A stretch of DNA of 64,000 bases, taken from positions 62,001-126,000 of the forward strand of contig JAFEDK010000007.1 in assembly GCA_018241665.1 (NCBI GenBank), written 5' to 3'. Below are positions 1-64,000 of the stretch, in pieces. Every line of letters starts with the position of its first letter. Position 1 is the stretch's first letter. The position numbers and the translations under genes were made by a program. Source of the DNA: Pseudomonadota bacterium (lineage in GTDB: Bacteria > Pseudomonadota > Gammaproteobacteria > Burkholderiales > Rhodocyclaceae). The notes under the pieces are model-generated. The model searched no databases and was not told the DNA's origin. It was given only the letters and a program-made list of their open reading frames with translations.

Positions 1-104
1 CAGCCCTGCCACGGGCGGTCCTCGAAGGGACCGTCCTGCAGCAGGGCGAGGAGCGCATCGAAATCGGCGAAACGGATGTCCGCCTGCCGGAAGAGGGCAT
101 CCAC
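1..104 (-). CDS. partial CDS at window edge, unknown function
   Basis: A reading frame directly downstream of the Rieske oxygenase gene and on the same strand runs off the left edge of the window. Its codons end almost entirely in G or C, as in the real genes around it. A stop codon lies in this frame just upstream, so the first usable start is the GTG at 104; there is no good ribosome binding site. The visible residues include FRQADIRFADFDALLALL. Too little is present to name a family. Position and strand suggest it is cotranscribed with the oxygenase. Confidence 0.4.
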   Translation of the reverse strand, partial: MDALFRQADIRFADFDALLALLQDGPFEDRPWQG

Positions 105-132
105 GTCGCCGACCGGGAAGCTGCGTGCGAGG

Positions 133-1236
133 TCAGGCCGTCACGGGCTCGCTGTACGCCACTGCGCCCTTGGGCACATAGACGCCCTCGCACTGGTCGA
201 GGAATTCCTGCTTTTTGGCGCGCGGGTTGTAGAACTGCTTGTACCAGATGCGGGCCTTCATGAAGGGGCCGTCGCTGGGGATGAACAGGCCATTCAGGCA
301 CGGCCCCTTGTTGGTCCACACCTCGAAATCCTGGGCGAAGGCGAGGCGGCTGGATTCCTGGAACTGGCGCGCGGCGACCGTATCGGCGATGGTGACCACG
401 TCGTTGTCGCCCGGCGATTTGACCAGCAGGGAATGCCAGACCTTGACGCTGCCGTCGTCCACCGGGGTGTGGGTGATCATCAGCACCGATTCGTAGAGGC
501 CGGTCAGCTCGGACAGCAGCACGCCGGGGCCGTGATAGGTGGTCAGCGTGTGCAGGATCGGGCTGATGCCGTCGGCGCCCACCAGGGTGCGGTGCGGGCC
601 GCACTGGCGCTGGGTGGCGGTGTGGCCGGCGAATTCGTTCTCGTACTTCTGCACGGTGGAGCCGTGGATCGGGCTCAGGTGGCCGTAGTCGCAGATGTTG
701 TCGATGACTTCCTGCGGGTGCTGGTTGAGGATGCCCAGGTGGTCGAACTTCCAGCGCACCCAGGAGGGGTCGTCCCACTGGGGCAGGCTGGGGTGGGACC
801 ATTCCGGCTCGCCGCCTTCCGGGTCGTGCCACACCCAGATGGCGCCGAGGCTCTCGACGACGGTCCACGACTTGACGCAGGCCGACGCCGGGATGGTGCC
901 GGTGTGATACGGGATGTCGTCGCACTTGCCGTTGGCGTCGAAGCGCCAGGCGTGGTACGGGCAGCGGATGCCGTCGCCTTCCACGTTGCTGCCGCCGCCG
1001 TCGAGCACCACGTAGGAGGTGTTGTTGGGCGCCGCGAGGTGGGTCTTCATGTGCGGGCAGTAGGCGTCCAGCAGGACCACCTTGCCGCTGGCGCGGCCGC
1101 GGTAGAGCGCGAAGTCCATGCCGAAAAAGCGTACCGCCAGCGGCTTGTGGGTATTCAGTTCTTCCGCGTCGGCGATCATGAACCAGCCGCGGGGGAAGGT
1201 GTATTCGCCCAGCCGGTAATCCTTGGATGTGGCCAT
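133..1236 (-). CDS. Rieske non-heme iron oxygenase, KshA-like
   Basis: Terminal oxygenase of a Rieske-type monooxygenase, 367 residues, cytoplasmic. The [2Fe-2S] ligands are visible as C60-P-H62 and C92-P-Y-H95. The mononuclear iron site is visible as N180-I-C-D183-Y-G-H186 with H191, and a third ligand is likely D303 in AQDFEVW. Length, the ARIWYKQFY segment near the C-terminus and the NQHPQEVIDN helix resemble KshA, the 3-ketosteroid 9alpha-hydroxylase oxygenase, more than ring-hydroxylating dioxygenase alpha subunits. It needs a reductase; the KshB-like reductase at 24912-25955 is the best candidate in the window. A copy of the shared 18-bp dyad lies about 70 bp upstream. The steroid substrate is inferred from family resemblance, not shown. 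Confidence 0.88.
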   Translation of the reverse strand: MATSKDYRLGEYTFPRGWFMIADAEELNTHKPLAVRFFGMDFALYRGRASGKVVLLDAYCPHMKTHLAAPNNTSYVVLDGGGSNVEGDGIRCPYHAWRFDANGKCDDIPYHTGTIPASACVKSWTVVESLGAIWVWHDPEGGEPEWSHPSLPQWDDPSWVRWKFDHLGILNQHPQEVIDNICDYGHLSPIHGSTVQKYENEFAGHTATQRQCGPHRTLVGADGISPILHTLTTYHGPGVLLSELTGLYESVLMITHTPVDDGSVKVWHSLLVKSPGDNDVVTIADTVAARQFQESSRLAFAQDFEVWTNKGPCLNGLFIPSDGPFMKARIWYKQFYNPRAKKQEFLDQCEGVYVPKGAVAYSEPVTA

Positions 1237-1303
1237 GTGTCCTCCTTGTATTGGTGTGTGTGGGTGTCCCCAAAGATTGTGTGGATTTGCTTCCGGCGCC
1301 GCA

Positions 1304-1321
1304 TACCCTGTTCGGACGATG
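1304..1321 (+). promoter_or_regulatory. shared dyad motif, copy g (weakest left half)
   Basis: TACCCTGTTCGGACGATG. The right half CGGACGATG matches the other six copies exactly, while the left half is degenerate. It lies 68 bp upstream of the Rieske oxygenase start. It is the only copy whose GATG end points away from the gene it would serve. Confidence 0.55.
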
Positions 1322-1344
1322 GGCGCCGGCGCTTTCCGCTTTCT

Positions 1345-2676
1345 TCAACTGGCGGCGGTGGCGAGGGCGCCGAGGCGCGCCTCGTAGGGCCGCACCGCGC
1401 GCCAGAACAGCAGCAGCGTGGCGAGCATCACCAGCAAGGTGGCGACCAGCGCGTAGCGCAGGCCGGCCGCGCCGAGGCTGGCGGTGAACAGATCGCTGAG
1501 GGCGCCGGACAGCAGTGGGCCGAAGCCGGCGCCGAAGAGGGTCAGGAACAGGTTGAGGATGGCGGCGCCCATGGCCCGCTGGTGGGACGCCATCATGTGG
1601 CTGGTCGCGGCGTAGGACAGTGGCGGCCACCAGCTGTTGAAGAAGCCGAAGCCGACCGCGAAGAGCATGGCGTGGGGTACGTGCAGGGCGCCGATGGCCC
1701 ATTGCCCTTCCGCCGGCCACAGCAGGAAGGCGATGCCCATCGGCAGGCTGGCGGCGACGCCGCCGAGGGGGAGCAGGATCTGCCAGCGCACGTGGCGGCG
1801 GGTCAGGCGGTCGCAGTACCAGCCGCTGAAGATCGCCCCGGCCGCGGCGCCCAGACCGCTGGCGAGGCCGAACAGCAGGCCGGCCTGGGCCAGCGGCAGG
1901 CCGTGGCTGCGCACCAGGAAGGTCGGCACCCAGATCCCATAGCCGTAGCCGGCCACACCGGCCAGCCCGCAGCCCAGGCACACGTAGCGGAAGGCCGGGA
2001 TGGCGAGCAGCGTGCGCACCTGGGCCAGCAGCGAGCCGCTGTCCGGCGTGGCGGCGGCCTTTGCGCTGGCACCGTCGAAGGCGCCGCGGCGAGGCTCGCG
2101 GACCAGCAGCCACAGCAGGCCGGCGAGGAGCAGGCCGGGGGCACCGAAGGTCAGGAAGGTGGCGCGCCAGCCGTACTGCTGGGCGATCCAGCCGCCGAAG
2201 GCCATCGCCAGGATCAGGCCGACGTGGGGGCCGACCATGAACAGGCTGATGGCCAGGGAGCGGCGCTCCTTCGGATAGAGGTCGGAGACCATCGAGATGG
2301 CCGGGGCCATGCCGCCGGCCTCACCGACGGCAACGCCCATGCGGGCCAGCATCAGCTGCCAGAACTGGCCGACCAGCCCGCAGGCCATCGTCGCGCAGCT
2401 CCACAGGCCGCAGCACACCGCCACCAGGTTGCGCCGGTTGGCGCCGCGGTCGGTGTAGCGGCCGAGGGGAACGCCCATCACCGCGTAGAGCACGCCGAAG
2501 GCGAGGCCGGTGAGCAGCCCCATGGCGGTGTCGGAGGCGCCGAACTCGCGCTTGATCGGCTCGATGAGCACCGCGATGACGGTGCGGTCGATATAGGAGA
2601 AGACATAGACCAGGGCCAGCAGCAGCAGGCTCAGGTGGGTGCGCCAGGTGACGCTGGGCGGGGGGGCGGCGTTCAT
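1345..2676 (-). CDS. MFS transporter, spinster-like family
   Basis: Inner-membrane major facilitator superfamily carrier of 443 residues with about twelve hydrophobic segments. The start is the ATG at 2676 (MNAAPPPSVTWRTHLSLLLL), preceded by a GAGGA-type ribosome binding site; the open frame continues much further upstream but without coding character. The loop after the second helix carries the MFS signature GRYTDRGANRR, and the DLYPKERRSLAIS segment after helix 4 is typical of the spinster-like branch. It probably imports the substrate of the neighbouring catabolic genes or an intermediate. It is divergent from the metallo-hydrolase gene at 2818, and one copy of the shared dyad sits between them. 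Confidence 0.85.
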   Translation of the reverse strand: MNAAPPPSVTWRTHLSLLLLALVYVFSYIDRTVIAVLIEPIKREFGASDTAMGLLTGLAFGVLYAVMGVPLGRYTDRGANRRNLVAVCCGLWSCATMACGLVGQFWQLMLARMGVAVGEAGGMAPAISMVSDLYPKERRSLAISLFMVGPHVGLILAMAFGGWIAQQYGWRATFLTFGAPGLLLAGLLWLLVREPRRGAFDGASAKAAATPDSGSLLAQVRTLLAIPAFRYVCLGCGLAGVAGYGYGIWVPTFLVRSHGLPLAQAGLLFGLASGLGAAAGAIFSGWYCDRLTRRHVRWQILLPLGGVAASLPMGIAFLLWPAEGQWAIGALHVPHAMLFAVGFGFFNSWWPPLSYAATSHMMASHQRAMGAAILNLFLTLFGAGFGPLLSGALSDLFTASLGAAGLRYALVATLLVMLATLLLFWRAVRPYEARLGALATAAS

Positions 2677-2747
2677 GGAGGGTCCTCGGAGTTGGCGGGC
2701 GGGCTGGCCCATGGCGGGGCATGCTGGGCTCGCGGAGGAGGGCGGAC

Positions 2748-2765
2748 ATCGTCCTTTTGGACGTT
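2748..2765 (-). promoter_or_regulatory. shared dyad motif, copy f
   Basis: Read on the minus strand it is ACGTCCAAAAGGACGATG, with a perfect GTCC-N4-GGAC dyad. It lies 72 bp upstream of the MFS start and 53 bp upstream of the metallo-hydrolase start, so one site could serve both divergent genes. Confidence 0.75.
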
Positions 2766-2817
2766 TTGCGTGAAAGGGTCTGGCGCCTAGATTCGGGTAC
2801 CCCAACAAGGAGGGCCT

Positions 2818-3891
2818 ATGGCTGACTTCGCCCGAGATTCCGACACACCGGCGGCTGCAGCCGCCGCCCCGCTGGCCTTTCCCTTCGACCCGCCCACGCC
2901 GGACGGCGCGGTGGTGGAACTGGCGCCGGGCATCCTGTGGGCGCGCATGCCCATGCCGATGCAGCTGGACCACATCAACGTCTACCTGCTGCGCGACGAC
3001 GATGGCTGGTACATCGTCGATACCGGCCTCAACACGGAAACCAGCCGGGCCCTGTGGGAGCAGATCGCCGCCACCCGGCTGGACGGGCTGCCGTTCAAGG
3101 GCCTGCTGTGCACGCACTTCCACTACGACCACGCCGGGCTGGCCGACTGGCTGACGCGGCGCTTCCACATTCCGCTGTGGATGACCCACGGGGAGTTCTA
3201 CATGATGCGGGCGCTGGCGGTGCCGCTGCCCGAGCCGGAGCCGGACGGGCTGCGCCATTTCCACGCCCGCGCCGGTATGCCGGCCGAGCGCATCGATGCG
3301 ATGATCCGCGGCCTGCGTCGCGACCCCTTCCTGCCGCCGCAGCCGGAGAGCTTCCAGCGCCTGCGCGCCGGCCAGACCCTGCGCATCGGCGGGCGGAGCT
3401 GGCAGGTGGTGGTGGGCGAGGGGCATTCGCCCGAGCACGCCTGCCTGTACTGCGCCGAGGATCGCATCCTGATCGCCGGCGACCAGTTGCTGCCGCGCAT
3501 CACGTCGAACGTGCTGGTGTCGAGCATCGAGCCGGAGGGCAACCCGTTGCAGCTGTGGCTCGAATCCCTCGACCGGCTCGAGAAGCTGGCGCCGGACACG
3601 CTGGTGTTGCCGTCCCACGAGAAGGTGTTCACCGGCCTGCCGGCCCGCGTCGTCGGCCTGCGCGATCATCACCACACCCAGTTCGCACTGGTGCTGGCGG
3701 CGCTCGCCGATGCCGGCGCGGCGACCGCCTTCGAGGTGATGGGGCAACTCTTCCCGCGCCGCCTGAGCTCCGTCGAGGAGATGATGGCCCTCGGCGAAAC
3801 CGTCGCCCACCTGTCCTGGCTGCGCTACGACGGCCAGGTGGTGCGCGTGCTCGACGAGGACGGGGTTTACCGTTTCAGCGTGGCTGCCTGA
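2818..3891 (+). CDS. metallo-beta-lactamase-fold hydrolase
   Basis: Predicted soluble dinuclear-metal hydrolase of 357 residues. The metal-binding signature is H100-F-H102-Y-D104-H105, followed by H203 in GEGHSPEH and D222 in IAGDQLL, the usual order for this fold. A strong AAGGAGG ribosome binding site precedes the ATG. Members of this fold act on thioesters, lactones, glutathione adducts or phosphodiesters; nothing in the sequence fixes the substrate. Placement beside an acyl-CoA synthetase makes a thioesterase or lactonase role in the catabolic pathway a reasonable guess. The gene is followed 84 bp later by the synthetase on the same strand. Confidence 0.85.
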   Translation: MADFARDSDTPAAAAAAPLAFPFDPPTPDGAVVELAPGILWARMPMPMQLDHINVYLLRDDDGWYIVDTGLNTETSRALWEQIAATRLDGLPFKGLLCTHFHYDHAGLADWLTRRFHIPLWMTHGEFYMMRALAVPLPEPEPDGLRHFHARAGMPAERIDAMIRGLRRDPFLPPQPESFQRLRAGQTLRIGGRSWQVVVGEGHSPEHACLYCAEDRILIAGDQLLPRITSNVLVSSIEPEGNPLQLWLESLDRLEKLAPDTLVLPSHEKVFTGLPARVVGLRDHHHTQFALVLAALADAGAATAFEVMGQLFPRRLSSVEEMMALGETVAHLSWLRYDGQVVRVLDEDGVYRFSVAA

Positions 3892-3975
3892 GACTGGCGG
3901 CCGCGATGCCACGATAACAACACGACACCATAACAACGCCCGGCCCGCCCGACGGCGGCCGGCGAGGAGACCACG

Positions 3976-5658
3976 ATGACCCATTCCCTGGACCTGGCCC
4001 TGCAGTGCCGGGCGCAGCTGCTTGCGCCCGGCGGACCGTTCGAGCTCGTCGACTGTGAAGTCGGCGGCTACATGCAACGCCGCTATCGCAACGCCTTCCC
4101 GACCCTGCCGGCGCTCATCGAGGCGAGCCGCGGCCATGGCGACAAGCCCTTCATCGTCTATCGGGACGAGCACTGGAGCTTCGCCCGCTTCTTTGCCGAC
4201 GTGGATGCCGTCGCCGCACGCCTGCACGGGTTGGGCATCGCCAAGGGCGAGCGGGTGGCGATCGCCATGCGCAACCGGCCGGAGTGGGCGGTGGCCTTCG
4301 CCGCCGCGGCGCTGATCGGTGCGGTGCCGGTGCCGCTGAACAGCTTCGGGCTGGCCGAAGAGCTGCTCGCCGCGCTGGCCGACGTCAGCCCGCGCGTGCT
4401 GTTCTGTGACCCGGAGCGCCATGCGCGGCTAGCCGGGGTGCTGCCGGCAGGCCTTGAGGTCGTCGTCACCGACGATGGCGCGGCGGGCTCCCACGCCTAC
4501 CGGACGCTGGCCGCCCAGCCGGCACCACCTCGGCCCGTGGTGGCGGTGACGCCGGACGATGCGGCGCTGATCCTGTTCACCTCCGGCGCAACCAGTCGCG
4601 CCAAGGGCGTGCTGTCCACCCAGCGGGCGGTGTGCCAGGCCTTGTTCAACATCGACTTCATCTCGGCGTTGTCGGCGATGAGCTCGCCGGAAGCGGTGCA
4701 GGCCATCATGGCCCGCGGCCTGCCGCCGACGACGCTCACTGCCGTGCCGCTGTTCCACGTCAGCGGCCTCCACGCCCAGTTGCTCAACGCGCTGCGCAAC
4801 GGCCGGCGGCTGGTGTTCACCCACCGCTGGGACCCGGCCGCGGCCCTTGAGCTGATCGCGCGGGAGAAGGTGACCCAGTTCAACGGCGCGCCGTCGATGG
4901 TCATGCAGCTGCTGGCCGAGCCGGGCTTCAACGATCCGGCGATCACGGCCAGCCTCGGTGGGCTGGGCTTCGGCGGCGCGGGCCTGCCGCAGCGGGCCAT
5001 CGACGAGGTGCTGCGCAGCCCGCAGGGGCAGATGTCGGGCATCGGCTTCGGGCTGACGGAGAGCAATGGCGTCGGCGCGGCGGTGTCCGGCTCGGTGTTC
5101 CGCTACCAGCCGAAGTCGTCCGGGCTGGTGTCGCCGATCATCGACGTGCGCATCGTCGATCCTGGCGGCGAGCCGCTGCCGGAAGGGCAGGTCGGCGAGA
5201 TCTGGCTGCGCGGCGTGACGGTGATGGAAGGCTACTGGAACGCGCCGGAGGCCACCGCCGCGGCGCTGCAGGACGGCTGGTTCCATACCGGCGACGTGGG
5301 CTACGTGAGCGAGGAGGGGCTGCTGTTCGTCGTGGACCGCATCAAGGACGTGATCAACCGCTGCGGCGAGAAGATCGCCGCAGCGGAGGTCGAGTCCTGC
5401 CTGCTGCAGCTGCCGGCGGTGCGCGAGGCGGCCGTCTTCGCGATGCCCGACGAGGAGACCGGCGAGGCGGTGGCGGCTGCGGTGGTGGTGGACGAGGGCA
5501 GCCCGCTAGGGGCGGAGGATCTGCGGGCCCACGTGGCGGCCCACCTGGCGGCCTACAAGGTGCCGGAGCGCATCTTCGTGCGTTCGCTGGCCCTGCCACG
5601 CAACCCGGCCGGCAAGCTCCTCAAGGCCGACCTGAAGCGGGAGTATTTGCCCGCCTGA
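3976..5658 (+). CDS. acyl-CoA synthetase (AMP-forming)
   Basis: Class I adenylate-forming ligase of 560 residues, converting a carboxylic acid to its CoA thioester through an acyl-AMP. Visible motifs are the phosphate loop TSGATSRAKGV near residue 200, the GFGLTESNG motif, the hinge region GWFHTGDVGYVSEEG near 434 with DRIKDVINRCGEKI, and the C-terminal catalytic lysine region PRNPAGKLLK. A GAGGAGA ribosome binding site precedes the ATG. The substrate is not determined; the context suggests an acid derived from the compound handled by this locus. It follows the metallo-hydrolase gene and is closed by a clear terminator. Confidence 0.88.
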   Translation: MTHSLDLALQCRAQLLAPGGPFELVDCEVGGYMQRRYRNAFPTLPALIEASRGHGDKPFIVYRDEHWSFARFFADVDAVAARLHGLGIAKGERVAIAMRNRPEWAVAFAAAALIGAVPVPLNSFGLAEELLAALADVSPRVLFCDPERHARLAGVLPAGLEVVVTDDGAAGSHAYRTLAAQPAPPRPVVAVTPDDAALILFTSGATSRAKGVLSTQRAVCQALFNIDFISALSAMSSPEAVQAIMARGLPPTTLTAVPLFHVSGLHAQLLNALRNGRRLVFTHRWDPAAALELIAREKVTQFNGAPSMVMQLLAEPGFNDPAITASLGGLGFGGAGLPQRAIDEVLRSPQGQMSGIGFGLTESNGVGAAVSGSVFRYQPKSSGLVSPIIDVRIVDPGGEPLPEGQVGEIWLRGVTVMEGYWNAPEATAAALQDGWFHTGDVGYVSEEGLLFVVDRIKDVINRCGEKIAAAEVESCLLQLPAVREAAVFAMPDEETGEAVAAAVVVDEGSPLGAEDLRAHVAAHLAAYKVPERIFVRSLALPRNPAGKLLKADLKREYLPA

Positions 5659-5665
5659 GCACCAC

Positions 5666-5692
5666 ACCGGACCTCTGCGGGGGAGGTCCGGT
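5666..5692 (+). terminator. rho-independent terminator after the acyl-CoA synthetase gene
   Basis: A perfect 10-bp stem, ACCGGACCTC at 5666-5675 and GAGGTCCGGT at 5683-5692, with a 7-nt loop and a short T-rich tail. Confidence 0.75.
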
Positions 5693-5697
5693 TTGCT

Positions 5698-5715
5698 TAG
5701 TCCTCTCGGACGATG
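5698..5715 (+). promoter_or_regulatory. shared dyad motif, copy a
   Basis: TAGTCCTCTCGGACGATG, a perfect match to the consensus, starting 5 bp after the terminator and 125 bp upstream of the DUF1329 gene. A weak -10-like AAGAAT follows about 20 bp after its end. Confidence 0.8.
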
Positions 5716-5840
5716 TTCCGGTGTCGCCTTCGCCGAAGAATGGTCCCGGATGAATAGCGGCAACCCCGGTTGCCTGGCTGGACATCCACACCTCTGACCA
5801 TTCAGACCAGGAGGCCGCCAGGCCTCCGGAGGAGACACAA

Positions 5841-7226
5841 ATGAAAAGAACCCCGTCATGGCTACCCGTGATGAGCACCTTGGCCCTGTCCATCGCTGCG
5901 GCGAACGTCAGCGCCAAGGTTCCCGAAGCAGAGGCCGCCAAGCTCGGCAAGGAACTCACCTGTATGGGGGCCGATGCCGGCGCCAACAAGGATGGCAGCA
6001 TCCCGGCCTTCGCCGGCAAGTGGCTGGGTACGCCGCCGGGGGTGAAGTACACCCCGCATGTGGGGCAGCATCCGGTGGATCCCTACGCCAGCGAGAAGCC
6101 GCTGCTCACCATTACCGCCGCCAATATGGCCCAGTACGCGTCGCGCCTCAGCGATGGCCAGAAGGCGCTGCTGACCCGCTATCCCGACAGCTTCCGTATC
6201 CCGGTCTATCCCGGCCATCGGGACTTCCGCTACCCCGACAGGATCTGCGAGCTGGCCAAGAAGAATGCCCGTGAGGCGGAGCTGATCGACAACGGCCTCG
6301 GCTTCACCGGCGTGATGGGGCCGGTGCCCTTCCCGATTCCCAAGTCGGCAATGGAAGTGCTGGCCAACCACAACTTTCCGTACCGGGCTTTCACCGAGAA
6401 CAATCTGGGCCGCGACATTGCTGACGTGAACTCCAAGGGCAACATCACCTGGGGCCGCCAGATCAACCGCAACTACAACGTGGTGACCCAGCCCGACAAC
6501 CTCGGCAAGCCGATGGAAGGCACCATGGCCTACACCATCACCGGCACGCTGCTGCCCGAGCGCGACAAGGGCACGATGACCACCTCCACCGAGCCGGTCA
6601 ACTTCGCCCGCGCCAAGCGCCTGGCCTGGAACTACGACCCGGGTACCCGCCGCGTCCGCCAGCTGCCCCAGTACGGCTACGACACGCCGATGGCCGGCAC
6701 CGGCGGCAAGCTCACCATCGACTCCGACCGCCTGATGAACGGCGCGCCGGACCGCTACGAATGGAAGCTGCTCGGCAAGCGCGAGATGTACATCCCGGCC
6801 AACGCCTACAAGATTCACGGCAAGAACGTGAAGTACGCCGACCTCCTCAAGCCCGGCCACGAGAACCCGGACTACATGCGCTACGAGCTGCGCCGCGTGT
6901 GGGTGCTGGAGGGCGACCTGAAGGAAGGCTATCGCCATGTCTTCGGCAAGCGCGTGATGTTCATCGACGAGGACACCTGGCATGCGGTGATGGGCGATTA
7001 CTACGACACCCGTGGCCAGCTGTGGCAGCACGCCTACATCAACTACTACTACGCCTTCGACCTCAACGCCTGGCATGCCGGCTCGAGCTTCTACCACGAC
7101 CTGAATTCCGGCAGCTACATGGCCTACAACCTGTTCCAGGAGCGGGACATCGGCCCGATCCTCAACAAGGGCGACCTGAGCCCCGAGCAATTCACGCCGG
7201 CCGCGCTGCGTTCGGCCGGCAACTGA
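5841..7226 (+). CDS. DUF1329 family periplasmic/outer-membrane protein
   Basis: Exported protein of 461 residues. It starts with a signal peptide (MKRTPSWLPV, a hydrophobic stretch, then ASVSAK-like cleavage around residues 24-26). The body matches the DUF1329 family, which is thought to have an outer-membrane lipoprotein-sorting-like fold. DUF1329 genes commonly neighbour DUF1302 genes in catabolic loci for hydrophobic substrates, which is also the arrangement here with a 24-bp gap. The biochemical role of the family is not established; binding or handing over a hydrophobic molecule at the outer membrane is inference. A GGAGGAGA ribosome binding site precedes the ATG, and the operon carries a perfect copy of the shared dyad. 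Confidence 0.88.
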   Translation: MKRTPSWLPVMSTLALSIAAANVSAKVPEAEAAKLGKELTCMGADAGANKDGSIPAFAGKWLGTPPGVKYTPHVGQHPVDPYASEKPLLTITAANMAQYASRLSDGQKALLTRYPDSFRIPVYPGHRDFRYPDRICELAKKNAREAELIDNGLGFTGVMGPVPFPIPKSAMEVLANHNFPYRAFTENNLGRDIADVNSKGNITWGRQINRNYNVVTQPDNLGKPMEGTMAYTITGTLLPERDKGTMTTSTEPVNFARAKRLAWNYDPGTRRVRQLPQYGYDTPMAGTGGKLTIDSDRLMNGAPDRYEWKLLGKREMYIPANAYKIHGKNVKYADLLKPGHENPDYMRYELRRVWVLEGDLKEGYRHVFGKRVMFIDEDTWHAVMGDYYDTRGQLWQHAYINYYYAFDLNAWHAGSSFYHDLNSGSYMAYNLFQERDIGPILNKGDLSPEQFTPAALRSAGN

Positions 7227-7250
7227 TTCTTGCACCGGGGAGACACACAG

Positions 7251-8951
7251 ATGAAAAAACACAACACCCTGCGCCCGGTGGCGCTGGCCCTGATCGGCGT
7301 CGGCCTGGCCGCGCCGGCCCTGGCGGGCGAGAGCGTCGTCTTCGACAACGGCTACAAGCTCGACTGGCGGGTGAATAGCACCTACACCCTGTCCACCCGC
7401 CTGCAGGAGCAGGACAAGCGCCTCGCCGCCAATGCGGGCGGCAACGACGGCGAGAACAACTTCAACAAGGGGAGCCTGACCGCCAACCGCCTGAGCCTGC
7501 TGTTCGATGCCACCGTATCGAAGGGCGACACGGGCTTCGTGATGTCGGCGAGTACCTTCTACGACGACGTCTATCACCACAGCAACGACAACAAGGGGCC
7601 GATCAACCAGCCCGGCCCGGTGGATGAGTTTGCCCGTCAGACGGTGTTCTACCACGGCGGCTACACCCGCATGCTCGATGCCTACGGCTACACCAGCTTC
7701 GACCTGCCGGGTTCGAGCCGCGCCACCGTGCGCCTGGGCCGGCATGTGGTGTCGTGGGGCGAGGCGCTGTTCTTCCCGAGCATCTCCCTGGCCCAGGGGC
7801 CGGCGGACGGCACCAAGACCGGCATCGTCGGTACCGAGACCAAGGACCAGCTGCTGCCCGAAGACCAGATCTCCGGCCAGATCGAGGTCAGTCCGCGCTG
7901 GTCGCTGCTCGGCCAGCTGCAGTTCGGCTTCCACCCGACCCTGGCGCCGGCCCCGGGTTCCTACCTTAACACCAGCGACTCGGTCGGGCCCGGCGGCAGC
8001 TGCCTGGGGCCGTACTCGCGGATCCCCAGCGTCGGCAACCTGTTCGCCGGCTATTCCGGGTGCAGCTTCGGCAAGCGCGGCGACAACATCAATCCGGGCA
8101 ACACGCCGCAGTGGGGCGTCGGCACCCGCTACCGGGTCAGCGACGAAACAGAAGTCGGCCTGTATTACCTGAACTACCACGACCGCACGCCGGTCCCGGT
8201 GATCAACGCCTTCACGCCGGGTGTCGGCATCCCGGCCGCCTTGCAGACGGCCTTCGGCGGCATCACCCAGATTGGTAACGGTTCGTACCGGATCCGCTAC
8301 TTCGACAACATCAGCCTGGTTGGCGCGACCTTCAGCACCATCGTCGGCATCGCCTCCATCGCCGGTGAGCTGTCGTACAAGCACGGCGCGCCGACGCTGG
8401 TCAGCACGGTGGTCAATCCGTCGTCCGGTGCGGTGATGCCGACCCCGACCCGGGCCGACATCGTGCAGGCCAACCTGAACGCGATCTTCAACTTCGAGCG
8501 CACCATCCTCGCCGACACGACCACGCTGACGACTGAAATCGCCTACGTGGGGGTGTCCAACATCGAGAAGATCAAGGCGCCCGGCGTGGAAGGACTGGGC
8601 GCGATGGCGGCCTTCTTCCCGACCTCCGACAAGCCCTTCTTCAACACCAACCACGGGCTGGCGGTGTCCGGCACGCTGGCCCTGAGCTATCCCGGCATCT
8701 TCGAGGGCTGGGACCTGTCGGTGCCGATCAGCCTGTCGCGCCAGCTGCAGGGCCGCACGCTGACCGGCGGCGTGGGTGGGGAAGGGGATACCCGCGGCAG
8801 CATCGGTGCCAACTTCACCTACAACCGCAACTTCCAGATCGGCCTGACCTACCTGGGCTATTTCGGCAAGGCGGAGACGGTGGACCAGAAGAAGATCAAC
8901 CTGCTCACCGACCGGGACCAGCTGTCCCTGGTGATGAAGTACTCCTTCTGA
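7251..8951 (+). CDS. DUF1302 family outer-membrane beta-barrel protein
   Basis: Outer-membrane protein of 566 residues. The ATG at 7251 is chosen because it follows GGGGAGA and begins a clear signal peptide (MKKHNTLRPV, a hydrophobic core, then APALAG). The mature part alternates aromatic and polar residues and ends in KYSF, the C-terminal phenylalanine typical of beta-barrels inserted by the Bam complex. It is predicted to form an outer-membrane channel or receptor for a hydrophobic compound together with the DUF1329 partner; this is inference from family context. A strong terminator follows. Confidence 0.88.
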   Translation: MKKHNTLRPVALALIGVGLAAPALAGESVVFDNGYKLDWRVNSTYTLSTRLQEQDKRLAANAGGNDGENNFNKGSLTANRLSLLFDATVSKGDTGFVMSASTFYDDVYHHSNDNKGPINQPGPVDEFARQTVFYHGGYTRMLDAYGYTSFDLPGSSRATVRLGRHVVSWGEALFFPSISLAQGPADGTKTGIVGTETKDQLLPEDQISGQIEVSPRWSLLGQLQFGFHPTLAPAPGSYLNTSDSVGPGGSCLGPYSRIPSVGNLFAGYSGCSFGKRGDNINPGNTPQWGVGTRYRVSDETEVGLYYLNYHDRTPVPVINAFTPGVGIPAALQTAFGGITQIGNGSYRIRYFDNISLVGATFSTIVGIASIAGELSYKHGAPTLVSTVVNPSSGAVMPTPTRADIVQANLNAIFNFERTILADTTTLTTEIAYVGVSNIEKIKAPGVEGLGAMAAFFPTSDKPFFNTNHGLAVSGTLALSYPGIFEGWDLSVPISLSRQLQGRTLTGGVGGEGDTRGSIGANFTYNRNFQIGLTYLGYFGKAETVDQKKINLLTDRDQLSLVMKYSF

Positions 8952-8980
8952 TCCCGCAGTCGCCGTCCGGTCGACGCGCG

Positions 8981-9014
8981 AAGCCCGCCCGACGCAAGCC
9001 GGGCGGGCTTTTCC
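8981..9014 (+). terminator. rho-independent terminator after the DUF1302 gene
   Basis: An 11-bp stem, AAGCCCGCCCG at 8981-8991 and CGGGCGGGCTT at 9000-9010, followed by T residues. It closes the first catabolic block; the next gene is on the opposite strand. Confidence 0.85.
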
Positions 9015-9033
9015 GCTTTGGCTTGCGGCGTAT

Positions 9034-9408
9034 TCAGGAACGGGCTGCCCAGTGCTGCTGGAGGGTTTCGAAGAGCTCCCGCTCCTCGAAGCGGACATGC
9101 TCGCCCAGCACGCGCCCCAGGCGTGCCATGGCCTGAGGGTCCTCATCGTGTGCCATCAGGGCTTCCATTTCCCGGTGATCGTCCACGAGCCGCCGGGCCA
9201 GCGCCGCCTCGCCGAAATCGAGCAGCTGCGGAAGCAGGTCCCGCTCCTCATCGCCGAAGTGGCGGAGCAGGGTGGGCTTTTCCTTGCGCAGGAAACTCGT
9301 TACGGCGGGCAGGCTGTCCGCGGCGGCCGCGCCAGCGAGGCGCTTGGCCAGGCGCAGCGCGGCATGGTGTTCGCGGGACAGTTCGATGAGGCGAGGGTCG
9401 CGCAACAT
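9034..9408 (-). CDS. hemerythrin-like HHE domain protein
   Basis: Small soluble protein of 124 residues with the four-helix metal-binding pattern of the hemerythrin HHE family: H14/H15 in SREHH, H50 and E54 in RHFGDEERD, H78 in DDHRE, and H104 with E108/E109 in EHVRFEERE. Such proteins bind a diiron centre and act in oxygen or nitric oxide sensing, iron handling or stress; which applies here cannot be told. It sits 34 bp downstream of acuI on the same strand and may be cotranscribed. Confidence 0.85.
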   Translation of the reverse strand: MLRDPRLIELSREHHAALRLAKRLAGAAAADSLPAVTSFLRKEKPTLLRHFGDEERDLLPQLLDFGEAALARRLVDDHREMEALMAHDEDPQAMARLGRVLGEHVRFEERELFETLQQHWAARS

Positions 9409-9442
9409 GGTTCGGCTCCGGCGTTGGGCGGGATGAAGGGAG

Positions 9443-10426
9443 TCAGCGAGCGATGTCGACGATGACGCGGCCGCGCAGCTTGCCGGCGAGGATCGCCGGG
9501 GCCAGTGCGATGGCTTTGCTCAGGCCGATCTCGTGGGCGATCAGGCCCAGCTTGTCGATGTCCAGGTCGCGGCCGAGGCGCTGCCAGGCCTCGAGGCGGC
9601 GCGGACGGGGGCACATCACGCTGTCCACCCCCGCGAGGGTCACGCCGCGCAGGATGAAGGGCGCGACGCTGGCCGGTAGATCCATGCCGCCCGCCAGGCC
9701 GCAGGCCGCAACAGTGCCGCCGTACTTGATGCCGGCACAGACGTTGGCCAGCACGTGGGAGCCGACCACGTCCACCGCGCCGGCCCAGCGCTCCTTGGCG
9801 AGGGGCTTGCCCGGTGCGCTGAACTCATCGCGGGACAGGACTTCACTGGCGCCGAGCTGGTGTAGGTAAGGCTCTTCCTCCATGCGGCCGGTGACCGCGA
9901 CGACCCGGTAGCCCAGCTTGGACAGCAGCGCGACCGCGACACTGCCGACGCCGCCACCCGCGCCGGTGACCAGGATGTCGCCCTGGTCCGGCGTCACGCC
10001 GTGGCGTTCGAGCGCCATCACGCACAACATGGCGGTGTAACCGGCGGTGCCGATGGCCATCGCCTGGCTGGGCGTGAAGGCGGTCGGCAGCGGAACCAGC
10101 CAGTCGCCCTTCAGGCGGGCCTTTTCGGCGAGGCCACCCCAGTGCACCTCGCCAACGCCCCAGCCGTTGAGCACGACGAGGTCGCCGGCGTGATAGCCCG
10201 GATGGCGGCTTTCCTCGACGGTGCCCACCAGGTCGATGCCCGGCACCATCGGAAAGCGCCGCACCACCGGGCTCTGGCCGGTGATCGCCAGTGCGTCCTT
10301 GTAGTTGAGCGTGGAGTATTGGACCCGCACCGTCACGTCGCCGTCGGGCAGGCCGGCCTCGTCGATGTCGCGCAGCGTGGCGCGGTAACCGGCTTCATCC
10401 TTCTCGATCAGAATTCCCTTGAACAT
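9443..10426 (-). CDS. acuI: acrylyl-CoA reductase family quinone oxidoreductase, AcuI/YhdH
   Basis: Medium-chain dehydrogenase/reductase of 327 residues. The NADPH-binding glycine motif is [11 protein letters not shown] near residues 155-165, and the N-terminal [13 protein letters not shown] and [10 protein letters not shown] segments are characteristic of YhdH/AcuI. AcuI reduces acryloyl-CoA to propionyl-CoA, which detoxifies acryloyl-CoA formed from 3-hydroxypropionate or dimethylsulfoniopropionate breakdown or from side-chain degradation. It lies directly downstream of a TetR-type regulator that resembles AcuR, with an operator-like palindrome in the 49-bp gap. Confidence 0.85.
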
Positions 10427-10442
10427 CGCACCCTCCGTTTAA

Positions 10443-10467
10443 TTAGACTGATCGTCTATTAATAGAC
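10443..10467. promoter_or_regulatory. AcuR-type operator upstream of acuI
   Basis: TTAGACTGATCGTCT at 10443-10457 holds an AGAC-N5-GTCT dyad and overlaps a second, perfect palindrome, GTCTATTAATAGAC, at 10454-10467. The AGAC-N5-GTCT dyad recurs upstream of the regulator gene. It is probably the binding site of the adjacent TetR-type protein. Confidence 0.65.
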
Positions 10468-10475
10468 AAAAAAAT

Positions 10476-11123
10476 TCACCGGGGCAGGCCGGTGAAGAAA
10501 AAATCAGCGAAGACTTCCAGTGGCCGGCTCGATGCCTCCAGCTTGGCACGCAGCACCGCGCCTTCCCAGCCGATCCAGAAGCAGTTGGCCAGGCGCTGGC
10601 AATCGGCGTCGGCGGCGATCGCGCCATCGGACCGCGCCGCTTCCAGACAGGCGGCCACGCGTTCTTCCCAGTCGGCGAAAACTGCCGCGAGCTGCTGGCG
10701 CAGGGTGTCCGGCAGGCTGGCGGTTTCCTGGCCCAGGTTGCCGACCAGGCAGCCACGGCGGAACTCGAAGCGCGCCATGCCGCCGCCGGCATCGGCAACG
10801 AAATTGCGCAGGCGCTGTAGCGGCGGCTGGCTTTCGTCGAGCAGGAAGCGGTCGAGCTTGCGGGCGAAGTAGCCGGCGTAGCGCTCGATCAGCGCGCTGC
10901 CGAAGGCTTCCTTGCTGGGAAAGAAATGATAGAAGGACCCCTTCGGCACGCCCACGCGGGACAGGATCTGGTCGATGCCGGTAGCGGAAAAGCCCTTTTC
11001 GGTCAGCACCTCGACGCCCGCACGCAGCAGCGCCTCGCGGGTTTCGCTGAAGCCGTTGGCGCTCTTCGGCGGACGGCCGCGGCGACGCGGGGTGGTGTTG
11101 GAGGCGGGGGGCTGAAGGTCCAT
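10476..11123 (-). CDS. acuR: TetR family regulator, AcuR-like
   Basis: DNA-binding repressor of 215 residues. After a basic RRRGRPPK stretch comes the TetR helix-turn-helix around residues 30-75, with FSATGIDQILSRVGVPKGSFYHFFPSKEAF. The C-terminal domain should bind an effector; by analogy to AcuR this would be acrylate or a related short acid. It lies upstream of acuI on the same strand, and similar dyads are found in front of both genes, which suggests autoregulation and control of acuI. The hemerythrin-like gene may belong to the same unit. Confidence 0.82.
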   Translation of the reverse strand: MDLQPPASNTTPRRRGRPPKSANGFSETREALLRAGVEVLTEKGFSATGIDQILSRVGVPKGSFYHFFPSKEAFGSALIERYAGYFARKLDRFLLDESQPPLQRLRNFVADAGGGMARFEFRRGCLVGNLGQETASLPDTLRQQLAAVFADWEERVAACLEAARSDGAIAADADCQRLANCFWIGWEGAVLRAKLEASSRPLEVFADFFFTGLPR

Positions 11124-11132
11124 GGAGAGAAA

Positions 11133-11147
11133 TTAGACCGACTGTCT
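11133..11147. promoter_or_regulatory. second AcuR-type operator, upstream of acuR
   Basis: TTAGACCGACTGTCT, with the same AGAC-N5-GTCT dyad as the site before acuI, 10 bp upstream of the regulator start codon. At this distance a bound repressor would cover the start region. Confidence 0.65.
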
Positions 11148-11198
11148 CAATAAATCAAGCCCAAGACAGATGTGTGCTTCTATGCCCCATCGTAGGTC

Positions 11199-11219
11199 TG
11201 TATCATGTACAGAATTCTG
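11199..11219. promoter_or_regulatory. palindromes upstream of the antitoxin gene
   Basis: Two adjoining dyads, TGTATCATGTACA at 11199-11211 and CAGAATTCTG at 11210-11219, lie 24 bp before the antitoxin start. Phd/YefM antitoxins usually bind such sites to repress their own operon, so this is a plausible operator. Confidence 0.5.
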
Positions 11220-11243
11220 CACTACCAATCATAAGGCTTTCCC

Positions 11244-11540
11244 ATGCCTATTTCTGCCCGGGATGTCATCCCTCTCTCGCAAGCCCGTGCCACCCTCTCC
11301 GAGCTGGCAGATCAGGTCAAGGCCGGCGCCGAGAAGATCATCACCAAGAATGGTGAGAGCTACGTGGCACTGATCGACTCGGATCGGCTGGACTACTACC
11401 ACCAGCTGGAGCGTGAGCGTATTCATCTGCTGCTCATCGATGAGGCCATTGCGGGGCTGGACGATGTTGCGGCGGGGCACAGCGCCGATGCACATTCAAC
11501 CCTGAAAGCCATCAAGCAGCGCCGTAAAGGCAGCACTTGA
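11244..11540 (+). CDS. Phd/YefM family antitoxin
   Basis: Small DNA-binding antitoxin of 98 residues. The N-terminal segment ISARDVIPLSQARATLSEL followed by ITKNGESYVALIDSD is the classic Phd/YefM fold; the C-terminal half is polar and probably wraps the toxin. Its stop codon overlaps the start of the toxin gene, giving translational coupling. It should neutralise the downstream RelE/ParE-type toxin and repress the operon through the palindromes just upstream. Confidence 0.88.
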   Translation: MPISARDVIPLSQARATLSELADQVKAGAEKIITKNGESYVALIDSDRLDYYHQLERERIHLLLIDEAIAGLDDVAAGHSADAHSTLKAIKQRRKGST

Positions 11541-11944
11541 TCGTGGTGGAGTGGGAGGGCCCATCGGGCATCGTCAGGCTTACGGCCAATTTCGAGCGCG
11601 ATCTCGAAGAGATCGACCGTTTCCTCGTCGAATCAGGGGCGCCTCAGGCCTTCGATCCCCTGCTCGATGAACTGATCGACATCATCATTCCCGATCTCGA
11701 ACGCTTCCCGGCCATGGGGCGCTCATTCCTGCGCCACCCCATCCGCTCGGTCGAGGCCCGCAACGGCGTAAACAGGCTCGGAAAAAAACTCGCCCAGCTC
11801 GGCGAAGGCGCGGAGATCCGCGAATACATCCTGCAGCACTACCTGGTGCTGTACGTCATTGCTGGAACGGCGATTCATTTGCTATCAATCCGGCACGACA
11901 AGCAGCGGTCCTTCGATTTCCAGCGTCTCTGGGACGCCATCTAG
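11537..11944 (+). CDS. RelE/ParE family toxin
   Basis: Toxin of a type II toxin-antitoxin pair, up to 135 residues. The segment [16 protein letters not shown], the central region with MGRSFLRHP and the C-terminal YLVLYVIAG...LLSIRHDKQ strands are typical of the RelE/ParE superfamily. The frame opens with TTG at 11537, overlapping the antitoxin stop by 4 nt; GTG codons at 11543 and 11546 are alternatives. Whether it cuts mRNA on the ribosome or inhibits gyrase cannot be decided. The hsdM start is only 50 bp downstream with no terminator between, so the pair may be cotranscribed with the restriction system. Confidence 0.82.
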
Positions 11945-11994
11945 TTCCAGGGTTGCCTGCTCGCCCAACAAGAAGAAAATCATCGCATTCGGAT

Positions 11995-14319
11995 ATGTCC
12001 CAGGAAACAAACAACCTAGCCGCCTATATTTGGTCACTCGCCGATCTGCTTCGCGGTGACTTCAAGCAAAGCCAGTACGGCCGCATCATCCTGCCTTTCA
12101 CGCTGCTGCGCCGCCTCGAATGCGTGCTGGAAGCCAGCAAGGAAGCCGTGCTCAAGCAGGTCGACGTTGTCGAGAAGATGAACCTGCCGGAAGAGGGGCA
12201 GGAGAAACTGCTGCGGCGCGCCACCAAGGGCTTGTCCTTCTTCAACACCTCGCCGATGGATCTGGGCACCCTCGGCGAAGCCGGCATCAAGGCCAACCTC
12301 GAGCGCTACATCCAGTGTTTCTCAAAGGACGCCCGCGAGATTTTCGATCACTTCAAGTTTTCGGAATTCATCGGCCTACTGGATGACGCCAACCTGCTCT
12401 ACAAGATCGTGCAGAAGGTCAGGGCCACCGACCTCAGTCCTGCCGCGGTTTCCAATTACGAAATGGGCCTGGTGTTCGAGGAACTGATCCGCCGCTTTGC
12501 CGAAAGCTCGAACGAGACGGCCGGGGAGCACTTCACGCCCCGCGACATCGTGCGGCTCACCACCTCGCTGGTGTTCATGGAGGATGACGAGGCACTGACC
12601 AAGCCCGGGATCATCCGCACCATCTACGATCCCACTGCGGGCACCGGCGGCTTCCTGTCTGCCGGCATGGAATACGTGCATGAACTCAACCCGCAGGCCG
12701 TGATGCGCGCCTACGGCCAGGAGCTCAACCCCGAGAGCTACGCCATCTGCAAGGCAGACATGCTGATCAAGGGGCAGGAGGTGGGCAACATCAAGCTCGG
12801 CAACACCCTCTCCAACGATCACCTTTACGCCGACAAGTTCGACTACATGCTCTCCAACCCGCCCTTCGGCGTGGACTGGAAGAAGATCGAAGGCGACATC
12901 ACCGACGAGCACACCCTCAAAGGCTACGACGGCCGCTTCGGCCCTGGCCTGCCACGGGTTTCCGATGGCTCGCTGCTGTTCCTGCTGCACCTCATCAGCA
13001 AGCTGCGTGACTCGAAGGACGGTGGCTCGCGCATCGGCATCATCCTCAACGGCTCACCGCTGTTCACCGGTGGCGCCGGTTCCGGCGAATCGGAGATCCG
13101 CCGCTACATCCTGGAGGCCGACCTGCTCGAAGCCATCGTCGCGCTGCCCACCGACATGTTCTATAACACCGGCATCGCGACCTATGTGTGGGTGCTGTCC
13201 AACAAGAAAGCCAGCGAACGCAAGGGCAAAATTCAGCTCATCAACGGCGTGAACCTGTGCGGAAAGATGCGCAAATCCCTGGGCAGCAAGCGCAACGTGA
13301 TGGACGACGGGGACATCGCGACCATTACCCGCTGCTTCGGCCGCTTTGAAGTGGTCGAAGCCCGTGCAATCGACAAACCCGCCGAGCAGAAGAGCAGTCG
13401 TGGCCGCCAGTCTGCCAACCCCAAGGCGGAAGCCCCCAAGACTTTCGCCAGCAAGATTTTCGCGGCACATGAATTCGGCTACCGCCGCATCACCATCGAA
13501 CGCTCGCTGCGCCTCTCCTGGCAGTTCAGCGATGAACGTATCGCTACGCTGCGATTCCCGTCCGGCGCACTCAACGCCGCCATGCAATGGATCTACGCCG
13601 AATACGGCCGGGAGCATTGGCAAGACAGGCCGGACTGTGAGCATTACGGCAACCTGAGTGCCTACACCGACGAAATCCGCACCCACCTCAAGCGCCACTT
13701 TGCCGACCTGAAGGAAAAGCAGGTCAAGGACCTGCTCGATGCCGATACCTGGCTCACCCAGAAGCGGACCTTGCTCAAGGCCCGGCAACTGCAGCAAACC
13801 ATCGGCACAGCCCAGTCCGACGACTTCAATGCCTGGGACGACGCGCTGAAGGCCGCCGGCAAGAAGGCCGGCATCACCCTCGACGCCAAGGAGAAGAAGC
13901 AGATCGCCGATGCGGTGAGCTGGAAGAACCCAGCCGCCGAGAAGGTGATCAAGAGGCAGCACAAGGGCAAGGCTGCTCCGTTGTACGGCCTCTTCTCCGT
14001 CGGCAAGGAGGTTATCGAATACCAGGCCGACAGCGATCTGCGGGATTTCGAGAACATTGCCCTCGATCCGGGCCGCCCGGTGAATGAAGTCAATGAAGCC
14101 TACTTCCTCAAGGAAGTGCAGCCCCACGTGCCGGACGCCTGGATCGACGCCAGCAAGTGCGACGCCAAGGATGGCGAGATCGGCATCGTCGGCTATGAGA
14201 TCCCCTTCAGCCGCCACTTCTACCAATACCAGCCGCCGCGCCCGCTGGAGGAAATCGATGCCGACCTGGACGTGGTGAGCGCCGAGATCATGGCCCTGCT
14301 GCGCGAGGTGCATTCATGA
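11995..14319 (+). CDS. hsdM: type I restriction-modification methyltransferase subunit
   Basis: N6-adenine methyltransferase subunit, 774 residues from the ATG at 11995 ([21 protein letters not shown]). An HsdM N-terminal helical domain covers roughly residues 1-150. The S-adenosylmethionine motif DPTAGTGGF is near 211 and the catalytic NPPF motif near 288. HsdM proteins are usually about 500 residues; the extra C-terminal 250 or so is rich in charged helices and may contact HsdS or HsdR. The gene overlaps the next one by 4 nt (ATGA), so the locus is translationally coupled. It modifies host DNA and, with HsdS, is needed for target recognition by the nuclease. Confidence 0.93.
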
Positions 14320-15323
14320 GCGCCTTGACGCCGAACCCGGATTTTTCCGAAATCACCCTGCTGATCGCCGGCGCCCGCCAGCGCGCCTACCAGGCCGTCA
14401 ACACTACGCTGATCGAGCTCTACTGGCAGGTCGGCGCTTACCTCAGCGGCAAGATCAAGGCCGCCGAATGGGGCGAGGGCGTCGTCGAACAACTGGCGCA
14501 GCACCTTGCCCGCACGCAGCCAGGGCTGAAAGGCTTCACCCGCCGCAACCTGTTCCGCATGCGGCAGTTTTACGAGGCCTACCAGGCTCAGGAAAAAGTC
14601 GCGCCACTGGTACGACAATTACCGTGGACCCACAACCTGATTATCCTCAGCCGTAGCAAGCGCCCGGAAGAGCGCGAGTTCTACCTGAAAATGGCCGCGC
14701 AGGAAAAATGGAGCAAGCGCGAGCTGGAACGGCAATACGATGCCGCCCTCTTCGAGCGCGCCATCCTCACACCGGCAAAAGTGTCACCGCTGGTGACACA
14801 AACCCACCCCGACGCGGGCAGCGTGTTCAAGGACAGCTACCTCGTTGAGTTTCTCGACCTGCCCGCCGCGCACCTCGAAAGCGACCTGCATCGCGGCCTG
14901 CTCGCCCAGCTCCGGCAGTTCCTGCTCGAACTCGGCCGCGACTTCTGTTTTGTCGGCAGCGAATACCCGCTGCAAGTCGGCAAGCAGGATTTCGCCCTCG
15001 ACCTGCTCTTCTTCCATCGCGGCCTCAACTGCCTGGTCGCCATCGAACTCAAGACCACCCGCTTCTCGCCCGAACACCTGGGGCAGCTCAATTTCTACCT
15101 CGAAGCCCTCGACCGGGACCATAAAAAGCCCCACGAAAACCCGGCCATTGGCCTGCTGCTCTGCGCCAGCAAGGATGACGAGGTCGTCGAATACGCCCTC
15201 AGTCGGTCGCTTTCACCAGCGCTGGTCGCGCAGTACCAGACCCAGTTGCCGGACAAGAAGCTGCTGCAGGCGAAACTGCATGAGTTCTACCTGGCGAATC
15301 TTGGTGAGGGGGAGGTGGAATGA
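14316..15323 (+). CDS. YhcG/DUF1016 family PD-(D/E)XK nuclease-like protein
   Basis: Protein of 335 residues with the DUF1016 layout: an N-terminal helical domain (residues 10-160, with [13 protein letters not shown] and [13 protein letters not shown]) and a C-terminal nuclease domain in which D228 and the E-L-K of VAIELKTT near 243-245 form a PD-(D/E)XK site. It lies between hsdM and hsdS and overlaps both by 4 nt, so it is made with the type I complex. Related proteins occur inside type I systems and in phage defence, but a role in this position is not settled. It may be an accessory nuclease or a modulator. Confidence 0.85.
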
Positions 15324-16630
15324 GTCGGTACAAGGCTTATTCGGAGTGTCGGGATTCGGGTTTGCAATGGCTTGGTGACATTCCTGACCATTGGAAAGTT
15401 ATACAAAGTCGTCGTCTGTTTGCTCAACGTAAGGAACGGGCTCGGCCAGTTGATGAGCAATTGACTGCATCTCAAAAATATGGGGTCATCTATCAAAAGC
15501 TATTCATGGAGCTTGAAGGGCAAAGCGTCGTTCAAGTTCAGACTGGTTCTGATATTTTGAAGCATGTGGAACAAAACGATTTTGTAATCAGCATGCGGAG
15601 TTTTCAGGGAGGTCTGGAGTGGTGCCAATATCCCGGAAGCGTAAGCTCGGCTTATGTCGGAATAATTCCAGTCAAGCACGTTGTACCAGAATTTTTCCGA
15701 TATCTATTCAAAGCGGAGTCCTACATTCAGGCTTTGCAAAGCACTTCCAACTTGGTTCGTGATGGGCAGGCGCTCCGGTTTGAAAACTTCTCACAAGTCC
15801 ATTTGCCGCAAATTCCTGAGAGCGAGCAAAAAGCAATTGCCGCTTTTCTCGACCACGAAACCGCGAAGATCGACGCGCTGATCGAGAAGCAGCAGCGGCT
15901 GATCGAACTGCTCAAGGAAAAGCGCCAGGCGGTCATCAGCCATGCCGTGACCAAAGGCCTCAACCCCAACGCCCCGATGAAGGATTCCGGGGTGGAATGG
16001 CTGGGCGAGGTGCCGGCGCATTGGGAAATTAGAAAATTCAACCACTGCACTTCTATTAAGAGTGGGCAAGTTGACCCAACGGAATTCCCTTACAGCGGTT
16101 TCACATTGATTGCTCCGAATCATATTGAAAGCGGGACTGGAAAAATAATTTCACTGAAAACTGCTCAAGAGCAAGGCGCAGACAGTGGGAAGTACCTTTG
16201 CAGCGAAGGTGAAGTGATTTACTCAAAAATTCGACCTGCTTTGGCAAAGGTTTGTATTTCACCAAGCAATCAAACGATCTGTAGCGCAGACATGTATCCA
16301 ATCTGCGCAAATGGAGGACTTTTAAATGAGTTCCTGTATTGGTCTTTGCTGTCGACTTGGTTCACAAGCTTTGTGATTCTTGAGTCAGATCGCGTTGCAA
16401 TGCCAAAGATAAACAGGGAGAAGCTCGCAGAAATATCTTTGCCTATTCCTCCAACGCATGAACAGACAGAGATATCGGAGTACCTAAAAAAACAAACATC
16501 AACAGTCGATGTCTTGCTCGACAAGGCGCGAAGTGGAATTGAGTTACTCCAAGAACGCCGCACCGCCCTGATCTCCGCCGCTGTCACCGGCAAGATCGAC
16601 GTCCGCGACTGGCAGCCCGCCGCTGCCTGA
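15320..16630 (+). CDS. hsdS: type I restriction-modification specificity subunit
   Basis: DNA-recognition subunit of 436 residues with two target recognition domains. Each is preceded by a similar segment (DSGLQWLGDIPDHW near the start and DSGVEWLGEVPAHW in the middle) and followed by a helical spacer (AAFLDHETAKIDALIEKQQ and SEYLKKQTSTVDVLLDKA), the usual tandem layout. The two recognition domains (about 15380-15830 and 16030-16540) are visibly more AT-rich than the spacers and the rest of the window, which fits domain exchange by recombination. The recognised sequence cannot be read from the protein. It overlaps the upstream gene by 4 nt and is followed 33 bp later by hsdR. Confidence 0.92.
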   Translation: MSRYKAYSECRDSGLQWLGDIPDHWKVIQSRRLFAQRKERARPVDEQLTASQKYGVIYQKLFMELEGQSVVQVQTGSDILKHVEQNDFVISMRSFQGGLEWCQYPGSVSSAYVGIIPVKHVVPEFFRYLFKAESYIQALQSTSNLVRDGQALRFENFSQVHLPQIPESEQKAIAAFLDHETAKIDALIEKQQRLIELLKEKRQAVISHAVTKGLNPNAPMKDSGVEWLGEVPAHWEIRKFNHCTSIKSGQVDPTEFPYSGFTLIAPNHIESGTGKIISLKTAQEQGADSGKYLCSEGEVIYSKIRPALAKVCISPSNQTICSADMYPICANGGLLNEFLYWSLLSTWFTSFVILESDRVAMPKINREKLAEISLPIPPTHEQTEISEYLKKQTSTVDVLLDKARSGIELLQERRTALISAAVTGKIDVRDWQPAAA

Positions 16631-16663
16631 TTTTTCTACCTGCCCACCGACCCGACCCCAGCC

Positions 16664-19600
16664 ATGAGCGACCAAGCCAGCGAACGCATCTTCCAGGACG
16701 ACATCCTCCGGCAATTGCAGGCCTACGGCTGGTTGCTCGGCACTTCCGACAAGTACAACCGCGAACTGGCACTTTACCCGGAGGATGCGCTGGCCTTCGT
16801 TCAGGAGACGCAGGCCACGCAGTGGCAGCGTTTCTGCGCCAACCATCCGAAAGACAGCAAGCAGAAATTCCTCGAACTGGTTGCCGGCCAGTTGGCCAAG
16901 GCCGATCCGAACGCGACCAACGCCGACAGCCGCCGCTTCGGCACGCTGGGCGTGCTGCGCCACGAGTTGCGCGACCGCAATGCGCGCCTGTCGCTGTGCC
17001 AGTTCAAGCCCGAGCACGATCTCAACCCGGACACCCTGGCCCGTTACGCGAAGAACCGCCTGCGCGTGGTGCCGGAGCTGGTTTATAGCCCGTGGGCGTC
17101 GGCGGCACAGTTGGCGGAGGGGGATAACAGCGGCGGGAACAAGGCCAAGGCCTGGCGCATCGACCTGGTGCTGTTCGTCAATGGCCTGCCGGTGGCGACA
17201 CTGGAACTGAAATCCGAGTTCAAGCAGTCGGTGGAGCGGGCGATCCGCCAGTACAAGACGACGCGTCTGCCCGTCGATCCGGTGGCGAAGAAGGCCGAGC
17301 CGCTGCTGACGTTCAAGCGCGGTGCGTTGGTGCACTTTGCGGTGAGCCAGTACGCGGTGTACATGGCGACCCGGCTGGAAGGCGAGAACACCTTCTTTCT
17401 GCCCTTCAACAAGGGCACGGCCGACGGCGGTGCCGGCAATGACGTGCCGGAGGACGTGAATCGCTACGCCACCGACTACCTGTGGAACGAGGTGCTGCTG
17501 CCGAACAACCTGCTCAACATCCTTGCTCGCTACGTGCACCTGCAGATCGAGGACAAGGAGGACTGGGAAGGCCGCAAGTACAAGAAGGAAAGCCTGATCT
17601 TCCCGCGCTATCACCAGTGGGACGTAGTGAACAAGCTGCTCGACGCGGCGCGCAGCGAGGGGCCGGGGCAGAAATACCTGATCCAGCACAGCGCCGGTTC
17701 GGGCAAGTCCAACTCGATTGCCTGGGTGGCGCACCAGCTCTCGTCGCTGTACAGGGCCGACGGCAGCAAGCAGTTCCATTCGGTGATCGTCGTCACCGAC
17801 CGCACGGTGCTGGACGACCAGTTGCAGGACACCATCTACCAGTTCGAGCACGCCGACGGCGTGGTGGGACGCATCAACAACAAGGAAGGCGAGGGCTCCA
17901 AATCGGAGAAGCTTGCCGCTGCGCTGGAGGGCGCGCAGCCGATCATCATTGTCACCATCCAGACCTTTCCTTTCGTGCTGAAGGCCATCGAGAACAGCGT
18001 CAGCCTGAAGGCGCGCTGCTACGCGATCATCGCCGACGAGGCACATTCCTCGCAGAGCGGCTCGACGGCGCGGCAGTTGAAGGAAGTGCTGATGAAGGAT
18101 GCGGGCGAAGACCCGGAAGCGGAGTTGGACAGCGACGACATCATCGCCGCAGCCGTGGCTTCGCGCCGCGCTTCGGGCAACCTGAGCTTTTTCGCCTTTA
18201 CCGCCACGCCGAAGCCGAAAACGCTGGAGCTGTTCGGCCGTCGGCCCCGTCCGGACGAAGTGGCATCGAGCACCAACAAGCCGGCGGCCTTCCACGTTTA
18301 CAGCATGCGCCAGGCCATCGAGGAAGGGTTCATCCTCGATGTGCTGCGCAATTACACCAACTACAAGGTGGCTTACAAGCTGGCGCTGAAGATCCAGGAG
18401 GCGGACCAGGAGGTCGACAGCAAGCGCGCCCGCGTCAAGCTCAACCAGTGGGTGCGGCTGCACGATCACAACATCGCGCAGAAGGTGAAACTGATCGTCG
18501 AGCACTTCCGGGACAACGTGCTGGGCCTGCTCGGCGGACAGGCCAAGGCGATGGTGGTGACCAGCTCGCGCAAGGAGGCCGTGCGCTACAAGCAGTGCTT
18601 CGACGGCTACATTGCGGACAAGGGCTACCAGAAGATCCACGCCATAGTCGCTTTCTCGGGCGAGGTGGCCTTCAACGACAAGGACCCGAACGCCACCGAG
18701 CTGATCGGCAGGCAATTCACCGAAGGCAACATGAACCCGAACCTGAAGGGCCGCGACATGCGTAAGGCCTTCGATTCGGACGACTACCAGGTGATGATCG
18801 TCGCCAACAAATTCCAGACCGGCTTCGACCAGCCCAAGCTGTGCGCGATGTACGTGGACAAGAAGCTGGCCGGCGTGGAATGCGTGCAGACGCTGTCGCG
18901 CCTGAACCGCACCTACCCGAACAAGGCCGAGACCGGAACCTACGTGCTCGATTTCTTCAACGAGCCGGAAGACATCCTCGGTGCGTTCCAGCCCTATTAC
19001 CAGACGGCGGAACTGGCCGATGTCTCCGACCCCAACCTGATCTTCACCTTGCACGACAAGCTGCGGACGGCAGGTATCTTCACCTGGCAGGAAGTGGAGC
19101 AGTTCTGCGCGGCGTTCTACGTGAAGAACAAGAGCAACGCGGCCATCGCCAATATCTGCAAGCCGGCGGTGCAACGCTGGCAACAACGTTACAAATCAGC
19201 CGTCGAGGCCTTCAAGGACGCGAAGACGATGTTCGAGCGTACCAAGAAGACCGGCGACACGGTGCTGATCACCAACGCCGAGAATTGCCTGAAAGAGTGC
19301 CAGAAAGAAAAGGATGCGCTGGAGATCTTCAAGAAGGATCTGGGCACCTTCGTGCGCTTCTATGAATTCATGTCGCAGATCGTCGATTACGACGACACGG
19401 CCCTGGAAAAGCTCAGTCTCTACGCCCGCAACCTGCGGCCCATGTTGCGTGAAACCCTGATCGAGGAGGACGAGGTCGACCTCGACAACGTAGTGCTCAG
19501 CCACTACCGCGTCGCCAGGATTCGTCAGCAGGATCTGGTGCTCAAGGAGAACACGGGCGAGTACAAGCTGGCGCCGGGCGAGGGCCTGGGTACGGCCAAG

Positions 19601-19942
19601 CCCCGCGACAGGAAGGAAGAGTTTCTGTCGCAGATCATCACCCGCCTGAATGAGATCTTCGTGGCCGACCAGCTTACGGACAGGGATATGGTGAATTACG
19701 CCTACACCATTCGCGACAAGGTCGGTGAAAACGAGATCGTGATGAAGCAGATCGAAAACAACTCCACGGAACAAGCCTTGCTGGGTGACTTTTCCAGGGC
19801 TGTTGACGACGCGATCATGGACAGCGGCGCCGCCCATCAAAACCAGATGATGCAGCTATTGGCTGACCCGAAGAAGGCGGCGGGCTTTGCGCGAGTCGTG
19901 TTCGATTTGCTGGTTGCCGGAAAGGCGAATCCGGCCAAGTAG
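16664..19942 (+). CDS. hsdR: type I restriction endonuclease/translocase subunit
   Basis: Motor and nuclease subunit of 1092 residues. The N-terminal endonuclease domain has the PD-(D/E)XK pattern with LVLFVNG followed by TLELKSEF near residues 165-183. The superfamily 2 helicase core follows, with Walker A SAGSGKSNS near 343, the DEAH box in IADEAHSSQ near 457 and later motifs such as FTATPKPK. The C-terminal helical part contacts the methyltransferase core. It translocates DNA from an unmodified site and cuts at a distance. It is the last gene of the restriction locus, with no obvious terminator in the 51 bp before the convergent RND gene. Confidence 0.93.
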   Translation: MSDQASERIFQDDILRQLQAYGWLLGTSDKYNRELALYPEDALAFVQETQATQWQRFCANHPKDSKQKFLELVAGQLAKADPNATNADSRRFGTLGVLRHELRDRNARLSLCQFKPEHDLNPDTLARYAKNRLRVVPELVYSPWASAAQLAEGDNSGGNKAKAWRIDLVLFVNGLPVATLELKSEFKQSVERAIRQYKTTRLPVDPVAKKAEPLLTFKRGALVHFAVSQYAVYMATRLEGENTFFLPFNKGTADGGAGNDVPEDVNRYATDYLWNEVLLPNNLLNILARYVHLQIEDKEDWEGRKYKKESLIFPRYHQWDVVNKLLDAARSEGPGQKYLIQHSAGSGKSNSIAWVAHQLSSLYRADGSKQFHSVIVVTDRTVLDDQLQDTIYQFEHADGVVGRINNKEGEGSKSEKLAAALEGAQPIIIVTIQTFPFVLKAIENSVSLKARCYAIIADEAHSSQSGSTARQLKEVLMKDAGEDPEAELDSDDIIAAAVASRRASGNLSFFAFTATPKPKTLELFGRRPRPDEVASSTNKPAAFHVYSMRQAIEEGFILDVLRNYTNYKVAYKLALKIQEADQEVDSKRARVKLNQWVRLHDHNIAQKVKLIVEHFRDNVLGLLGGQAKAMVVTSSRKEAVRYKQCFDGYIADKGYQKIHAIVAFSGEVAFNDKDPNATELIGRQFTEGNMNPNLKGRDMRKAFDSDDYQVMIVANKFQTGFDQPKLCAMYVDKKLAGVECVQTLSRLNRTYPNKAETGTYVLDFFNEPEDILGAFQPYYQTAELADVSDPNLIFTLHDKLRTAGIFTWQEVEQFCAAFYVKNKSNAAIANICKPAVQRWQQRYKSAVEAFKDAKTMFERTKKTGDTVLITNAENCLKECQKEKDALEIFKKDLGTFVRFYEFMSQIVDYDDTALEKLSLYARNLRPMLRETLIEEDEVDLDNVVLSHYRVARIRQQDLVLKENTGEYKLAPGEGLGTAKPRDRKEEFLSQIITRLNEIFVADQLTDRDMVNYAYTIRDKVGENEIVMKQIENNSTEQALLGDFSRAVDDAIMDSGAAHQNQMMQLLADPKKAAGFARVVFDLLVAGKANPAK

Positions 19943-19993
19943 GTGGCACGCGGCGCGGGCCAGAACAGGCTCCGCACCGTGTGTGGCGTCAGC

Positions 19994-22369
19994 TTACGGC
20001 GCCACCAGCGCCGTCGTCCGCCGCTGGCGTGTTTCACCCACCCCCAGCCACACGGCCAGGGCCGGCAGCAGGAAGATTGCGCCGAGCACATTCACCAGGA
20101 ACATGAAGGCCAGCAGGATGCCCATGTCGGCCTGGAACTTGAGTGCCGAGAAGGCCCAGGTGCCGACGCCGATGGACATCGTCACCGCGGTGAACACGGC
20201 CGCCGTGCCGCGCTGGCGCATGGCCTCGTAGAAGGCTTCGCGCAGGTCGCAGCCGCGGTCGGCCATCTCGTGCTGCAGGCGCTCGTAGATGTAGATGCCG
20301 TAGTCCACACCGACGCCGACGCCCAGCGCGATCACCGGCAGCGTGGCGACCTTGAGGCCGATGCCGAGCAGGGCCATCAGCGCGTTGCACATGATGGTCA
20401 CCAGCACCAGCGGCACGATCACGCACAACACGGCGCGCCAGGAGCGGAAAGTGATCCAGCACAGCAGCGTGATGGCGCCGAAGATCGACACCAGCATCTG
20501 TACCTCGGCCTGTTCCACCGCCTCGTTGGTGGCGGCAGCGACGCCGGCATTGCCGCCGGCGAGGCGGAAATGCACGCCCGGCGTGGTCTCGGCATCGATG
20601 AAGCGGCGCACTTCCTTCACCACGTGGGCGAGGGTCGGGCCCTGGTGGTCCTTCAGGTACACCAGCAGGTTGATGGTCTTGCAGCCGGGTGAATTGAGGC
20701 CGAATTCCGGGTTGGCGGCGCGGGCGGCGCCGGTGCGCAGGGCCGCCTCGGTACGCTGCAGGCCGGCCCAGCGCGGGTTGGCCTCGTTGTTGCCGGCGGC
20801 GTAGAGCTTGGCCAGCCCGGCCACGGTGCTCACCGACTGCACGCCTTCGACGCCGCGCATGTGGAAGTCGAAGCGCTCCACTGCGTTCATCACCTTCCAG
20901 TCGAGGCAGGCTTCGGTGAGGTTCTCGGTATCCACGTACACCGACAGCACGTCCATACCGATGGAGTAGTCGCGGATGATCTGGGCGTTGTCCCGGTTGT
21001 AGCGGGAGTCGGGGCGGAGCTCCGGCACGCCGCTGCCCACGTCGCCGGTTTGCAGGTGGCGGGATTCCCAGGTGGCGCCGGCCAGCAGCACCAGCATCAC
21101 TGCGAAGGTGGCGAGCGCCGGGCGGGGCAGCGACAGGGCCGACAGCTTCCACCACAGGCCGTGGCGGCCGCCCGGCTCGGTGGGCGCGCCGAGGGCCATG
21201 CGTTCCAGGCGCAGGTGGCTCAGCACGATGGGCATGAACATCTTGTTGGTCATGATCATGATGCCCACGCCGAGGCAGGCGGTGATGCCCAGCTCACGCA
21301 CGATGGGGATGTCGATCAGCATGATCACCAGGAAGCCCAGCGCATTGGCCAGCAGGGCCATGGTGCCGGGGATGGCCAGCTTGCGGAAGGCGCCCTCGGC
21401 GGCGTCCATGGCGGTCTGGCCGTCGAGCACGTCCTGCTTCCAGGCGTTGGTCATCTGCACCGCGTGCGACACGCCGATGGAGAAGATCAGGAAGGGCACC
21501 AGCACCGACATCGGGTCGATGCCGTAGCCGATCAGCGGCAGCACGCCGAGCAGCCAGATCACCGGCAGCAGGGCCACGGTGATGGCCAGCAGGGTCAGGC
21601 GGATCGAGCGGGAGTACAGCCACAGCAGCAGCGTGGTCACCGCGAAGGCGATGGCAAAGAAGGCCACCACGGTACTCAGGCCGGCCATCACGTCGCCCAT
21701 CACCTTGGCGAAGCCGACGATCTGGATGTCGATGTTCTTGCCGGCGTGGCGGGTGCGGATGGCTTCGAGCTTCTCGGCGACGCTGGCGTAGTCGAGCTTC
21801 TGGCCGGTCTGCGGGTTGATCTCCAGCAGGTCGGCCTGGACCAGCGCCGATTTCAGGTCGTTGGCTACCAGGCGGCCGATCTGGCCGGACTTGGCCACGT
21901 TGGCGCGCACCTGGGCGAGGCCGGTGGCGTCCGCCTCGAAATGGGAGGGGATCACCACGTCTCCGGTGAAGCCGTCCTCGGTGACTTCGATGTAGCGCAC
22001 GTTCGGCGTGTATAGGGAGCGCACCTCGCCCCGGTTGATGCCGGGGGTGAAGAAGACCTCGTCGGTCACCTTGTGCAGGGCCTGCATGAACTCCGGGTTG
22101 TAGATGTCGCCTTCACCCTTCCAGCGCACGCTGAGCATGATCCGGTTGGCACCGGAGAAGACGCCCGAGTACTCCAGGAAGGCCTTCATGTAAGGGTGGG
22201 ACATCGGGATCAGCTTGTTGAAGCCCGGGTCCAACCGGGTATGCGTGGCCGAGAAGCCGAGGCCGACGGTGATCAGCAGGAAGAGGATGCCGAGCGGCCT
22301 GCGCCAGGTGATCAGCATTCGGGCCAGAAAGGCCACCAGGGCATCGGTGCGGGTCATGCTTGCGCTCAT
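19994..22369 (-). CDS. RND superfamily (MMPL-type) transporter
   Basis: Inner-membrane transporter of 791 residues with the duplicated RND layout: a single membrane helix near the N-terminus, a large periplasmic loop, a bundle of five or six helices (about residues 225-390), then the same pattern again with a final bundle near the C-terminus. It lacks the length of AcrB-type pumps and fits the MMPL/hopanoid-transporter branch, which moves lipids and other hydrophobic molecules. The start overlaps the stop of the YCF48-like gene by 4 nt. Together with DUF1329 and DUF1302 proteins it may form a route across the envelope for the locus substrate; direction of transport is not known. Confidence 0.87.
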   Translation of the reverse strand: MSASMTRTDALVAFLARMLITWRRPLGILFLLITVGLGFSATHTRLDPGFNKLIPMSHPYMKAFLEYSGVFSGANRIMLSVRWKGEGDIYNPEFMQALHKVTDEVFFTPGINRGEVRSLYTPNVRYIEVTEDGFTGDVVIPSHFEADATGLAQVRANVAKSGQIGRLVANDLKSALVQADLLEINPQTGQKLDYASVAEKLEAIRTRHAGKNIDIQIVGFAKVMGDVMAGLSTVVAFFAIAFAVTTLLLWLYSRSIRLTLLAITVALLPVIWLLGVLPLIGYGIDPMSVLVPFLIFSIGVSHAVQMTNAWKQDVLDGQTAMDAAEGAFRKLAIPGTMALLANALGFLVIMLIDIPIVRELGITACLGVGIMIMTNKMFMPIVLSHLRLERMALGAPTEPGGRHGLWWKLSALSLPRPALATFAVMLVLLAGATWESRHLQTGDVGSGVPELRPDSRYNRDNAQIIRDYSIGMDVLSVYVDTENLTEACLDWKVMNAVERFDFHMRGVEGVQSVSTVAGLAKLYAAGNNEANPRWAGLQRTEAALRTGAARAANPEFGLNSPGCKTINLLVYLKDHQGPTLAHVVKEVRRFIDAETTPGVHFRLAGGNAGVAAATNEAVEQAEVQMLVSIFGAITLLCWITFRSWRAVLCVIVPLVLVTIMCNALMALLGIGLKVATLPVIALGVGVGVDYGIYIYERLQHEMADRGCDLREAFYEAMRQRGTAAVFTAVTMSIGVGTWAFSALKFQADMGILLAFMFLVNVLGAIFLLPALAVWLGVGETRQRRTTALVAP

Positions 22370-23370
22370 GAGGAGGCTCCGGAAATCGAGGGCCGGGTGG
22401 CGGCGGCCGCGTGGGTTGTGGGTCGGTAGCGCTGCAGGCCGCCATCGCTGCTGAGCAGCCAGCTGCCGTCGCCGAGGGCCTGCAGGCCGGTGAGGCTGGC
22501 GCGGCCTTCCTTGCGCACGATGTTGAAGCTACGCCCGCCGTCGTGGCTCGCGAGGACCATGCCGCCCTGGCCGGCCAGCAGCAGGCTGCCGTCGGCACCG
22601 ACCGCGTGGCCGTAGGTGGAGATCGGGCCGGGCATGCTGGAGGCCTGCCAGCTGCGGCCGCCGTCCTCGCTGTGGAAGACCTTGCCGCGCATGCCGTAGG
22701 CCACCCAGCGGCCGCCGCCCAGATCGGCGGTGCCGTAGATGGAGCCGTTGTAGAACGGCGGTACGACGTTCCAGTTGCGGCCGCCATCGTCGGAGCGGAG
22801 CAGGGTGCCGGCCTCGCCGGCGATCAGCCACTGCTGGCCGTCAGCCGAGCCGGCGATGCTGTTCAGGTGCCAGTCGCTCAGCCCGGGGATCTCGTGGGGC
22901 GTCCAGCTGTGGCCGTCATCGGTGGACTTCAGCACCCGGCCAAAGGCGCCGATGGCCAGCCACTCGCCCGATGGCAGGCGGGCGGCGCTCATCAGCGGTT
23001 CGCCGTTGGACTGGGTGAAGGCGCTCTCCTGCCAGCTGCGCCCGCCATCGGCGCTGCGCAGGATCCAGCCCTCGTGACCAAGGGCCAGCCCGGTGCCGTT
23101 GCCGGCGAAAACCATGCGGGTGATTACCGCCTGGCGGTCCTGGGGCAGGTGGGCCGGTTGCCAGCTGCGGCCGTCGTCCCGGGAGACCAGAATCTTGCCG
23201 AGCTCACCGGCTGCAACGAGGCCGGCCTGGGTGCGTGCGAGGCTGTTGAGCTGCATCTTGTCCACCGGTAGGTCAGTCGGGCGGAACTGGGGCGTGCTGC
23301 GCGGGGAAAAGGCAAAAATGCCGGCGGCCGCGACGACCGCGGTCAATGCCATGCCAACGTGGGTTCGCAC
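22366..23370 (-). CDS. YCF48/BNR-repeat beta-propeller protein
   Basis: Exported or membrane-anchored protein of 334 residues. The GTG at 23370 is chosen because AGGAGA stands just before it and it begins a signal-anchor (VRTHVGMALTAVVAAAGIFA). The rest is a series of Asp-box repeats (SRDDGRSW, SADGGRSW, STDDGHSW, RSDDGGRNW, HSEDGGRSW, ASHDGGRSF), about one per 45 residues, as in the YCF48/photosystem II assembly-factor-like propellers. In bacteria without photosystems such genes commonly accompany MMPL transporters. It is translationally coupled to the RND gene, so it probably acts as a periplasmic partner. A copy of the shared dyad lies 92 bp upstream. Confidence 0.85.
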   Translation of the reverse strand: MRTHVGMALTAVVAAAGIFAFSPRSTPQFRPTDLPVDKMQLNSLARTQAGLVAAGELGKILVSRDDGRSWQPAHLPQDRQAVITRMVFAGNGTGLALGHEGWILRSADGGRSWQESAFTQSNGEPLMSAARLPSGEWLAIGAFGRVLKSTDDGHSWTPHEIPGLSDWHLNSIAGSADGQQWLIAGEAGTLLRSDDGGRNWNVVPPFYNGSIYGTADLGGGRWVAYGMRGKVFHSEDGGRSWQASSMPGPISTYGHAVGADGSLLLAGQGGMVLASHDGGRSFNIVRKEGRASLTGLQALGDGSWLLSSDGGLQRYRPTTHAAAATRPSISGASS

Positions 23371-23462
23371 GGGTCTCTCCTTTCGGGCTGGGGGCCAGGG
23401 GCCTCGGATGGCGCGTCTGTCTGCGTCGAGTGGCTGAATTATTGGCGCCCGCATTTCCACGG

Positions 23463-23480
23463 CATCGTCCAAAAGGCTTA
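23463..23480 (-). promoter_or_regulatory. shared dyad motif, copy e
   Basis: On the minus strand it reads TAAGCCTTTTGGACGATG, with the GATG end toward the YCF48-like gene. An ATAATT element stands about 20 bp beyond it. It is head-to-head with copy d in the same 293-bp divergent region. Confidence 0.7.
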
Positions 23481-23550
23481 GTGCGGATGGGCGCCGTGCA
23501 TGCCGGCCCCGCGCTGCTTCTTTCCCGCCGCCTTCCGCGCTCGCAAGCGT

Positions 23551-23568
23551 TAGTCCGTTCAGACGATG
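23551..23568 (+). promoter_or_regulatory. shared dyad motif, copy d
   Basis: TAGTCCGTTCAGACGATG, one mismatch in the dyad, lying 95 bp upstream of the HsaA-like gene with its GATG end toward that gene. Confidence 0.72.
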
Positions 23569-23663
23569 AATCGCCACTCCCCGCTGTGGAACGCTTGGAC
23601 CCATCGAAGTGTTTGACTGGCCACAGCATTTCCGCTGTCCGCCTTGACCGACGAGGGAAGACC

Positions 23664-24887
23664 ATGAACGCAGTGACGAAGGAGCAGGAGATGGATGTGC
23701 ATGCAGACGACTACATGACCCCGGAGGCGGTCGAGCTGATCGCCCGGGCGAAAGCTCTGGCGCCGAAGCTGGCCGAGCGGGCCCGCGACGCCGAGAGCAA
23801 GGGCATCGTGCCGGCCGAGTCGGTGCGCGAGATGGCCGAAGCCGGGCTGTTCCGTGTGCTCCAGCCCCGTCGATGGGGCGGCTACGAGCTGGACCCGCGG
23901 GTCTTCTACCGGGTGCAGATGGCGCTGGCCGAAGGCTGCATGTCCACCGCGTGGATCTACGGTGTGATCGGCGTGCACAACTGGCAGCTGCCGCTGTTCC
24001 CCGAACAGGCCCAGAAGGATGTGTGGAGCAAGGACAACGGCACGCTGATCGCCTCCACCTACATGCCGGTCGGCAAGGCCGAGAAGGTCGAAGGCGGCTA
24101 CCGCTTCTCCGGTCGCTGGGGTTTCTCCAGCGGCGTCGAGCATTGCGAGTGGATCTTCCTCGGCGGTCTGCTGCCGCGCCGGGACGGTGGCGAGGGCTTC
24201 GAGCACACCACCTTCCTGCTGCCGAAGTCGGATTTCCGCGTCGAGCACAACTGGGACGTGCTGGGCCTGCGCGCCACCGGCAGCCACGACATCGTCGTCG
24301 AAAACGCCTTTGTGCCCGAGCACCGTACCCAGCGCACCAACGACCACAGCGACGTGGGCTGCCCCGGTCGTGACACCAATCCGGGCTGGCTGTACCGCAT
24401 CCCGTTCACCCAGGTTTTCCAGCGTGCGGTGTCGTCGGCCTGTCTCGGCGCCCTTGAGGGTGCGATCGCCCATTTCCGCGAGCGCGCCGCGGCCCACGTG
24501 GGCAAGCACGGCGCCAAGACCGCCGAGGATGTGAATGCCCAGATGGCGGTCTGCGAGGCAATGATGACCGCCGACCAGCTCAAGCTGGTGCTGTTCCGCA
24601 ACTACGCCCGCATCGTCGAATGCGCCAAGACCGGCGAGCGCATGCCGGTGGAGGAGCGCCTGATGCAGCGCGCCCAGGCCTCCCAGGTGCCCAAGCTGTG
24701 CGCCGCCGCGGCCAGCGAGCTGATGCGTGCCTGTGCGGCGTCCGGCACCTACCGCAGCAACCCGATCGAACGTATCTTCCGCGACATCCACCAGGCCCGC
24801 GCCCACATCGCCAACAACTCGGACGCCTACGCCCGCGCCCACGGCGCGGTGATGCTCGGCCTGCCGAACATGGACGCCTTCGTCTGA
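23664..24887 (+). CDS. flavin-dependent monooxygenase, HsaA/HpaB-like acyl-CoA dehydrogenase fold
   Basis: Oxygenase component of a two-component flavin monooxygenase, 407 residues, starting at the ATG at 23664 after GAGGGAAG. The fold is that of acyl-CoA dehydrogenases, but the sequence (GLFRVLQPRRWGGYELDP, STAWIYGVIGVHNWQLPLF, SGRWGFSSGVEHCEW, LGLRATGSHDIVVE) follows the group D monooxygenases such as HsaA/TesA2, which hydroxylates a phenolic steroid intermediate, and the p-hydroxyphenylacetate 3-hydroxylases. It needs reduced flavin from a separate reductase; none of the usual small HsaB-type proteins is adjacent, but the KshB-like reductase follows by 24 bp. The exact phenolic or enolic substrate is not known. 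Confidence 0.83.
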   Translation: MNAVTKEQEMDVHADDYMTPEAVELIARAKALAPKLAERARDAESKGIVPAESVREMAEAGLFRVLQPRRWGGYELDPRVFYRVQMALAEGCMSTAWIYGVIGVHNWQLPLFPEQAQKDVWSKDNGTLIASTYMPVGKAEKVEGGYRFSGRWGFSSGVEHCEWIFLGGLLPRRDGGEGFEHTTFLLPKSDFRVEHNWDVLGLRATGSHDIVVENAFVPEHRTQRTNDHSDVGCPGRDTNPGWLYRIPFTQVFQRAVSSACLGALEGAIAHFRERAAAHVGKHGAKTAEDVNAQMAVCEAMMTADQLKLVLFRNYARIVECAKTGERMPVEERLMQRAQASQVPKLCAAAASELMRACAASGTYRSNPIERIFRDIHQARAHIANNSDAYARAHGAVMLGLPNMDAFV

Positions 24888-24911
24888 CCGGCAACGACAA
24901 GGCAGGATGAG

Positions 24912-25955
24912 ATGAACGCCGCCCGCTACCACCGCCTCACCGTCGCCGAGGTGAGCGACGAAACCGCCGACGCCCGCTCCTTCAGCTTCGACGTGCCGCC
25001 GGACCTGGCCGAGCAGTTCCGCTACCGCCCGGGGCAGTTCCTCACCCTGCGGCTGCCGGTGGGCGGGCGGCACCTGCCGCGCTGCTACTCGATGTCCAGC
25101 ACGCCGGGGCTGGACGCCCGCCTGCGGGTCACCGTCAAGCGGGTGGCCGGCGGGCGGGGTTCCAATTGGCTGTGCGACCGGATCAAGCCAGGCGATAGCC
25201 TTGAAGTGCTGGCGCCAGCCGGGGTGTTCACCCCCAAGGCGCTGGAGGGAGACTTCCTGTTGTGCGCCGGCGGCAGTGGCATCACGCCGGTCTTCTCCAT
25301 CCTGCGTACGGTGCTGGCGAACGGGCAGGGCCGGGTGCGCCTGTTCTACGCCAACCGGGACGAGGCTTCGGTGATTTTCCGTGACGCGCTGAAAGCCCTG
25401 GCCGCGGCGCATCCGGAGCGCTTGCAGGTGATCCACTGGCTGGATTCCGTACAGGGCACGCCGTCGGTGGCGCAGCTGGCGGCCTTTGGGCGTGATCTGC
25501 GGGATGCCCAGGCCTTCATCTGCGGCCCGGGCCCGTTCATGGATGCGATGGCGACGGCACTCGTCCAGGCCGGACTGCCGGAGGAACGCATCCACGTGGA
25601 GCGTTTCCTGTCCCTGCCGGACGAGGAGGACGGCGCCGCACTGGCGGCCAACGTGGAAGCCGGCCCGCCGGCGGTCGAGCGTGCCGAGCTGGAAGTGCTG
25701 CTGGACGGTGTGACGCACACTATCGACTGCGGTGGCAGCGAAACCCTGCTCGACGCCGCGCTGCGTGCCGGCCTGCTGGCGCCCCATTCCTGCCGGGCCG
25801 GCCTGTGCGCGTCGTGTATGTGCCAGGTGCAGGAAGGCGAGGTGCACCTGCGCCACAACGAGGTGCTCGACGACAAGGATCTGGCCCGCTCATGGACCCT
25901 GAGCTGCCAGGCTGTTCCGCTGAGCGGCAAGCTCCGCGTCCGCTTCCCCGGCTGA
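24912..25955 (+). CDS. ferredoxin-NADP reductase-type oxygenase reductase, KshB/PaaE-like
   Basis: Electron-transfer protein of 347 residues with three domains in order: FAD-binding (RCYSMSSTPG near residue 57), NAD(P)H-binding (GGSGITPVFSILR near 117) and a C-terminal plant-type [2Fe-2S] ferredoxin with C294, C299, C302 (SCRAGLCASCMC) and a last cysteine in LSCQA near 332. The RHNEVLDDKDLA stretch after the cluster loop is close to KshB of 3-ketosteroid 9alpha-hydroxylase. It probably reduces the KshA-like Rieske oxygenase at 133-1236, although the genes are 23 kb apart, and sits in a two-gene operon with the HsaA-like monooxygenase. Confidence 0.88.
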   Translation: MNAARYHRLTVAEVSDETADARSFSFDVPPDLAEQFRYRPGQFLTLRLPVGGRHLPRCYSMSSTPGLDARLRVTVKRVAGGRGSNWLCDRIKPGDSLEVLAPAGVFTPKALEGDFLLCAGGSGITPVFSILRTVLANGQGRVRLFYANRDEASVIFRDALKALAAAHPERLQVIHWLDSVQGTPSVAQLAAFGRDLRDAQAFICGPGPFMDAMATALVQAGLPEERIHVERFLSLPDEEDGAALAANVEAGPPAVERAELEVLLDGVTHTIDCGGSETLLDAALRAGLLAPHSCRAGLCASCMCQVQEGEVHLRHNEVLDDKDLARSWTLSCQAVPLSGKLRVRFPG

Positions 25956-25970
25956 TGCGCCTGGCGGCCG

Positions 25971-25988
25971 TAGTCCTGTCGGACGATG
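25971..25988 (+). promoter_or_regulatory. shared dyad motif, copy b
   Basis: TAGTCCTGTCGGACGATG, a perfect consensus match, 83 bp upstream of the ETF beta gene. It gives this operon its own regulated start despite the tight packing behind the reductase gene. Confidence 0.8.
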
Positions 25989-26071
25989 GCGCGCCACCAC
26001 GCGCTCCGTAAGCTGGGTTCCGGGGAGAGGCCCGCGCCTGCTCCCGGGCAAACCCAGCAAGGAGAAGCGAC

Positions 26072-26821
26072 GTGAAAATATTGGTCCCCGTCAAACGGGT
26101 AGTGGATTACAACGTGAAGGTCCGCGTCCGCGGCGACGGCTCCGGCGTGGAACTGGCCGGCGTGAAGATGGCCATCAACCCCTTCGACGAGATCGCCGTG
26201 GAAGAGGCCGTGCGCCTGCGCGAGGCCAGCATGGCCACCGAAGTGGTGGCGGTGAGCTGCGGGCCGACCGCCTGCCAGGAAACCCTGCGCACCGCACTGG
26301 CGATGGGAGCCGACCGGGCAATCCTGGTGGAGACCGACGCCGAACTGCAGCCGCTGGCGGTCGCCAAGCTGCTCAAGGCCGTCGCCGACAAGGAACAACC
26401 CGACCTGGTGATCTGCGGCAAGCAGGCCATCGACGACGACGCCAACCAGACCGGCCAGATCCTCGCCGCGCTGATGGGGCGCGGCCAGGCCACCTTTGCG
26501 TCGAAGCTGGTGCTGAGTGGACGGACACTCGAAGTCACCCGCGAAGTGGACGGCGGCCTGGAGACTCTCGCTCTTGAGCTGCCGGCGGTGGTCACCGCCG
26601 ATCTGCGCCTCAACGAGCCGCGCTACGCGACGCTCCCCAACATCATGAAAGCCAAGAAGAAGCCGCTGGAGGTACTGCCTGCCGGCGCGCTGGGCGTGGA
26701 CGTCGCGCCGCGCCTGCGCCATACCCGCCACGCCGAACCTGAAGCCCGCAAGGCCGGTATCCGCGTGGCCGACGTGGCCGAGCTGGTCTCCCGCCTGAAG
26801 AACGAAGCCAAGGTGATCTGA
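26072..26821 (+). CDS. etfB: electron transfer flavoprotein beta subunit
   Basis: Beta subunit of the soluble electron carrier ETF, 249 residues, starting at a GTG eight bases after [22 protein letters not shown] and [17 protein letters not shown] at the N-terminus and the [12 protein letters not shown]-like segment [15 protein letters not shown] are typical of the family. ETF takes electrons from acyl-CoA dehydrogenases and delivers them to ETF-quinone oxidoreductase, encoded at 37503-39158. The gene is 2 bp from etfA. Its private copy of the shared dyad suggests it is induced with the catabolic pathway, as a set dedicated to it. Confidence 0.95.
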
Positions 26822-26823
26822 AC

Positions 26824-27768
26824 ATGAAGACTCTGGTTATTGCCGAACACGACAACGCCGCGCTGGCGCCGGCCACCCTCAATGTCCTGGCTGCCGCCGC
26901 AAGGCTCGGTGGCGAGGTAGACCTGCTGGTCGCCGGGCAGGACTGCCGCGCGGTGGCCGAGGTGGCTGCGGCTGTCGCGGGTGTGGCCCGCGTGATCCTG
27001 GTGGACGCGCCGGCCTACAAGGATCAGCTGGCCGAGAACCTGGCCGCGCTGGTGGTCGCACAAGTACGTACAAAGTCATACGGCGCGGTGCTTGCGGCGG
27101 CCTCGGCTTTTGGGAAGAATCTCGCTCCCCGCGTGGCGGCGCTGCTGGATGTGGCGCAAGTTTCCGACGTGGTGTCGATTACCGCGGTCGGCCGTTATGT
27201 GCGGCCGATCTACGCCGGAAATGTGCTGGTGTCGGTGGAGTCCGACGAGCCCGTGCAGGTGCTGACCGTGCGGCCGACGTCCTTCGACGCGGTGGCGGCA
27301 ACGGGCGGTGCCGCAACGGTGGAAGAAGCGCAGGCCGAGGCCGACCTGGGCCTGTCGCGCCTGGTGGGCCGGGCGCTCAGCAAATCGGAACGCCCCGAAC
27401 TGGGTTCTGCTGCTATCGTGGTGTCGGGCGGGCGCGGGCTGGGCAACGGCGACAATTACCAGCAGGTGCTGGCACCGCTGGCCGACCGGCTCGGCGCGGC
27501 GTTGGGGGCTTCGCGAGCGGCTGTTGATGCGGGCTATGTGCCCAACGACTACCAGGTCGGCCAGACCGGCAAGATCGTCGCGCCGGGGCTGTACCTGGCG
27601 GTCGGCATCTCCGGCGCCATTCAGCACCTGGCCGGCATGAAGGATTCGAAGGTGATCGTCGCGATCAACAAGGATCCGGATGCACCGATCTTCCAGGTGG
27701 CCGACTACGGTCTGGTCGGTGACCTGTTTGAAGCAGTACCGCAATTGACTGCCAGCCTCGCCAGCTGA
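26824..27768 (+). CDS. etfA: electron transfer flavoprotein alpha subunit
   Basis: Alpha subunit of ETF, 314 residues. The C-terminal FAD-binding region is clear: [13 protein letters not shown], the [19 protein letters not shown] segment, and [20 protein letters not shown]. It follows etfB with a 2-bp gap and pairs with it as a heterodimer. Electrons would come from acyl-CoA dehydrogenases acting on the CoA esters made by this locus; no classical acyl-CoA dehydrogenase gene lies in the window, so those are encoded elsewhere. Confidence 0.95.
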
Positions 27769-27777
27769 GCGTCCCCA

Positions 27778-27804
27778 GGGGCCGGGTTGTACCCAGCCGG
27801 CCCC
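27778..27804 (+). terminator. hairpin after etfA
   Basis: GGGGCCGG at 27778-27785 pairs with CCGGCCCC at 27797-27804, with a further GGG/CCC pair inside the loop. There is no T-run, so it may be only a partial terminator before the regulator gene. Confidence 0.45.
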
Positions 27805-27880
27805 CGCGGGATGCCAGGAAGAAAGAGCGAAGCGGCAGAGCAAACATATAAAACAAAAGCATGACCGGAGGAGAGGTGAC

Positions 27881-29026
27881 GTGGCAGAGATTGAACTGGA
27901 TATGGCGGTGTACGACCGCATCGTGGGAGGACTCTACGATGCGGCCCTCGACAGCCGGCGCTGGGGAACCGCGCTGGAAGCCCTGCGGGAGCTGTTCACC
28001 GCCAATTTCGTGACACTGATCCTCCGGGTGCCCGACGTCACCGACGTGGGCTTGATGATCTCGGTCGGCGAACTGCCGGGCGGTATCGGTGGCAAGGTGG
28101 TCTATCACACCTACCAGCACACCACGACGCCCTTCGTGAACCAGCCGGCCGACAAGGTGTTCACCGTCGAAGATCTGATGAGCGAGGCCGAATGGCGGCA
28201 GAGCGCCTATTACCAGCACTGGTGCGAGCCCCATGGCGTGTTCCATGTGATGGGCGCCGACATCGCCACGCCGGAGGCCGGCAAGCTGCGCTTCCGCCTG
28301 ACCCGGCCCGAAGGTGCGCCGCCGTTCAACGAGCAGGAACGGCGCCTGTGCCAGACGCTGATCCCGCACCTGCGGCGGGCGCTGCAGGTGCATAACCTGC
28401 TCGACCGTAGCGAATCCCTCGGCACCCTGTATTCCAAGGCCATCGGCCGCCTGTCGGTGGCCACGATCGTCCTCGACGAGACGGGCAAGGTGCTCGACCA
28501 GAACCTGATCGCCCAGGAAATCCTCGACAGCGGCGACGGCCTCAAGCTGGTCGGTGGCCGCCTGGAGGCCACCTATCCCAGCGACAACCGCGGCCTGCAG
28601 CAGCTCATCCGCAGCGCCTTCTCGCGGCAAGGGGGCGAGCGGCTGGTGCCCGCCGAGGCGATCTCCATCTCCCGCCCGTCCGGGCAGGTGAATCTCGGCG
28701 TAGTGGTGGAGGCGGTGCCGTCCAGCGAATGGGCGGAAGGCAAGGGCCAGCCGGCGGCCATCGTCTATATCCGCGATGCGGCGGGCAAGTCCCTGGCCAG
28801 CACCACGGTGGCCAAGCAGCTCTTCAACCTCACCCCGGCCGAGACCGCATTGGCGATGGAGTTGGCCAACGGCCTGTCGCTGGAAGAGGCGGCGGAAGCC
28901 CTCAACATCCGGCGCAACACCGCCCGCGCGCATCTGCGCTCGATCTTCTCGAAAACCGGCGTGCGCCGGCAGACCGAGCTGGTCCGCATCATGCTCAACA
29001 GCGTAGCCCCCCTCAGCCACCGCTGA
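27881..29026 (+). CDS. LuxR-type transcriptional regulator, probable regulator of the catabolic locus
   Basis: Regulator of 381 residues, GTG start after GGAGGAGAGG. The C-terminal 65 residues are a LuxR-type helix-turn-helix (FNLTPAETALAMELANGLS, EEAAEALNIRRNTARAHLRS, TGVRRQTELVRIML). The N-terminal 300 residues have a PAS-like sensory layout and no receiver domain, which suggests direct binding of a small molecule. It recalls LuxR-type regulators of steroid breakdown such as TeiR, but similarity was judged by eye. It is the only regulator inside blocks 1 and 3, and the seven copies of an 18-bp dyad around it have the size and symmetry of a LuxR-family site. No copy lies in front of its own gene. 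Confidence 0.85.
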   Translation: MAEIELDMAVYDRIVGGLYDAALDSRRWGTALEALRELFTANFVTLILRVPDVTDVGLMISVGELPGGIGGKVVYHTYQHTTTPFVNQPADKVFTVEDLMSEAEWRQSAYYQHWCEPHGVFHVMGADIATPEAGKLRFRLTRPEGAPPFNEQERRLCQTLIPHLRRALQVHNLLDRSESLGTLYSKAIGRLSVATIVLDETGKVLDQNLIAQEILDSGDGLKLVGGRLEATYPSDNRGLQQLIRSAFSRQGGERLVPAEAISISRPSGQVNLGVVVEAVPSSEWAEGKGQPAAIVYIRDAAGKSLASTTVAKQLFNLTPAETALAMELANGLSLEEAAEALNIRRNTARAHLRSIFSKTGVRRQTELVRIMLNSVAPLSHR

Positions 29027-29197
29027 TCGCAAGCCCTTCAGGCCGGCCGCACATGGCCCGGGCCTTCTGTCGTTCCGCCCATCGATCCTCGCCGCACCCC
29101 TTCGGGTGCCGCGGGGTTTTGGCACGTCTGCCGTACGGCGTCCGGCCAGCGTGGGCGGAGCCCTGCCTGATCTTAGAAGCTGGCCGGGCGTGGCCCC

Positions 29198-29215
29198 TAG
29201 TCCGGGCGGACGATG
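29198..29215 (+). promoter_or_regulatory. shared dyad motif, copy c
   Basis: TAGTCCGGGCGGACGATG, a perfect consensus match, 71 bp upstream of the thiolase gene. An ATACTG element follows at about 22 bp, so the dyad would be centred near -42, as in class II LuxR-type activation. The rest of the 260-bp gap between regulator and thiolase shows nothing else clear. Confidence 0.8.
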
Positions 29216-29286
29216 TTTGTGCAATTCCGTCGTTGGGATACTGAATCGTCGCCGCTCAAGGGCGGATTCTCTGGGGATTACACTCA

Positions 29287-30495
29287 ATGACCGATGTCTT
29301 CATTTACGACCACGTGCGCACGCCCCGCGGCAAGGGCAAGCCGGACGGCGCGCTGCACGAGGTCACGCCCGTCAACCTGGCCAGCCAGGTGCTGCAGGCC
29401 CTGCGTGCGCGCAGCGGTTTCGACAGCGCGCTGGTGGAGGATGTGATCCTGGGTTGCGTGGTGCCGGTGGGCGAGCAGGGCGGCAACATCGCCCGCATCG
29501 CCGCGCTGAACGCGGATTTCGCGCAGAGCGTGCCGGGCGTGCAGCTCAACCGCTATTGCGGCTCGGGTCTGGAAGCAGTCAATTTCGCAGCCGCCAAGGT
29601 CGGCGCCGGGCAGATCGACCTGGCCATCGGCGGTGGCGTGGAGAGCATGTCCCGCGTGCCGATGGGGGCCGACGGCGGCGCCTGGGCGACCGACCCGCAG
29701 GTGGCCTTCAAGACCTATTTCGTGATGCAGGGCATCAGCGCCGACCTGCTGGCGACCAAGTACGGCTTCAGCCGCCAGGACTGCGACGCCTACGCGGTGG
29801 AGAGCCAGCGCCGCGCAGCACAGGCGTGGGCGGAGGGGCGCTTCGACCGTTCCGTTGTCGCGGTGAAGGACATCCTCGGCCTGCCGCTGCTGGCGCGCGA
29901 CGAGATCGTCCGCGGCGACACGACGCTGGAAGCCCTTGGCGCCCTCAAGCCGGCCTTTGCCGAGATGGGCGCCAAGGCCGGCTTCGACGGCATCGCGCTG
30001 CAGCGCTACCCGCAGCTTGAACGCATCGAGCACGTCCATCACGCCGGCAACAGCTCCGGCATCGTCGATGGCGCCGCGGCGGTGCTGGTGGGCAACAAGG
30101 AAGTCGGCGAGCGCCTGGGACTCAAGCCCCGTGCCCGCATCCGCGCGGCGGTGACGGTGGGCTCCGAGCCGACCCTGATGCTCGATGGTCCGGCGGCCGC
30201 CGCCCGCCTGGCCCTGCGCAAGGCGCGCATGGCAACCGGCGACGTGGGCCTGTGGGAGCTCAACGAGGCCTTCTCCTCGGTGGTGCTGGCCTTCCTGGCC
30301 GAGATGGGCGTCGCCCACGAACGGATGAACGTCAATGGCGGGGCCATCGCGATGGGCCATCCCCTCGGCGCCACCGGCGCCATGATCCTCGGCACGCTGC
30401 TCGACGAGATGGAGCGGCAGGACGTGGCCACCGGCCTCGTCAGCCTGTGCGAGGCGGCCGGCATGGCCTCGGCGACCCTCATCGAACGCGTGTGA
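29287..30495 (+). CDS. acetyl-CoA C-acyltransferase (thiolase)
   Basis: Thiolase of 402 residues, first gene of a six-gene operon. It cleaves 3-ketoacyl-CoA with CoA, releasing acetyl- or propionyl-CoA. The nucleophilic cysteine is C91 in NRYCGSGLEA, the catalytic histidine H358 in AIAMGHPLGATG and the second cysteine C388 in SLCEAAGMA. The last motif lacks the triple glycine common in FadA-type enzymes, which may reflect a bulky substrate. With the following FadB-like protein it completes a beta-oxidation cycle. Spacing to the next gene is 16 bp. Confidence 0.92.
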   Translation: MTDVFIYDHVRTPRGKGKPDGALHEVTPVNLASQVLQALRARSGFDSALVEDVILGCVVPVGEQGGNIARIAALNADFAQSVPGVQLNRYCGSGLEAVNFAAAKVGAGQIDLAIGGGVESMSRVPMGADGGAWATDPQVAFKTYFVMQGISADLLATKYGFSRQDCDAYAVESQRRAAQAWAEGRFDRSVVAVKDILGLPLLARDEIVRGDTTLEALGALKPAFAEMGAKAGFDGIALQRYPQLERIEHVHHAGNSSGIVDGAAAVLVGNKEVGERLGLKPRARIRAAVTVGSEPTLMLDGPAAAARLALRKARMATGDVGLWELNEAFSSVVLAFLAEMGVAHERMNVNGGAIAMGHPLGATGAMILGTLLDEMERQDVATGLVSLCEAAGMASATLIERV

Positions 30496-30511
30496 GCACG
30501 GAACGGAAATC

Positions 30512-32695
30512 ATGATCGACTACTTCAAGTACGCCGTCGACGCGGACGGCATCTGCACGCTGACCATCGACCAGCCCGGCTCCGCGGCCAACGTGATGGA
30601 CCGCAACTTCATCGCCAGCTTCCGCGCCAATCTGGAAAAGGCGGTGGCCGACGACGCGGTGAAGGGCATCGTCCTCACCTCCGGCAAGAGCTCCTTCGTG
30701 GCCGGCGCCGACCTAAAGTCCATGGAAGCCGCGCTGACGACCAAGCAGGACGCGGCGACCCTGTTCGAGCAGTGCTGGGACTTCTCCAGCCTGCTGCGCC
30801 GCATGGAAACCTGCGGCAAGCCGGTGGCGGCAGCCATAAACGGCGCGGCCCTCGGCGGCGGTTTCGAGATCTGCCTGGCCTGCCATTACCGCGTGGCATC
30901 CGACGCCCGCGGCATCGTCGTCGGCATGCCGGAAGTCGGCGTGGGCCTTTTGCCAGGCGCCGGCGGCACCCAGCGCTACCTGCGCCTGATCGGCGTGGCC
31001 AAGGCCTTGCCCTTCCTACTGCAAGGCAGCCAGCTCAAGGCCGAAAAGGCCCGCGAGGCCGGCTTGATCCACGCCGTAGTGCCCGCGACCGAGCTGCTGG
31101 TGGAAGCGAAGCGCTGGCTGCGTGAGGCTGCAGACCCCGTCCAGCCCTGGGACAAGAAAGGCTTTCGCATCCCCGGCGGCAACAGCCCGCTGCAGCCCGA
31201 ACTGGCCCAGCTCTTCATGGGCACCGCGGCCAACCTGCAGGCCGGCACCTTCCATAACCTGCCGGCGCCGCTGGCGATCGCGTCCTGCCTGTATGAAGGC
31301 ATGCAGCTGCCGATGGACAAGGCGCTGCGGGTGGAGTGCAAGTACTTCGTCAAGCTCAACCTCGACCCGGTGGCCGGCAACATGGTGCGCACGGTGTTCA
31401 TCAACAAGGGCGAGGCGGACAAGCTGGTGCGTCGCCCGGCCGGTGTGCCGACCCGCCGCCATGAGCGGATTGGCGTGCTCGGCGCCGGGCTGATGGGCGC
31501 CGGAGTGGCCTATGTTGCGGCTCAGGCGGGCATCGACGTCGTTCTGATCGACAGGGATCAAGCGTGCGCCGACAAGGGCAAGGCTTACAGCGAGGCGCGC
31601 CTCAAGAAAGACGTGGAACGCGGCCGTCTGAAGGCGGATCGCCTCGATGCGATCCTCGCGCGCATCCATCCGACCACCGACTATGCGGCTCTGAGGGATG
31701 TCAGCCTCGTTGTGGAGGCAGTGTTCGAGGATCGGAGCGTGAAAGCCGAGGTGTTTAGCCTGGCGGACGCCGTTCTGAAGGACGATGCCGTGCTGGCCAG
31801 CAACACCTCGGCGCTGCCGATCACCGGCCTCGCGGAAACCACGCGTCGGCCCAACAAGATGGTGGGCCTGCATTTCTTCTCGCCGGTGGAGCGCATGCCG
31901 CTGGTGGAGGTGATCCGAGGCCGCCAGACCGACGACGCGGCCCTCGCCGAGGCGCTGGACTTCGTCGCCCAGCTGCGCAAGACGCCGATCCTGGTGAACG
32001 ACAGCCGGGGCTTCTTCACCAGCCGCTTCATCGGCGCCTTCATCAACGAGGGCGTGACGATGGTCGCAGAGGGCATCAACCCGGCGTTGATCGAGAACGC
32101 CGCGCGCATGGCCGGCTACCCGGTGGGGGCGCTGAGCATCTCCGACGAGATCGGGCTCGACCTCGCCTGGAAGGGCGCCCAGCAGCAGGCCAATGACCTG
32201 GGGCCGGACTACGTGCCGGGCTCGTCGGTCGGCATCATCACGACGCTGGTGGCAGACCACGAGCGCCACGGCCGCAAGAACCGCAAGGGCTTCTACGACT
32301 ACGCCGCCGATGGCAGCAAGCGCCTGTGGCCGGGTCTCGCCGACATCTGGCCGAGGAAACCCGAGGCCGAGCAGCCGACGGTGGACGAGGTCAGGACGCG
32401 GATGCTGTTCGCCCAGTTTGCCGACGCGGCCCGCTGCATGGCCGACGGCGTGCTCGTCGATCCGGCCGACGGGGATATCGGTGCCTGCTTCGGCGTGGGC
32501 TTCCCGATCTACCTGGGTGGGCCTTTTGCGGCGATGGACACCCTCGGCATCGCCCACGTGGTGGCGGAATGCGACCGCCTGGCGGCCACCTATGCCGCCG
32601 ACCGCTACGCGATTCCGCAGCTGTTGCGGGACATGGCGGCGGAAGGGCGGACCTTTTACGGGCCGAACCGCATCGTGCCGCCGGCGACCCGCTGA
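30512..32695 (+). CDS. bifunctional enoyl-CoA hydratase/3-hydroxyacyl-CoA dehydrogenase, FadB-like
   Basis: Multifunctional beta-oxidation enzyme of 727 residues. The N-terminal hydratase domain (about 1-190) shows SSFVAGADLKSME and GAALGGGFEICLA, which form the oxyanion hole, and GLLPGAGGTQRYLRL. The dehydrogenase domain starts near residue 318 with the NAD-binding motif GVLGAGLMGAGVAY and contains HFFSPVERMPLVEV and the two C-terminal helical domains. It hydrates a 2-enoyl-CoA and oxidises the 3-hydroxyacyl-CoA. It is linked to the thiolase upstream and is separated from the next gene by a single base. Confidence 0.93.
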   Translation: MIDYFKYAVDADGICTLTIDQPGSAANVMDRNFIASFRANLEKAVADDAVKGIVLTSGKSSFVAGADLKSMEAALTTKQDAATLFEQCWDFSSLLRRMETCGKPVAAAINGAALGGGFEICLACHYRVASDARGIVVGMPEVGVGLLPGAGGTQRYLRLIGVAKALPFLLQGSQLKAEKAREAGLIHAVVPATELLVEAKRWLREAADPVQPWDKKGFRIPGGNSPLQPELAQLFMGTAANLQAGTFHNLPAPLAIASCLYEGMQLPMDKALRVECKYFVKLNLDPVAGNMVRTVFINKGEADKLVRRPAGVPTRRHERIGVLGAGLMGAGVAYVAAQAGIDVVLIDRDQACADKGKAYSEARLKKDVERGRLKADRLDAILARIHPTTDYAALRDVSLVVEAVFEDRSVKAEVFSLADAVLKDDAVLASNTSALPITGLAETTRRPNKMVGLHFFSPVERMPLVEVIRGRQTDDAALAEALDFVAQLRKTPILVNDSRGFFTSRFIGAFINEGVTMVAEGINPALIENAARMAGYPVGALSISDEIGLDLAWKGAQQQANDLGPDYVPGSSVGIITTLVADHERHGRKNRKGFYDYAADGSKRLWPGLADIWPRKPEAEQPTVDEVRTRMLFAQFADAARCMADGVLVDPADGDIGACFGVGFPIYLGGPFAAMDTLGIAHVVAECDRLAATYAADRYAIPQLLRDMAAEGRTFYGPNRIVPPATR

Positions 32696-32696
32696 G

Positions 32697-33683
32697 ATGG
32701 CGATCCCAGAAGCCTTCGCCGGCCGGCTGACGCTACCGCTGATCGGCTCGCCGATGTTCCTCGCCAGCGGCCCCCAACTGGTGCTGGCCCAGTGCAAGGC
32801 CGGCGTGATCGGCACTTTCCCGACGCTCAACGCGCGGCCTGCCGAGGCGCTCGACGAATGGCTGACGCGCATCCGGCTGGACCTGGCGGACTGGGACGCC
32901 ACGCACCCCGAACGACCGTCGGCCCCCTTTGGCGTCAACCTGATCCTGCACCGCTCCAACCCGCGCCAGCAGGAGGACCTGGCCCGCGTGGTGGCGCACC
33001 GGGTGCCGCTGGTGATCACCTCGGTGGGGCGTCCGGACGCGGTGGTGCAGGCGGTCCACGGCTATGGCGGCCAGGTCTTCCACGACGTGATCAGCGTGGT
33101 CCATGCCAGGAAGGCCATCGCCTGTGGCGTGGATGGGCTGATCCTGGTCTGCGCCGGAGCCGGCGGGCACGCGGGCGACCGCTCGCCCTTCGCGCTGCTG
33201 GCCGAGGTGCGCGAGTTCTGGGATGGCCCCATCGCGCTGGCCGGGGCGCTGTCGGACGGCCGCGCGCTGCGTGCAGCCGAGATCATGGGCGCCGACTTCG
33301 GCTACATGGGCACCCGCTTCATCGCCACCCGCGAATGCGCCGCCGAGGCTGGCCACAAGGCCTTGGTGGTCCGGGATTCGGGGGACGACATCGTCTATAC
33401 GCCGGTCTTCAGCGGCATCCGGGCCAACTACCTCAAGGCCAGCGTGCGCGCTGCCGGCATCGACCCCGACCAACTGGAAGGCGTGCAGACCGGCGGCAAG
33501 GACGACCTTTTCGCCGCCATCGGCAGCCAGCCCAAAGCCTGGAAGGACGTGTGGTCGGCGGGGCAGGGGATAGGGACGATCCACGACATCCCGAGCGTCG
33601 CCGAGCTGGTGGCGCGGATGCGCCAGGAGTATGCGGCCGCCGTCGCCACGCCGGCCCGCTTCGCCCGAGACCTCATGGCCTAG
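32697..33683 (+). CDS. nitronate monooxygenase family FMN protein
   Basis: FMN-dependent TIM-barrel protein of 328 residues, ATG at 32697 one base after the preceding stop. LTLPLIGSPMFLASGPQLVL at the N-terminus and LILVCAGAGGHAGDRSPFAL in the middle are the flavin-binding landmarks of the nitronate monooxygenase/2-nitropropane dioxygenase family. Members inside beta-oxidation operons are unlikely to act on nitronates; some are thought to be enoyl-CoA reductases or related oxidoreductases. Its tight position in this operon suggests a redox step on a CoA ester, which is inference. Confidence 0.85.
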   Translation: MAIPEAFAGRLTLPLIGSPMFLASGPQLVLAQCKAGVIGTFPTLNARPAEALDEWLTRIRLDLADWDATHPERPSAPFGVNLILHRSNPRQQEDLARVVAHRVPLVITSVGRPDAVVQAVHGYGGQVFHDVISVVHARKAIACGVDGLILVCAGAGGHAGDRSPFALLAEVREFWDGPIALAGALSDGRALRAAEIMGADFGYMGTRFIATRECAAEAGHKALVVRDSGDDIVYTPVFSGIRANYLKASVRAAGIDPDQLEGVQTGGKDDLFAAIGSQPKAWKDVWSAGQGIGTIHDIPSVAELVARMRQEYAAAVATPARFARDLMA

Positions 33684-33716
33684 GGCAAGAACAGACACAA
33701 GGAATAAGGAGGAGAC

Positions 33717-34868
33717 ATGAATCAAGCCAAACCCCTCGCCGGGGTGCGCGTGCTCGACTTGACCCAGCTGCTGCCTGGCCCCATGTGCACCCTGCACCTG
33801 GCCGACATGGGCGCCGAGGTCATCAAGATCGAGCCGCCCCGCGGTGGCGACCCGACCCGCGGGCTCGACGGCGAGCAATTCAACGGAATGTTCCTGATGC
33901 TCAACCGCAACAAGCGCTCGCTGGCCCTCGACCTGCGCACCGATGAAGGCGTCGCCGTGCTGCACCGGCTAGCCGAGCGGGCCGACGTGCTGGTGGAGGG
34001 CTTCCGCCCCGGCGTCGCCGAGCGCCTGGGCATCGGCTACGCCCGGCTGGCGGAGATCAACCCACGCCTGGTGTATTGCTCGATCACCGGCTACGGGCAG
34101 GACGGTCCGCTGGCCCAGGCCGCCGGGCATGACATCAACTACGAATCCCTTGCCGGCGTGCTGGAGCAGACCGGCGTGGCCGGTGGCCCGCCGGCACAGG
34201 GCCATTTCCCGGTGGCCGACCTGGCCGGCGGTGCGCTGTCGGCGGCGATGGGCATCCTGGCCGCACTGTTGGGCGCCCGTAACACAGGGCATGGCAGCCA
34301 CGTGGATGTGGCGATGACCGACTGCCTGATGGTGCACAACATCATGAGCACGGTGTCCTGGCAGCGTGCCGGCCAGGCGGTGCCGCGCGGCGCCGATTTC
34401 CTGTCCGGCGGCATCGCGTGCTACGGCGTGTACGAGACCGCGGACGGGCGCCACCTGGCCGTCGGCGCCATCGAACCGAAGTTCTGGACGGCCTTTTGCA
34501 ATGCCATCGAACGGCCCGACCTCTACGCCCGTGGGCATGTGGGCGGCGCCAAGGGGGCCGAGGCGCGCACCGAGGTCGCCGCCGTCCTCCGCGCGCAGAC
34601 GCTGGCCCACTGGCAGGCCGTATTCGCCAATGTGGATGCCTGCGTGACGCCGGTGCTGCGCGTGGATGAGGCGGTCGCGCATCCCCACGCGCAGGCCCGC
34701 AGCCTGCTGCGCGAGGACATCCATCCGGTGGCTGGTCGCCATTCGAGCTACGCCTTTCCGATCCGCATGAGCGGCTACCGCCTCGACGAGGCGCGTCCCG
34801 CACCGGCCCTCGGGGCCGACAACGCCGCAATCTACGCGGAACTCGGCCTCGCCCCCCAGGCCGCCTGA
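33717..34868 (+). CDS. alpha-methylacyl-CoA racemase-like (CaiB/BaiF family III)
   Basis: Family III CoA-transferase fold protein of 383 residues. The segment AGHDINYESLAGVL places a histidine at 138, and VADLAGGALSAAMGI places an aspartate at 168. This HDINY signature and the 30-residue spacing match the catalytic His/Asp pair of alpha-methylacyl-CoA racemase rather than a formyl- or carnitine-CoA transferase. It would interconvert (2R)- and (2S)-methylacyl-CoA so that acyl-CoA dehydrogenases can act, a step needed for isoprenoid and sterol side chains. It follows a GGAGGAG ribosome binding site 33 bp after the previous gene. Confidence 0.87.
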   Translation: MNQAKPLAGVRVLDLTQLLPGPMCTLHLADMGAEVIKIEPPRGGDPTRGLDGEQFNGMFLMLNRNKRSLALDLRTDEGVAVLHRLAERADVLVEGFRPGVAERLGIGYARLAEINPRLVYCSITGYGQDGPLAQAAGHDINYESLAGVLEQTGVAGGPPAQGHFPVADLAGGALSAAMGILAALLGARNTGHGSHVDVAMTDCLMVHNIMSTVSWQRAGQAVPRGADFLSGGIACYGVYETADGRHLAVGAIEPKFWTAFCNAIERPDLYARGHVGGAKGAEARTEVAAVLRAQTLAHWQAVFANVDACVTPVLRVDEAVAHPHAQARSLLREDIHPVAGRHSSYAFPIRMSGYRLDEARPAPALGADNAAIYAELGLAPQAA

Positions 34869-34898
34869 ACGCCAGCCCCAGCAAAGGAGACACGATAG

Positions 34899-36509
34899 AT
34901 GCAACGTACTTTCAACCTGGCCGACCTGTTCGAGATCGTCGCCGCCCAGGTGCCCGAACGCACGGCCGTCGTCTGCGGCGCCCAGCGCCTCAGCTACGCG
35001 GAACTCGATGCGCGGGCCAACCGCCTGGCGGCGCTGCTGCAACAGCGTGGCGTCGGCCCCGGCGACACGGTCGGACTGCAGCTCTACAACGGCCCTGAAT
35101 ATCTCGAAGGCTTTCTGGCCGCGTGCAAGCTGCGCGCGCTGGCGGTGAACATCAACTACCGCTACGTGGCGGACGAGCTGCGTTACCTGTACGCCGACGC
35201 ACAACTCAAGGCGCTGATCTATTCGGCACCGCTGGCAGCGGTGGTCGAACCCGCGCTGCCGGATTTCCCCGGCATCGCACTGGCGCTGCGCAGCGGTGCC
35301 GACTACGAGGCGGGATTGGCCGCAGCCCCCACAAGCTACGCGCTTCCCCAGCGCAGCGACGAGGACATCATGCTGCTGTACACCGGCGGCACCACCGGCA
35401 TGCCGAAGGGCGTCATGTGGCCGCACCGGGCGCTGTTCTTCGGTGCCCTCGGTGGCGGTGGCTTCTACCGCCGCGAGGGTCCGGTCAGCCGGCCGGAGGA
35501 ACTCGGCGACGTAGCCCGCGACGGCTTCCCGCTGCGCTTCTTCCCGGTAGCCCCGCTGATCCATGGCGCCGCCCAGTGGGCCACGCTGGCGTCCCTGTTC
35601 GCCGGGCATACGGTGCTGATCCGCGAGGAAGTGGAGTTCAACGCCGAGAAAGTGTGGGAGCTGGCTGCCCGCGAGCAGGCCAACATCATGTCCATCGTCG
35701 GCGACGCGATGGCGATGCCGCTGCTCAACGCGCTGAAAGCCCATCCGGGCCGCTGGGATCTGTCCAAGCTGATGAACTTCGGCTCCGGCGGCGGGCTGTT
35801 CTCGGCCCACGTGCAGGCCGAACTGCGCGAGCGGCTGGGCGGCGCGGCGGTGAACGACAGCATGGGTTCGTCGGAAGGTGGCGTGTTGGGCGGCGGCAGC
35901 CGGCCGACGGAAGGGGAAGGCTTCATCCGCCTGGCGCCGCGTCCTGACATCGCGGTGATCGCCGAGGACCGCAGCCGCCTCGTCGGCCCCGGCGAGCGCG
36001 GCCTGCTGGTGCGCGTCGGCCACGTGCCGGTGGGCTATTTCGGCGATCCGGAGAAGTCGGCGCAGACCTTCTTCGCCTTCGAGGGCCGGCGCTATGTGAA
36101 CACCGGCGACATGGCCCGCGTCGACGCGGATGGCTCCATCGTCGTGCTCGGGCGCGGTTCCCAATGCATAAATACCGGCGGTGAAAAGGTCCATCCGGAG
36201 GAGGTGGAAGAAGTGCTGCATCGCTATCCTGGCGTCGAGGATGCGCTGGTGGTGGGCATCCCCGACCCGATCTGGGGGCAGCGCGTGTCGGCGGCGATCA
36301 GCCTGCGGGACGGCGCCGCACCTGACGCGGAAGCGGTGCGGGCGTTCTGCCACCAGCATCTGGCGGGCTACAAGGTGCCCAAGTCGCTGATGTTCGTGGA
36401 CCGCATCGTCCGCTCGCCGGCCGGCAAGGCCGATTACCGCTGGGCACGCCAGCAGCTGGAAGCCGGCCTGCAGGCGATTGCGCAGGCCGTTCACAAAATC
36501 GATGAATGA
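34899..36509 (+). CDS. acyl-CoA synthetase, FadD19-like (steroid side-chain type)
   Basis: Adenylate-forming ligase of 536 residues. Motifs are LLYTGGTTGMPKGVMWPH near 158-175, RFFPVAPLIHGAAQWAT, NDSMGSSEGG, YVNTGDMARVDADG, GRGSQCINTGGEKVHPEE and the C-terminal RSPAGKADYRWA with the catalytic lysine. The ending and the MWxH segment after the phosphate loop resemble FadD19-type ligases that activate C5 side chains of steroids, more than medium- or long-chain fatty acid ligases. Placed beside an alpha-methylacyl-CoA racemase, it probably activates a methyl-branched acid. The resemblance was judged by eye from remembered sequences. Confidence 0.86.
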   Translation: MQRTFNLADLFEIVAAQVPERTAVVCGAQRLSYAELDARANRLAALLQQRGVGPGDTVGLQLYNGPEYLEGFLAACKLRALAVNINYRYVADELRYLYADAQLKALIYSAPLAAVVEPALPDFPGIALALRSGADYEAGLAAAPTSYALPQRSDEDIMLLYTGGTTGMPKGVMWPHRALFFGALGGGGFYRREGPVSRPEELGDVARDGFPLRFFPVAPLIHGAAQWATLASLFAGHTVLIREEVEFNAEKVWELAAREQANIMSIVGDAMAMPLLNALKAHPGRWDLSKLMNFGSGGGLFSAHVQAELRERLGGAAVNDSMGSSEGGVLGGGSRPTEGEGFIRLAPRPDIAVIAEDRSRLVGPGERGLLVRVGHVPVGYFGDPEKSAQTFFAFEGRRYVNTGDMARVDADGSIVVLGRGSQCINTGGEKVHPEEVEEVLHRYPGVEDALVVGIPDPIWGQRVSAAISLRDGAAPDAEAVRAFCHQHLAGYKVPKSLMFVDRIVRSPAGKADYRWARQQLEAGLQAIAQAVHKIDE

Positions 36510-36528
36510 CAAGAGTGAAGGAGAAGAC

Positions 36529-37296
36529 ATGCCAACAACCATCGTGACCGGCTCCGCGTCGGGTATCGGAGCCGCCGTCTGCCGCGGGCTTCAGGCTGCC
36601 GGCCAGCGGGTGATCAGGATCGACCGCCAGAACGCCGACATCGTTGCCGACTTGTCCACGCCCGCGGGCCGCCGCGCTGCCATCGACGCCGCGCTGGCCG
36701 CCTGCGACGGCGTGCTCGACGGACTGGTCTGTTGCGCCGGCCTCGGCGTCACCGCGCCGTCGAGCAGCCTCATCGTTGCCGTCAATTATTTCGGTATGAG
36801 CGAACTGGTGGATGGCTTTGCCGACGCGCTGGCCAAGGGCTCGCAACCCGCGGCGCTGTTGATCGGCTCGGTGGCCTCCGTGCAGCCGGGCGCCGACAAG
36901 GCGCCGATGGTGGAGGTCATGCTCGGCGGTAACGAGGCGGAGGCGCTGGCAGCGGCCGACGCCCTAGGCCGGCCGGAGGTGGCCTACGCGTCTTCGAAGT
37001 ATGCGGTGAGCGTCTTCGCCCGCCGCAAGGCCGTCGAGTGGGGCAAGCGCGGCATTCGCCTCAACGTCGTCGCGCCGGGCGCCGTCGAGACGCCGCTGCA
37101 CAAGGCTTCCCTGGACGATCCGCGCTTCGGCCAGGCGGTGAAGAACTTCGTCGCGCCGATCGGCCGCGCGGGGTCGCCCGACGAGATCGCCAACGTGGTG
37201 GCTTTCCTGCAGTCGCCGCAGGCCAGCTTTGTCCATGGCGCGGTGATCTTTGCCGACGGCGGCATGGACGCGATGGTGCGCTCCGCGCGCTTCTGA
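36529..37296 (+). CDS. short-chain dehydrogenase, 3alpha-hydroxysteroid dehydrogenase/carbonyl reductase-like
   Basis: SDR oxidoreductase of 255 residues, ATG at 36529 after GAAGGAG. The cofactor motif is [11 protein letters not shown] at residues 5-15, and the catalytic residues are S114 (LIGSVAS), Y153 and K157 (YASSK). The order [37 protein letters not shown] and [17 protein letters not shown]-like end closely follows the Comamonas 3alpha-hydroxysteroid dehydrogenase/carbonyl reductase. It would oxidise or reduce a hydroxyl or keto group with NAD(P). It is the last gene of the operon that begins with the thiolase, and a strong terminator follows. Confidence 0.85.
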
Positions 37297-37318
37297 GCTC
37301 CCAATACTGCAGTTTCGA

Positions 37319-37346
37319 TGGCCGGCCGATGAGGTCGGCCATTTTT
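37319..37346 (+). terminator. rho-independent terminator of the thiolase-to-SDR operon
   Basis: TGGCCGGCC at 37319-37327 pairs with GGTCGGCCA at 37333-37341 (one G-T pair), loop GATGA, then five T residues. Confidence 0.88.
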
Positions 37347-37502
37347 CATTGCAGGAAGGAAGAGGGCGGACTAGTTCAAGCAAGGGATGGCAGGGGCTGT
37401 GGCGACGTCGACAATGCATGCAGATACCCCACGGCGAGACAACCTGAAGCCGCTGGGGACGAAACGGAAGGGCGCATACGCGTCGTGTACAGAAGCGAGT
37501 GG

Positions 37503-39158
37503 ATGGAGATGACTGGCGAACGCGATTCCATGGAATTCGACGTCCTGATCGTAGGCGGCGGCCCGGCGGGCTTGTCGGCGGCGATCAGGCTCAAGCAACT
37601 GGCCGCTGAAAAGGGCCAGGACGTTTCGGTGTGCCTGATCGAGAAGGCCGCCGAGATCGGCGCGCATATTCTCTCTGGCGCCGTCATCGATCCACGCGCC
37701 CTCAATGAACTCTTCCCCGACTGGAAGGCGATGGGCGCCCCGCTCAACACGCCGGTCTCGGAAGACCGGGTGATCTTCCTGTCGGAAACCGGCGGACGCC
37801 AGATCCCCAACGGCCTGCTGCCGGAGGCCTTCCACAACGAAGGCAACTACATCGTGCGCCTGGGCAACCTGGCCAAGTGGCTCGGCGAGCAGGCCGAGGC
37901 GCTGGGCGTCGAGGTCTATCCGGGCTTTGCCGGCGCCGAGTTGCTGTTCGACGACCAGGGCGCGGTGGCCGGCGTGATCACCGGCGACATGGGCGTGCTC
38001 AAGGACGGCAGCCAGGGGCCCAACTTCCAGCCCGGCATGGAGCTGCGCGCCAAGTACACCTTCTTCGCCGAAGGCTGCCGTGGCCACCTGGGCAAGCAGC
38101 TCGAAGCGAAGTACGCGCTGCGCGACGGCGTCGATCCGCAGACCTACGGCATCGGCCTCAAGGAGCTGTGGGAGATCCCCGCCGGCCAGCACGTGCCGGG
38201 CCTCGTCGTGCATACGGCCGGCTGGCCGATGGATACGGCCACCTACGGCGGCGGCTTCTGCTACCACCTGGAAGGCAACCTGGTGTCGGTCGGCTATGTG
38301 GTCGGCCTCAACTACACCAATCCGTATCTGTCGCCCTTCGAGGAGTTCCAGCGCTACAAGACGCATCCGGAAATCCGCCAGTTCCTCGAAGGCGGCAAGC
38401 GCCTCGCCTACGGCGCCCGCGCGATTGCCGCCGGCGGCCTGCAGAGCCAGCCGAAGCTGGTCTTCCCGGGCGGCGCGCTGATCGGCGACGACGCGGGCTT
38501 CCTCAACGCGGCGCGCATCAAGGGCAGCCATGCGGCAATGAAGTCCGGCATGCTGGCCGCCGAAGCCGCCTTCGAGGCCCTTGCCGCCGGCCGTGCCCAG
38601 GACACCCTGAGCGCCTTCCCGGCCAGCTTCAAGGCCAGCTGGCTGCACGCCGAGCTGCACAAGACCCGCAACTTCAAGCCCTACATGAAGAAGGGCCTGT
38701 GGCTCGGCTCCTTCCTGTTCGGTGCCGAGCAGAAGCTCTTCGGCGGCAACGTACCGTGGACGCTGCACAACCACGCCGACCACACGACGCTGCGTCCGGC
38801 CGCCGAATGCCAGCCGATCGCCTACCCGAAGCCGGATGGCAAGCTGACTTTCGACCGGCTCTCGTCGGTGTTCCTGTCCAACACCAACCACGAGGAAGAC
38901 GAGCCCTGCCATCTGCAGCTGAAGGACGCCGCGGTGCCGATCGCCATCAACCTGGCCAAGTACGACGCCCCCGAGCAGCGTTACTGCCCGGCCGGTGTGT
39001 ATGAGATCGTGCGCAGCGAAGAGGGCGACAACCCGCGCCTGCAGATCAACGCCCAGAACTGCATCCACTGCAAGACCTGCGACATCAAGGACCCCACCCA
39101 GAACATCAACTGGGTCGTTCCTCAAGGCGGCGAAGGGCCGATCTACCAGGGGATGTAG
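37503..39158 (+). CDS. etfD: electron transfer flavoprotein-ubiquinone oxidoreductase
   Basis: Membrane-associated ETF dehydrogenase of about 551 residues, passing electrons from ETF to ubiquinone. It has the FAD-binding motif [17 protein letters not shown] near the N-terminus, the quinone-binding middle part ([20 protein letters not shown]) and a C-terminal [4Fe-4S] site with C495, C520, C523 and C526 ([10 protein letters not shown]). The ATG at 37503 is chosen; ATG codons at 37509 and 37530 are possible and no clear ribosome binding site decides. The 206-bp upstream gap contains the terminator above and, at 37368-37373, only one half of the shared dyad. Confidence 0.93.
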
Positions 39159-39175
39159 CGGTACAAACCGTTTCA

Positions 39176-39259
39176 GGGGAATGCCACTTCAGCAGGGACG
39201 GGGGAAATTGCCTCCCTCTCCTCAGAAGACTTCCCGTTCCTGCGGCATTCCCCATTTTT
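39176..39259. terminator. long bidirectional terminator hairpin
   Basis: GGGGAATGCC at 39176-39185 pairs with GGCATTCCCC at 39244-39253, and the inside continues with GCAGG/CCTGC and ACGGG/CCCGT pairing; ATTTTT follows on the plus strand. It separates the convergent ETF-QO gene and the transporter gene. Confidence 0.82.
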
Positions 39260-39283
39260 CTTCAGATCCGCCGCGGCGCTGCG

Positions 39284-40627
39284 TCAGGCCGTCGTCGGCT
39301 GGCTGGCCGGTTGCCGGCTGCGGTGCAGCCCGAACATCAGCATCGTGATGCCGGCGACCACTGCCGGCAGGCCGACGATCATGAACACCGAGGACAGCGG
39401 CAGGTTCATCGTAAGCATTGCACCGCCGCCGACCGAGCCGAGCACCGAACCCATCCGGCCGACGCCGTTGGCCCAGCTGACGCCGGTGGCACGGCAGTCC
39501 GTCGGGTAGAAGCTGGCGGACAAGGCATTGGCGCCCACCTGGGAGCCGGACACGCAGAAGCCGGCGCAGAACACCGCCAGGCCGGCCAGCACGGGATTGC
39601 CCGAGAGGCTGCCGATCGCCGCGATGAACAGGCCGGCGAGCATGTAGCTGGTGGCAAGGACGCGGTGCGGCGCGAGGCGGTCCATCAGCCAGCCGAGCAC
39701 GATGGCGCCGACGGTGCCGCCGACCTGGAACATCGTGGTGACCAGCGAGGCGGTCTTGAGGGAGACACCGGTGCTCTTGATGAAGGTCGGCAGCCAGCTC
39801 GACAGCAGGTAGATGACCAGCAGGCTCATGAAGAAGGTCAGCCACAGCAGCAGGGTGCCGCGCAGCAGATCCGGCCGGAACAGGTGGCTGACCGGCATGC
39901 CTGCGGGCTTGTGATGGCTGACGACGAAATGGGCCTTGTCGAAGTCCTGAGCGGGATCGATGCGGCGCAGCGTAGCGGCGACCCGGTGGAAGCCCTTGTT
40001 CTCCATCACCAGGTAACGTACGGATTCCGGCAGGCGCCAGACCAGTACCGGCAGCAGCGCCAGCGGCAGGACGCCGCCGAGCATCAGCACCGAGCGCCAG
40101 CCGTAGGCTTCGACGAGATGGGCCGAGGCCAGCCCGCCCAGCGCGGAGCCGACCGTGAAGCCGCAGAACATCGCCGTGACGAGGAAGGCGCGCCGTTTGT
40201 CGGGGCAGAACTCGGAGGTCAGCGTCACCGAGTTGGGCATTGCGCCGCCGAGGCCGAGGCCGGTCAGGAAACGCCAGATCACCAGTTCGCTGGCCGAGCC
40301 CGAATAGGCTGACAGCAGGCTGGCGAGGCCGAAGAACAGCACGCAGGTAATGAGGACGCTCTTGCGCCCGAAGCGGTCGGCAAGGGGGCCGAACAGGAAG
40401 GCGCCGGCCATTAGGCCGGCCAGGCCGGCACCGAACAGCGGCGCGATGTCACCCGGCGTTAGCTGCCATTCGGCGCGGATGGCCGGCGCGAGGAAGCCGA
40501 TGGCAGCGGTGTCGAAACCGTCGATGGCGACGATCAGGAAGCACAGCACGATGATCAGCACCTGGTAAGGGCTGAGGGCGTGGTGGGCGATGAAGTCCGT
40601 GACGTTCACGGTGCGTTGGGTGGGCAT
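39284..40627 (-). CDS. MFS transporter, aromatic acid:H+ symporter (AAHS) family
   Basis: Inner-membrane carrier of 447 residues with twelve predicted helices, starting at the ATG at 40627 after AGGAGA. The first helix carries IDGFDTAAIGFLAP, the aspartate-containing signature of the AAHS family, and the loop between helices 2 and 3 carries GPLADRFGRKSVL. Family members import benzoates such as 4-hydroxybenzoate, 3-hydroxybenzoate or gentisate. As last gene of the gentisate operon it most likely takes up 3-hydroxybenzoate or gentisate. It is set apart from the preceding gene by 175 bp that hold a REP-like element. Confidence 0.9.
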   Translation of the reverse strand: MPTQRTVNVTDFIAHHALSPYQVLIIVLCFLIVAIDGFDTAAIGFLAPAIRAEWQLTPGDIAPLFGAGLAGLMAGAFLFGPLADRFGRKSVLITCVLFFGLASLLSAYSGSASELVIWRFLTGLGLGGAMPNSVTLTSEFCPDKRRAFLVTAMFCGFTVGSALGGLASAHLVEAYGWRSVLMLGGVLPLALLPVLVWRLPESVRYLVMENKGFHRVAATLRRIDPAQDFDKAHFVVSHHKPAGMPVSHLFRPDLLRGTLLLWLTFFMSLLVIYLLSSWLPTFIKSTGVSLKTASLVTTMFQVGGTVGAIVLGWLMDRLAPHRVLATSYMLAGLFIAAIGSLSGNPVLAGLAVFCAGFCVSGSQVGANALSASFYPTDCRATGVSWANGVGRMGSVLGSVGGGAMLTMNLPLSSVFMIVGLPAVVAGITMLMFGLHRSRQPASQPTTA

Positions 40628-40700
40628 TGTTTGTCTCCTGCTGTTTTGTTTTTGTGAGTCGGTGCTGCCGGGGCCGATTACCCGTGGGGGTAGAGTTCCT

Positions 40701-40779
40701 TGTGGGGGCGAATTCATTCGCCCGCGGTGCCTTTTCCGCCGATAGCGGGCGAATGAATTCGCCCCCACAGAAAAGGCAC
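40701..40779. repeat. paired REP-like inverted repeat
   Basis: Two 25-bp arms, 40701-40725 and 40745-40769, are perfect inverted copies. Each contains the near-self-complementary core GGGCGAATTCATTCGCCC or its complement. In addition GTGCCTTTTC in the spacer (40727-40736) is repeated as GAAAAGGCAC just outside the second arm (40770-40779). This gives two alternative foldings: one long hairpin, or two stacked hairpins. Such intergenic palindromes are known in pseudomonads and relatives, where REP-associated tyrosine transposases spread them. It lies inside the gentisate operon and may stabilise or attenuate the transcript. Confidence 0.85.
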
Positions 40780-40802
40780 TTCCACAAAAGAGCCCGGTAC
40801 GC

Positions 40803-41441
40803 CTACCCGGCGTCGGGCTGAACGGCCGGCGCGGCGCGGCGGAAGGCGTCGAGCTGCTGGCAGGCCGCGTCGATGGCCTGGATCAGCGGCCAGCGGGCGA
40901 TATCCACCTTGAAGCGGCGGGCGCTTTCCACCTGGGGCACCAGGTACACGTCGGCCAGCGTCGGCGTGTTGCCGTAGCAGAAGGCGCCGCGCTGCGGGTC
41001 GGCGGCCAGCAGGGCTTCGAGGGCGTCGAAGCCGGCGCTGATCCAGGTGGCGCACCAGGCGTTGATTGCCGTCTCGTCGCAGTGCAGCGTGTGGCGCAGG
41101 TATTCCAGGATGCGCCGGTTGTTGATTGGGTGGATGTCGCAGCCGACGATGGCTGCCAGGGCCCGCACGCGGGCGCGGGCGTCGGCATCCTTCGGCAGCA
41201 GCGGCGGCTCGGGGTGGCGCTCCTCCAGCCATTCGATGATGGCCGGTGACTGGATCAGTACCTGCCCACCGGTTTCCAGCGTCGGCACCAGCCCTTGCGG
41301 GTTGAGGGCCTTGAAGGCCGGGCCCAGGTGCTGTTCGGTGCGCAGGTCTACCGGCAGGTACTCGTAGTCCAGCCCCTTCAGGTTCAGCGCGATGCGCAAC
41401 CGGTGCGAGGTGCCGCTGCGGAAGAAGTTGTGCAGCTTCAT
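40803..41441 (-). CDS. nagL: maleylpyruvate isomerase (glutathione-dependent, zeta GST class)
   Basis: Enzyme of 212 residues converting maleylpyruvate to fumarylpyruvate. The N-terminal thioredoxin-like domain has FFRSGTSHRLRIALNLKG and NPQGLVPTLETG; the glutathione-binding IQSPAIIEWLEE follows, then the helical domain with VGCDIHPINNRRILEYLR. This closely follows NagL of the naphthalene/salicylate gentisate pathway. It starts 3 bp after the stop of the hydrolase gene, so the two are translationally linked. Substrate flow is gentisate dioxygenase, then this enzyme, then fumarylpyruvate hydrolase. Confidence 0.93.
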   Translation of the reverse strand: MKLHNFFRSGTSHRLRIALNLKGLDYEYLPVDLRTEQHLGPAFKALNPQGLVPTLETGGQVLIQSPAIIEWLEERHPEPPLLPKDADARARVRALAAIVGCDIHPINNRRILEYLRHTLHCDETAINAWCATWISAGFDALEALLAADPQRGAFCYGNTPTLADVYLVPQVESARRFKVDIARWPLIQAIDAACQQLDAFRRAAPAVQPDAG

Positions 41442-41444
41442 GGC

Positions 41445-42155
41445 TTACTCGGGAACGCCGACGGTCAGGCGGACGTCGCCGACGCCATCCACATGGCCGG
41501 TGATCACGTCACCCGACTTCACTGCGCCAACACCTTCCGGCGTGCCGGTGTAGATCAGGTCGCCCGGTTCCAGGTGGTAGAACTGGGACAGGTCGACGAT
41601 CAGCTCACGGATGTTCCAGATCAGCTTGGAGAGGTCGGAGGACTGCTTGGTCTGGCCATTGACGGCCAGGTTGATGGCGCCCGTTTCAAGCACGCCGTGC
41701 TCGCCCGCCGGGACGATCTCGCTGCACACCGCGGACTTCTCGAAGTTCTTGCCCAGGTCCCACGGACGGCCCTGTTCGCGGGCCACCAGTTGCAGGTCGC
41801 GACGGGTCATGTCGAGGCCGGCGGCGTAGCCGTAGATCAGCTCGCCGGCTTCGGCCTCGGTGACGCGGAAGCCGCTGCGGCCGATGGCCACCACCAGTTC
41901 CATCTCGTAGTGGTAGTTCTGGGTGCCGGCCGGGTAGGGCACGGTGGCGCCGGATTCGACGAGGGTGGACGGGTCCTTGATGAAGTAGAAGGGCCGCATC
42001 GTGGCCTTGTCCACCGGGCGCTCCATCTCGATGGCGTGGGCGTGGTAGTTGCGGCCGACGCAGAAGATGCGCTTGACGGGGAGGCGCGCCTCGCTGCCCT
42101 GCACGGGCAGGGAGAAGACGGGTTGCGGGTTCCACAGGTAGGTCTGCTGGGTCAT
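41445..42155 (-). CDS. nagK: fumarylpyruvate hydrolase
   Basis: Member of the fumarylacetoacetate hydrolase family, 236 residues, splitting fumarylpyruvate to fumarate and pyruvate. The metal-binding acidic residues are visible in NYHYEMELVVAIG and YGYAAGLDMTRRDLQ, and the catalytic lysine region in RPWDLGKNFEKS; IYTGTPEGVGAV is the usual C-terminal motif. It ends the aromatic route by feeding the citric acid cycle. The gap to the upstream dioxygenase gene is 35 bp. Confidence 0.93.
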   Translation of the reverse strand: MTQQTYLWNPQPVFSLPVQGSEARLPVKRIFCVGRNYHAHAIEMERPVDKATMRPFYFIKDPSTLVESGATVPYPAGTQNYHYEMELVVAIGRSGFRVTEAEAGELIYGYAAGLDMTRRDLQLVAREQGRPWDLGKNFEKSAVCSEIVPAGEHGVLETGAINLAVNGQTKQSSDLSKLIWNIRELIVDLSQFYHLEPGDLIYTGTPEGVGAVKSGDVITGHVDGVGDVRLTVGVPE

Positions 42156-42190
42156 GTCTGTTTTCCTTGGTATGGGGTGTGTGAGGTGGT

Positions 42191-43246
42191 TCAGCCGCGG
42201 TTCTCGAAGACGCCGAGCTTGCGGTGCAGCGGCGTTTCGTCGGCGATGAAGACGAAGGCCGGGCTGTTGCTGGAGCGGTTGCGCAGGCGTACCGGGGTGT
42301 AGCCGGGGGCGCAGCAGGTGTCGGCTTCGGCGAGGGCGAAGCTGTTGTCACCGATGCTTACTTCGATGCCACCCTCGATCAGGTGGAAGACCATCGCTGG
42401 CGAGCGCACGGGCAGGTCGAGCGTCTGGCCGGGTCGCAGCATCAGCGCGTAGAAGCCGAGGATGTTCTGCGCGTCGCTGCCGGTTTCCGGATTGGTGTAG
42501 GTGACCTGCACGGCGTCCAGCTCCGGCTGGTCGGCAGCCAGGGCTTCCAGCGCGGCGCGGGCTTCGACCCACGGGTAGCGCAGCATCGGGTAGGCCTTGT
42601 TCGAACGCTGGAACACCTGGGTCGGCACCACGCCGGCGCGGGCGTAGGCGCGGTCGCCACGGCCGGGCTTGACGGCCTGGGGCTCGCCGTCGATGTGGTA
42701 GGAGGCCTCCATGTAATAGACCAGCGGCAGGTCCAGCACGTCCAGCCACACCACCGGGCCGTCGCCGTCGTGGCCGTGCTCGTGCCACAGGCCGGTGGGG
42801 GTGAGGATCAGGTCGCCGCGGCTCATCGGGCACTTCTCGCCATCGACGGTGGTGTAGGCACCTTCGCCTTCGACGATCATCCGCACCGCATTCGGGGTGT
42901 GGCGGTGGGCCGGTGCCCATTCGCCGGGCAGCAGCAGCTGCATGCCCAGGTACATCGCCGCGCTGGCCTGCATCTTCTCGAGGCCGTGGCCGGGGTTGGC
43001 GAGCACCAGCACGCGGCGCTCGGCCTTCTCGATCGGAGTCAGCTCGCCGGCCTGCATCAGCAGCGGGCGGAGGGTTTCGTAGGGCCAGTGGATCGGCCGG
43101 GTGTTGGGCTGCGGCTTGCCGGCGGGCAGCACCGCGCGCAGGCTCGGCCACAGGGGCACGAGGTTCTGGCGGGTGAGCGCCTCGCGGTAGTCGAGGGGCA
43201 GGTCTTCCAGGCGCCCCAGGGTGTCGAAACGGCTTTGGTCTTGCAT
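42191..43246 (-). CDS. nagI: gentisate 1,2-dioxygenase
   Basis: Bicupin Fe(II) dioxygenase of 351 residues that opens the ring of gentisate to give maleylpyruvate. The start is the ATG at 43246 (MQDQSRFDTLGRLEDLPLDY). Iron ligands in the first cupin are H114 and H116 (PAHRHTPNAVR) and H154/H156 (GLWHEHGHDG); the second cupin begins near residue 285 (PVRSPAMVFHLIEGG). Position between the hydroxylase and hydrolase genes and the full set of pathway genes make the function secure. Confidence 0.94.
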   Translation of the reverse strand: MQDQSRFDTLGRLEDLPLDYREALTRQNLVPLWPSLRAVLPAGKPQPNTRPIHWPYETLRPLLMQAGELTPIEKAERRVLVLANPGHGLEKMQASAAMYLGMQLLLPGEWAPAHRHTPNAVRMIVEGEGAYTTVDGEKCPMSRGDLILTPTGLWHEHGHDGDGPVVWLDVLDLPLVYYMEASYHIDGEPQAVKPGRGDRAYARAGVVPTQVFQRSNKAYPMLRYPWVEARAALEALAADQPELDAVQVTYTNPETGSDAQNILGFYALMLRPGQTLDLPVRSPAMVFHLIEGGIEVSIGDNSFALAEADTCCAPGYTPVRLRNRSSNSPAFVFIADETPLHRKLGVFENRG

Positions 43247-43281
43247 GGTCGGTGTCCTGTTCGGGTTCGGATGGATGGGGC

Positions 43282-44484
43282 TCAGTCTTTGGCCAGGCAG
43301 TTGTCGGCGTTCCAGCCATACAGCCATTCCATCGCGTCGTAGAAGCGCTCCGCGCTGCGACCCTTCCACAGGTCGTTGCGCACCAGGCGCTCGACGCCCT
43401 TGGCGTGATAGATGCGGCCCATCTCGCGGGACGACAGCACGATGCGGGCGGTGCGGGCCACGCGGGAGCGCTGGTAGAGGTCGAAGGCCTTGACGAAGTC
43501 GTTGTCGTGGACGCGCAGGGCTTCGCCGAGGGTGACGGCGTCTTCCATCGCCATGCAGGCGCCCTGGGCCATGTACTGGGTAGTCGGGTGGGCGGCGTCG
43601 CCGAGCAGGGTCACGCGGCCGAAGGTCCATTGGCCGATCGGCTCGCGGTCGGCGGTGGCCCAGCGCTTCCAGCTCTTGGGCAGTTCGATCAGCTGGCGGG
43701 CCTTCGGGCAGATGCCCTGGAAGTAGCTCTGGACTTCCTCGGCGCTGCCTTCGGTGACGCCCCATTCCTCCTGCTGGCGGCTGTGGAAGGTGACCACCAC
43801 GTTGTATTGCTCGCCGCCGCGCAGCGGGTAGTGGACCAGGTGGCAGTTGGGGCCGACCCAGATGCTGGCGGCGTTCCACTGCAGGTCTTCCGGAAAATCC
43901 TTCTTGTCCACCACGGCGCGATACACCACGTGGCCGGTGACGCGGGCCGGATCGCCTACGAACTGCTCGCGCACCACCGAGCGCACGCCGTCGGCGCCGA
44001 TCAGTGCGATGCCCTTGTGGGCGTTGCCGTGCTGGTCGAACACCGTCACGCTGTCGGCGTCCTGCTCGACGCGGCTGACGTGGGTGGAAGTCAGGAACTC
44101 GACGCGGCCGGTTTCCTGGGCGCCTTCGAGAAGGGACAAGTGCACATCCACCCGGTGGATCACCGCGTAGGGGTTGCCGAAGCGCTTGCGGAAGGCCTCG
44201 CCGGTGGGGATGCGGCCGACGACGCGCTCGTCGAGGGCGTCGTGCATGACCATGTAGTCGGTATATACGGCGCGGCTGCGGGCCTTGTCGCCGACACCGA
44301 GGGCGTCGAAGGCATGGAAGGCGTTGGGGCCGAGCTGGATGCCGGCACCGATCTCGCCGATCTGTGCGGCCTGTTCGAGTACCTTGACGGAGAAGCCCCG
44401 GCGGGTCAGGGCGAGGGCGGCGGCGAGGCCGCCGATGCCGCCACCGGCGATGATGACCGGCAGCGCGTTGGGGATGGTGTTCAT
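43282..44484 (-). CDS. 3-hydroxybenzoate 6-hydroxylase (FAD monooxygenase)
   Basis: Class A flavoprotein hydroxylase of 400 residues, starting at the ATG at 44484 after CAGGAGA. The FAD/NADH motifs are IIAGGGIGGLAAALAL near residue 12, IGADGVRSVVRE and LLGDAAHPTTQYMAQGA. The LEQAAQIGEIGAGIQLGPN segment is shared by 3-hydroxybenzoate 6-hydroxylases and salicylate hydroxylases. Since the next enzyme in the operon is gentisate dioxygenase, conversion of 3-hydroxybenzoate to gentisate (as by NagX, XlnD or MhbM) is most likely. Salicylate 5-hydroxylation is less likely, as that enzyme is usually a multi-component Rieske system. First gene of the gentisate operon. Confidence 0.88.
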   Translation of the reverse strand: MNTIPNALPVIIAGGGIGGLAAALALTRRGFSVKVLEQAAQIGEIGAGIQLGPNAFHAFDALGVGDKARSRAVYTDYMVMHDALDERVVGRIPTGEAFRKRFGNPYAVIHRVDVHLSLLEGAQETGRVEFLTSTHVSRVEQDADSVTVFDQHGNAHKGIALIGADGVRSVVREQFVGDPARVTGHVVYRAVVDKKDFPEDLQWNAASIWVGPNCHLVHYPLRGGEQYNVVVTFHSRQQEEWGVTEGSAEEVQSYFQGICPKARQLIELPKSWKRWATADREPIGQWTFGRVTLLGDAAHPTTQYMAQGACMAMEDAVTLGEALRVHDNDFVKAFDLYQRSRVARTARIVLSSREMGRIYHAKGVERLVRNDLWKGRSAERFYDAMEWLYGWNADNCLAKD

Positions 44485-44502
44485 GGCGTCTCCTGGTTTG
44501 AT

Positions 44503-44516
44503 TTGATGTAGATCAA
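44503..44516. promoter_or_regulatory. FNR/Anr-type box
   Basis: TTGATGTAGATCAA is a perfect TTGAT-N4-ATCAA dyad, the consensus of FNR/Anr/Dnr regulators. Its near end is 18 bp upstream of the 3-hydroxybenzoate 6-hydroxylase start codon. Being so close to the gene, a bound regulator would more likely block than activate transcription. Confidence 0.6.
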
Positions 44517-44551
44517 GTGTGGAAGACGCCAACTATTTTGAAAACGCAATC

Positions 44552-44583
44552 TATCGAATAGGCTGATTTCCGTTATCGAATAG
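44552..44583. promoter_or_regulatory. direct repeat TATCGAATAG, possible operator
   Basis: TATCGAATAG occurs at 44552-44561 and 44574-44583, exactly 22 bp apart, which is two helix turns. Each copy is itself nearly palindromic. It probably binds a dedicated regulator of the gentisate operon; no regulator gene is adjacent. Confidence 0.55.
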
Positions 44584-44613
44584 TTGTTGGAGCTAAACGT
44601 GCGCTCTACGAGG

Positions 44614-45519
44614 TCAGGCGATGTCTGGCCGGCGCAGCAGCGGCTCGCCCATGCGGATTGGGCTGCCTTCGCCGATGCCGGCACACAGGCTGAAGCCCTT
44701 CGGCGCGAAGACGATGATCGTCGAGCCGTGCTGGAACCAGCCCATCTCCTGGCCCTTGGCGAAGCGGGCGGTGCCCGGGATTTCGTTGGGGCCCCGGTAG
44801 CGGAGGTGCAGCAGCACGTCCAGCCAGTGCAGGCGGATGCAGGCGACGAGGATCGCCGCCACCGGCACCAGGGTCAGTGGGGCGCCGTCGGCCAGGCGCG
44901 TGCGGATCACCGCCCGCTCGTTCTTGCAGTACAGGCGCTCGACCCGCTTGAGGGCCGGCGGATTGACGTTCCACACGTCGCCGGAGATGTAGGTGACGTG
45001 CTCCACGTCCAGGTCGGCCGGGGAATGAAAGCGGTGGTACATGCTCGACTTGAGGCGCAGCGTCACGTAGCTGCCGTCCCGGTAGGTGTCCACCAGCGCC
45101 GGGTCGCCGAGCAGGTCGAGGAGCGGGTAGGGTGCGCCCTTGGCTTGCAGCGCGGTGACGCCGTCGAGCGTGCCGCAGGCGCCGACGATGGCATCGCAGG
45201 GGCTGCTGAGGACTGTCGGGTCGCTGTCGATGGTCCGCGCACCGTCCTTCAGCTCCCGCGTGAAGCAGTCGTGCATGCTGCGGAATTCCTGCTTCTTCGC
45301 TTCCGACAGGTCCAGGTCGGCGAAGGTTTTCCATATCGCGATGGACAGGCGTGCAACGAGGGGATGTTCGATCTTGCTGAACCAGCCGACGAAACGGGTC
45401 AGCAGCGCGCGCGGCAGGCGGTTGGTGAGCAGGAAGTTGAGGTCTTCCTGGTCGGTGAGGCGGGCAAGCAAACGGGGACTTTTCATGGTTCTGTAACTGG
45501 GGTCGGTTAAATCGTTCAT
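44614..45519 (-). CDS. phosphatidylserine decarboxylase-related protein
   Basis: Protein of 301 residues of the phosphatidylserine decarboxylase family, making phosphatidylethanolamine at the inner membrane. The family's self-cleavage site LGST is present as HGST with the serine at 266, and YHRFHSP holds the conserved histidine; SPCDAIVGACG carries the conserved aspartate. The proenzyme would split at the glycine-serine bond to form a pyruvoyl group. The start at 45519 leaves only 14 bp to the divergent aminotransferase gene; an ATG at 45486 is an alternative. Whether this is the housekeeping enzyme or a second copy cannot be told. Confidence 0.86.
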   Translation of the reverse strand: MNDLTDPSYRTMKSPRLLARLTDQEDLNFLLTNRLPRALLTRFVGWFSKIEHPLVARLSIAIWKTFADLDLSEAKKQEFRSMHDCFTRELKDGARTIDSDPTVLSSPCDAIVGACGTLDGVTALQAKGAPYPLLDLLGDPALVDTYRDGSYVTLRLKSSMYHRFHSPADLDVEHVTYISGDVWNVNPPALKRVERLYCKNERAVIRTRLADGAPLTLVPVAAILVACIRLHWLDVLLHLRYRGPNEIPGTARFAKGQEMGWFQHGSTIIVFAPKGFSLCAGIGEGSPIRMGEPLLRRPDIA

Positions 45520-45533
45520 CTTTCAGTTGTGGA

Positions 45534-47201
45534 GTGCACTACGTGGAAGATGCATTGGTATTGGCCGGACTCGGGGCGCTGGCGCTGCCGGGCCTGGTGA
45601 TGAAGGCGAAGCGCCGGCTGGAGCTGTCGAAGGGCAAGCACCCGTCGCTGGCGGGGCACGCCAAGATGTCCCGCCGGGTGGCGAAGCTGCTGCCCTTCTA
45701 CGAATACGACGAGGCGGCCTTCTTCAGCAGCGACGACGCGCCGGCGGACGTGGCGGCCAAGCGCAAGGAAGCCTTCTTCCGCCTGGCCGAGCTGTACCGC
45801 ACGCGCTTTGCGGCCAGCGCGGCGATGAGCGCGGAGACCCAGGAAGGCGTGTCGGACATGCAATTCACCGGCGCCTACCGGGTGCCTTTCCAGTACAGCC
45901 GGCTGGTGCGCCAGCACCTCAAGGGCGGTTCCTTCGTGAAGGCGTCGAGCGGTGTGACGGTCACCGACCTGGACGGCAACGTCTTCTACGACCTGACCGG
46001 CTCCTACGGCGTCAATGTGTTCGGCTACGACTTCTACAAGGACTGCATGGCCCGCGGCGCGGCGCGCGTGGAGGCCCTCGGCCCGGTGCTCGGCGCCTAC
46101 CATCCGCTGCTTGCCTACAACGTGCAGCGCCTGAAGGCGATTTCCGGGCTGGACGAGGTGTCCTTCCACATGTCGGGCACCGAGGCGGTGATGCAGGCCG
46201 TGCGCCTGGCCCGCTACCACACCGGCCGGACCCATCTGGTGCGCTTCTGCGGCGCCTACCACGGCTGGTGGGGCGACGTGCAGCCGGGCGTCGGCAATCC
46301 GGTGGCGGCCAACCAGACCTACACGCTGAAGGACATGCACGAGGACGCGCTGCGCGTGCTGCGCCGGCGCAAGGACATCGCCTGCGTGCTGATCAACCCG
46401 CTGCAGGCCCTGCATCCCAACGGCGCGGCGCCGGGGGATTCGTCGCTGGTGGACAGCTCCCGCAAGGCGGGTTTCGACCGGGCGGCCTACACAGCGTGGC
46501 TGAAGGCGCTGCGCCAGGTGTGCACCGAGCGCGGCATCGTGCTGATCTTCGACGAGGTCTTCGTCGGCTTCCGGCTGGCGCCGCGCGGCGCGCAGGAGTA
46601 CTTCGGCGTGCAGGCCGACATGGTGACCTACGGCAAGACCCTCGGCGGCGGTATGCCGATCGGCGTGGTGTGTGGCCAGCGCGAGCTGATGAAGCGCTTC
46701 CGTGACGACCGCCCGGCGGACATCTGCTTTGCCCGCGGCACCTTCAACTCCCATCCCTACGTGATGGGCGCGATGGCCGAGTTCCTGGAGCGCATCGAGA
46801 CGCCCGAGGTGCAGGCCCTCTACGCCGGTCTCGACGACACCTGGAACAGCCGCGCCGAGCGCCTCAACCTGCGCCTCAAGGCCGAGGGGCTGCCGCTGCA
46901 GGTGGCCAATGTGTCGTCGATCTGGACGGTCTTCTACACCCGCCCGAGCCGCTACAACTGGATGCTGCAGTACTACCTGCGGGCCGAAGGGCTGGCCCTC
47001 AGCTGGGTCGGAACGGGCCGCTTCATCTTCAGCCTCAACTACACCGACGCCGACTTCGAGGCTGTTGCCGAACGCTTCGTCGCCGCCGCGCGCCGGATGG
47101 AGGCGGACGGCTGGTGGTGGAACGACGGCAGCGTGACCAACAAGGGCATCCGCCGGCGCATCCTCAAGGAGATGCTGAGCCATCGCTTCCTCGGGAAGTA
47201 G
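45534..47201 (+). CDS. class III aminotransferase, unusual N-terminus
   Basis: PLP-dependent enzyme of 555 residues. The core (about 110-540) has the class III landmarks SFHMSGTEAVMQAVRLAR, LIFDEVFVGFRLAP and the PLP lysine in VTYGKTLGGGMPIG, and most resembles glutamate-1-semialdehyde aminomutase-like proteins. The first 110 residues, with a hydrophobic start and a basic helical stretch, are not part of a normal aminotransferase and may hold it at the membrane. GTG at 45534 or GTG at 45543 could be the start; GGAG is better placed for 45543. Its neighbours are a phosphatidylserine decarboxylase and a small membrane protein, so a role in lipid head-group or amino-lipid chemistry is possible but unproved. 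Confidence 0.82.
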   Translation: MHYVEDALVLAGLGALALPGLVMKAKRRLELSKGKHPSLAGHAKMSRRVAKLLPFYEYDEAAFFSSDDAPADVAAKRKEAFFRLAELYRTRFAASAAMSAETQEGVSDMQFTGAYRVPFQYSRLVRQHLKGGSFVKASSGVTVTDLDGNVFYDLTGSYGVNVFGYDFYKDCMARGAARVEALGPVLGAYHPLLAYNVQRLKAISGLDEVSFHMSGTEAVMQAVRLARYHTGRTHLVRFCGAYHGWWGDVQPGVGNPVAANQTYTLKDMHEDALRVLRRRKDIACVLINPLQALHPNGAAPGDSSLVDSSRKAGFDRAAYTAWLKALRQVCTERGIVLIFDEVFVGFRLAPRGAQEYFGVQADMVTYGKTLGGGMPIGVVCGQRELMKRFRDDRPADICFARGTFNSHPYVMGAMAEFLERIETPEVQALYAGLDDTWNSRAERLNLRLKAEGLPLQVANVSSIWTVFYTRPSRYNWMLQYYLRAEGLALSWVGTGRFIFSLNYTDADFEAVAERFVAAARRMEADGWWWNDGSVTNKGIRRRILKEMLSHRFLGK

Positions 47202-47206
47202 ACGTG

Positions 47207-47240
47207 AAAACGCCGCTCCGCCCGTGGGGCTGGAGCGGCG
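47207..47240 (-). terminator. rho-independent terminator for the minus-strand membrane protein gene
   Basis: CGCCGCTCC at 47211-47219 pairs with GGAGCGGCG at 47232-47240; on the minus strand a TTTT run follows. It lies between two convergent genes. Confidence 0.75.
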
Positions 47241-47250
47241 CCGGAAGGGC

Positions 47251-47844
47251 TTACGCCGCCTGGCGGGCGCGCAGGTCGCGCAGCAGGTACAGCGGTGCTT
47301 TGTGGTACAGCTTGATGTCGTGGTACGGGTCGGTGAGGATCTTGGTCAGCCACACCAAGCCGGTCTGCACGTCCTTCAGGAAGAACAGATGGACCGTGCG
47401 GAACAGCAGGCCGCTGACACCGAGGGCCAGCCACAGCAGGCCCAGGTGGTCGATGAAGCCGCCGACGCCGGTATGGGCCTCGAACAGGCCGAACATCGTC
47501 GGGTTGAGCCAAAGGGCGACCGGGATGAAAGCCCAGATCGACAGCAGCACGACCTTGCGCTTGAGGTTGTAGCCGACCTTCACGGCTTCCTTGTATTCGT
47601 TGCTGACCTGGTTTTCCTCGTCGTAGCCAAGGGGCTCGAAGAAGAAATGGCCGGACTGGCGGGTGACCATCGAGATCAGCCAGCCGATCAGTGCCGCCTT
47701 CACCGGATCGACGAACAGCAACGAGTAGGCCACCAGGAAGCTCACTGCGCTGATGAAGTGCAGGGTCTGGTTCATCCGGCTGTGATGGTAGAAGCGATGA
47801 TCGTCCCACCGCTGGATTTCAAGGGCGCGCAAAAAGTTCTTCAT
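47251..47844 (-). CDS. small integral membrane protein, possibly Mpo1/DUF962-like
   Basis: Protein of 197 residues with about four hydrophobic segments (roughly 28-45, 46-62, 97-115 and 133-152). Histidines near the membrane faces occur in DDHRFYHHSRMNQTLHF and RQSGHFFFEP; the GHxxFE pattern recalls the Mpo1/DUF962 family, whose yeast member oxidises 2-hydroxy fatty acids. The match is weak and was judged by eye. It converges on the aminotransferase gene, so it is a separate unit, but the local grouping with lipid-related genes fits a lipid role. Confidence 0.6.
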   Translation of the reverse strand: MKNFLRALEIQRWDDHRFYHHSRMNQTLHFISAVSFLVAYSLLFVDPVKAALIGWLISMVTRQSGHFFFEPLGYDEENQVSNEYKEAVKVGYNLKRKVVLLSIWAFIPVALWLNPTMFGLFEAHTGVGGFIDHLGLLWLALGVSGLLFRTVHLFFLKDVQTGLVWLTKILTDPYHDIKLYHKAPLYLLRDLRARQAA

Positions 47845-48023
47845 GGACTCTCCTGGATGGCGAACGACCCGGATCAGGTTGGAATGGCTCGAAATGGGGT
47901 CTTCAAGGCAAGACTAAGAAGCGCGGGTTACGGGGCGGCTGCGGTTTTGTTAAGGAACGGTGATGCCGAATATATACGTGGCATGAAATGTTGGCGTGCG
48001 ATCGGTAGAATCCGCCCAGTGTC

Positions 48024-48578
48024 GTGAGGAAGCGAGGCGTCGATGGGAGCGAGGAAGGCGAGCTGCGCACTTTCTTCCGTGCCGCCCATGCGGCGCAGGG
48101 GCGCATGGTGTCCATGCCGAGCCAGGTGGTGGACGTGGCCTGGCACGAGTTCATCCTCTTTACACGGGGCTACCGGCAGTTCTGTACGAGGGGGCTGGGG
48201 CGCTTCCTCGACCACACGCCGGCCGAGCACATGGCGACGCCGGTTTCCGCCCAGCAGGGACTGCGGCGTACCTGGCTGCATGCCTGCCGGTTCGAAGGCA
48301 TCGATCCCAACAAGCCGGACCGGCTGCCGATGCTCTTCGCGCTGGATGCACTGCTGCAGATTCCGGACGGCTTCCGTTACGTGCTGGACTGTTCCGGAGT
48401 AATGAATGCGCCTGGGGTTCCGGCCTATTGCGCCAGCGACATCGGTTGTGGCGGCGCCTGTGCGGCGGACGGGATGGGCGATTGCAGCCATGGACACGGC
48501 GACGGTGCGTCCGACGGCGGTTCTGGCGGGGATGGGGGAAGCAGTTGTGGAGGCGGTTGCGGCGGTGGTGGCGACTGA
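48024..48578 (+). CDS. glycine-rich domain-containing protein with Cys/Gly tail
   Basis: Protein of 184 residues with a GTG start at 48024; an in-frame stop 18 bp upstream excludes a longer version. The middle holds MPSQVVDVAWHEFILFTRGYRQFC and FLDHTPAEH, the invariant Trp-His pair and following motif of the glycine-rich domain-containing protein family. From residue 137 the protein changes into a low-complexity tail with CGGAC, CSHGHGDG and CGGGCGGGG. The function of bacterial members is not known; the tail could bind metal or be structural. It is alone on its strand between the membrane protein gene and the cyanophycin cluster. Confidence 0.72.
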   Translation: MRKRGVDGSEEGELRTFFRAAHAAQGRMVSMPSQVVDVAWHEFILFTRGYRQFCTRGLGRFLDHTPAEHMATPVSAQQGLRRTWLHACRFEGIDPNKPDRLPMLFALDALLQIPDGFRYVLDCSGVMNAPGVPAYCASDIGCGGACAADGMGDCSHGHGDGASDGGSGGDGGSSCGGGCGGGGD

Positions 48579-48616
48579 GCGGGTGGATGCCCGCCGGCGG
48601 CCGTCTTGACGATCGC

Positions 48617-48648
48617 GGCGCAGGTTGGCGGGTGAGCCCGCCTGCGCC
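48617..48648. terminator. hairpin between convergent genes
   Basis: GGCGCAG at 48617-48623 pairs with CTGCGCC at 48642-48648, with an inner GCGGG/CCCGC stem. There is no T-run, so it may act as a weak bidirectional stop. Confidence 0.45.
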
Positions 48649-48660
48649 GGATGGAGCGGA

Positions 48661-49128
48661 TTACAGGAAGCGGTCCAGCAGCCGCTTGCTGTGGGCATCC
48701 AGCCCGTAGCGGTCGCGGATCAGGAAGTGGATGCCGCGGCTGTCGGCGATCAGCAGGGCCGGCGGGGTGAGGCGGCGGATGTCTTCCTCGCCCTTCAGCA
48801 CCATGCTGGTCGGGCCGCGGTCGGTCTCGAGCTCCCAGGTGCTGGGGGTGGCGAAGCTGGACACGCTGTGGATGCGCTGGATCACCGGCATGAACTCGCG
48901 GCTGGCCATTTCGTCTTCGAGCAGCTTGCGCGGCGCGTCGGGCAGGTCGGTGAGGCGGTCGATCCACGCGACTTCCTCACCGTCGCCGTTGATGAGGCCG
49001 ATGCTCTCGGCCGGAGCGGCGATCGGGAAGGCGCGGACCGGGGTGATCAGCTGGGCCTGGCCGGTGGCGTCGATGAAGACGAGCTGGCCGAAGGCATTGC
49101 GTTCCAGCTGGATGTTTTGCGTAGGCAT
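48661..49128 (-). CDS. cyanophycin metabolism-associated DUF1854 protein
   Basis: Soluble protein of 155 residues of the DUF1854 family, with ITPVRAFPIAAP, EVAWIDRLTDLPD, IQRIHSVSSFATPSTWELET and TPPALLIADSRGIHFLIRDR as its more constant-looking parts. In betaproteobacteria this family is found next to cyanophycin synthetases and a dedicated ABC transporter, exactly as here (10 bp downstream of the ABC gene). Its biochemical role is unknown; it might regulate or complete the transporter. Confidence 0.85.
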   Translation of the reverse strand: MPTQNIQLERNAFGQLVFIDATGQAQLITPVRAFPIAAPAESIGLINGDGEEVAWIDRLTDLPDAPRKLLEDEMASREFMPVIQRIHSVSSFATPSTWELETDRGPTSMVLKGEEDIRRLTPPALLIADSRGIHFLIRDRYGLDAHSKRLLDRFL

Positions 49129-49138
49129 GGCGTGGTCT

Positions 49139-51463
49139 TCAGGCAGGGGTGTGGGCGCGGTGGAAGGGCACGCGGGGCTTGTCCCCGTTGCCGCCCAGCG
49201 CGTCGTCGTCCAGCTTGCGGGTCTGGGCTTCGTAGAGGCGGAAGTAGGCGCCCTGTTTTTCCATCAGCGTGTCGTGATTACCGATCTCGACGATCTGGCC
49301 ACGGTCCAGCACCACCAGGCGGTCGGCCTTGCGCAGCGTGGACAGGCGGTGGGCGATGGCGATGGTGGTGCGGCCGCGGATGAGGTTCTCCAGGGCGGCC
49401 TGGATTTCCATTTCGGTCTCGGTATCCACCGCCGAGGTGGCCTCGTCGAGGATCAGGATGCGCGGGTCGATCAGCAGCGCGCGGGCGATGGAGATGCGCT
49501 GGCGCTCGCCGCCGGACAGGGCCTGGCCGCGCTCGCCGACCAGCGAATCGTAGCCCTGCGGCAGGCGCAGGATGAAGTCGTGGGCGTGGGCGGCGCGGGC
49601 GGCGGCGATGATCTCCTCGCGGGTCGCATCGGGCTTGCCGTAGGCGATGTTCTCGGCAATGGTGCCGAAGAACAGGAAGGGCTCCTGCAGCACCAGGCCG
49701 ATGTTGCGGCGGTATTCGGACACCGGCACCGAACGGATGTCCATGCCTTCGATGCGGATCGAGCCGTCGGTCACGTCGTAGAAACGGCAGATCAGGTTGA
49801 CCAGCGTGCTCTTGCCGGAACCCGAGTGGCCGACCAGGCCGATCATCTCGCCCGGCGCGATGTTGAGGTCCACGCCGCGCAGGATGGTACGGTTGCCGTA
49901 GCGGAAGCCGACCCGCTTGACCTCGATGGCGCCGGTCACCTTGGGCAGGTGCTGGGGATTGACCGGGTCGGGCACGCTGGAGACGTGGTCGAGGATGTCG
50001 AAGATGCGCTTGGCGCCGGCGGCGGCCTTCTGCGTCACCGATACGATCCGGCTCATGGAGTCCAGCCGGGTGTAGAAGCGCGAGATATAGGCGATGAAGG
50101 CGGCCAGCGTACCGACCGTCACCGACTTTTCGGACACCAGCCAGATGCCGAAGCCCCACACGATCAGCAGGCCGATCTCGGTCATCAGCGTGACGGTCGG
50201 CGAGAACACCGACCACACTTTGTTGACCCGGTCATTCACCGCCAGGTTGCGGCCGTTGGCCTCGCGGAAGCGGGCGACTTCGCGCTTCTCCTGCGCGAAG
50301 GCCTTGACCACCCGGATGCCGGGGATGGTGTCGGCGAGCACGCTGGTGACTTCGGACCACACCCGGTCCACCTGCTCGAAGCCGTAGCGCAGCTTGTCGC
50401 GCACGGTGTGGATCAGCCAGGCGATGAAGGGCAGCGGCACCAGCGTGACGAGGGCCAGCCACGGGTTGATGGATACCAGGATCACCGCGGTCATCGCGAT
50501 CATCAGGCAGTCGGTGGCGAAGTCGAGCAGGTTCATCGACAGGAACAGGCAGATCCGGTCGGTCTCCGAGCCGATCCGCGACATCAGATCGCCGGTGCGC
50601 TTGCCGCCGAAGTATTCCAGCGACAGGCCCTGCAGGTGCTCGTAGGTGGTGGTGCGCAGGTCGGCGCCGATGCGTTCGCTGACCAGCGCCAGGATGTAGG
50701 TCTTGGCCCAGCCGAGTCCCCAGGCGAAGGACGCGGCGACGAGCAGGCCGCCGAGCAGCATCATGACCTTCATGCTGTCGATGGGCTGGCCGTTCTGGAA
50801 AGGAATCAGTACCTCGTCCATCAGCGGCATGGTGAGGTAGGGCGGCACCAGCGTCGCTGCGGTGGACACCAGGGTCAGGATGAAACCGGCCAGCAGCTGC
50901 TTCTTGTAGGGCTGGGCGAAGCGCCACAGGCGGAACAGGGTCCAGGTGGACGGTGGCGTGTGGATCTCGCGGGCGCAGGTCGGGCACTCGTCGGTGCCCG
51001 GCGGCAGCGGCGCGTCGCAGGTCGGGCAGGTCAGCGGCTCGGGCGGCGTCGGCTGGCGGCCGGCCAGCACGCATTCGAGCTGGGCGTGGAAGCGGTCGGC
51101 CAGGTTGCGGGCGGCCGGGTCCTGGGCCAGCGTGAAGCGCCAGCCGGCCAGCTTGCCGCTGCCATCCACCAGGTCGAGGCTGGCCACGCCGGCGTGGTCC
51201 CGGTGGCGCAGGGCCATGCCGTTGCGGAAAGTCCACACCTGCCAGTCCTTGGCCTGCAGATCCCAGGCCAGCAGGCGGCGATCCGTCAGGGCCACCAGGC
51301 CGTCGCGGAATTGCAGGGTGGCATCGAGATCGAGGTTGAGGCTGGCCAGAACCTTCTCGCCGGCCTGCAGGGCCTTGTCGAGGAGGGGGCGCCAGCTGTC
51401 GGGCACGGCCGGTCCGAGGTAGTCGGAATAGGCGGAAGGAAGGGCGGAGGACTCTGAATTCAT
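49139..51463 (-). CDS. cyanophycin-associated ABC transporter, fused membrane and ATPase domains
   Basis: Half-transporter of 774 residues from the ATG at 51463. Residues 1-140 form a PH-like or bPH-type soluble domain (with GLVALTDRRLLAWDL), followed by a zinc-ribbon-like CPTC-x10-CPTC at 146-163. The exporter-type membrane domain spans about 185-470 with six helices. The ATPase domain has Walker A GHSGSGKST near 545, the signature LSGGERQRISIARAL and Walker B ILILDEATSAVD. The transported substrate is not known; arginine/aspartate peptides from cyanophycin turnover are a guess from the neighbourhood. It is divergent from the cphA' gene across a 227-bp promoter region. Confidence 0.88.
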   Translation of the reverse strand: MNSESSALPSAYSDYLGPAVPDSWRPLLDKALQAGEKVLASLNLDLDATLQFRDGLVALTDRRLLAWDLQAKDWQVWTFRNGMALRHRDHAGVASLDLVDGSGKLAGWRFTLAQDPAARNLADRFHAQLECVLAGRQPTPPEPLTCPTCDAPLPPGTDECPTCAREIHTPPSTWTLFRLWRFAQPYKKQLLAGFILTLVSTAATLVPPYLTMPLMDEVLIPFQNGQPIDSMKVMMLLGGLLVAASFAWGLGWAKTYILALVSERIGADLRTTTYEHLQGLSLEYFGGKRTGDLMSRIGSETDRICLFLSMNLLDFATDCLMIAMTAVILVSINPWLALVTLVPLPFIAWLIHTVRDKLRYGFEQVDRVWSEVTSVLADTIPGIRVVKAFAQEKREVARFREANGRNLAVNDRVNKVWSVFSPTVTLMTEIGLLIVWGFGIWLVSEKSVTVGTLAAFIAYISRFYTRLDSMSRIVSVTQKAAAGAKRIFDILDHVSSVPDPVNPQHLPKVTGAIEVKRVGFRYGNRTILRGVDLNIAPGEMIGLVGHSGSGKSTLVNLICRFYDVTDGSIRIEGMDIRSVPVSEYRRNIGLVLQEPFLFFGTIAENIAYGKPDATREEIIAAARAAHAHDFILRLPQGYDSLVGERGQALSGGERQRISIARALLIDPRILILDEATSAVDTETEMEIQAALENLIRGRTTIAIAHRLSTLRKADRLVVLDRGQIVEIGNHDTLMEKQGAYFRLYEAQTRKLDDDALGGNGDKPRVPFHRAHTPA

Positions 51464-51690
51464 CTCGGCGACGCGATTAGGCCCCAGAAAAGGGCCAGCG
51501 TAGGGCAAAATTGCGCCCGAAGTTTACTGACTCGTTACATGCGCGTATACCCGGCGGGTGGCCAGAAGCATCGCCGACCCGTTATTTTTTCCTTCAGGTA
51601 ATCCTGGCGGCCCCGTCTGCGTTAAGGGGAGATCGAGTTTCCGTTGCCGAGTGCCGTAAACAGGCCCGTTACTTCCGAAGTGTCTCGTCC

Positions 51691-53886
51691 ATGACCAATA
51701 AAACGATCGAATTCCTCAATGTGCTCCACCTGCGGGGACCGAACATCTGGACCTATCGCTCAGTCCTCGAAGCCTGGGTCGACATCCATGACCTGGAAGA
51801 CTGTCCGTCCAATGTGATCCCGGGTTTCTATGAGCGGTTGACGGCGATGTTACCGACCCTCATCGAGCACCGTTGCAGCATCGGTGAGCGGGGCGGCTTC
51901 CTGAAGCGCCTGCGGGACGGGACCTGGCCGGGACACATCCTCGAGCACGTGACGCTCGAGCTGCAGAACCTCGCCGGCATGTCCGGCGGCTTCGGCAAGG
52001 CGCGTGAGACCTCGCTGCGCGGCGTTTACAAAGTGGTGATCCGCGCCTGGCAGAAGGACGTGTCGATGGCCGCTCTCAACATGGGCCACGACCTGCTGAT
52101 GGCCGCCATCGAGGAGCGCCCCTACGACGTGGATGCCGCCGTGCTGCGCCTGCGCGACCTGGTGGACAAGCACATGCTCGGCCCGAGCACCCGCTGCATC
52201 GTCGAGGCCGCCGCCGACAAGCAACGTCGCATTCCCTACATCCGCCTGCTGAACGAGGGCAACCTCGTGCAACTGGGCTACGGTGCCCGCCAGCGCCGCA
52301 TCTGGACCGCCGAGACCGACCGCACGCCGGCCATCGCCGAAAGCATCTCCCGCGAGAAAGACCTGACCAAGACGCTGCTGGAGTCCTGCGGCGTGCCGGT
52401 GCCGGAAGGCCGCATCGTGACCAGCGTCGAGGATGCCATCGAGGCCGCCGAAGACATCGGCTTCCCGGTGGTGGTGAAGCCCAGCGACGGCAACCATGCC
52501 CGCGGCGTGTTCACCAATATCCGTACCCCGCAGGAAGTGGCGGACATGTTCCCGCTGTCGGCCGCGGAAGGTTCCGAGGTGATGGTCGAGCGCTTCGTGC
52601 AGGGCGCCGAGCACCGCTTGCTGGTGGTCGGCGGCAAGATGGTCGCCGCCAACAAGGGCGACATGGTGTCGGTGATCGGCGACGGCACGCACACCATCGA
52701 CGAGCTGATCGAGACCCAGATCAACTCCGATCCGCGCCGTGGCGTCGAGCATGAGTTTCCGCTGTACCTGATCAAGCTGGAAAACTACCCGGCCGCCCAG
52801 ATGGAAGTGGCGCGCCAGGGCTTTACCGGCGCCTCGGTGCCGCCGGAAGGCCAGGAGGTGATGATCGTCCGCACCAGCAACATGGCCTTCGACGTGACCG
52901 ACGAAGTGCATCCGGACACCGCCGAGCTGGCCTGCTTGGCCGCGCGCATCGTCGGCCTCGACATCGCCGGTGTGGACCTGGTCTGCGAGGACATCTCCAA
53001 GCCCTTGAGCGAGCAGCAAGGCGCCATCGTCGAGGTGAACGCCGGCCCGGGCCTGCTGATGCACATCAAGCCGGGCGTCGGCCAGCCGCGCCCGGTGGGC
53101 GAGGCGATCGTCGATCACCTGTTCGAGAAGGACGAGGACGCGCGCATTCCCATCGTCGGCGTCACCGGCAGCCGCGGCAAGACGCCGGTGGCCCGCCTGA
53201 TCGCCCACCTGTCCCGCCTGTCCGGGCAGTACACCGGCCTGGCCTGCTCCGAGGGCGTGTTCCTCGACGGCCGCCAGGTGGAAACCGCCGAGGGCACCAA
53301 CTGGGATGCCGCCGAGCGCGTGCTGATGAACCGCTCCGTTGAAACCGCGGTGTTCGAGAACGGCTGCCGCAGCATCCTCGCCGACGGCACCGTGTACGAC
53401 CGCTGCTCGGTGGGCGTGGTCACCAACGTCGATCCTGAACTCCACTATGGCGAGTTCTATATCGACTCCCCGGAAAAGGTCTGGAACGTCTTCCGTACCC
53501 AGGTGGACCTGGTGCTGTCCAGCGGCGCCGCAGTGCTCAACGCCGAAGACCCGGCGGTCGTCGAAATGGCCTCCCTGTCCGACGGCGAGGTGATCTTCTA
53601 CGCCGTCGATCCCAAGGCCGAGGCTGTCGTGCAGGCCCGCAGCGAAGGCCGCCGCACGGTCTTCGTGAAGGACGGCGCCATCGTGCTGGCCACCGGCGAG
53701 CAGGAAGATCCGGTCGCCCGCCTGGCCAAGATCAAGCTGCTGGCAAACGGCGCCGGGGAGGAGCCGGGTGTGCTGTCCAACCTGCTGGCCGCTGTGGCTG
53801 CAGCCTGGGCGTTGGGCGTCTCGCCGGCGATGATCCGTGCCGGCGTGAAGCCCTACGATCCGCAAGCGCCGCTGCGCAACGACTGA
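51691..53886 (+). CDS. cphA': cyanophycin synthetase-like protein CphA'
   Basis: Protein of 731 residues homologous to cyanophycin synthetase, starting at the ATG at 51691 (MTNKTIEFLNVLHLRGPNIW). It has the N-terminal domain, the ATP-grasp domain (about 225-480, with FPVVVKPSDGNHARGVF) and a Mur-ligase-like domain, but stops about 127 residues short of its paralogue next door and lacks the Mur ligase C-terminal domain. Its second P-loop is TGSRGKTPVA near 491, in place of the usual GTNGKTT. It may therefore carry only the aspartate-adding half-reaction or act as a partner of CphA. There is no clear ribosome binding site. Confidence 0.88.
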   Translation: MTNKTIEFLNVLHLRGPNIWTYRSVLEAWVDIHDLEDCPSNVIPGFYERLTAMLPTLIEHRCSIGERGGFLKRLRDGTWPGHILEHVTLELQNLAGMSGGFGKARETSLRGVYKVVIRAWQKDVSMAALNMGHDLLMAAIEERPYDVDAAVLRLRDLVDKHMLGPSTRCIVEAAADKQRRIPYIRLLNEGNLVQLGYGARQRRIWTAETDRTPAIAESISREKDLTKTLLESCGVPVPEGRIVTSVEDAIEAAEDIGFPVVVKPSDGNHARGVFTNIRTPQEVADMFPLSAAEGSEVMVERFVQGAEHRLLVVGGKMVAANKGDMVSVIGDGTHTIDELIETQINSDPRRGVEHEFPLYLIKLENYPAAQMEVARQGFTGASVPPEGQEVMIVRTSNMAFDVTDEVHPDTAELACLAARIVGLDIAGVDLVCEDISKPLSEQQGAIVEVNAGPGLLMHIKPGVGQPRPVGEAIVDHLFEKDEDARIPIVGVTGSRGKTPVARLIAHLSRLSGQYTGLACSEGVFLDGRQVETAEGTNWDAAERVLMNRSVETAVFENGCRSILADGTVYDRCSVGVVTNVDPELHYGEFYIDSPEKVWNVFRTQVDLVLSSGAAVLNAEDPAVVEMASLSDGEVIFYAVDPKAEAVVQARSEGRRTVFVKDGAIVLATGEQEDPVARLAKIKLLANGAGEEPGVLSNLLAAVAAAWALGVSPAMIRAGVKPYDPQAPLRND

Positions 53887-53908
53887 GCCGCCACCGAACA
53901 ACGATGAA

Positions 53909-53929
53909 GGCCGCCCGACGCTGGCGGCC
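53909..53929 (+). other. hairpin between cphA' and cphA
   Basis: GGCCGCC at 53909-53915 pairs with GGCGGCC at 53923-53929, followed by an A-rich stretch and not a T-run. It could set the ratio of the two products by slowing transcription or protecting the RNA. Confidence 0.4.
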
Positions 53930-53958
53930 CCTGAGAAAAACGACAAGGACTGTTATCC

Positions 53959-56535
53959 ATGGAAGTCTCACGCATCCGGGCTCTGCGCGGCCCCAATCTG
54001 TGGAGCCGGCACACCGCGATCGAAGCCATCGTGACCTGCACCGAAGCGGAGTGCGACATCGATTCCATTCCGGGCTACGAGACGCGGTTGCGCAATCTCT
54101 TCCCTGAAATGGGCTTTCTCGAGGCCGATGGCCACATGGGCGCCAGCTCCGTGGCCCAAGCGCTGGAACTCGCTGCCCTCGGCCTGCAGGCCTGCGCCGG
54201 TTGCCCGGTGACCTTCAGCCGCACCGCCAAGACCATCGAGAAGGGCGTCTTCCAGGTGGTGGTGGAATACACCGAAGAAAAGGTCGGCCGCCTGGCCTTC
54301 GAGCTGGCTACGGAACTGTGCCGCGCCGCCGAGATCGACGGCCCCTTCGACCTCGCCGGTGCATTGGCCCGCCTGCGCGAGCTGGACGAGGACGTACGCC
54401 TCGGGCCCTCCACAGGCTCCATCGTGCAGGCCGCGGTTGCCCGCGGCATTCCCTATCGCCGCCTCACTGAAGGCAGCCTCGTGCAGTTCGGCTGGGGCAG
54501 CCAGCAGCGTCGCATCCAGGCTGCCGAGACCGACCTGACCAGCGCGGTGGCCGAGGCCATTGCCCAGGACAAGGAACTCACCAAGAACCTGCTGCGCGCC
54601 GCCGGCGTGCCGGTGCCGCTGGGCCGCTCGGTGACCAGCGCCGAGGATGCCTGGCAGGCCGCCAAGGAGCTCGGTGGCCTCGTCGTCGTGAAGCCCCGTG
54701 ACGGCAACCAGGGCAAGGGCGTGGCGGTCAAGCTGCGAACCAAGGAAGAGGTGATGAACGCCTTCCGCGTCGCCGAGGAGATCAGCGACGACGTGCTGGT
54801 GGAACGCTACCTGCCGGGCCACGATTACCGCCTGCTGGTGGTGGGCGACAAGCTGATCGCTGCGGCCCGCCGTGAGCCGCCGCTGGTCATCGGCGATGGC
54901 CAGCGCACCATCCGCGAGTTGGTGGACCACGTGAACAGCGATCCGCGCCGTGGCGTCGGCCACGCCACCTCGCTGACCAAGATCCGCTTCGACGAGATCG
55001 CCATCGCCACCCTCACCAAGCAGGGCTACGAGGCCGACTCCGTGCCGCCCAAGGGCAAGCGTGTGATCCTGCGCAACAACGCCAACCTGTCCACCGGCGG
55101 CACCGCCACCGACGTGACGGACGACGTGCACCCCGAAGTCGCCGAGCGGGCGATTGCCGCGGCCAAGAACATCGGTCTCGACATCTGCGGCGTGGACGTG
55201 GTCTGCGAGAGCGTGCTGGAGCCGCTGGAAGCCCAGAGCGGCGGCATCGTCGAAGCCAACGCGGCGCCCGGCCTGCGCATGCACCTTCAGCCCTCCTACG
55301 GTAAGGGCCGCCCGGTCGGCGAGGCCATCGTCGCCAACATGTTCAAGCCCGGTGAAGACGGCCGTATCCCGGTCATCGCGGTGGCCGGCACCAACGGCAA
55401 GACGACCACCGTGCGCCTGTCCGCCCACATCCTCGGCGTGGCCGGCAACTGCGTCGGCATGACCAACTCCGACGGCGTCTATGTGGGCAAGCGCCGCATC
55501 GACACCGGCGACTGCAGCGGCCCGCGCAGCGCCCGCAACATCCTGCTGCACCCGGACGTGGACGCTGCGGTGTTCGAGACCGCCCGCGGCGGCGTGCTGC
55601 GCGAGGGCCTGGCCTTCGACCGCTGCGACGTGGCGGTGGTCACCAACATCGGCATGGGCGATCACCTGGGGCTGTCCTACATCAGCACCGTCGAGGATCT
55701 GGCGGTGGTGAAGCGAGTGATCGTGCAGAACGTGAAGCCGACCGGTACCGCAGTGCTCAACGCTGCCGACCCGATGGTCGTCAAGATGGCCAGCGCCTGC
55801 CCGGGCTCGGTGCTGTTCTTCGCCGCCGACCAGTACAACCACGTGCTGGTTACCCACCGCGTGCAGGGCCACCGCGTGGTTTTCGTCGACGACGACGCGA
55901 TCGTCGCAGCCCAGGGCAGCGAGGAGTTCCGCGTGCCGCTGGCCGGCATCCCGATCACCCGCAACGGCACGATCTCCTTCCAGGTCGAGAACGCGATGGC
56001 CGCCATTGCCGCCACCTGGGCGCTGGGCATTTCGCCGGAGACCATCGTCGCCGGCGCCGCCAGCTTCGTAAACGATGCTGCCAACGCGCCGGGCCGCTTC
56101 AATGTGTTCGACTACAAGGGCGCCACGCTGATCGCCGACTATGGCCACAACCCGGATGCGATCCTGGCGTTGGTGCAGGCCGTCGAGAGCATGCCGGCCA
56201 AGCGCCGCTCGGTGGTCATCAGCGGCGCCGGCGACCGTCGCGACGAGGACATCCGCGAGCAGACCCGCATTCTCGGCAAGGTCTTCGACGAGGTGGTGCT
56301 GTACCAGGACGACTGCCAGCGCGGCCGCGCCGATGGCGAAGTGCTGGCGCTGCTGCAGGAAGGTCTGGTGGGCGCTCCGCGCACCAAGAGCATCTACGAG
56401 ATCCGCGGCGAGTTCGCGGCCATCGACAGCGCGCTGCAAAAGCTGGAAACCGGTGACCTGTGCCTGATCCTCATCGACCAGGTGGAAGAGGCGCTGGAGC
56501 ACATCGCCAAGCGCATCGCCGAAACCACGGCGTGA
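53959..56535 (+). CDS. cphA: cyanophycin synthetase
   Basis: Full-length enzyme of 858 residues that builds multi-L-arginyl-poly-L-aspartate, a nitrogen and carbon store kept as cytoplasmic granules. The N-terminal domain begins EVSRIRALRGPNLWSRHTAIE; the ATP-grasp domain (about 215-470) has LVVVKPRDGNQGKGVAV, and the Mur-ligase-like domain has AVAGTNGKTTTVRL near 475 and ATLIADYGHNPDAI further on. The usual aspartate- and arginine-adding active sites are thus both present. It lies 72 bp after cphA' on the same strand and is followed by a hairpin shared with the convergent glpD gene. Confidence 0.95.
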   Translation: MEVSRIRALRGPNLWSRHTAIEAIVTCTEAECDIDSIPGYETRLRNLFPEMGFLEADGHMGASSVAQALELAALGLQACAGCPVTFSRTAKTIEKGVFQVVVEYTEEKVGRLAFELATELCRAAEIDGPFDLAGALARLRELDEDVRLGPSTGSIVQAAVARGIPYRRLTEGSLVQFGWGSQQRRIQAAETDLTSAVAEAIAQDKELTKNLLRAAGVPVPLGRSVTSAEDAWQAAKELGGLVVVKPRDGNQGKGVAVKLRTKEEVMNAFRVAEEISDDVLVERYLPGHDYRLLVVGDKLIAAARREPPLVIGDGQRTIRELVDHVNSDPRRGVGHATSLTKIRFDEIAIATLTKQGYEADSVPPKGKRVILRNNANLSTGGTATDVTDDVHPEVAERAIAAAKNIGLDICGVDVVCESVLEPLEAQSGGIVEANAAPGLRMHLQPSYGKGRPVGEAIVANMFKPGEDGRIPVIAVAGTNGKTTTVRLSAHILGVAGNCVGMTNSDGVYVGKRRIDTGDCSGPRSARNILLHPDVDAAVFETARGGVLREGLAFDRCDVAVVTNIGMGDHLGLSYISTVEDLAVVKRVIVQNVKPTGTAVLNAADPMVVKMASACPGSVLFFAADQYNHVLVTHRVQGHRVVFVDDDAIVAAQGSEEFRVPLAGIPITRNGTISFQVENAMAAIAATWALGISPETIVAGAASFVNDAANAPGRFNVFDYKGATLIADYGHNPDAILALVQAVESMPAKRRSVVISGAGDRRDEDIREQTRILGKVFDEVVLYQDDCQRGRADGEVLALLQEGLVGAPRTKSIYEIRGEFAAIDSALQKLETGDLCLILIDQVEEALEHIAKRIAETTA

Positions 56536-56541
56536 TGGACC

Positions 56542-56563
56542 GGGCCTGAGTCCGCTCAGGCCC
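56542..56563. terminator. hairpin between convergent cphA and glpD
   Basis: GGGCCTGAG at 56542-56550 and CTCAGGCCC at 56555-56563 form a perfect 9-bp stem with loop TCCG. No clear T-run follows on either side. Confidence 0.6.
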
Positions 56564-56568
56564 TGCCT

Positions 56569-58089
56569 TCAGCGGAAGCCTTCTGCCAGCCGGTGGAAGG
56601 CTTCCGTCATTTCGCGGGTACGTTCCGCGTCCCAACCCAGTTCTTCGGCGAGGATCGCAGCGACCGCTGGAGCGGCTTCGATGGCCGCCGAGGCGTCCAC
56701 GAACAATGCCCGATGGCGGCGGGCCAGTATGTCCTCGATGTCGTGGGCCTGTTCCTCGCGGGCGGCGAAGCGGACTTCCGCCTCGCTGAGGGACAGGGCA
56801 GGGTGCAACTGGCGTCCCGCGCCGGGCAGTGCATCCACCGCGGCGCGGTCGGTGCCGAACACGTCGTCGGACGGCGATGGGGTGCTGCCGTGCAGAACCA
56901 GGCTGCGTGTCCGGCAGGGGCGGGCCGGCAGGCCTGCGACGGCCGCGGCCTGGTCGATGATCTCTTCGCCCATGCGCCGGTAGGTGGTCCATTTGCCGCC
57001 GGCCACCGATACCAGCCCGCTCGGTGCGATCTGGATCACGTGCTCCCGCGACAGGCTCGACGTGTTGCCGCTGCCGCCGATCAGTGGGCGCAGGCCGGCG
57101 AACTGGCTGCGGATGTCGCTGCGTTGCGGCTTGCGGCGCAGATAGCGGGCGGCCGTGGCGAGGATGAAGTCCACTTCGCCGTCAAGCGGCTGGGGTTCCA
57201 GCGGAATGTCCGGCCGCGGCGTATCGGTGGTGCCGAGCAGCAGCTTGCCCTGCCAGGGAATGATGAACAGCACGCGGCCGTCGTCGGTGCGCGGCACCAG
57301 CAGCGCCGCGTCACCGGGCAGGAAATCCCGGTCGAGCACGATGTGTACGCCCTGGCTGGGGTTCAGCTGCGCGGTGCTGGCTGGATCGTCGAGGCGCCGG
57401 ATGGCGTCGGCCCACACGCCGGCCGCGTTGACGACGACCCGCGCCGACAGCGCGAAGGCTTCGCCGCTTTCCGCATCCTGCGCGTCGACGCCGACGAGGT
57501 GCCCGCCCTCATGGCGCAGCCCCGTGACCGGCAGCCGGTTGAGGGCCAGGCCGCCGAGATCGAGCACCGTGCGCATCAGCGTGATGGCCAGCCGGGCGTC
57601 GTCGAAGCGGGCGTCCATGTAGGCGATGCCGCCGACCAGTCCGTCCTCGCGCACGCCGGGCAGTGCGCGGCGGGTTTCCTCCACCGACAGCGGGCGACTG
57701 GCGCCGAGGCTGTGGGCACCGGCCAGCCAGTCGTAGGCAGCCAGCCCGATGCCGAGTTGCAGGCGATCCCACTGACGGTAGAGGGGCACAACGAAGCGTT
57801 GGGGGTGCACTAGGTGCGGCGCATTGGCGAGCAGGATCGCCCGCTCGGCTAGCGCTTCATGGACCAGCCCGATACGTCCCTGGGCGAGGTAGCGGACGCC
57901 GCCGTGCACCAGCTTGGTGGAGCGCGAGCTGGTGCCCTTGGCGAAATCGTGGGCCTCCAGCAGCAGTGCCGAATAGCCCCGCGAGGCGGCATCCACAGCG
58001 CAGCCGAGGCCGGTGGCGCCGCCGCCGATCACCAGCACGTCCCAGCGCGGCGTGTGGCGCAGGCGCTCGAGCAGGACCTCGCGCCTCAT
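56569..58089 (-). CDS. glpD: aerobic glycerol-3-phosphate dehydrogenase
   Basis: FAD-dependent, membrane-associated enzyme of 506 residues that oxidises glycerol-3-phosphate to dihydroxyacetone phosphate and reduces quinone. The start is the ATG at 58089, which overlaps the glpK stop by 4 nt; the frame is open further upstream but that part is inside glpK. The FAD motif is [21 protein letters not shown] near residue 17, and [23 protein letters not shown] and [14 protein letters not shown] are GlpD landmarks. It works directly after glycerol kinase in glycerol use. Confidence 0.93.
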
Positions 58090-59576
58090 GGCGCGGCCCA
58101 TCCGCGGGCACGCTCTACAGCCCGGTGCCATTCGGCGATGCGGGTCTCGCGCTTGTCCTGGCTGCAGCTTGGTTCGAAGACGCGTTCGGCCTGCCAGTGT
58201 TCGGATAACTCATCCGGGCTGCGCCACAGGCCCACCGCCAGACCCGCGAGATAGGCCGCCCCGAGGGCGGTCGTTTCGGTTTGCTGTGGGCGGATCACCG
58301 GTACGCCGAGCAGGTCGGCCTGGATCTGCATCAGCAGGTCGTTGCGCGCGGCGCCGCCGTCCACCCGCAGTTCGGTCAGCGGGCCGGCGCCGTCGCGGTT
58401 CATGGCATCCACCAGGTCTACGGTCTGCAGCGCAATGGCTTCCAGCGCGGCGCGGGCGATGTGGGCCTTGCTGCTGCCGCGGGTCAGGCCGAGCAGCGTG
58501 CCGCGGGCGTAGCCGTCCCAGTAGGGGGCACCGAGGCCGGCGAAGGCGGGCACCAGCACCACGCCGCCGGCGTCCGGCACCGAGGCGGCGAGGGCTTCGA
58601 TGTCGGCTGCGCGCTGGATCAGCCCCAGCCCGTCGCGCAGCCACTGCACCACCGCGCCACCGATGAAGACGCTGCCCTCCAGCATGTAGATGGTCTGCCC
58701 GCCGATGCGCCAGCCGAGGGTACTGAGCAGGCGATGCTTCGATTCGACCGGCTGCGCACCGGTGTTGAGCATCAGGAAGCAGCCGGTGCCATAGGTGTTC
58801 TTCGCCGAGCCGGGCTGCAGGCAGGCCTGGCCGAAGGTCGCGGCCTGCTGGTCGCCGGCCAGGCCGCCGATCGGGATTGCGCTGCCAAAGAGGTCGGCGT
58901 CCGTCGCGCCGAGCACGCCGCTGGTGTCCACCACCTCCGGCAGCAGTGCAGCGGGGATGTCGAACAGGGCCAGCAATTCCTCGTCCCAGCATTGGCGGTG
59001 GATGTCGAAGAGCATGGTGCGCGAGGCATTGCTCGGGTCGGTGACGTGCCGCCGGCCACCGGTGAGCTGCCACACCAGCCAGCTGTCGATGGTGCCAAAG
59101 GCCAGTTCGCCGGCGGCGGCCCGGCGGCGGGCGTCCGGCACGTGGTCGAGCAGCCAGGCCAGCTTGGTGGCCGAGAAATAGGCATCCACTTCCAGGCCGG
59201 TTTTGGCGCGGATCAGCGCCGCATGTCCGCCGGTGCGCAGGGCCTCGCAGGCGGCTACGGTGCGGCGATCCTGCCAGACGATGGCCGGTGCCAGCGGCTG
59301 GCCGCTGCTCCGCTCCCACAGCACGGTGGTTTCCCGCTGGTTGGCGACGCCGATGGCGGCGACGTCGGCGCCGGTCAGGCCGGCCTTGCTCAGGGCCTGG
59401 CGGGCGCAGTCGAGCTGGGTCTGCCAGATCTCCAGCGGGTCATGCTCAACCCAGCCCGGCTGCGGATAGGACTGGCGGAATTCGAGTTGGGCGCTGCCGA
59501 GGGCCTGGCCCCCAGCGTCGAAGACAATGGCACGGCTGCTGCTGGTGCCCTGGTCGAGGGCGAGGAGGCAAGACAT
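58086..59576 (-). CDS. glpK: glycerol kinase
   Basis: Enzyme of 496 residues of the FGGY kinase family, phosphorylating glycerol to sn-glycerol-3-phosphate. Landmarks are [17 protein letters not shown] at the N-terminus, [43 protein letters not shown] and [15 protein letters not shown]. The glycerol-binding Arg-Glu pair is visible in NQRETT. It is the first gene of a two-gene operon with glpD, coupled by a 4-nt overlap. No glycerol facilitator gene or glp regulator is adjacent. Confidence 0.94.
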
Positions 59577-59666
59577 GGCGCGGGCCTTTGCAGGAGGCGG
59601 AGGCTCCCAATCTAGCCCACTCCGCGCCGAAGTTGAACGGGCGCGTATGCCGTTGTGGAGCTGGGC

Positions 59667-60635
59667 TCAGGAAACCTGGCAGAAATGGGCGCCGCTCAAC
59701 TGGGCCTCGCCGTCCCAGCGATAGGCCACCAGCGGCCCGCCGTTGCCGGCCGAGTAATCGACGCAGGCGGCGTGTGGTGCGAGCGCGCGGGGCTGCCCGG
59801 TCATCCAGTAATGGCCGAAGAACACCGGTCGCGGGTCATCGTCCTCGATGCGGGCGTAAGCGGGGAGCTGTAAATCCGGCAGCTGGCTGCGCAGATTTTC
59901 GTGAACGAGGGCGGCGCGCCGGCAGGTGGTGGCGTCCCGGTCCCACCAGCGGATGCGCACGCGATGGCGCGCAATGCCGTCCTTGTCCTGGTAGGAGACG
60001 CCATCGGGCAGCGCGATCTCCAGCCCCTTGGTGAGGATCTCGGCGGCGCGGAACAGGCTGGGCACGGGTGTGTCCGTCACCGCCTCGTCGTCGGGCTCAC
60101 GGGTGGCGTCCGGGAGGGCGGCTGGCAGCAGACGGTTCTCCGTGACACAACCGGTGCTGGTCAGCCAGTCCATCAGCCCCTGGTGCCAGCAGGCGTGCAC
60201 GACGCGGATACCCGGCAGTTCCAGCCACAGGGGCAGGGTTCGGAACCATGCGATGAGCTCGGCGTGCAGCGCCGGATCGCCGGCCACCTCGTCGAGGAAG
60301 CGCTGGTGCTGGATGCGGTTCTTGTGCCCCCAGCGGGCGCTGTAATGGCGGCGCAGGTATTCGCCGGGATGTGCGGGGTCTGGCGTGTGCCAGGCGATGG
60401 CGTTGAGCTCGTGGTTGCCCATCACCGCCAGCGCTGCGCCGCCTTCCACCATGCCATGGGCGATTTGGACGGTGCGTAGCTGCTGCGGGCCGCGGTCGAT
60501 GAAGTCCCCGACGAACAGCGCCGTGCGGGATGGATGGCGCCAGACGCCGTCACGCAGGCGGTAGCCCATGTGCTGGAGCAGGGCTTCGAGCTTGTCGGCC
60601 TGGCCGTGGATGTCGCCGATGACGTCGTAGCCCAT
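59667..60635 (-). CDS. metallophosphoesterase (calcineurin-like)
   Basis: Soluble phosphatase of 322 residues with the metal-binding motifs in the expected order: DIHG (residues 7-10), GDFIDRGP (near 43-50), GNHE (near 73-76), then a histidine in VVHACWH and a late GHYW. These coordinate two metal ions. The layout is that of the protein-phosphatase or ApaH-like branch; the substrate (phosphoprotein, nucleotide or other) cannot be assigned. It stands alone, 90 bp downstream of glpK's start region on the same strand. Confidence 0.87.
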   Translation of the reverse strand: MGYDVIGDIHGQADKLEALLQHMGYRLRDGVWRHPSRTALFVGDFIDRGPQQLRTVQIAHGMVEGGAALAVMGNHELNAIAWHTPDPAHPGEYLRRHYSARWGHKNRIQHQRFLDEVAGDPALHAELIAWFRTLPLWLELPGIRVVHACWHQGLMDWLTSTGCVTENRLLPAALPDATREPDDEAVTDTPVPSLFRAAEILTKGLEIALPDGVSYQDKDGIARHRVRIRWWDRDATTCRRAALVHENLRSQLPDLQLPAYARIEDDDPRPVFFGHYWMTGQPRALAPHAACVDYSAGNGGPLVAYRWDGEAQLSGAHFCQVS

Positions 60636-60662
60636 GGCAGCTCTTAGAACATTGCGCGGGTT

Positions 60663-61559
60663 TCAGCAGCCGCTGCCGTCCGGCCGGCGCGTGAAGCCGA
60701 AGCTGCCGCCGCCAAGGCTGGGCGGCTGGATGCAGATCATCAGCGCCAGTGACTTGGCGGACTTCACAATGTCCGGCGGGAAGGCGGAGAAGGGGATCGC
60801 CCGCTCGACGACCGACTTCACGAAGGCGATCTCGTCCTGTTGATCGCCGGCATTGACGACCTTGAAGCTCTTCAGCGAGCCGTCCGGGTTCAGGCGCACT
60901 TCAATGGACGCGTTGCGGATACCACGGGTGCGCGGGTCGTTCTTCACGAAGGCGGCGCTGCGGTTGAGCTTCTTGACCAGCGCGTCCATGTAGAACTCGA
61001 GGCTGAAGGGATCGACCGGTGGGCTGTTGGGGATGCGCTCGACCAGGTCTTCCAGGCTGCTCGAACTGCGTCCGCGGGACTCGCGCATCTGCTCGCGGCC
61101 AATCTCGCGGGCCATCGCCAGGGAACGCTCGGCGAGGGTCGGCGGCGGCGGGGGCGGCTTTTTCGCGTCGCGGGCCAGATCGTTGAGGAAGTTGTCCATC
61201 TCCTCCTTCTGGGCCACGCTCCAAGTCGGCGTCGGCTCGGCGCTGCGGACGGCGGGCGCGTCGGACTTGCGGGCGGTGAGGATGCGCGGGCGGTTCTCGG
61301 GCGCCTTGGCCTTCGGCTTCTGCGCCTGCTGCGGCTTGCGCGGCTGGGCCTCGGCGACCTTCACCGGCTCCTTGGGACGCGGCCGTACATCCGCACGGGG
61401 GGCCGGCGGCGGGGCGAGGCGGGCTTCCAGTCTGGAGTTGGCGGGCTGCTGCTCCGGCGGGTTCAGCTTGACCAGCAGCAGGAGGCCATGGACCAGCAAG
61501 GACATCGCGATCGCCAGCTGAAGGGCGCGCGAGGATCTGGATTGGGACGAATCGAACAT
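60663..61559 (-). CDS. TonB-like energy transducer
   Basis: Protein of 298 residues starting at the ATG at 61559. It has one N-terminal membrane helix (about 12-32), a proline- and basic-rich periplasmic spacer (37-110, with RPRPKEPVKVAEAQPRKP), a second linker with KKPPPPPPTLAE, and a C-terminal TonB-type domain (about 205-298, with IEVRLNPDGSLKSFKVVNAG). TonB proteins couple the proton gradient to outer-membrane receptors; exbB and exbD are not next to it, and the C-terminal domain is divergent, so a TolA- or TonB-related role is also possible. Confidence 0.75.
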   Translation of the reverse strand: MFDSSQSRSSRALQLAIAMSLLVHGLLLLVKLNPPEQQPANSRLEARLAPPPAPRADVRPRPKEPVKVAEAQPRKPQQAQKPKAKAPENRPRILTARKSDAPAVRSAEPTPTWSVAQKEEMDNFLNDLARDAKKPPPPPPTLAERSLAMAREIGREQMRESRGRSSSSLEDLVERIPNSPPVDPFSLEFYMDALVKKLNRSAAFVKNDPRTRGIRNASIEVRLNPDGSLKSFKVVNAGDQQDEIAFVKSVVERAIPFSAFPPDIVKSAKSLALMICIQPPSLGGGSFGFTRRPDGSGC

Positions 61560-61634
61560 CGTGCCGGATTTTAGTCCGGCCGGCGCCGGGGCGGGCTGCT
61601 TTTTACACAATCCGCCCCGTTTGCAAGCCTGTCG

Positions 61635-63617
<1,983 letters not shown>

Positions 63618-63899
63618 TTGTCCCTCCGTGCTGCACTTTTCTCACGTCTTCCTCCTTTGGTTTCGTCCCGCTTGCGGCGGACCGCTATCGATGGATGCGG
63701 CCGTTTTAAGGGTGGGTTCTGCACGCGGACGGGACGGGTGGCATGGGTCTGGGCGAGGCCTCCGATCTGGAAACGCTTATGAAAAAAATGGAACTGCCGA
63801 TCTGGAGATTAGCAAACCTGGTGCCATCTGCATCGATCACGTGAAAGCCCCGTGCAGCACAGGGAGGCAGATGGATGTCGTTTGAAGTCCGGATGCTGG

Positions 63900-63949
63900 C
63901 CGTCCGATAATCGGCCGTCCGAAACGTCGGACGTCTCGTTTTCGGACGG
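63900..63949. promoter_or_regulatory. array of CCGTCCGA half-sites, probable upstream activator sites
   Basis: CCGTCCGATA at 63900-63909 and CCGTCCGAAA at 63915-63924 face TCGGACG at 63927-63933 and TTTCGGACGG at 63940-63949. The inner pair forms a perfect dyad, CGTCCGA-AACG-TCGGACG. The array lies 283 bp upstream of the sigma-54 activator gene, in a 383-bp region with no gene. It is a plausible enhancer for that activator. No convincing -24/-12 element was seen before the window ends. Confidence 0.65.
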
Positions 63950-64000
63950 TTGGCTGTGTATGGGTGAGCTCTTCGTGTTTTGGGGGGCGCTTCTCCCGTG

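Follow-up and report, generated by a model that had tools for sequence, protein, structure and literature searches.

Genes and boxes of the region

The 64-kb window (the whole stretch of DNA that was analyzed) holds KshA-, HsaA-, and steroid-CoA-ligase-like genes along with ETF genes and resembles a cluster for 9,10-seco steroid catabolism. This supports steroids as the substrate class of the catabolic blocks that an earlier, sequence-only reading had marked in the same DNA. The genes are listed below together with the copies of a dyad box, TAGTCC-N4-GGACGATG.

1..80, minus strand: 5' end of another LuxR-type paralogue, the third (C53:60959-62080, 38% identical); most of this gene lies beyond the window
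133..1236, minus strand: kshA-like Rieske oxygenase (PF19298, KshA_C)
1302..1321, minus strand: kshA promoter box, TCGTCCgaacAGGGTATG toward kshA, with the -10-like CACAAT beginning 21 bp past the box
2747..2766, no single strand: box between an MFS gene (minus) and an MBL-fold hydrolase gene (plus), probably bidirectional
3976..5658, plus strand: steroid-CoA ligase-like gene (CasG-like, under that model's cutoff)
5698..5715, plus strand: perfect box ahead of DUF1329-DUF1302 genes (pattern scan; the 80 loci of relatives offer no testable orthologue)
23463..23480, minus strand: box ahead of BNR/YCF48-like and MMPL genes (pattern scan)
23551..23568, plus strand: box ahead of the hsaA-like/reductase operon (pattern scan, orthologous promoters)
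23664..24887, plus strand: hsaA-like monooxygenase (likely true start; under the HsaA model's cutoff)
24912..25955, plus strand: ferredoxin-type reductase
25971..25988, plus strand: perfect box ahead of etfB-etfA, then luxR (pattern scan, orthologous promoters)
26072..27768, plus strand: etfB, etfA
27881..29026, plus strand: TeiR/TesR-like LuxR-type regulator, within the steroid degradation cluster (predicted GAF-like, PAS-like, and HTH parts)
29198..29215, plus strand: perfect box 3' of luxR, ahead of thiolase genes (pattern scan)
29287..36509, plus strand: beta-oxidation block (thiolase, FadB-like, NMO, CoA-transferase, CoA ligase)

Copies of the box in the window, the genome, and relatives

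With up to three mismatches, the pattern TAGTCCN4GGACGATG matched the window 24 times (4.58 expected; certain palindromic sites enter twice, once per strand), a count reached by 0 of 100 shuffles. All seven copies reported in the sequence-only reading were recovered, each between genes and 51 to 125 bp before a start codon, and the right half (G/A)GACGATG was kept in 7/7. The distances were 65 bp (kshA), 70 and 51 bp (both neighbors of the site at 2747), 125, 95, 83, and 71 bp, with 110 bp for the site at 23463 by our own gene call. As had been claimed, three copies were perfect (5698, 25971, and 29198); the copy at 23551 had one mismatch, those at 2747 and 23463 (both read on the minus strand) had two, and that at 1304 had three. 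At up to two mismatches, six of the seven window matches lay in gaps, which make up 10.6% of the window, and none lay in the restriction, gentisate, cyanophycin, or glp regions, in line with the earlier account. A two-mismatch copy absent from that account's list (4152-4169) sits within the CoA-ligase gene and was set aside as probable coding background.

Across the 5.43-Mb genome, 6/6 perfect and 7/12 one-mismatch copies fell in C53:1-92k and C45:1-20k, about 112 kb of steroid loci (binomial P value ~1e-18), and all 13 of these clustered copies were intergenic. The regulon proposed earlier was supported, but not its 28-kb extent: it spans at least 92 kb and a second contig. Of the five one-mismatch copies outside the clusters, four (C17, C33, and two in C51) were inside genes. 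The reading had also considered that hits might be equally common in unrelated genes; this was the case at two mismatches (105 versus 91 for the reversed pattern) but not at zero to one (18 versus 5). The fifth outside copy, C3:4825, is flanked by genes matching rne and uvrB and is situated 3' of each.

In 80 loci from relatives, copies were intergenic in 179/179 cases at up to one mismatch and in 273/277 at up to two; 20 shuffled patterns, run over 19/19 and 20/61 of these loci, gave 0 intergenic and 4 in-gene matches in total. Among the Pseudomonas-set loci at least 58/61 had a copy, a lower bound because a site with the sequence of one already counted was not counted again (L082, L105, and L118 are without a counted one). 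Promoters of orthologous operons kept the sites as well, which agrees with the regulon. The box was present in 47/47 tested hsaA promoters, 14 of them with the exact 18-mer of 23551, and by coordinates it also stands in front of hsaA in genomes G231, G472, and G181. In relatives it preceded 57/67 orthologues of the gene at 36610, and the 29198 box is likely the counterpart of the box at that place; 7/19 etfB orthologues also had one (up to two mismatches). Keeping was poor ahead of the SDR gene of L031:3835 (4/68), fadD (0/3), the FAD gene (1/4), and luxR itself (2/80). These orthologue counts cover the target genes other than nine of our own for which no testable orthologue was available.

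Further afield, all 13 copies in genome G139 fell within a 187-kb stretch with three of its four LuxR homologues, and a Vibrio alfacsensis plasmid carrying etfBA-luxR had 7 copies versus 0 controls. There was no enrichment in G472 (6 versus 5 controls) or G449 (2 versus 3), and the Burkholderia arboris locus L172 had one two-mismatch copy; the hsaA box searched by BLAST against plasmids gave one match, by chance.

Orientation and promoter geometry

The GATG end faced the next gene at 272/280 sites (16/18, 75/80, and 181/182 in the three sets), as the sequence-only reading had it. The best offset of a -10-like element was 21 bp past the box in our own, the beta, and the Pseudomonas sets (z = 5.8, 4.4, and 4.8, respectively), which bears out the 20 to 22 bp and the dyad center near -42 given earlier: a -10-like start 21 bp past the box places the dyad axis near -42.5, the geometry of a class II activator. 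One orientation had to be revised. The site at 1304, taken before as plus strand 1304-1321, would face the 3' end of an MFS gene. Its gene is kshA, on the minus strand: in Aromatoleum toluclasticum (L055) and Azoarcus sp. Aa7 (L056), TCGTCCAAACAG(G/A)GGATG stands in the kshA promoter with the same layout and orientation, facing kshA. At 2747, ACGTCCAAAAGGACGATG was letter-identical in front of the MBL orthologues of L055 and L056, with -10-like elements at +21 on the minus strand (CAGCAT) and at +22 on the plus strand (TAGATT).

This geometry bears on whether the box serves repression instead of activation. The box stops 20 bp short of the -10-like element, so that the two are clear of each other, a position typical of class II activators. 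Repression, for which the partial descriptions of 3,17beta-HSD control in Comamonas, with several repressors, one of them LuxR-type, offer a precedent, is therefore improbable here.

The LuxR-type regulator and the proposed steroid operator

The window regulator contains a LuxR/GerE HTH (PF00196, residues 317-370, above cutoff). A Pfam search at E values up to 1e-5 returned the GerE HTH only and found no autoinducer-binding, receiver, or kinase domain; class II LuxR-family activators with lux-box type dyads likewise have the dyad centered near -42 before a -10 element, but the protein differs from them in lacking a detectable autoinducer domain. The lux box sequence is unlike the steroid box. 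In the predicted fold (mean pLDDT 75.5, pTM 0.49), residues 2-179 match phytochrome GAF domains, and residues ~190-300 look PAS-like by the order of their strands. The helix RRNTARAHLRSIFSKTGVRRQTELVR is identical in 28/45 aligned LuxR proteins.

We compared copy number with the presence of this protein. In the genus of G452, five genomes with the LuxR protein had 7, 7, 8, 10, and 8 copies and three without had 0, 1, and 0, although the latter may lack the whole steroid cluster. The reversed-pattern controls for the eight were 10, 2, 5, 3, 5, 6, 4, and 4, and G044 had 9 copies versus 7 for its control, so that in these genomes controls are not low and the contrast is between genomes and in placement. 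Over the family, 10 genomes with a LuxR match averaged 7.6 copies versus 2.1 in 140 others (Mann-Whitney P value = 1.5e-5; mean 6.4 and P value = 6e-5 when our own genome was left out), with the cut (best E value up to 1e-54) picked after viewing the list and some of the 140 having weaker LuxR matches. This count-only test is weak. Single genomes are hard to read because the background is ~2 copies; for example, G022 had 1 copy, and the 7 copies of G129 resembled background.

Many of the two-mismatch copies in the genome are background, as a motif of chance or coding bias would predict. For copies with zero to one mismatch, chance is refuted by intergenic conservation, the -10 offset, and the genome contrasts. 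Given the placement in the 80 loci, the contrast in the genus of G452, the fixed offset, and the Vibrio plasmid, we regard such an origin of the box as next to impossible.

The sequence-only reading had named the protein at 27881-29026 as the obvious binder. Co-occurrence supports it as a candidate, but it is not the sole one, because the HTH of a second paralogue (C53:2476-3618, 66% identity) is almost the same, differing at 3/67 positions. That paralogue also comes after two tightly spaced genes with a perfect box in front, and the operator might mainly serve it, or the sites be split, leaving the window protein another role. We consider this unlikely, though worth keeping in mind: G452, G546, and G551 have one homologue each (E value 1e-60; either of our paralogues may match it) and yet 7, 7, and 10 copies.

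It is more doubtful still that another cluster-borne regulator binds the box while the LuxR-type protein has its effect at another point, for instance as a sensor or kinase. In favor, steroid genes and LuxR are inherited together (HsaA-positive genomes numbered 4 of 150, and all 4 had LuxR), TeiR is described in part of the literature as a polar membrane kinase, and some clusters hold further regulators (a TetR at 10476 here; on the Vibrio plasmid, a helix-turn-helix gene). On the other side, a tblastn search of the 80 loci with the window TetR gave no match at 1e-10 that covered half its length, and LuxR-negative genomes in the genus of G452 were nearly free of copies, with the reservation about cluster loss made above. 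Moreover, the letters of the box may vary with distant LuxR helices: a symmetric GGACTATG lies close to a 34%-identical Sphingobium LuxR.

Our preferred reading, which we hold to be very probable, is that a LuxR-type activator of steroid catabolism, similar to TeiR/TesR, has TAGTCC-N4-GGACGATG as its predicted operator; this activator would be the protein at 27881-29026 and probably also C53:2476-3618. The GAF/PAS-like region would sense a steroid or pathway intermediate, in whose presence a dimer of the protein would dock on the dyad. Sitting at about -50 to -33, the box would then adjoin RNA polymerase at a weak -10 element, and class II activation would turn on presumed operons for ring and side-chain degradation and transport. 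A perfect box precedes the gene run of each regulator, so positive feedback is likely.

KstR and KstR2 of Actinobacteria also govern pathway-specific steroid catabolism regulons but are, in the descriptions consulted, TetR repressors. Their operators are unrelated to the box. Comamonas TeiR/TesR, a putative orthologue, resembles the window protein in its LuxR-type HTH, its place in a steroid cluster, and its role as a positive pathway regulator (PMC6678751, PMC8700777, PMC13101464). The parts of these descriptions that we consulted do not name a binding site, and one calls TeiR a membrane-located kinase, which does not predict an operator; here, the operator and its -10 geometry point to direct activation. 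In Pseudomonas stutzeri Chol1, two TeiR-like genes (C211_RS11295 and a second) are reported in one steroid cluster, and deleting one delayed the degradation of cholate (unpublished data cited in PMC8399759). The passages of that paper that we consulted name no operator, unlike here, and call the control of bile-acid degradation in Proteobacteria largely unknown (PMC8399759). The operator of EdcR, the estrogen repressor of Caenibius, is likewise steroid responsive but is described as another palindrome, TnnCnnTACnAnTnGTAnnGnnA, overlapping the -10 box (PMC8700777). No description of our box was found in the titles, abstract openings, and passages of the literature searched.

A conserved operator offers a direct test of whether TeiR-like proteins activate promoters themselves. 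It also lets regulons be read from sequence and ties DUF1329/DUF1302, MMPL, chemoreceptor, and MFS genes, whose role is unclear, to steroid use, and its promoters could be used for steroid biosensors.

We give about even chances to a broader proposal, in which one steroid-response operator moves with a GAF-PAS-LuxR activator, on plasmids too, and controls the breakdown of steroids in beta- and gammaproteobacteria alike, as well as in at least one genome from outside these classes (G181); it would be for Proteobacteria what the KstR system is for Actinobacteria. It would also serve degraders without a close HsaA, possibly oxygen independent, such as the G027 type, where the box stands ahead of kstD-like, CoA-transferase, and SDR/ipdE2-like genes.

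Box copies in the window and across the genome

Seven copies of an 18-bp dyad (consensus TAGTCCN4GGACGATG; "the box," a candidate operator) had been described in the sequence-only reading, and we recovered all seven in place, each of them intergenic (7/7). Their distances to start codons, put at 53 to 125 bp, agreed at the upper end but not at the lower, as we found 51 to 125 bp. At ≤2 mismatches to the consensus, the window held seven matches, six of them intergenic, in DNA that is 10.6% intergenic; the sole in-gene match, at 4152, lies within a CoA-ligase gene. The site at 1304 had to be reoriented: it reads toward kshA as TCGTCCgaacAGGGTATG, with CACAAT beginning 21 bp after it, and TCGTCCAAACAG(G/A)GGATG is kept, in the same layout, in the kshA promoters of loci L055 and L056. 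The dyad at 2747 sits between divergent genes, MFS (- strand) and MBL-fold hydrolase (+ strand), with a -10-like hexamer 21 to 22 bp off on each side.

We then considered the whole 5.43-Mb assembly, of which the window is C53:62001-126000. The genome-wide scan that had been proposed as a check placed all six perfect copies, and 7 of the 12 one-mismatch copies, within C53:1-92k or C45:1-20k, and these cluster copies were all intergenic (13/13). Four of the five one-mismatch copies outside the clusters fell in genes, and the fifth, on C3, was intergenic and downstream of both flanking genes. The control, a count of the reversed pattern in the same DNA, was 5 at one mismatch; at two mismatches, the genome total (105) neared the control (91), so a scan needs either a strict threshold or support from context. 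The C3 copy (L037 4825-4844; one mismatch, nearly palindromic) is flanked by the ends of rne- and uvrB-matching genes, far from steroid genes, and may be either a chance match or a real site.

Conservation and promoter layout

The expected conservation upstream of orthologous genes was evaluated in 80 loci that surround LuxR orthologues: 19 are of the Zoogloea/Thauera/Azoarcus type and 61 are mainly Pseudomonas, and 14 to 17% of their DNA is intergenic. Copies were intergenic in 179/179 cases at ≤1 mismatch, in 273/277 at ≤2, and in 64/183 at exactly 3, in related loci where sites recur (distinct 18-mers, 31 and 42). Twenty shuffled patterns, covering 19/19 loci of the first group and 20/61 of the second, gave 0 intergenic and 4 in-gene matches in all, versus 40 box matches in the first group and 48 in the second. 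The per-gene counts leave out nine of our own genome's targets, including DUF1329, thiolase, and hsaC, which have no testable orthologue in the 80 loci.

Orthologues with a box (≤2 mismatches) in -350 to +30
hsaA: 47/47
BNR gene: 15/15
kshA: 2/2
MBL: 2/2
kstD: 1/1
SDR of L035:19187: 1/1
SDR of L031:552: 8/9
36610: 57/67
etfB: 7/19
FAD gene of L035:8491: 1/4
MMPL: 5/66
SDR of L031:3835: 4/68
luxR, own promoter: 2/80
fadD: 0/3
Reductase 24912 (also without a box of its own in the window): 0/47
37485 (also without a box of its own in the window): 0/13

Layout was assessed at intergenic, nonduplicate sites with ≤2 mismatches (18 in our genome, 80 in the beta set, and 182 in the Pseudomonas set). 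The GATG end faced the gene start in 16/18, 75/80, and 181/182, respectively, where the earlier claim was "most," and the best-scoring hexamer started 21 bp after the box in all three sets (z = 5.8, 4.4, and 4.8 over 70 offsets), within the 20 to 22 bp proposed for a -10-like element. If that element occupies -12 to -7, the box is predicted to span about -50 to -33, with the TAGTCC/GGACGA axis at about -42.5, near the -42 first suggested.

Association of the box with the LuxR-type protein

Within the genus that includes G452, homologues of the predicted TeiR/TesR-like protein (27881-29026, + strand) occur in five genomes, which carry 7, 7, 8, 10, and 8 copies; the three genomes that lack one carry 0, 1, and 0 (Mann-Whitney, P value = 0.017). 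Reversed-pattern controls (2 to 10) do not track the regulator. All seven copies in G452 lie inside 75 kb around the LuxR gene. In G139, 13/13 copies lie in 187 kb of 4.17 Mb, together with three of its four homologues, and in Aromatoleum anaerobium (G555) a single 250-kb segment of contig C13 holds 13/15. At ≤1 mismatch, the 31 kb surrounding the LuxR gene contain four copies in Caballeronia pSBC2-1 and two in Cupriavidus necator p1. Copies exceeded controls in Pseudomonas fragi G553 (10 versus 0), P. fluorescens HK44 G554 (11 versus 2), G211 (LuxR 41%; 17 versus 1), G231 (LuxR 50%; 8 versus 4), and G181 (LuxR 36%, a relative at phylum level only; 9 versus 0). Enrichment was not seen in G472, G449, or Burkholderia arboris L172, nor by count in G044 (9 versus 7), and nine LuxR-negative genomes held 0 to 6 copies each.

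This comparison separates the regulator from the pathway poorly, because hsaA and LuxR occur together in 4/4 HsaA-positive genomes (150 genomes). G027-type genomes, with LuxR at 40% and an hsaA match of merely 34%, help a little: copies with 0 to 1 mismatch precede a KstD-like gene, an SDR gene (followed by an IpdE2-like gene), an acyl-CoA dehydrogenase gene, and a CoA-transferase gene that, by position, we take to be ipdA-like.

In G211, two LuxR genes are each followed immediately, past their aligned end, by the box (C1:3080432 and 3478529), whose TAG may be their stop codon. The symmetric variant TAGTCCN4GGACTATG, seen in G112 (C1:507682 and 2503206), G116, G065, and L175 (20309 and 22660), also occurs in genomes without a TeiR-like match at E 1e-20 and may mark another regulator.

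Gene content and history of the region

Judged by its sequence, the region reads as one for steroid degradation; several gene names are by likeness, their scores falling under the curated cutoffs of the respective NCBIfam models.

Genes of the box-bearing region
Window: KshA-type Rieske oxygenase, - strand
Window: CasG-like CoA ligase (named by likeness)
Window: DUF1329/DUF1302, MMPL, and BNR proteins
Window: HsaA-like monooxygenase (named by likeness), with a reductase
Window: ETF; beta-oxidation block
Outside the window, own genome, preceded by a box: SDR genes (an OYE-type gene follows one of them)
Likewise: HsaC-like dioxygenase
Likewise: acyl-CoA synthetase
Likewise: KstD-like dehydrogenase
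Likewise: HsaB/HpaC-type flavin reductase
Likewise: chemoreceptor; MFS transporter

The L032:279 site has an HsaD-like gene nearby. At L035 2838-2907, two boxes separate a flavin-reductase gene from a methyl-accepting chemotaxis gene, which suggests that chemotaxis is part of the regulon.

The closest named relatives of the regulator are from Zoogloea (83%). Published reports describe Comamonas TeiR/TesR as a LuxR-type protein that positively regulates steroid genes (PMC6678751, PMC8700777, PMC13101464) and two TeiR-like genes in P. stutzeri Chol1 (PMC8399759). No binding site was found in the literature searched, where most subscription papers fell outside coverage. LuxR-family activators with dyad operators are a known kind; as far as this limited search goes, the operator appears new, as does its breadth.

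The 174-kb Vibrio alfacsensis plasmid NZ_CP140104.1 (L171) has 7 copies versus 0 controls and carries etfBA-luxR (55% identity) with genes typical of such clusters; this joint presence of regulator and boxes suggests that the regulon was transferred as a unit.

An AcuI-like reductase, a TetR, and a type I restriction system (9034-19942) lie between the DUF1302 and MMPL genes in the window, and because those flanking genes are near neighbors in Zoogloea L044, the intervening genes were likely inserted into the steroid cluster. The thiolase-to-CoA-ligase block at 29287-36509 separates luxR from gene 36610; the two adjoin in Zoogloea L042 and L043, and the box at 29198 may derive from the former luxR-36610 junction.
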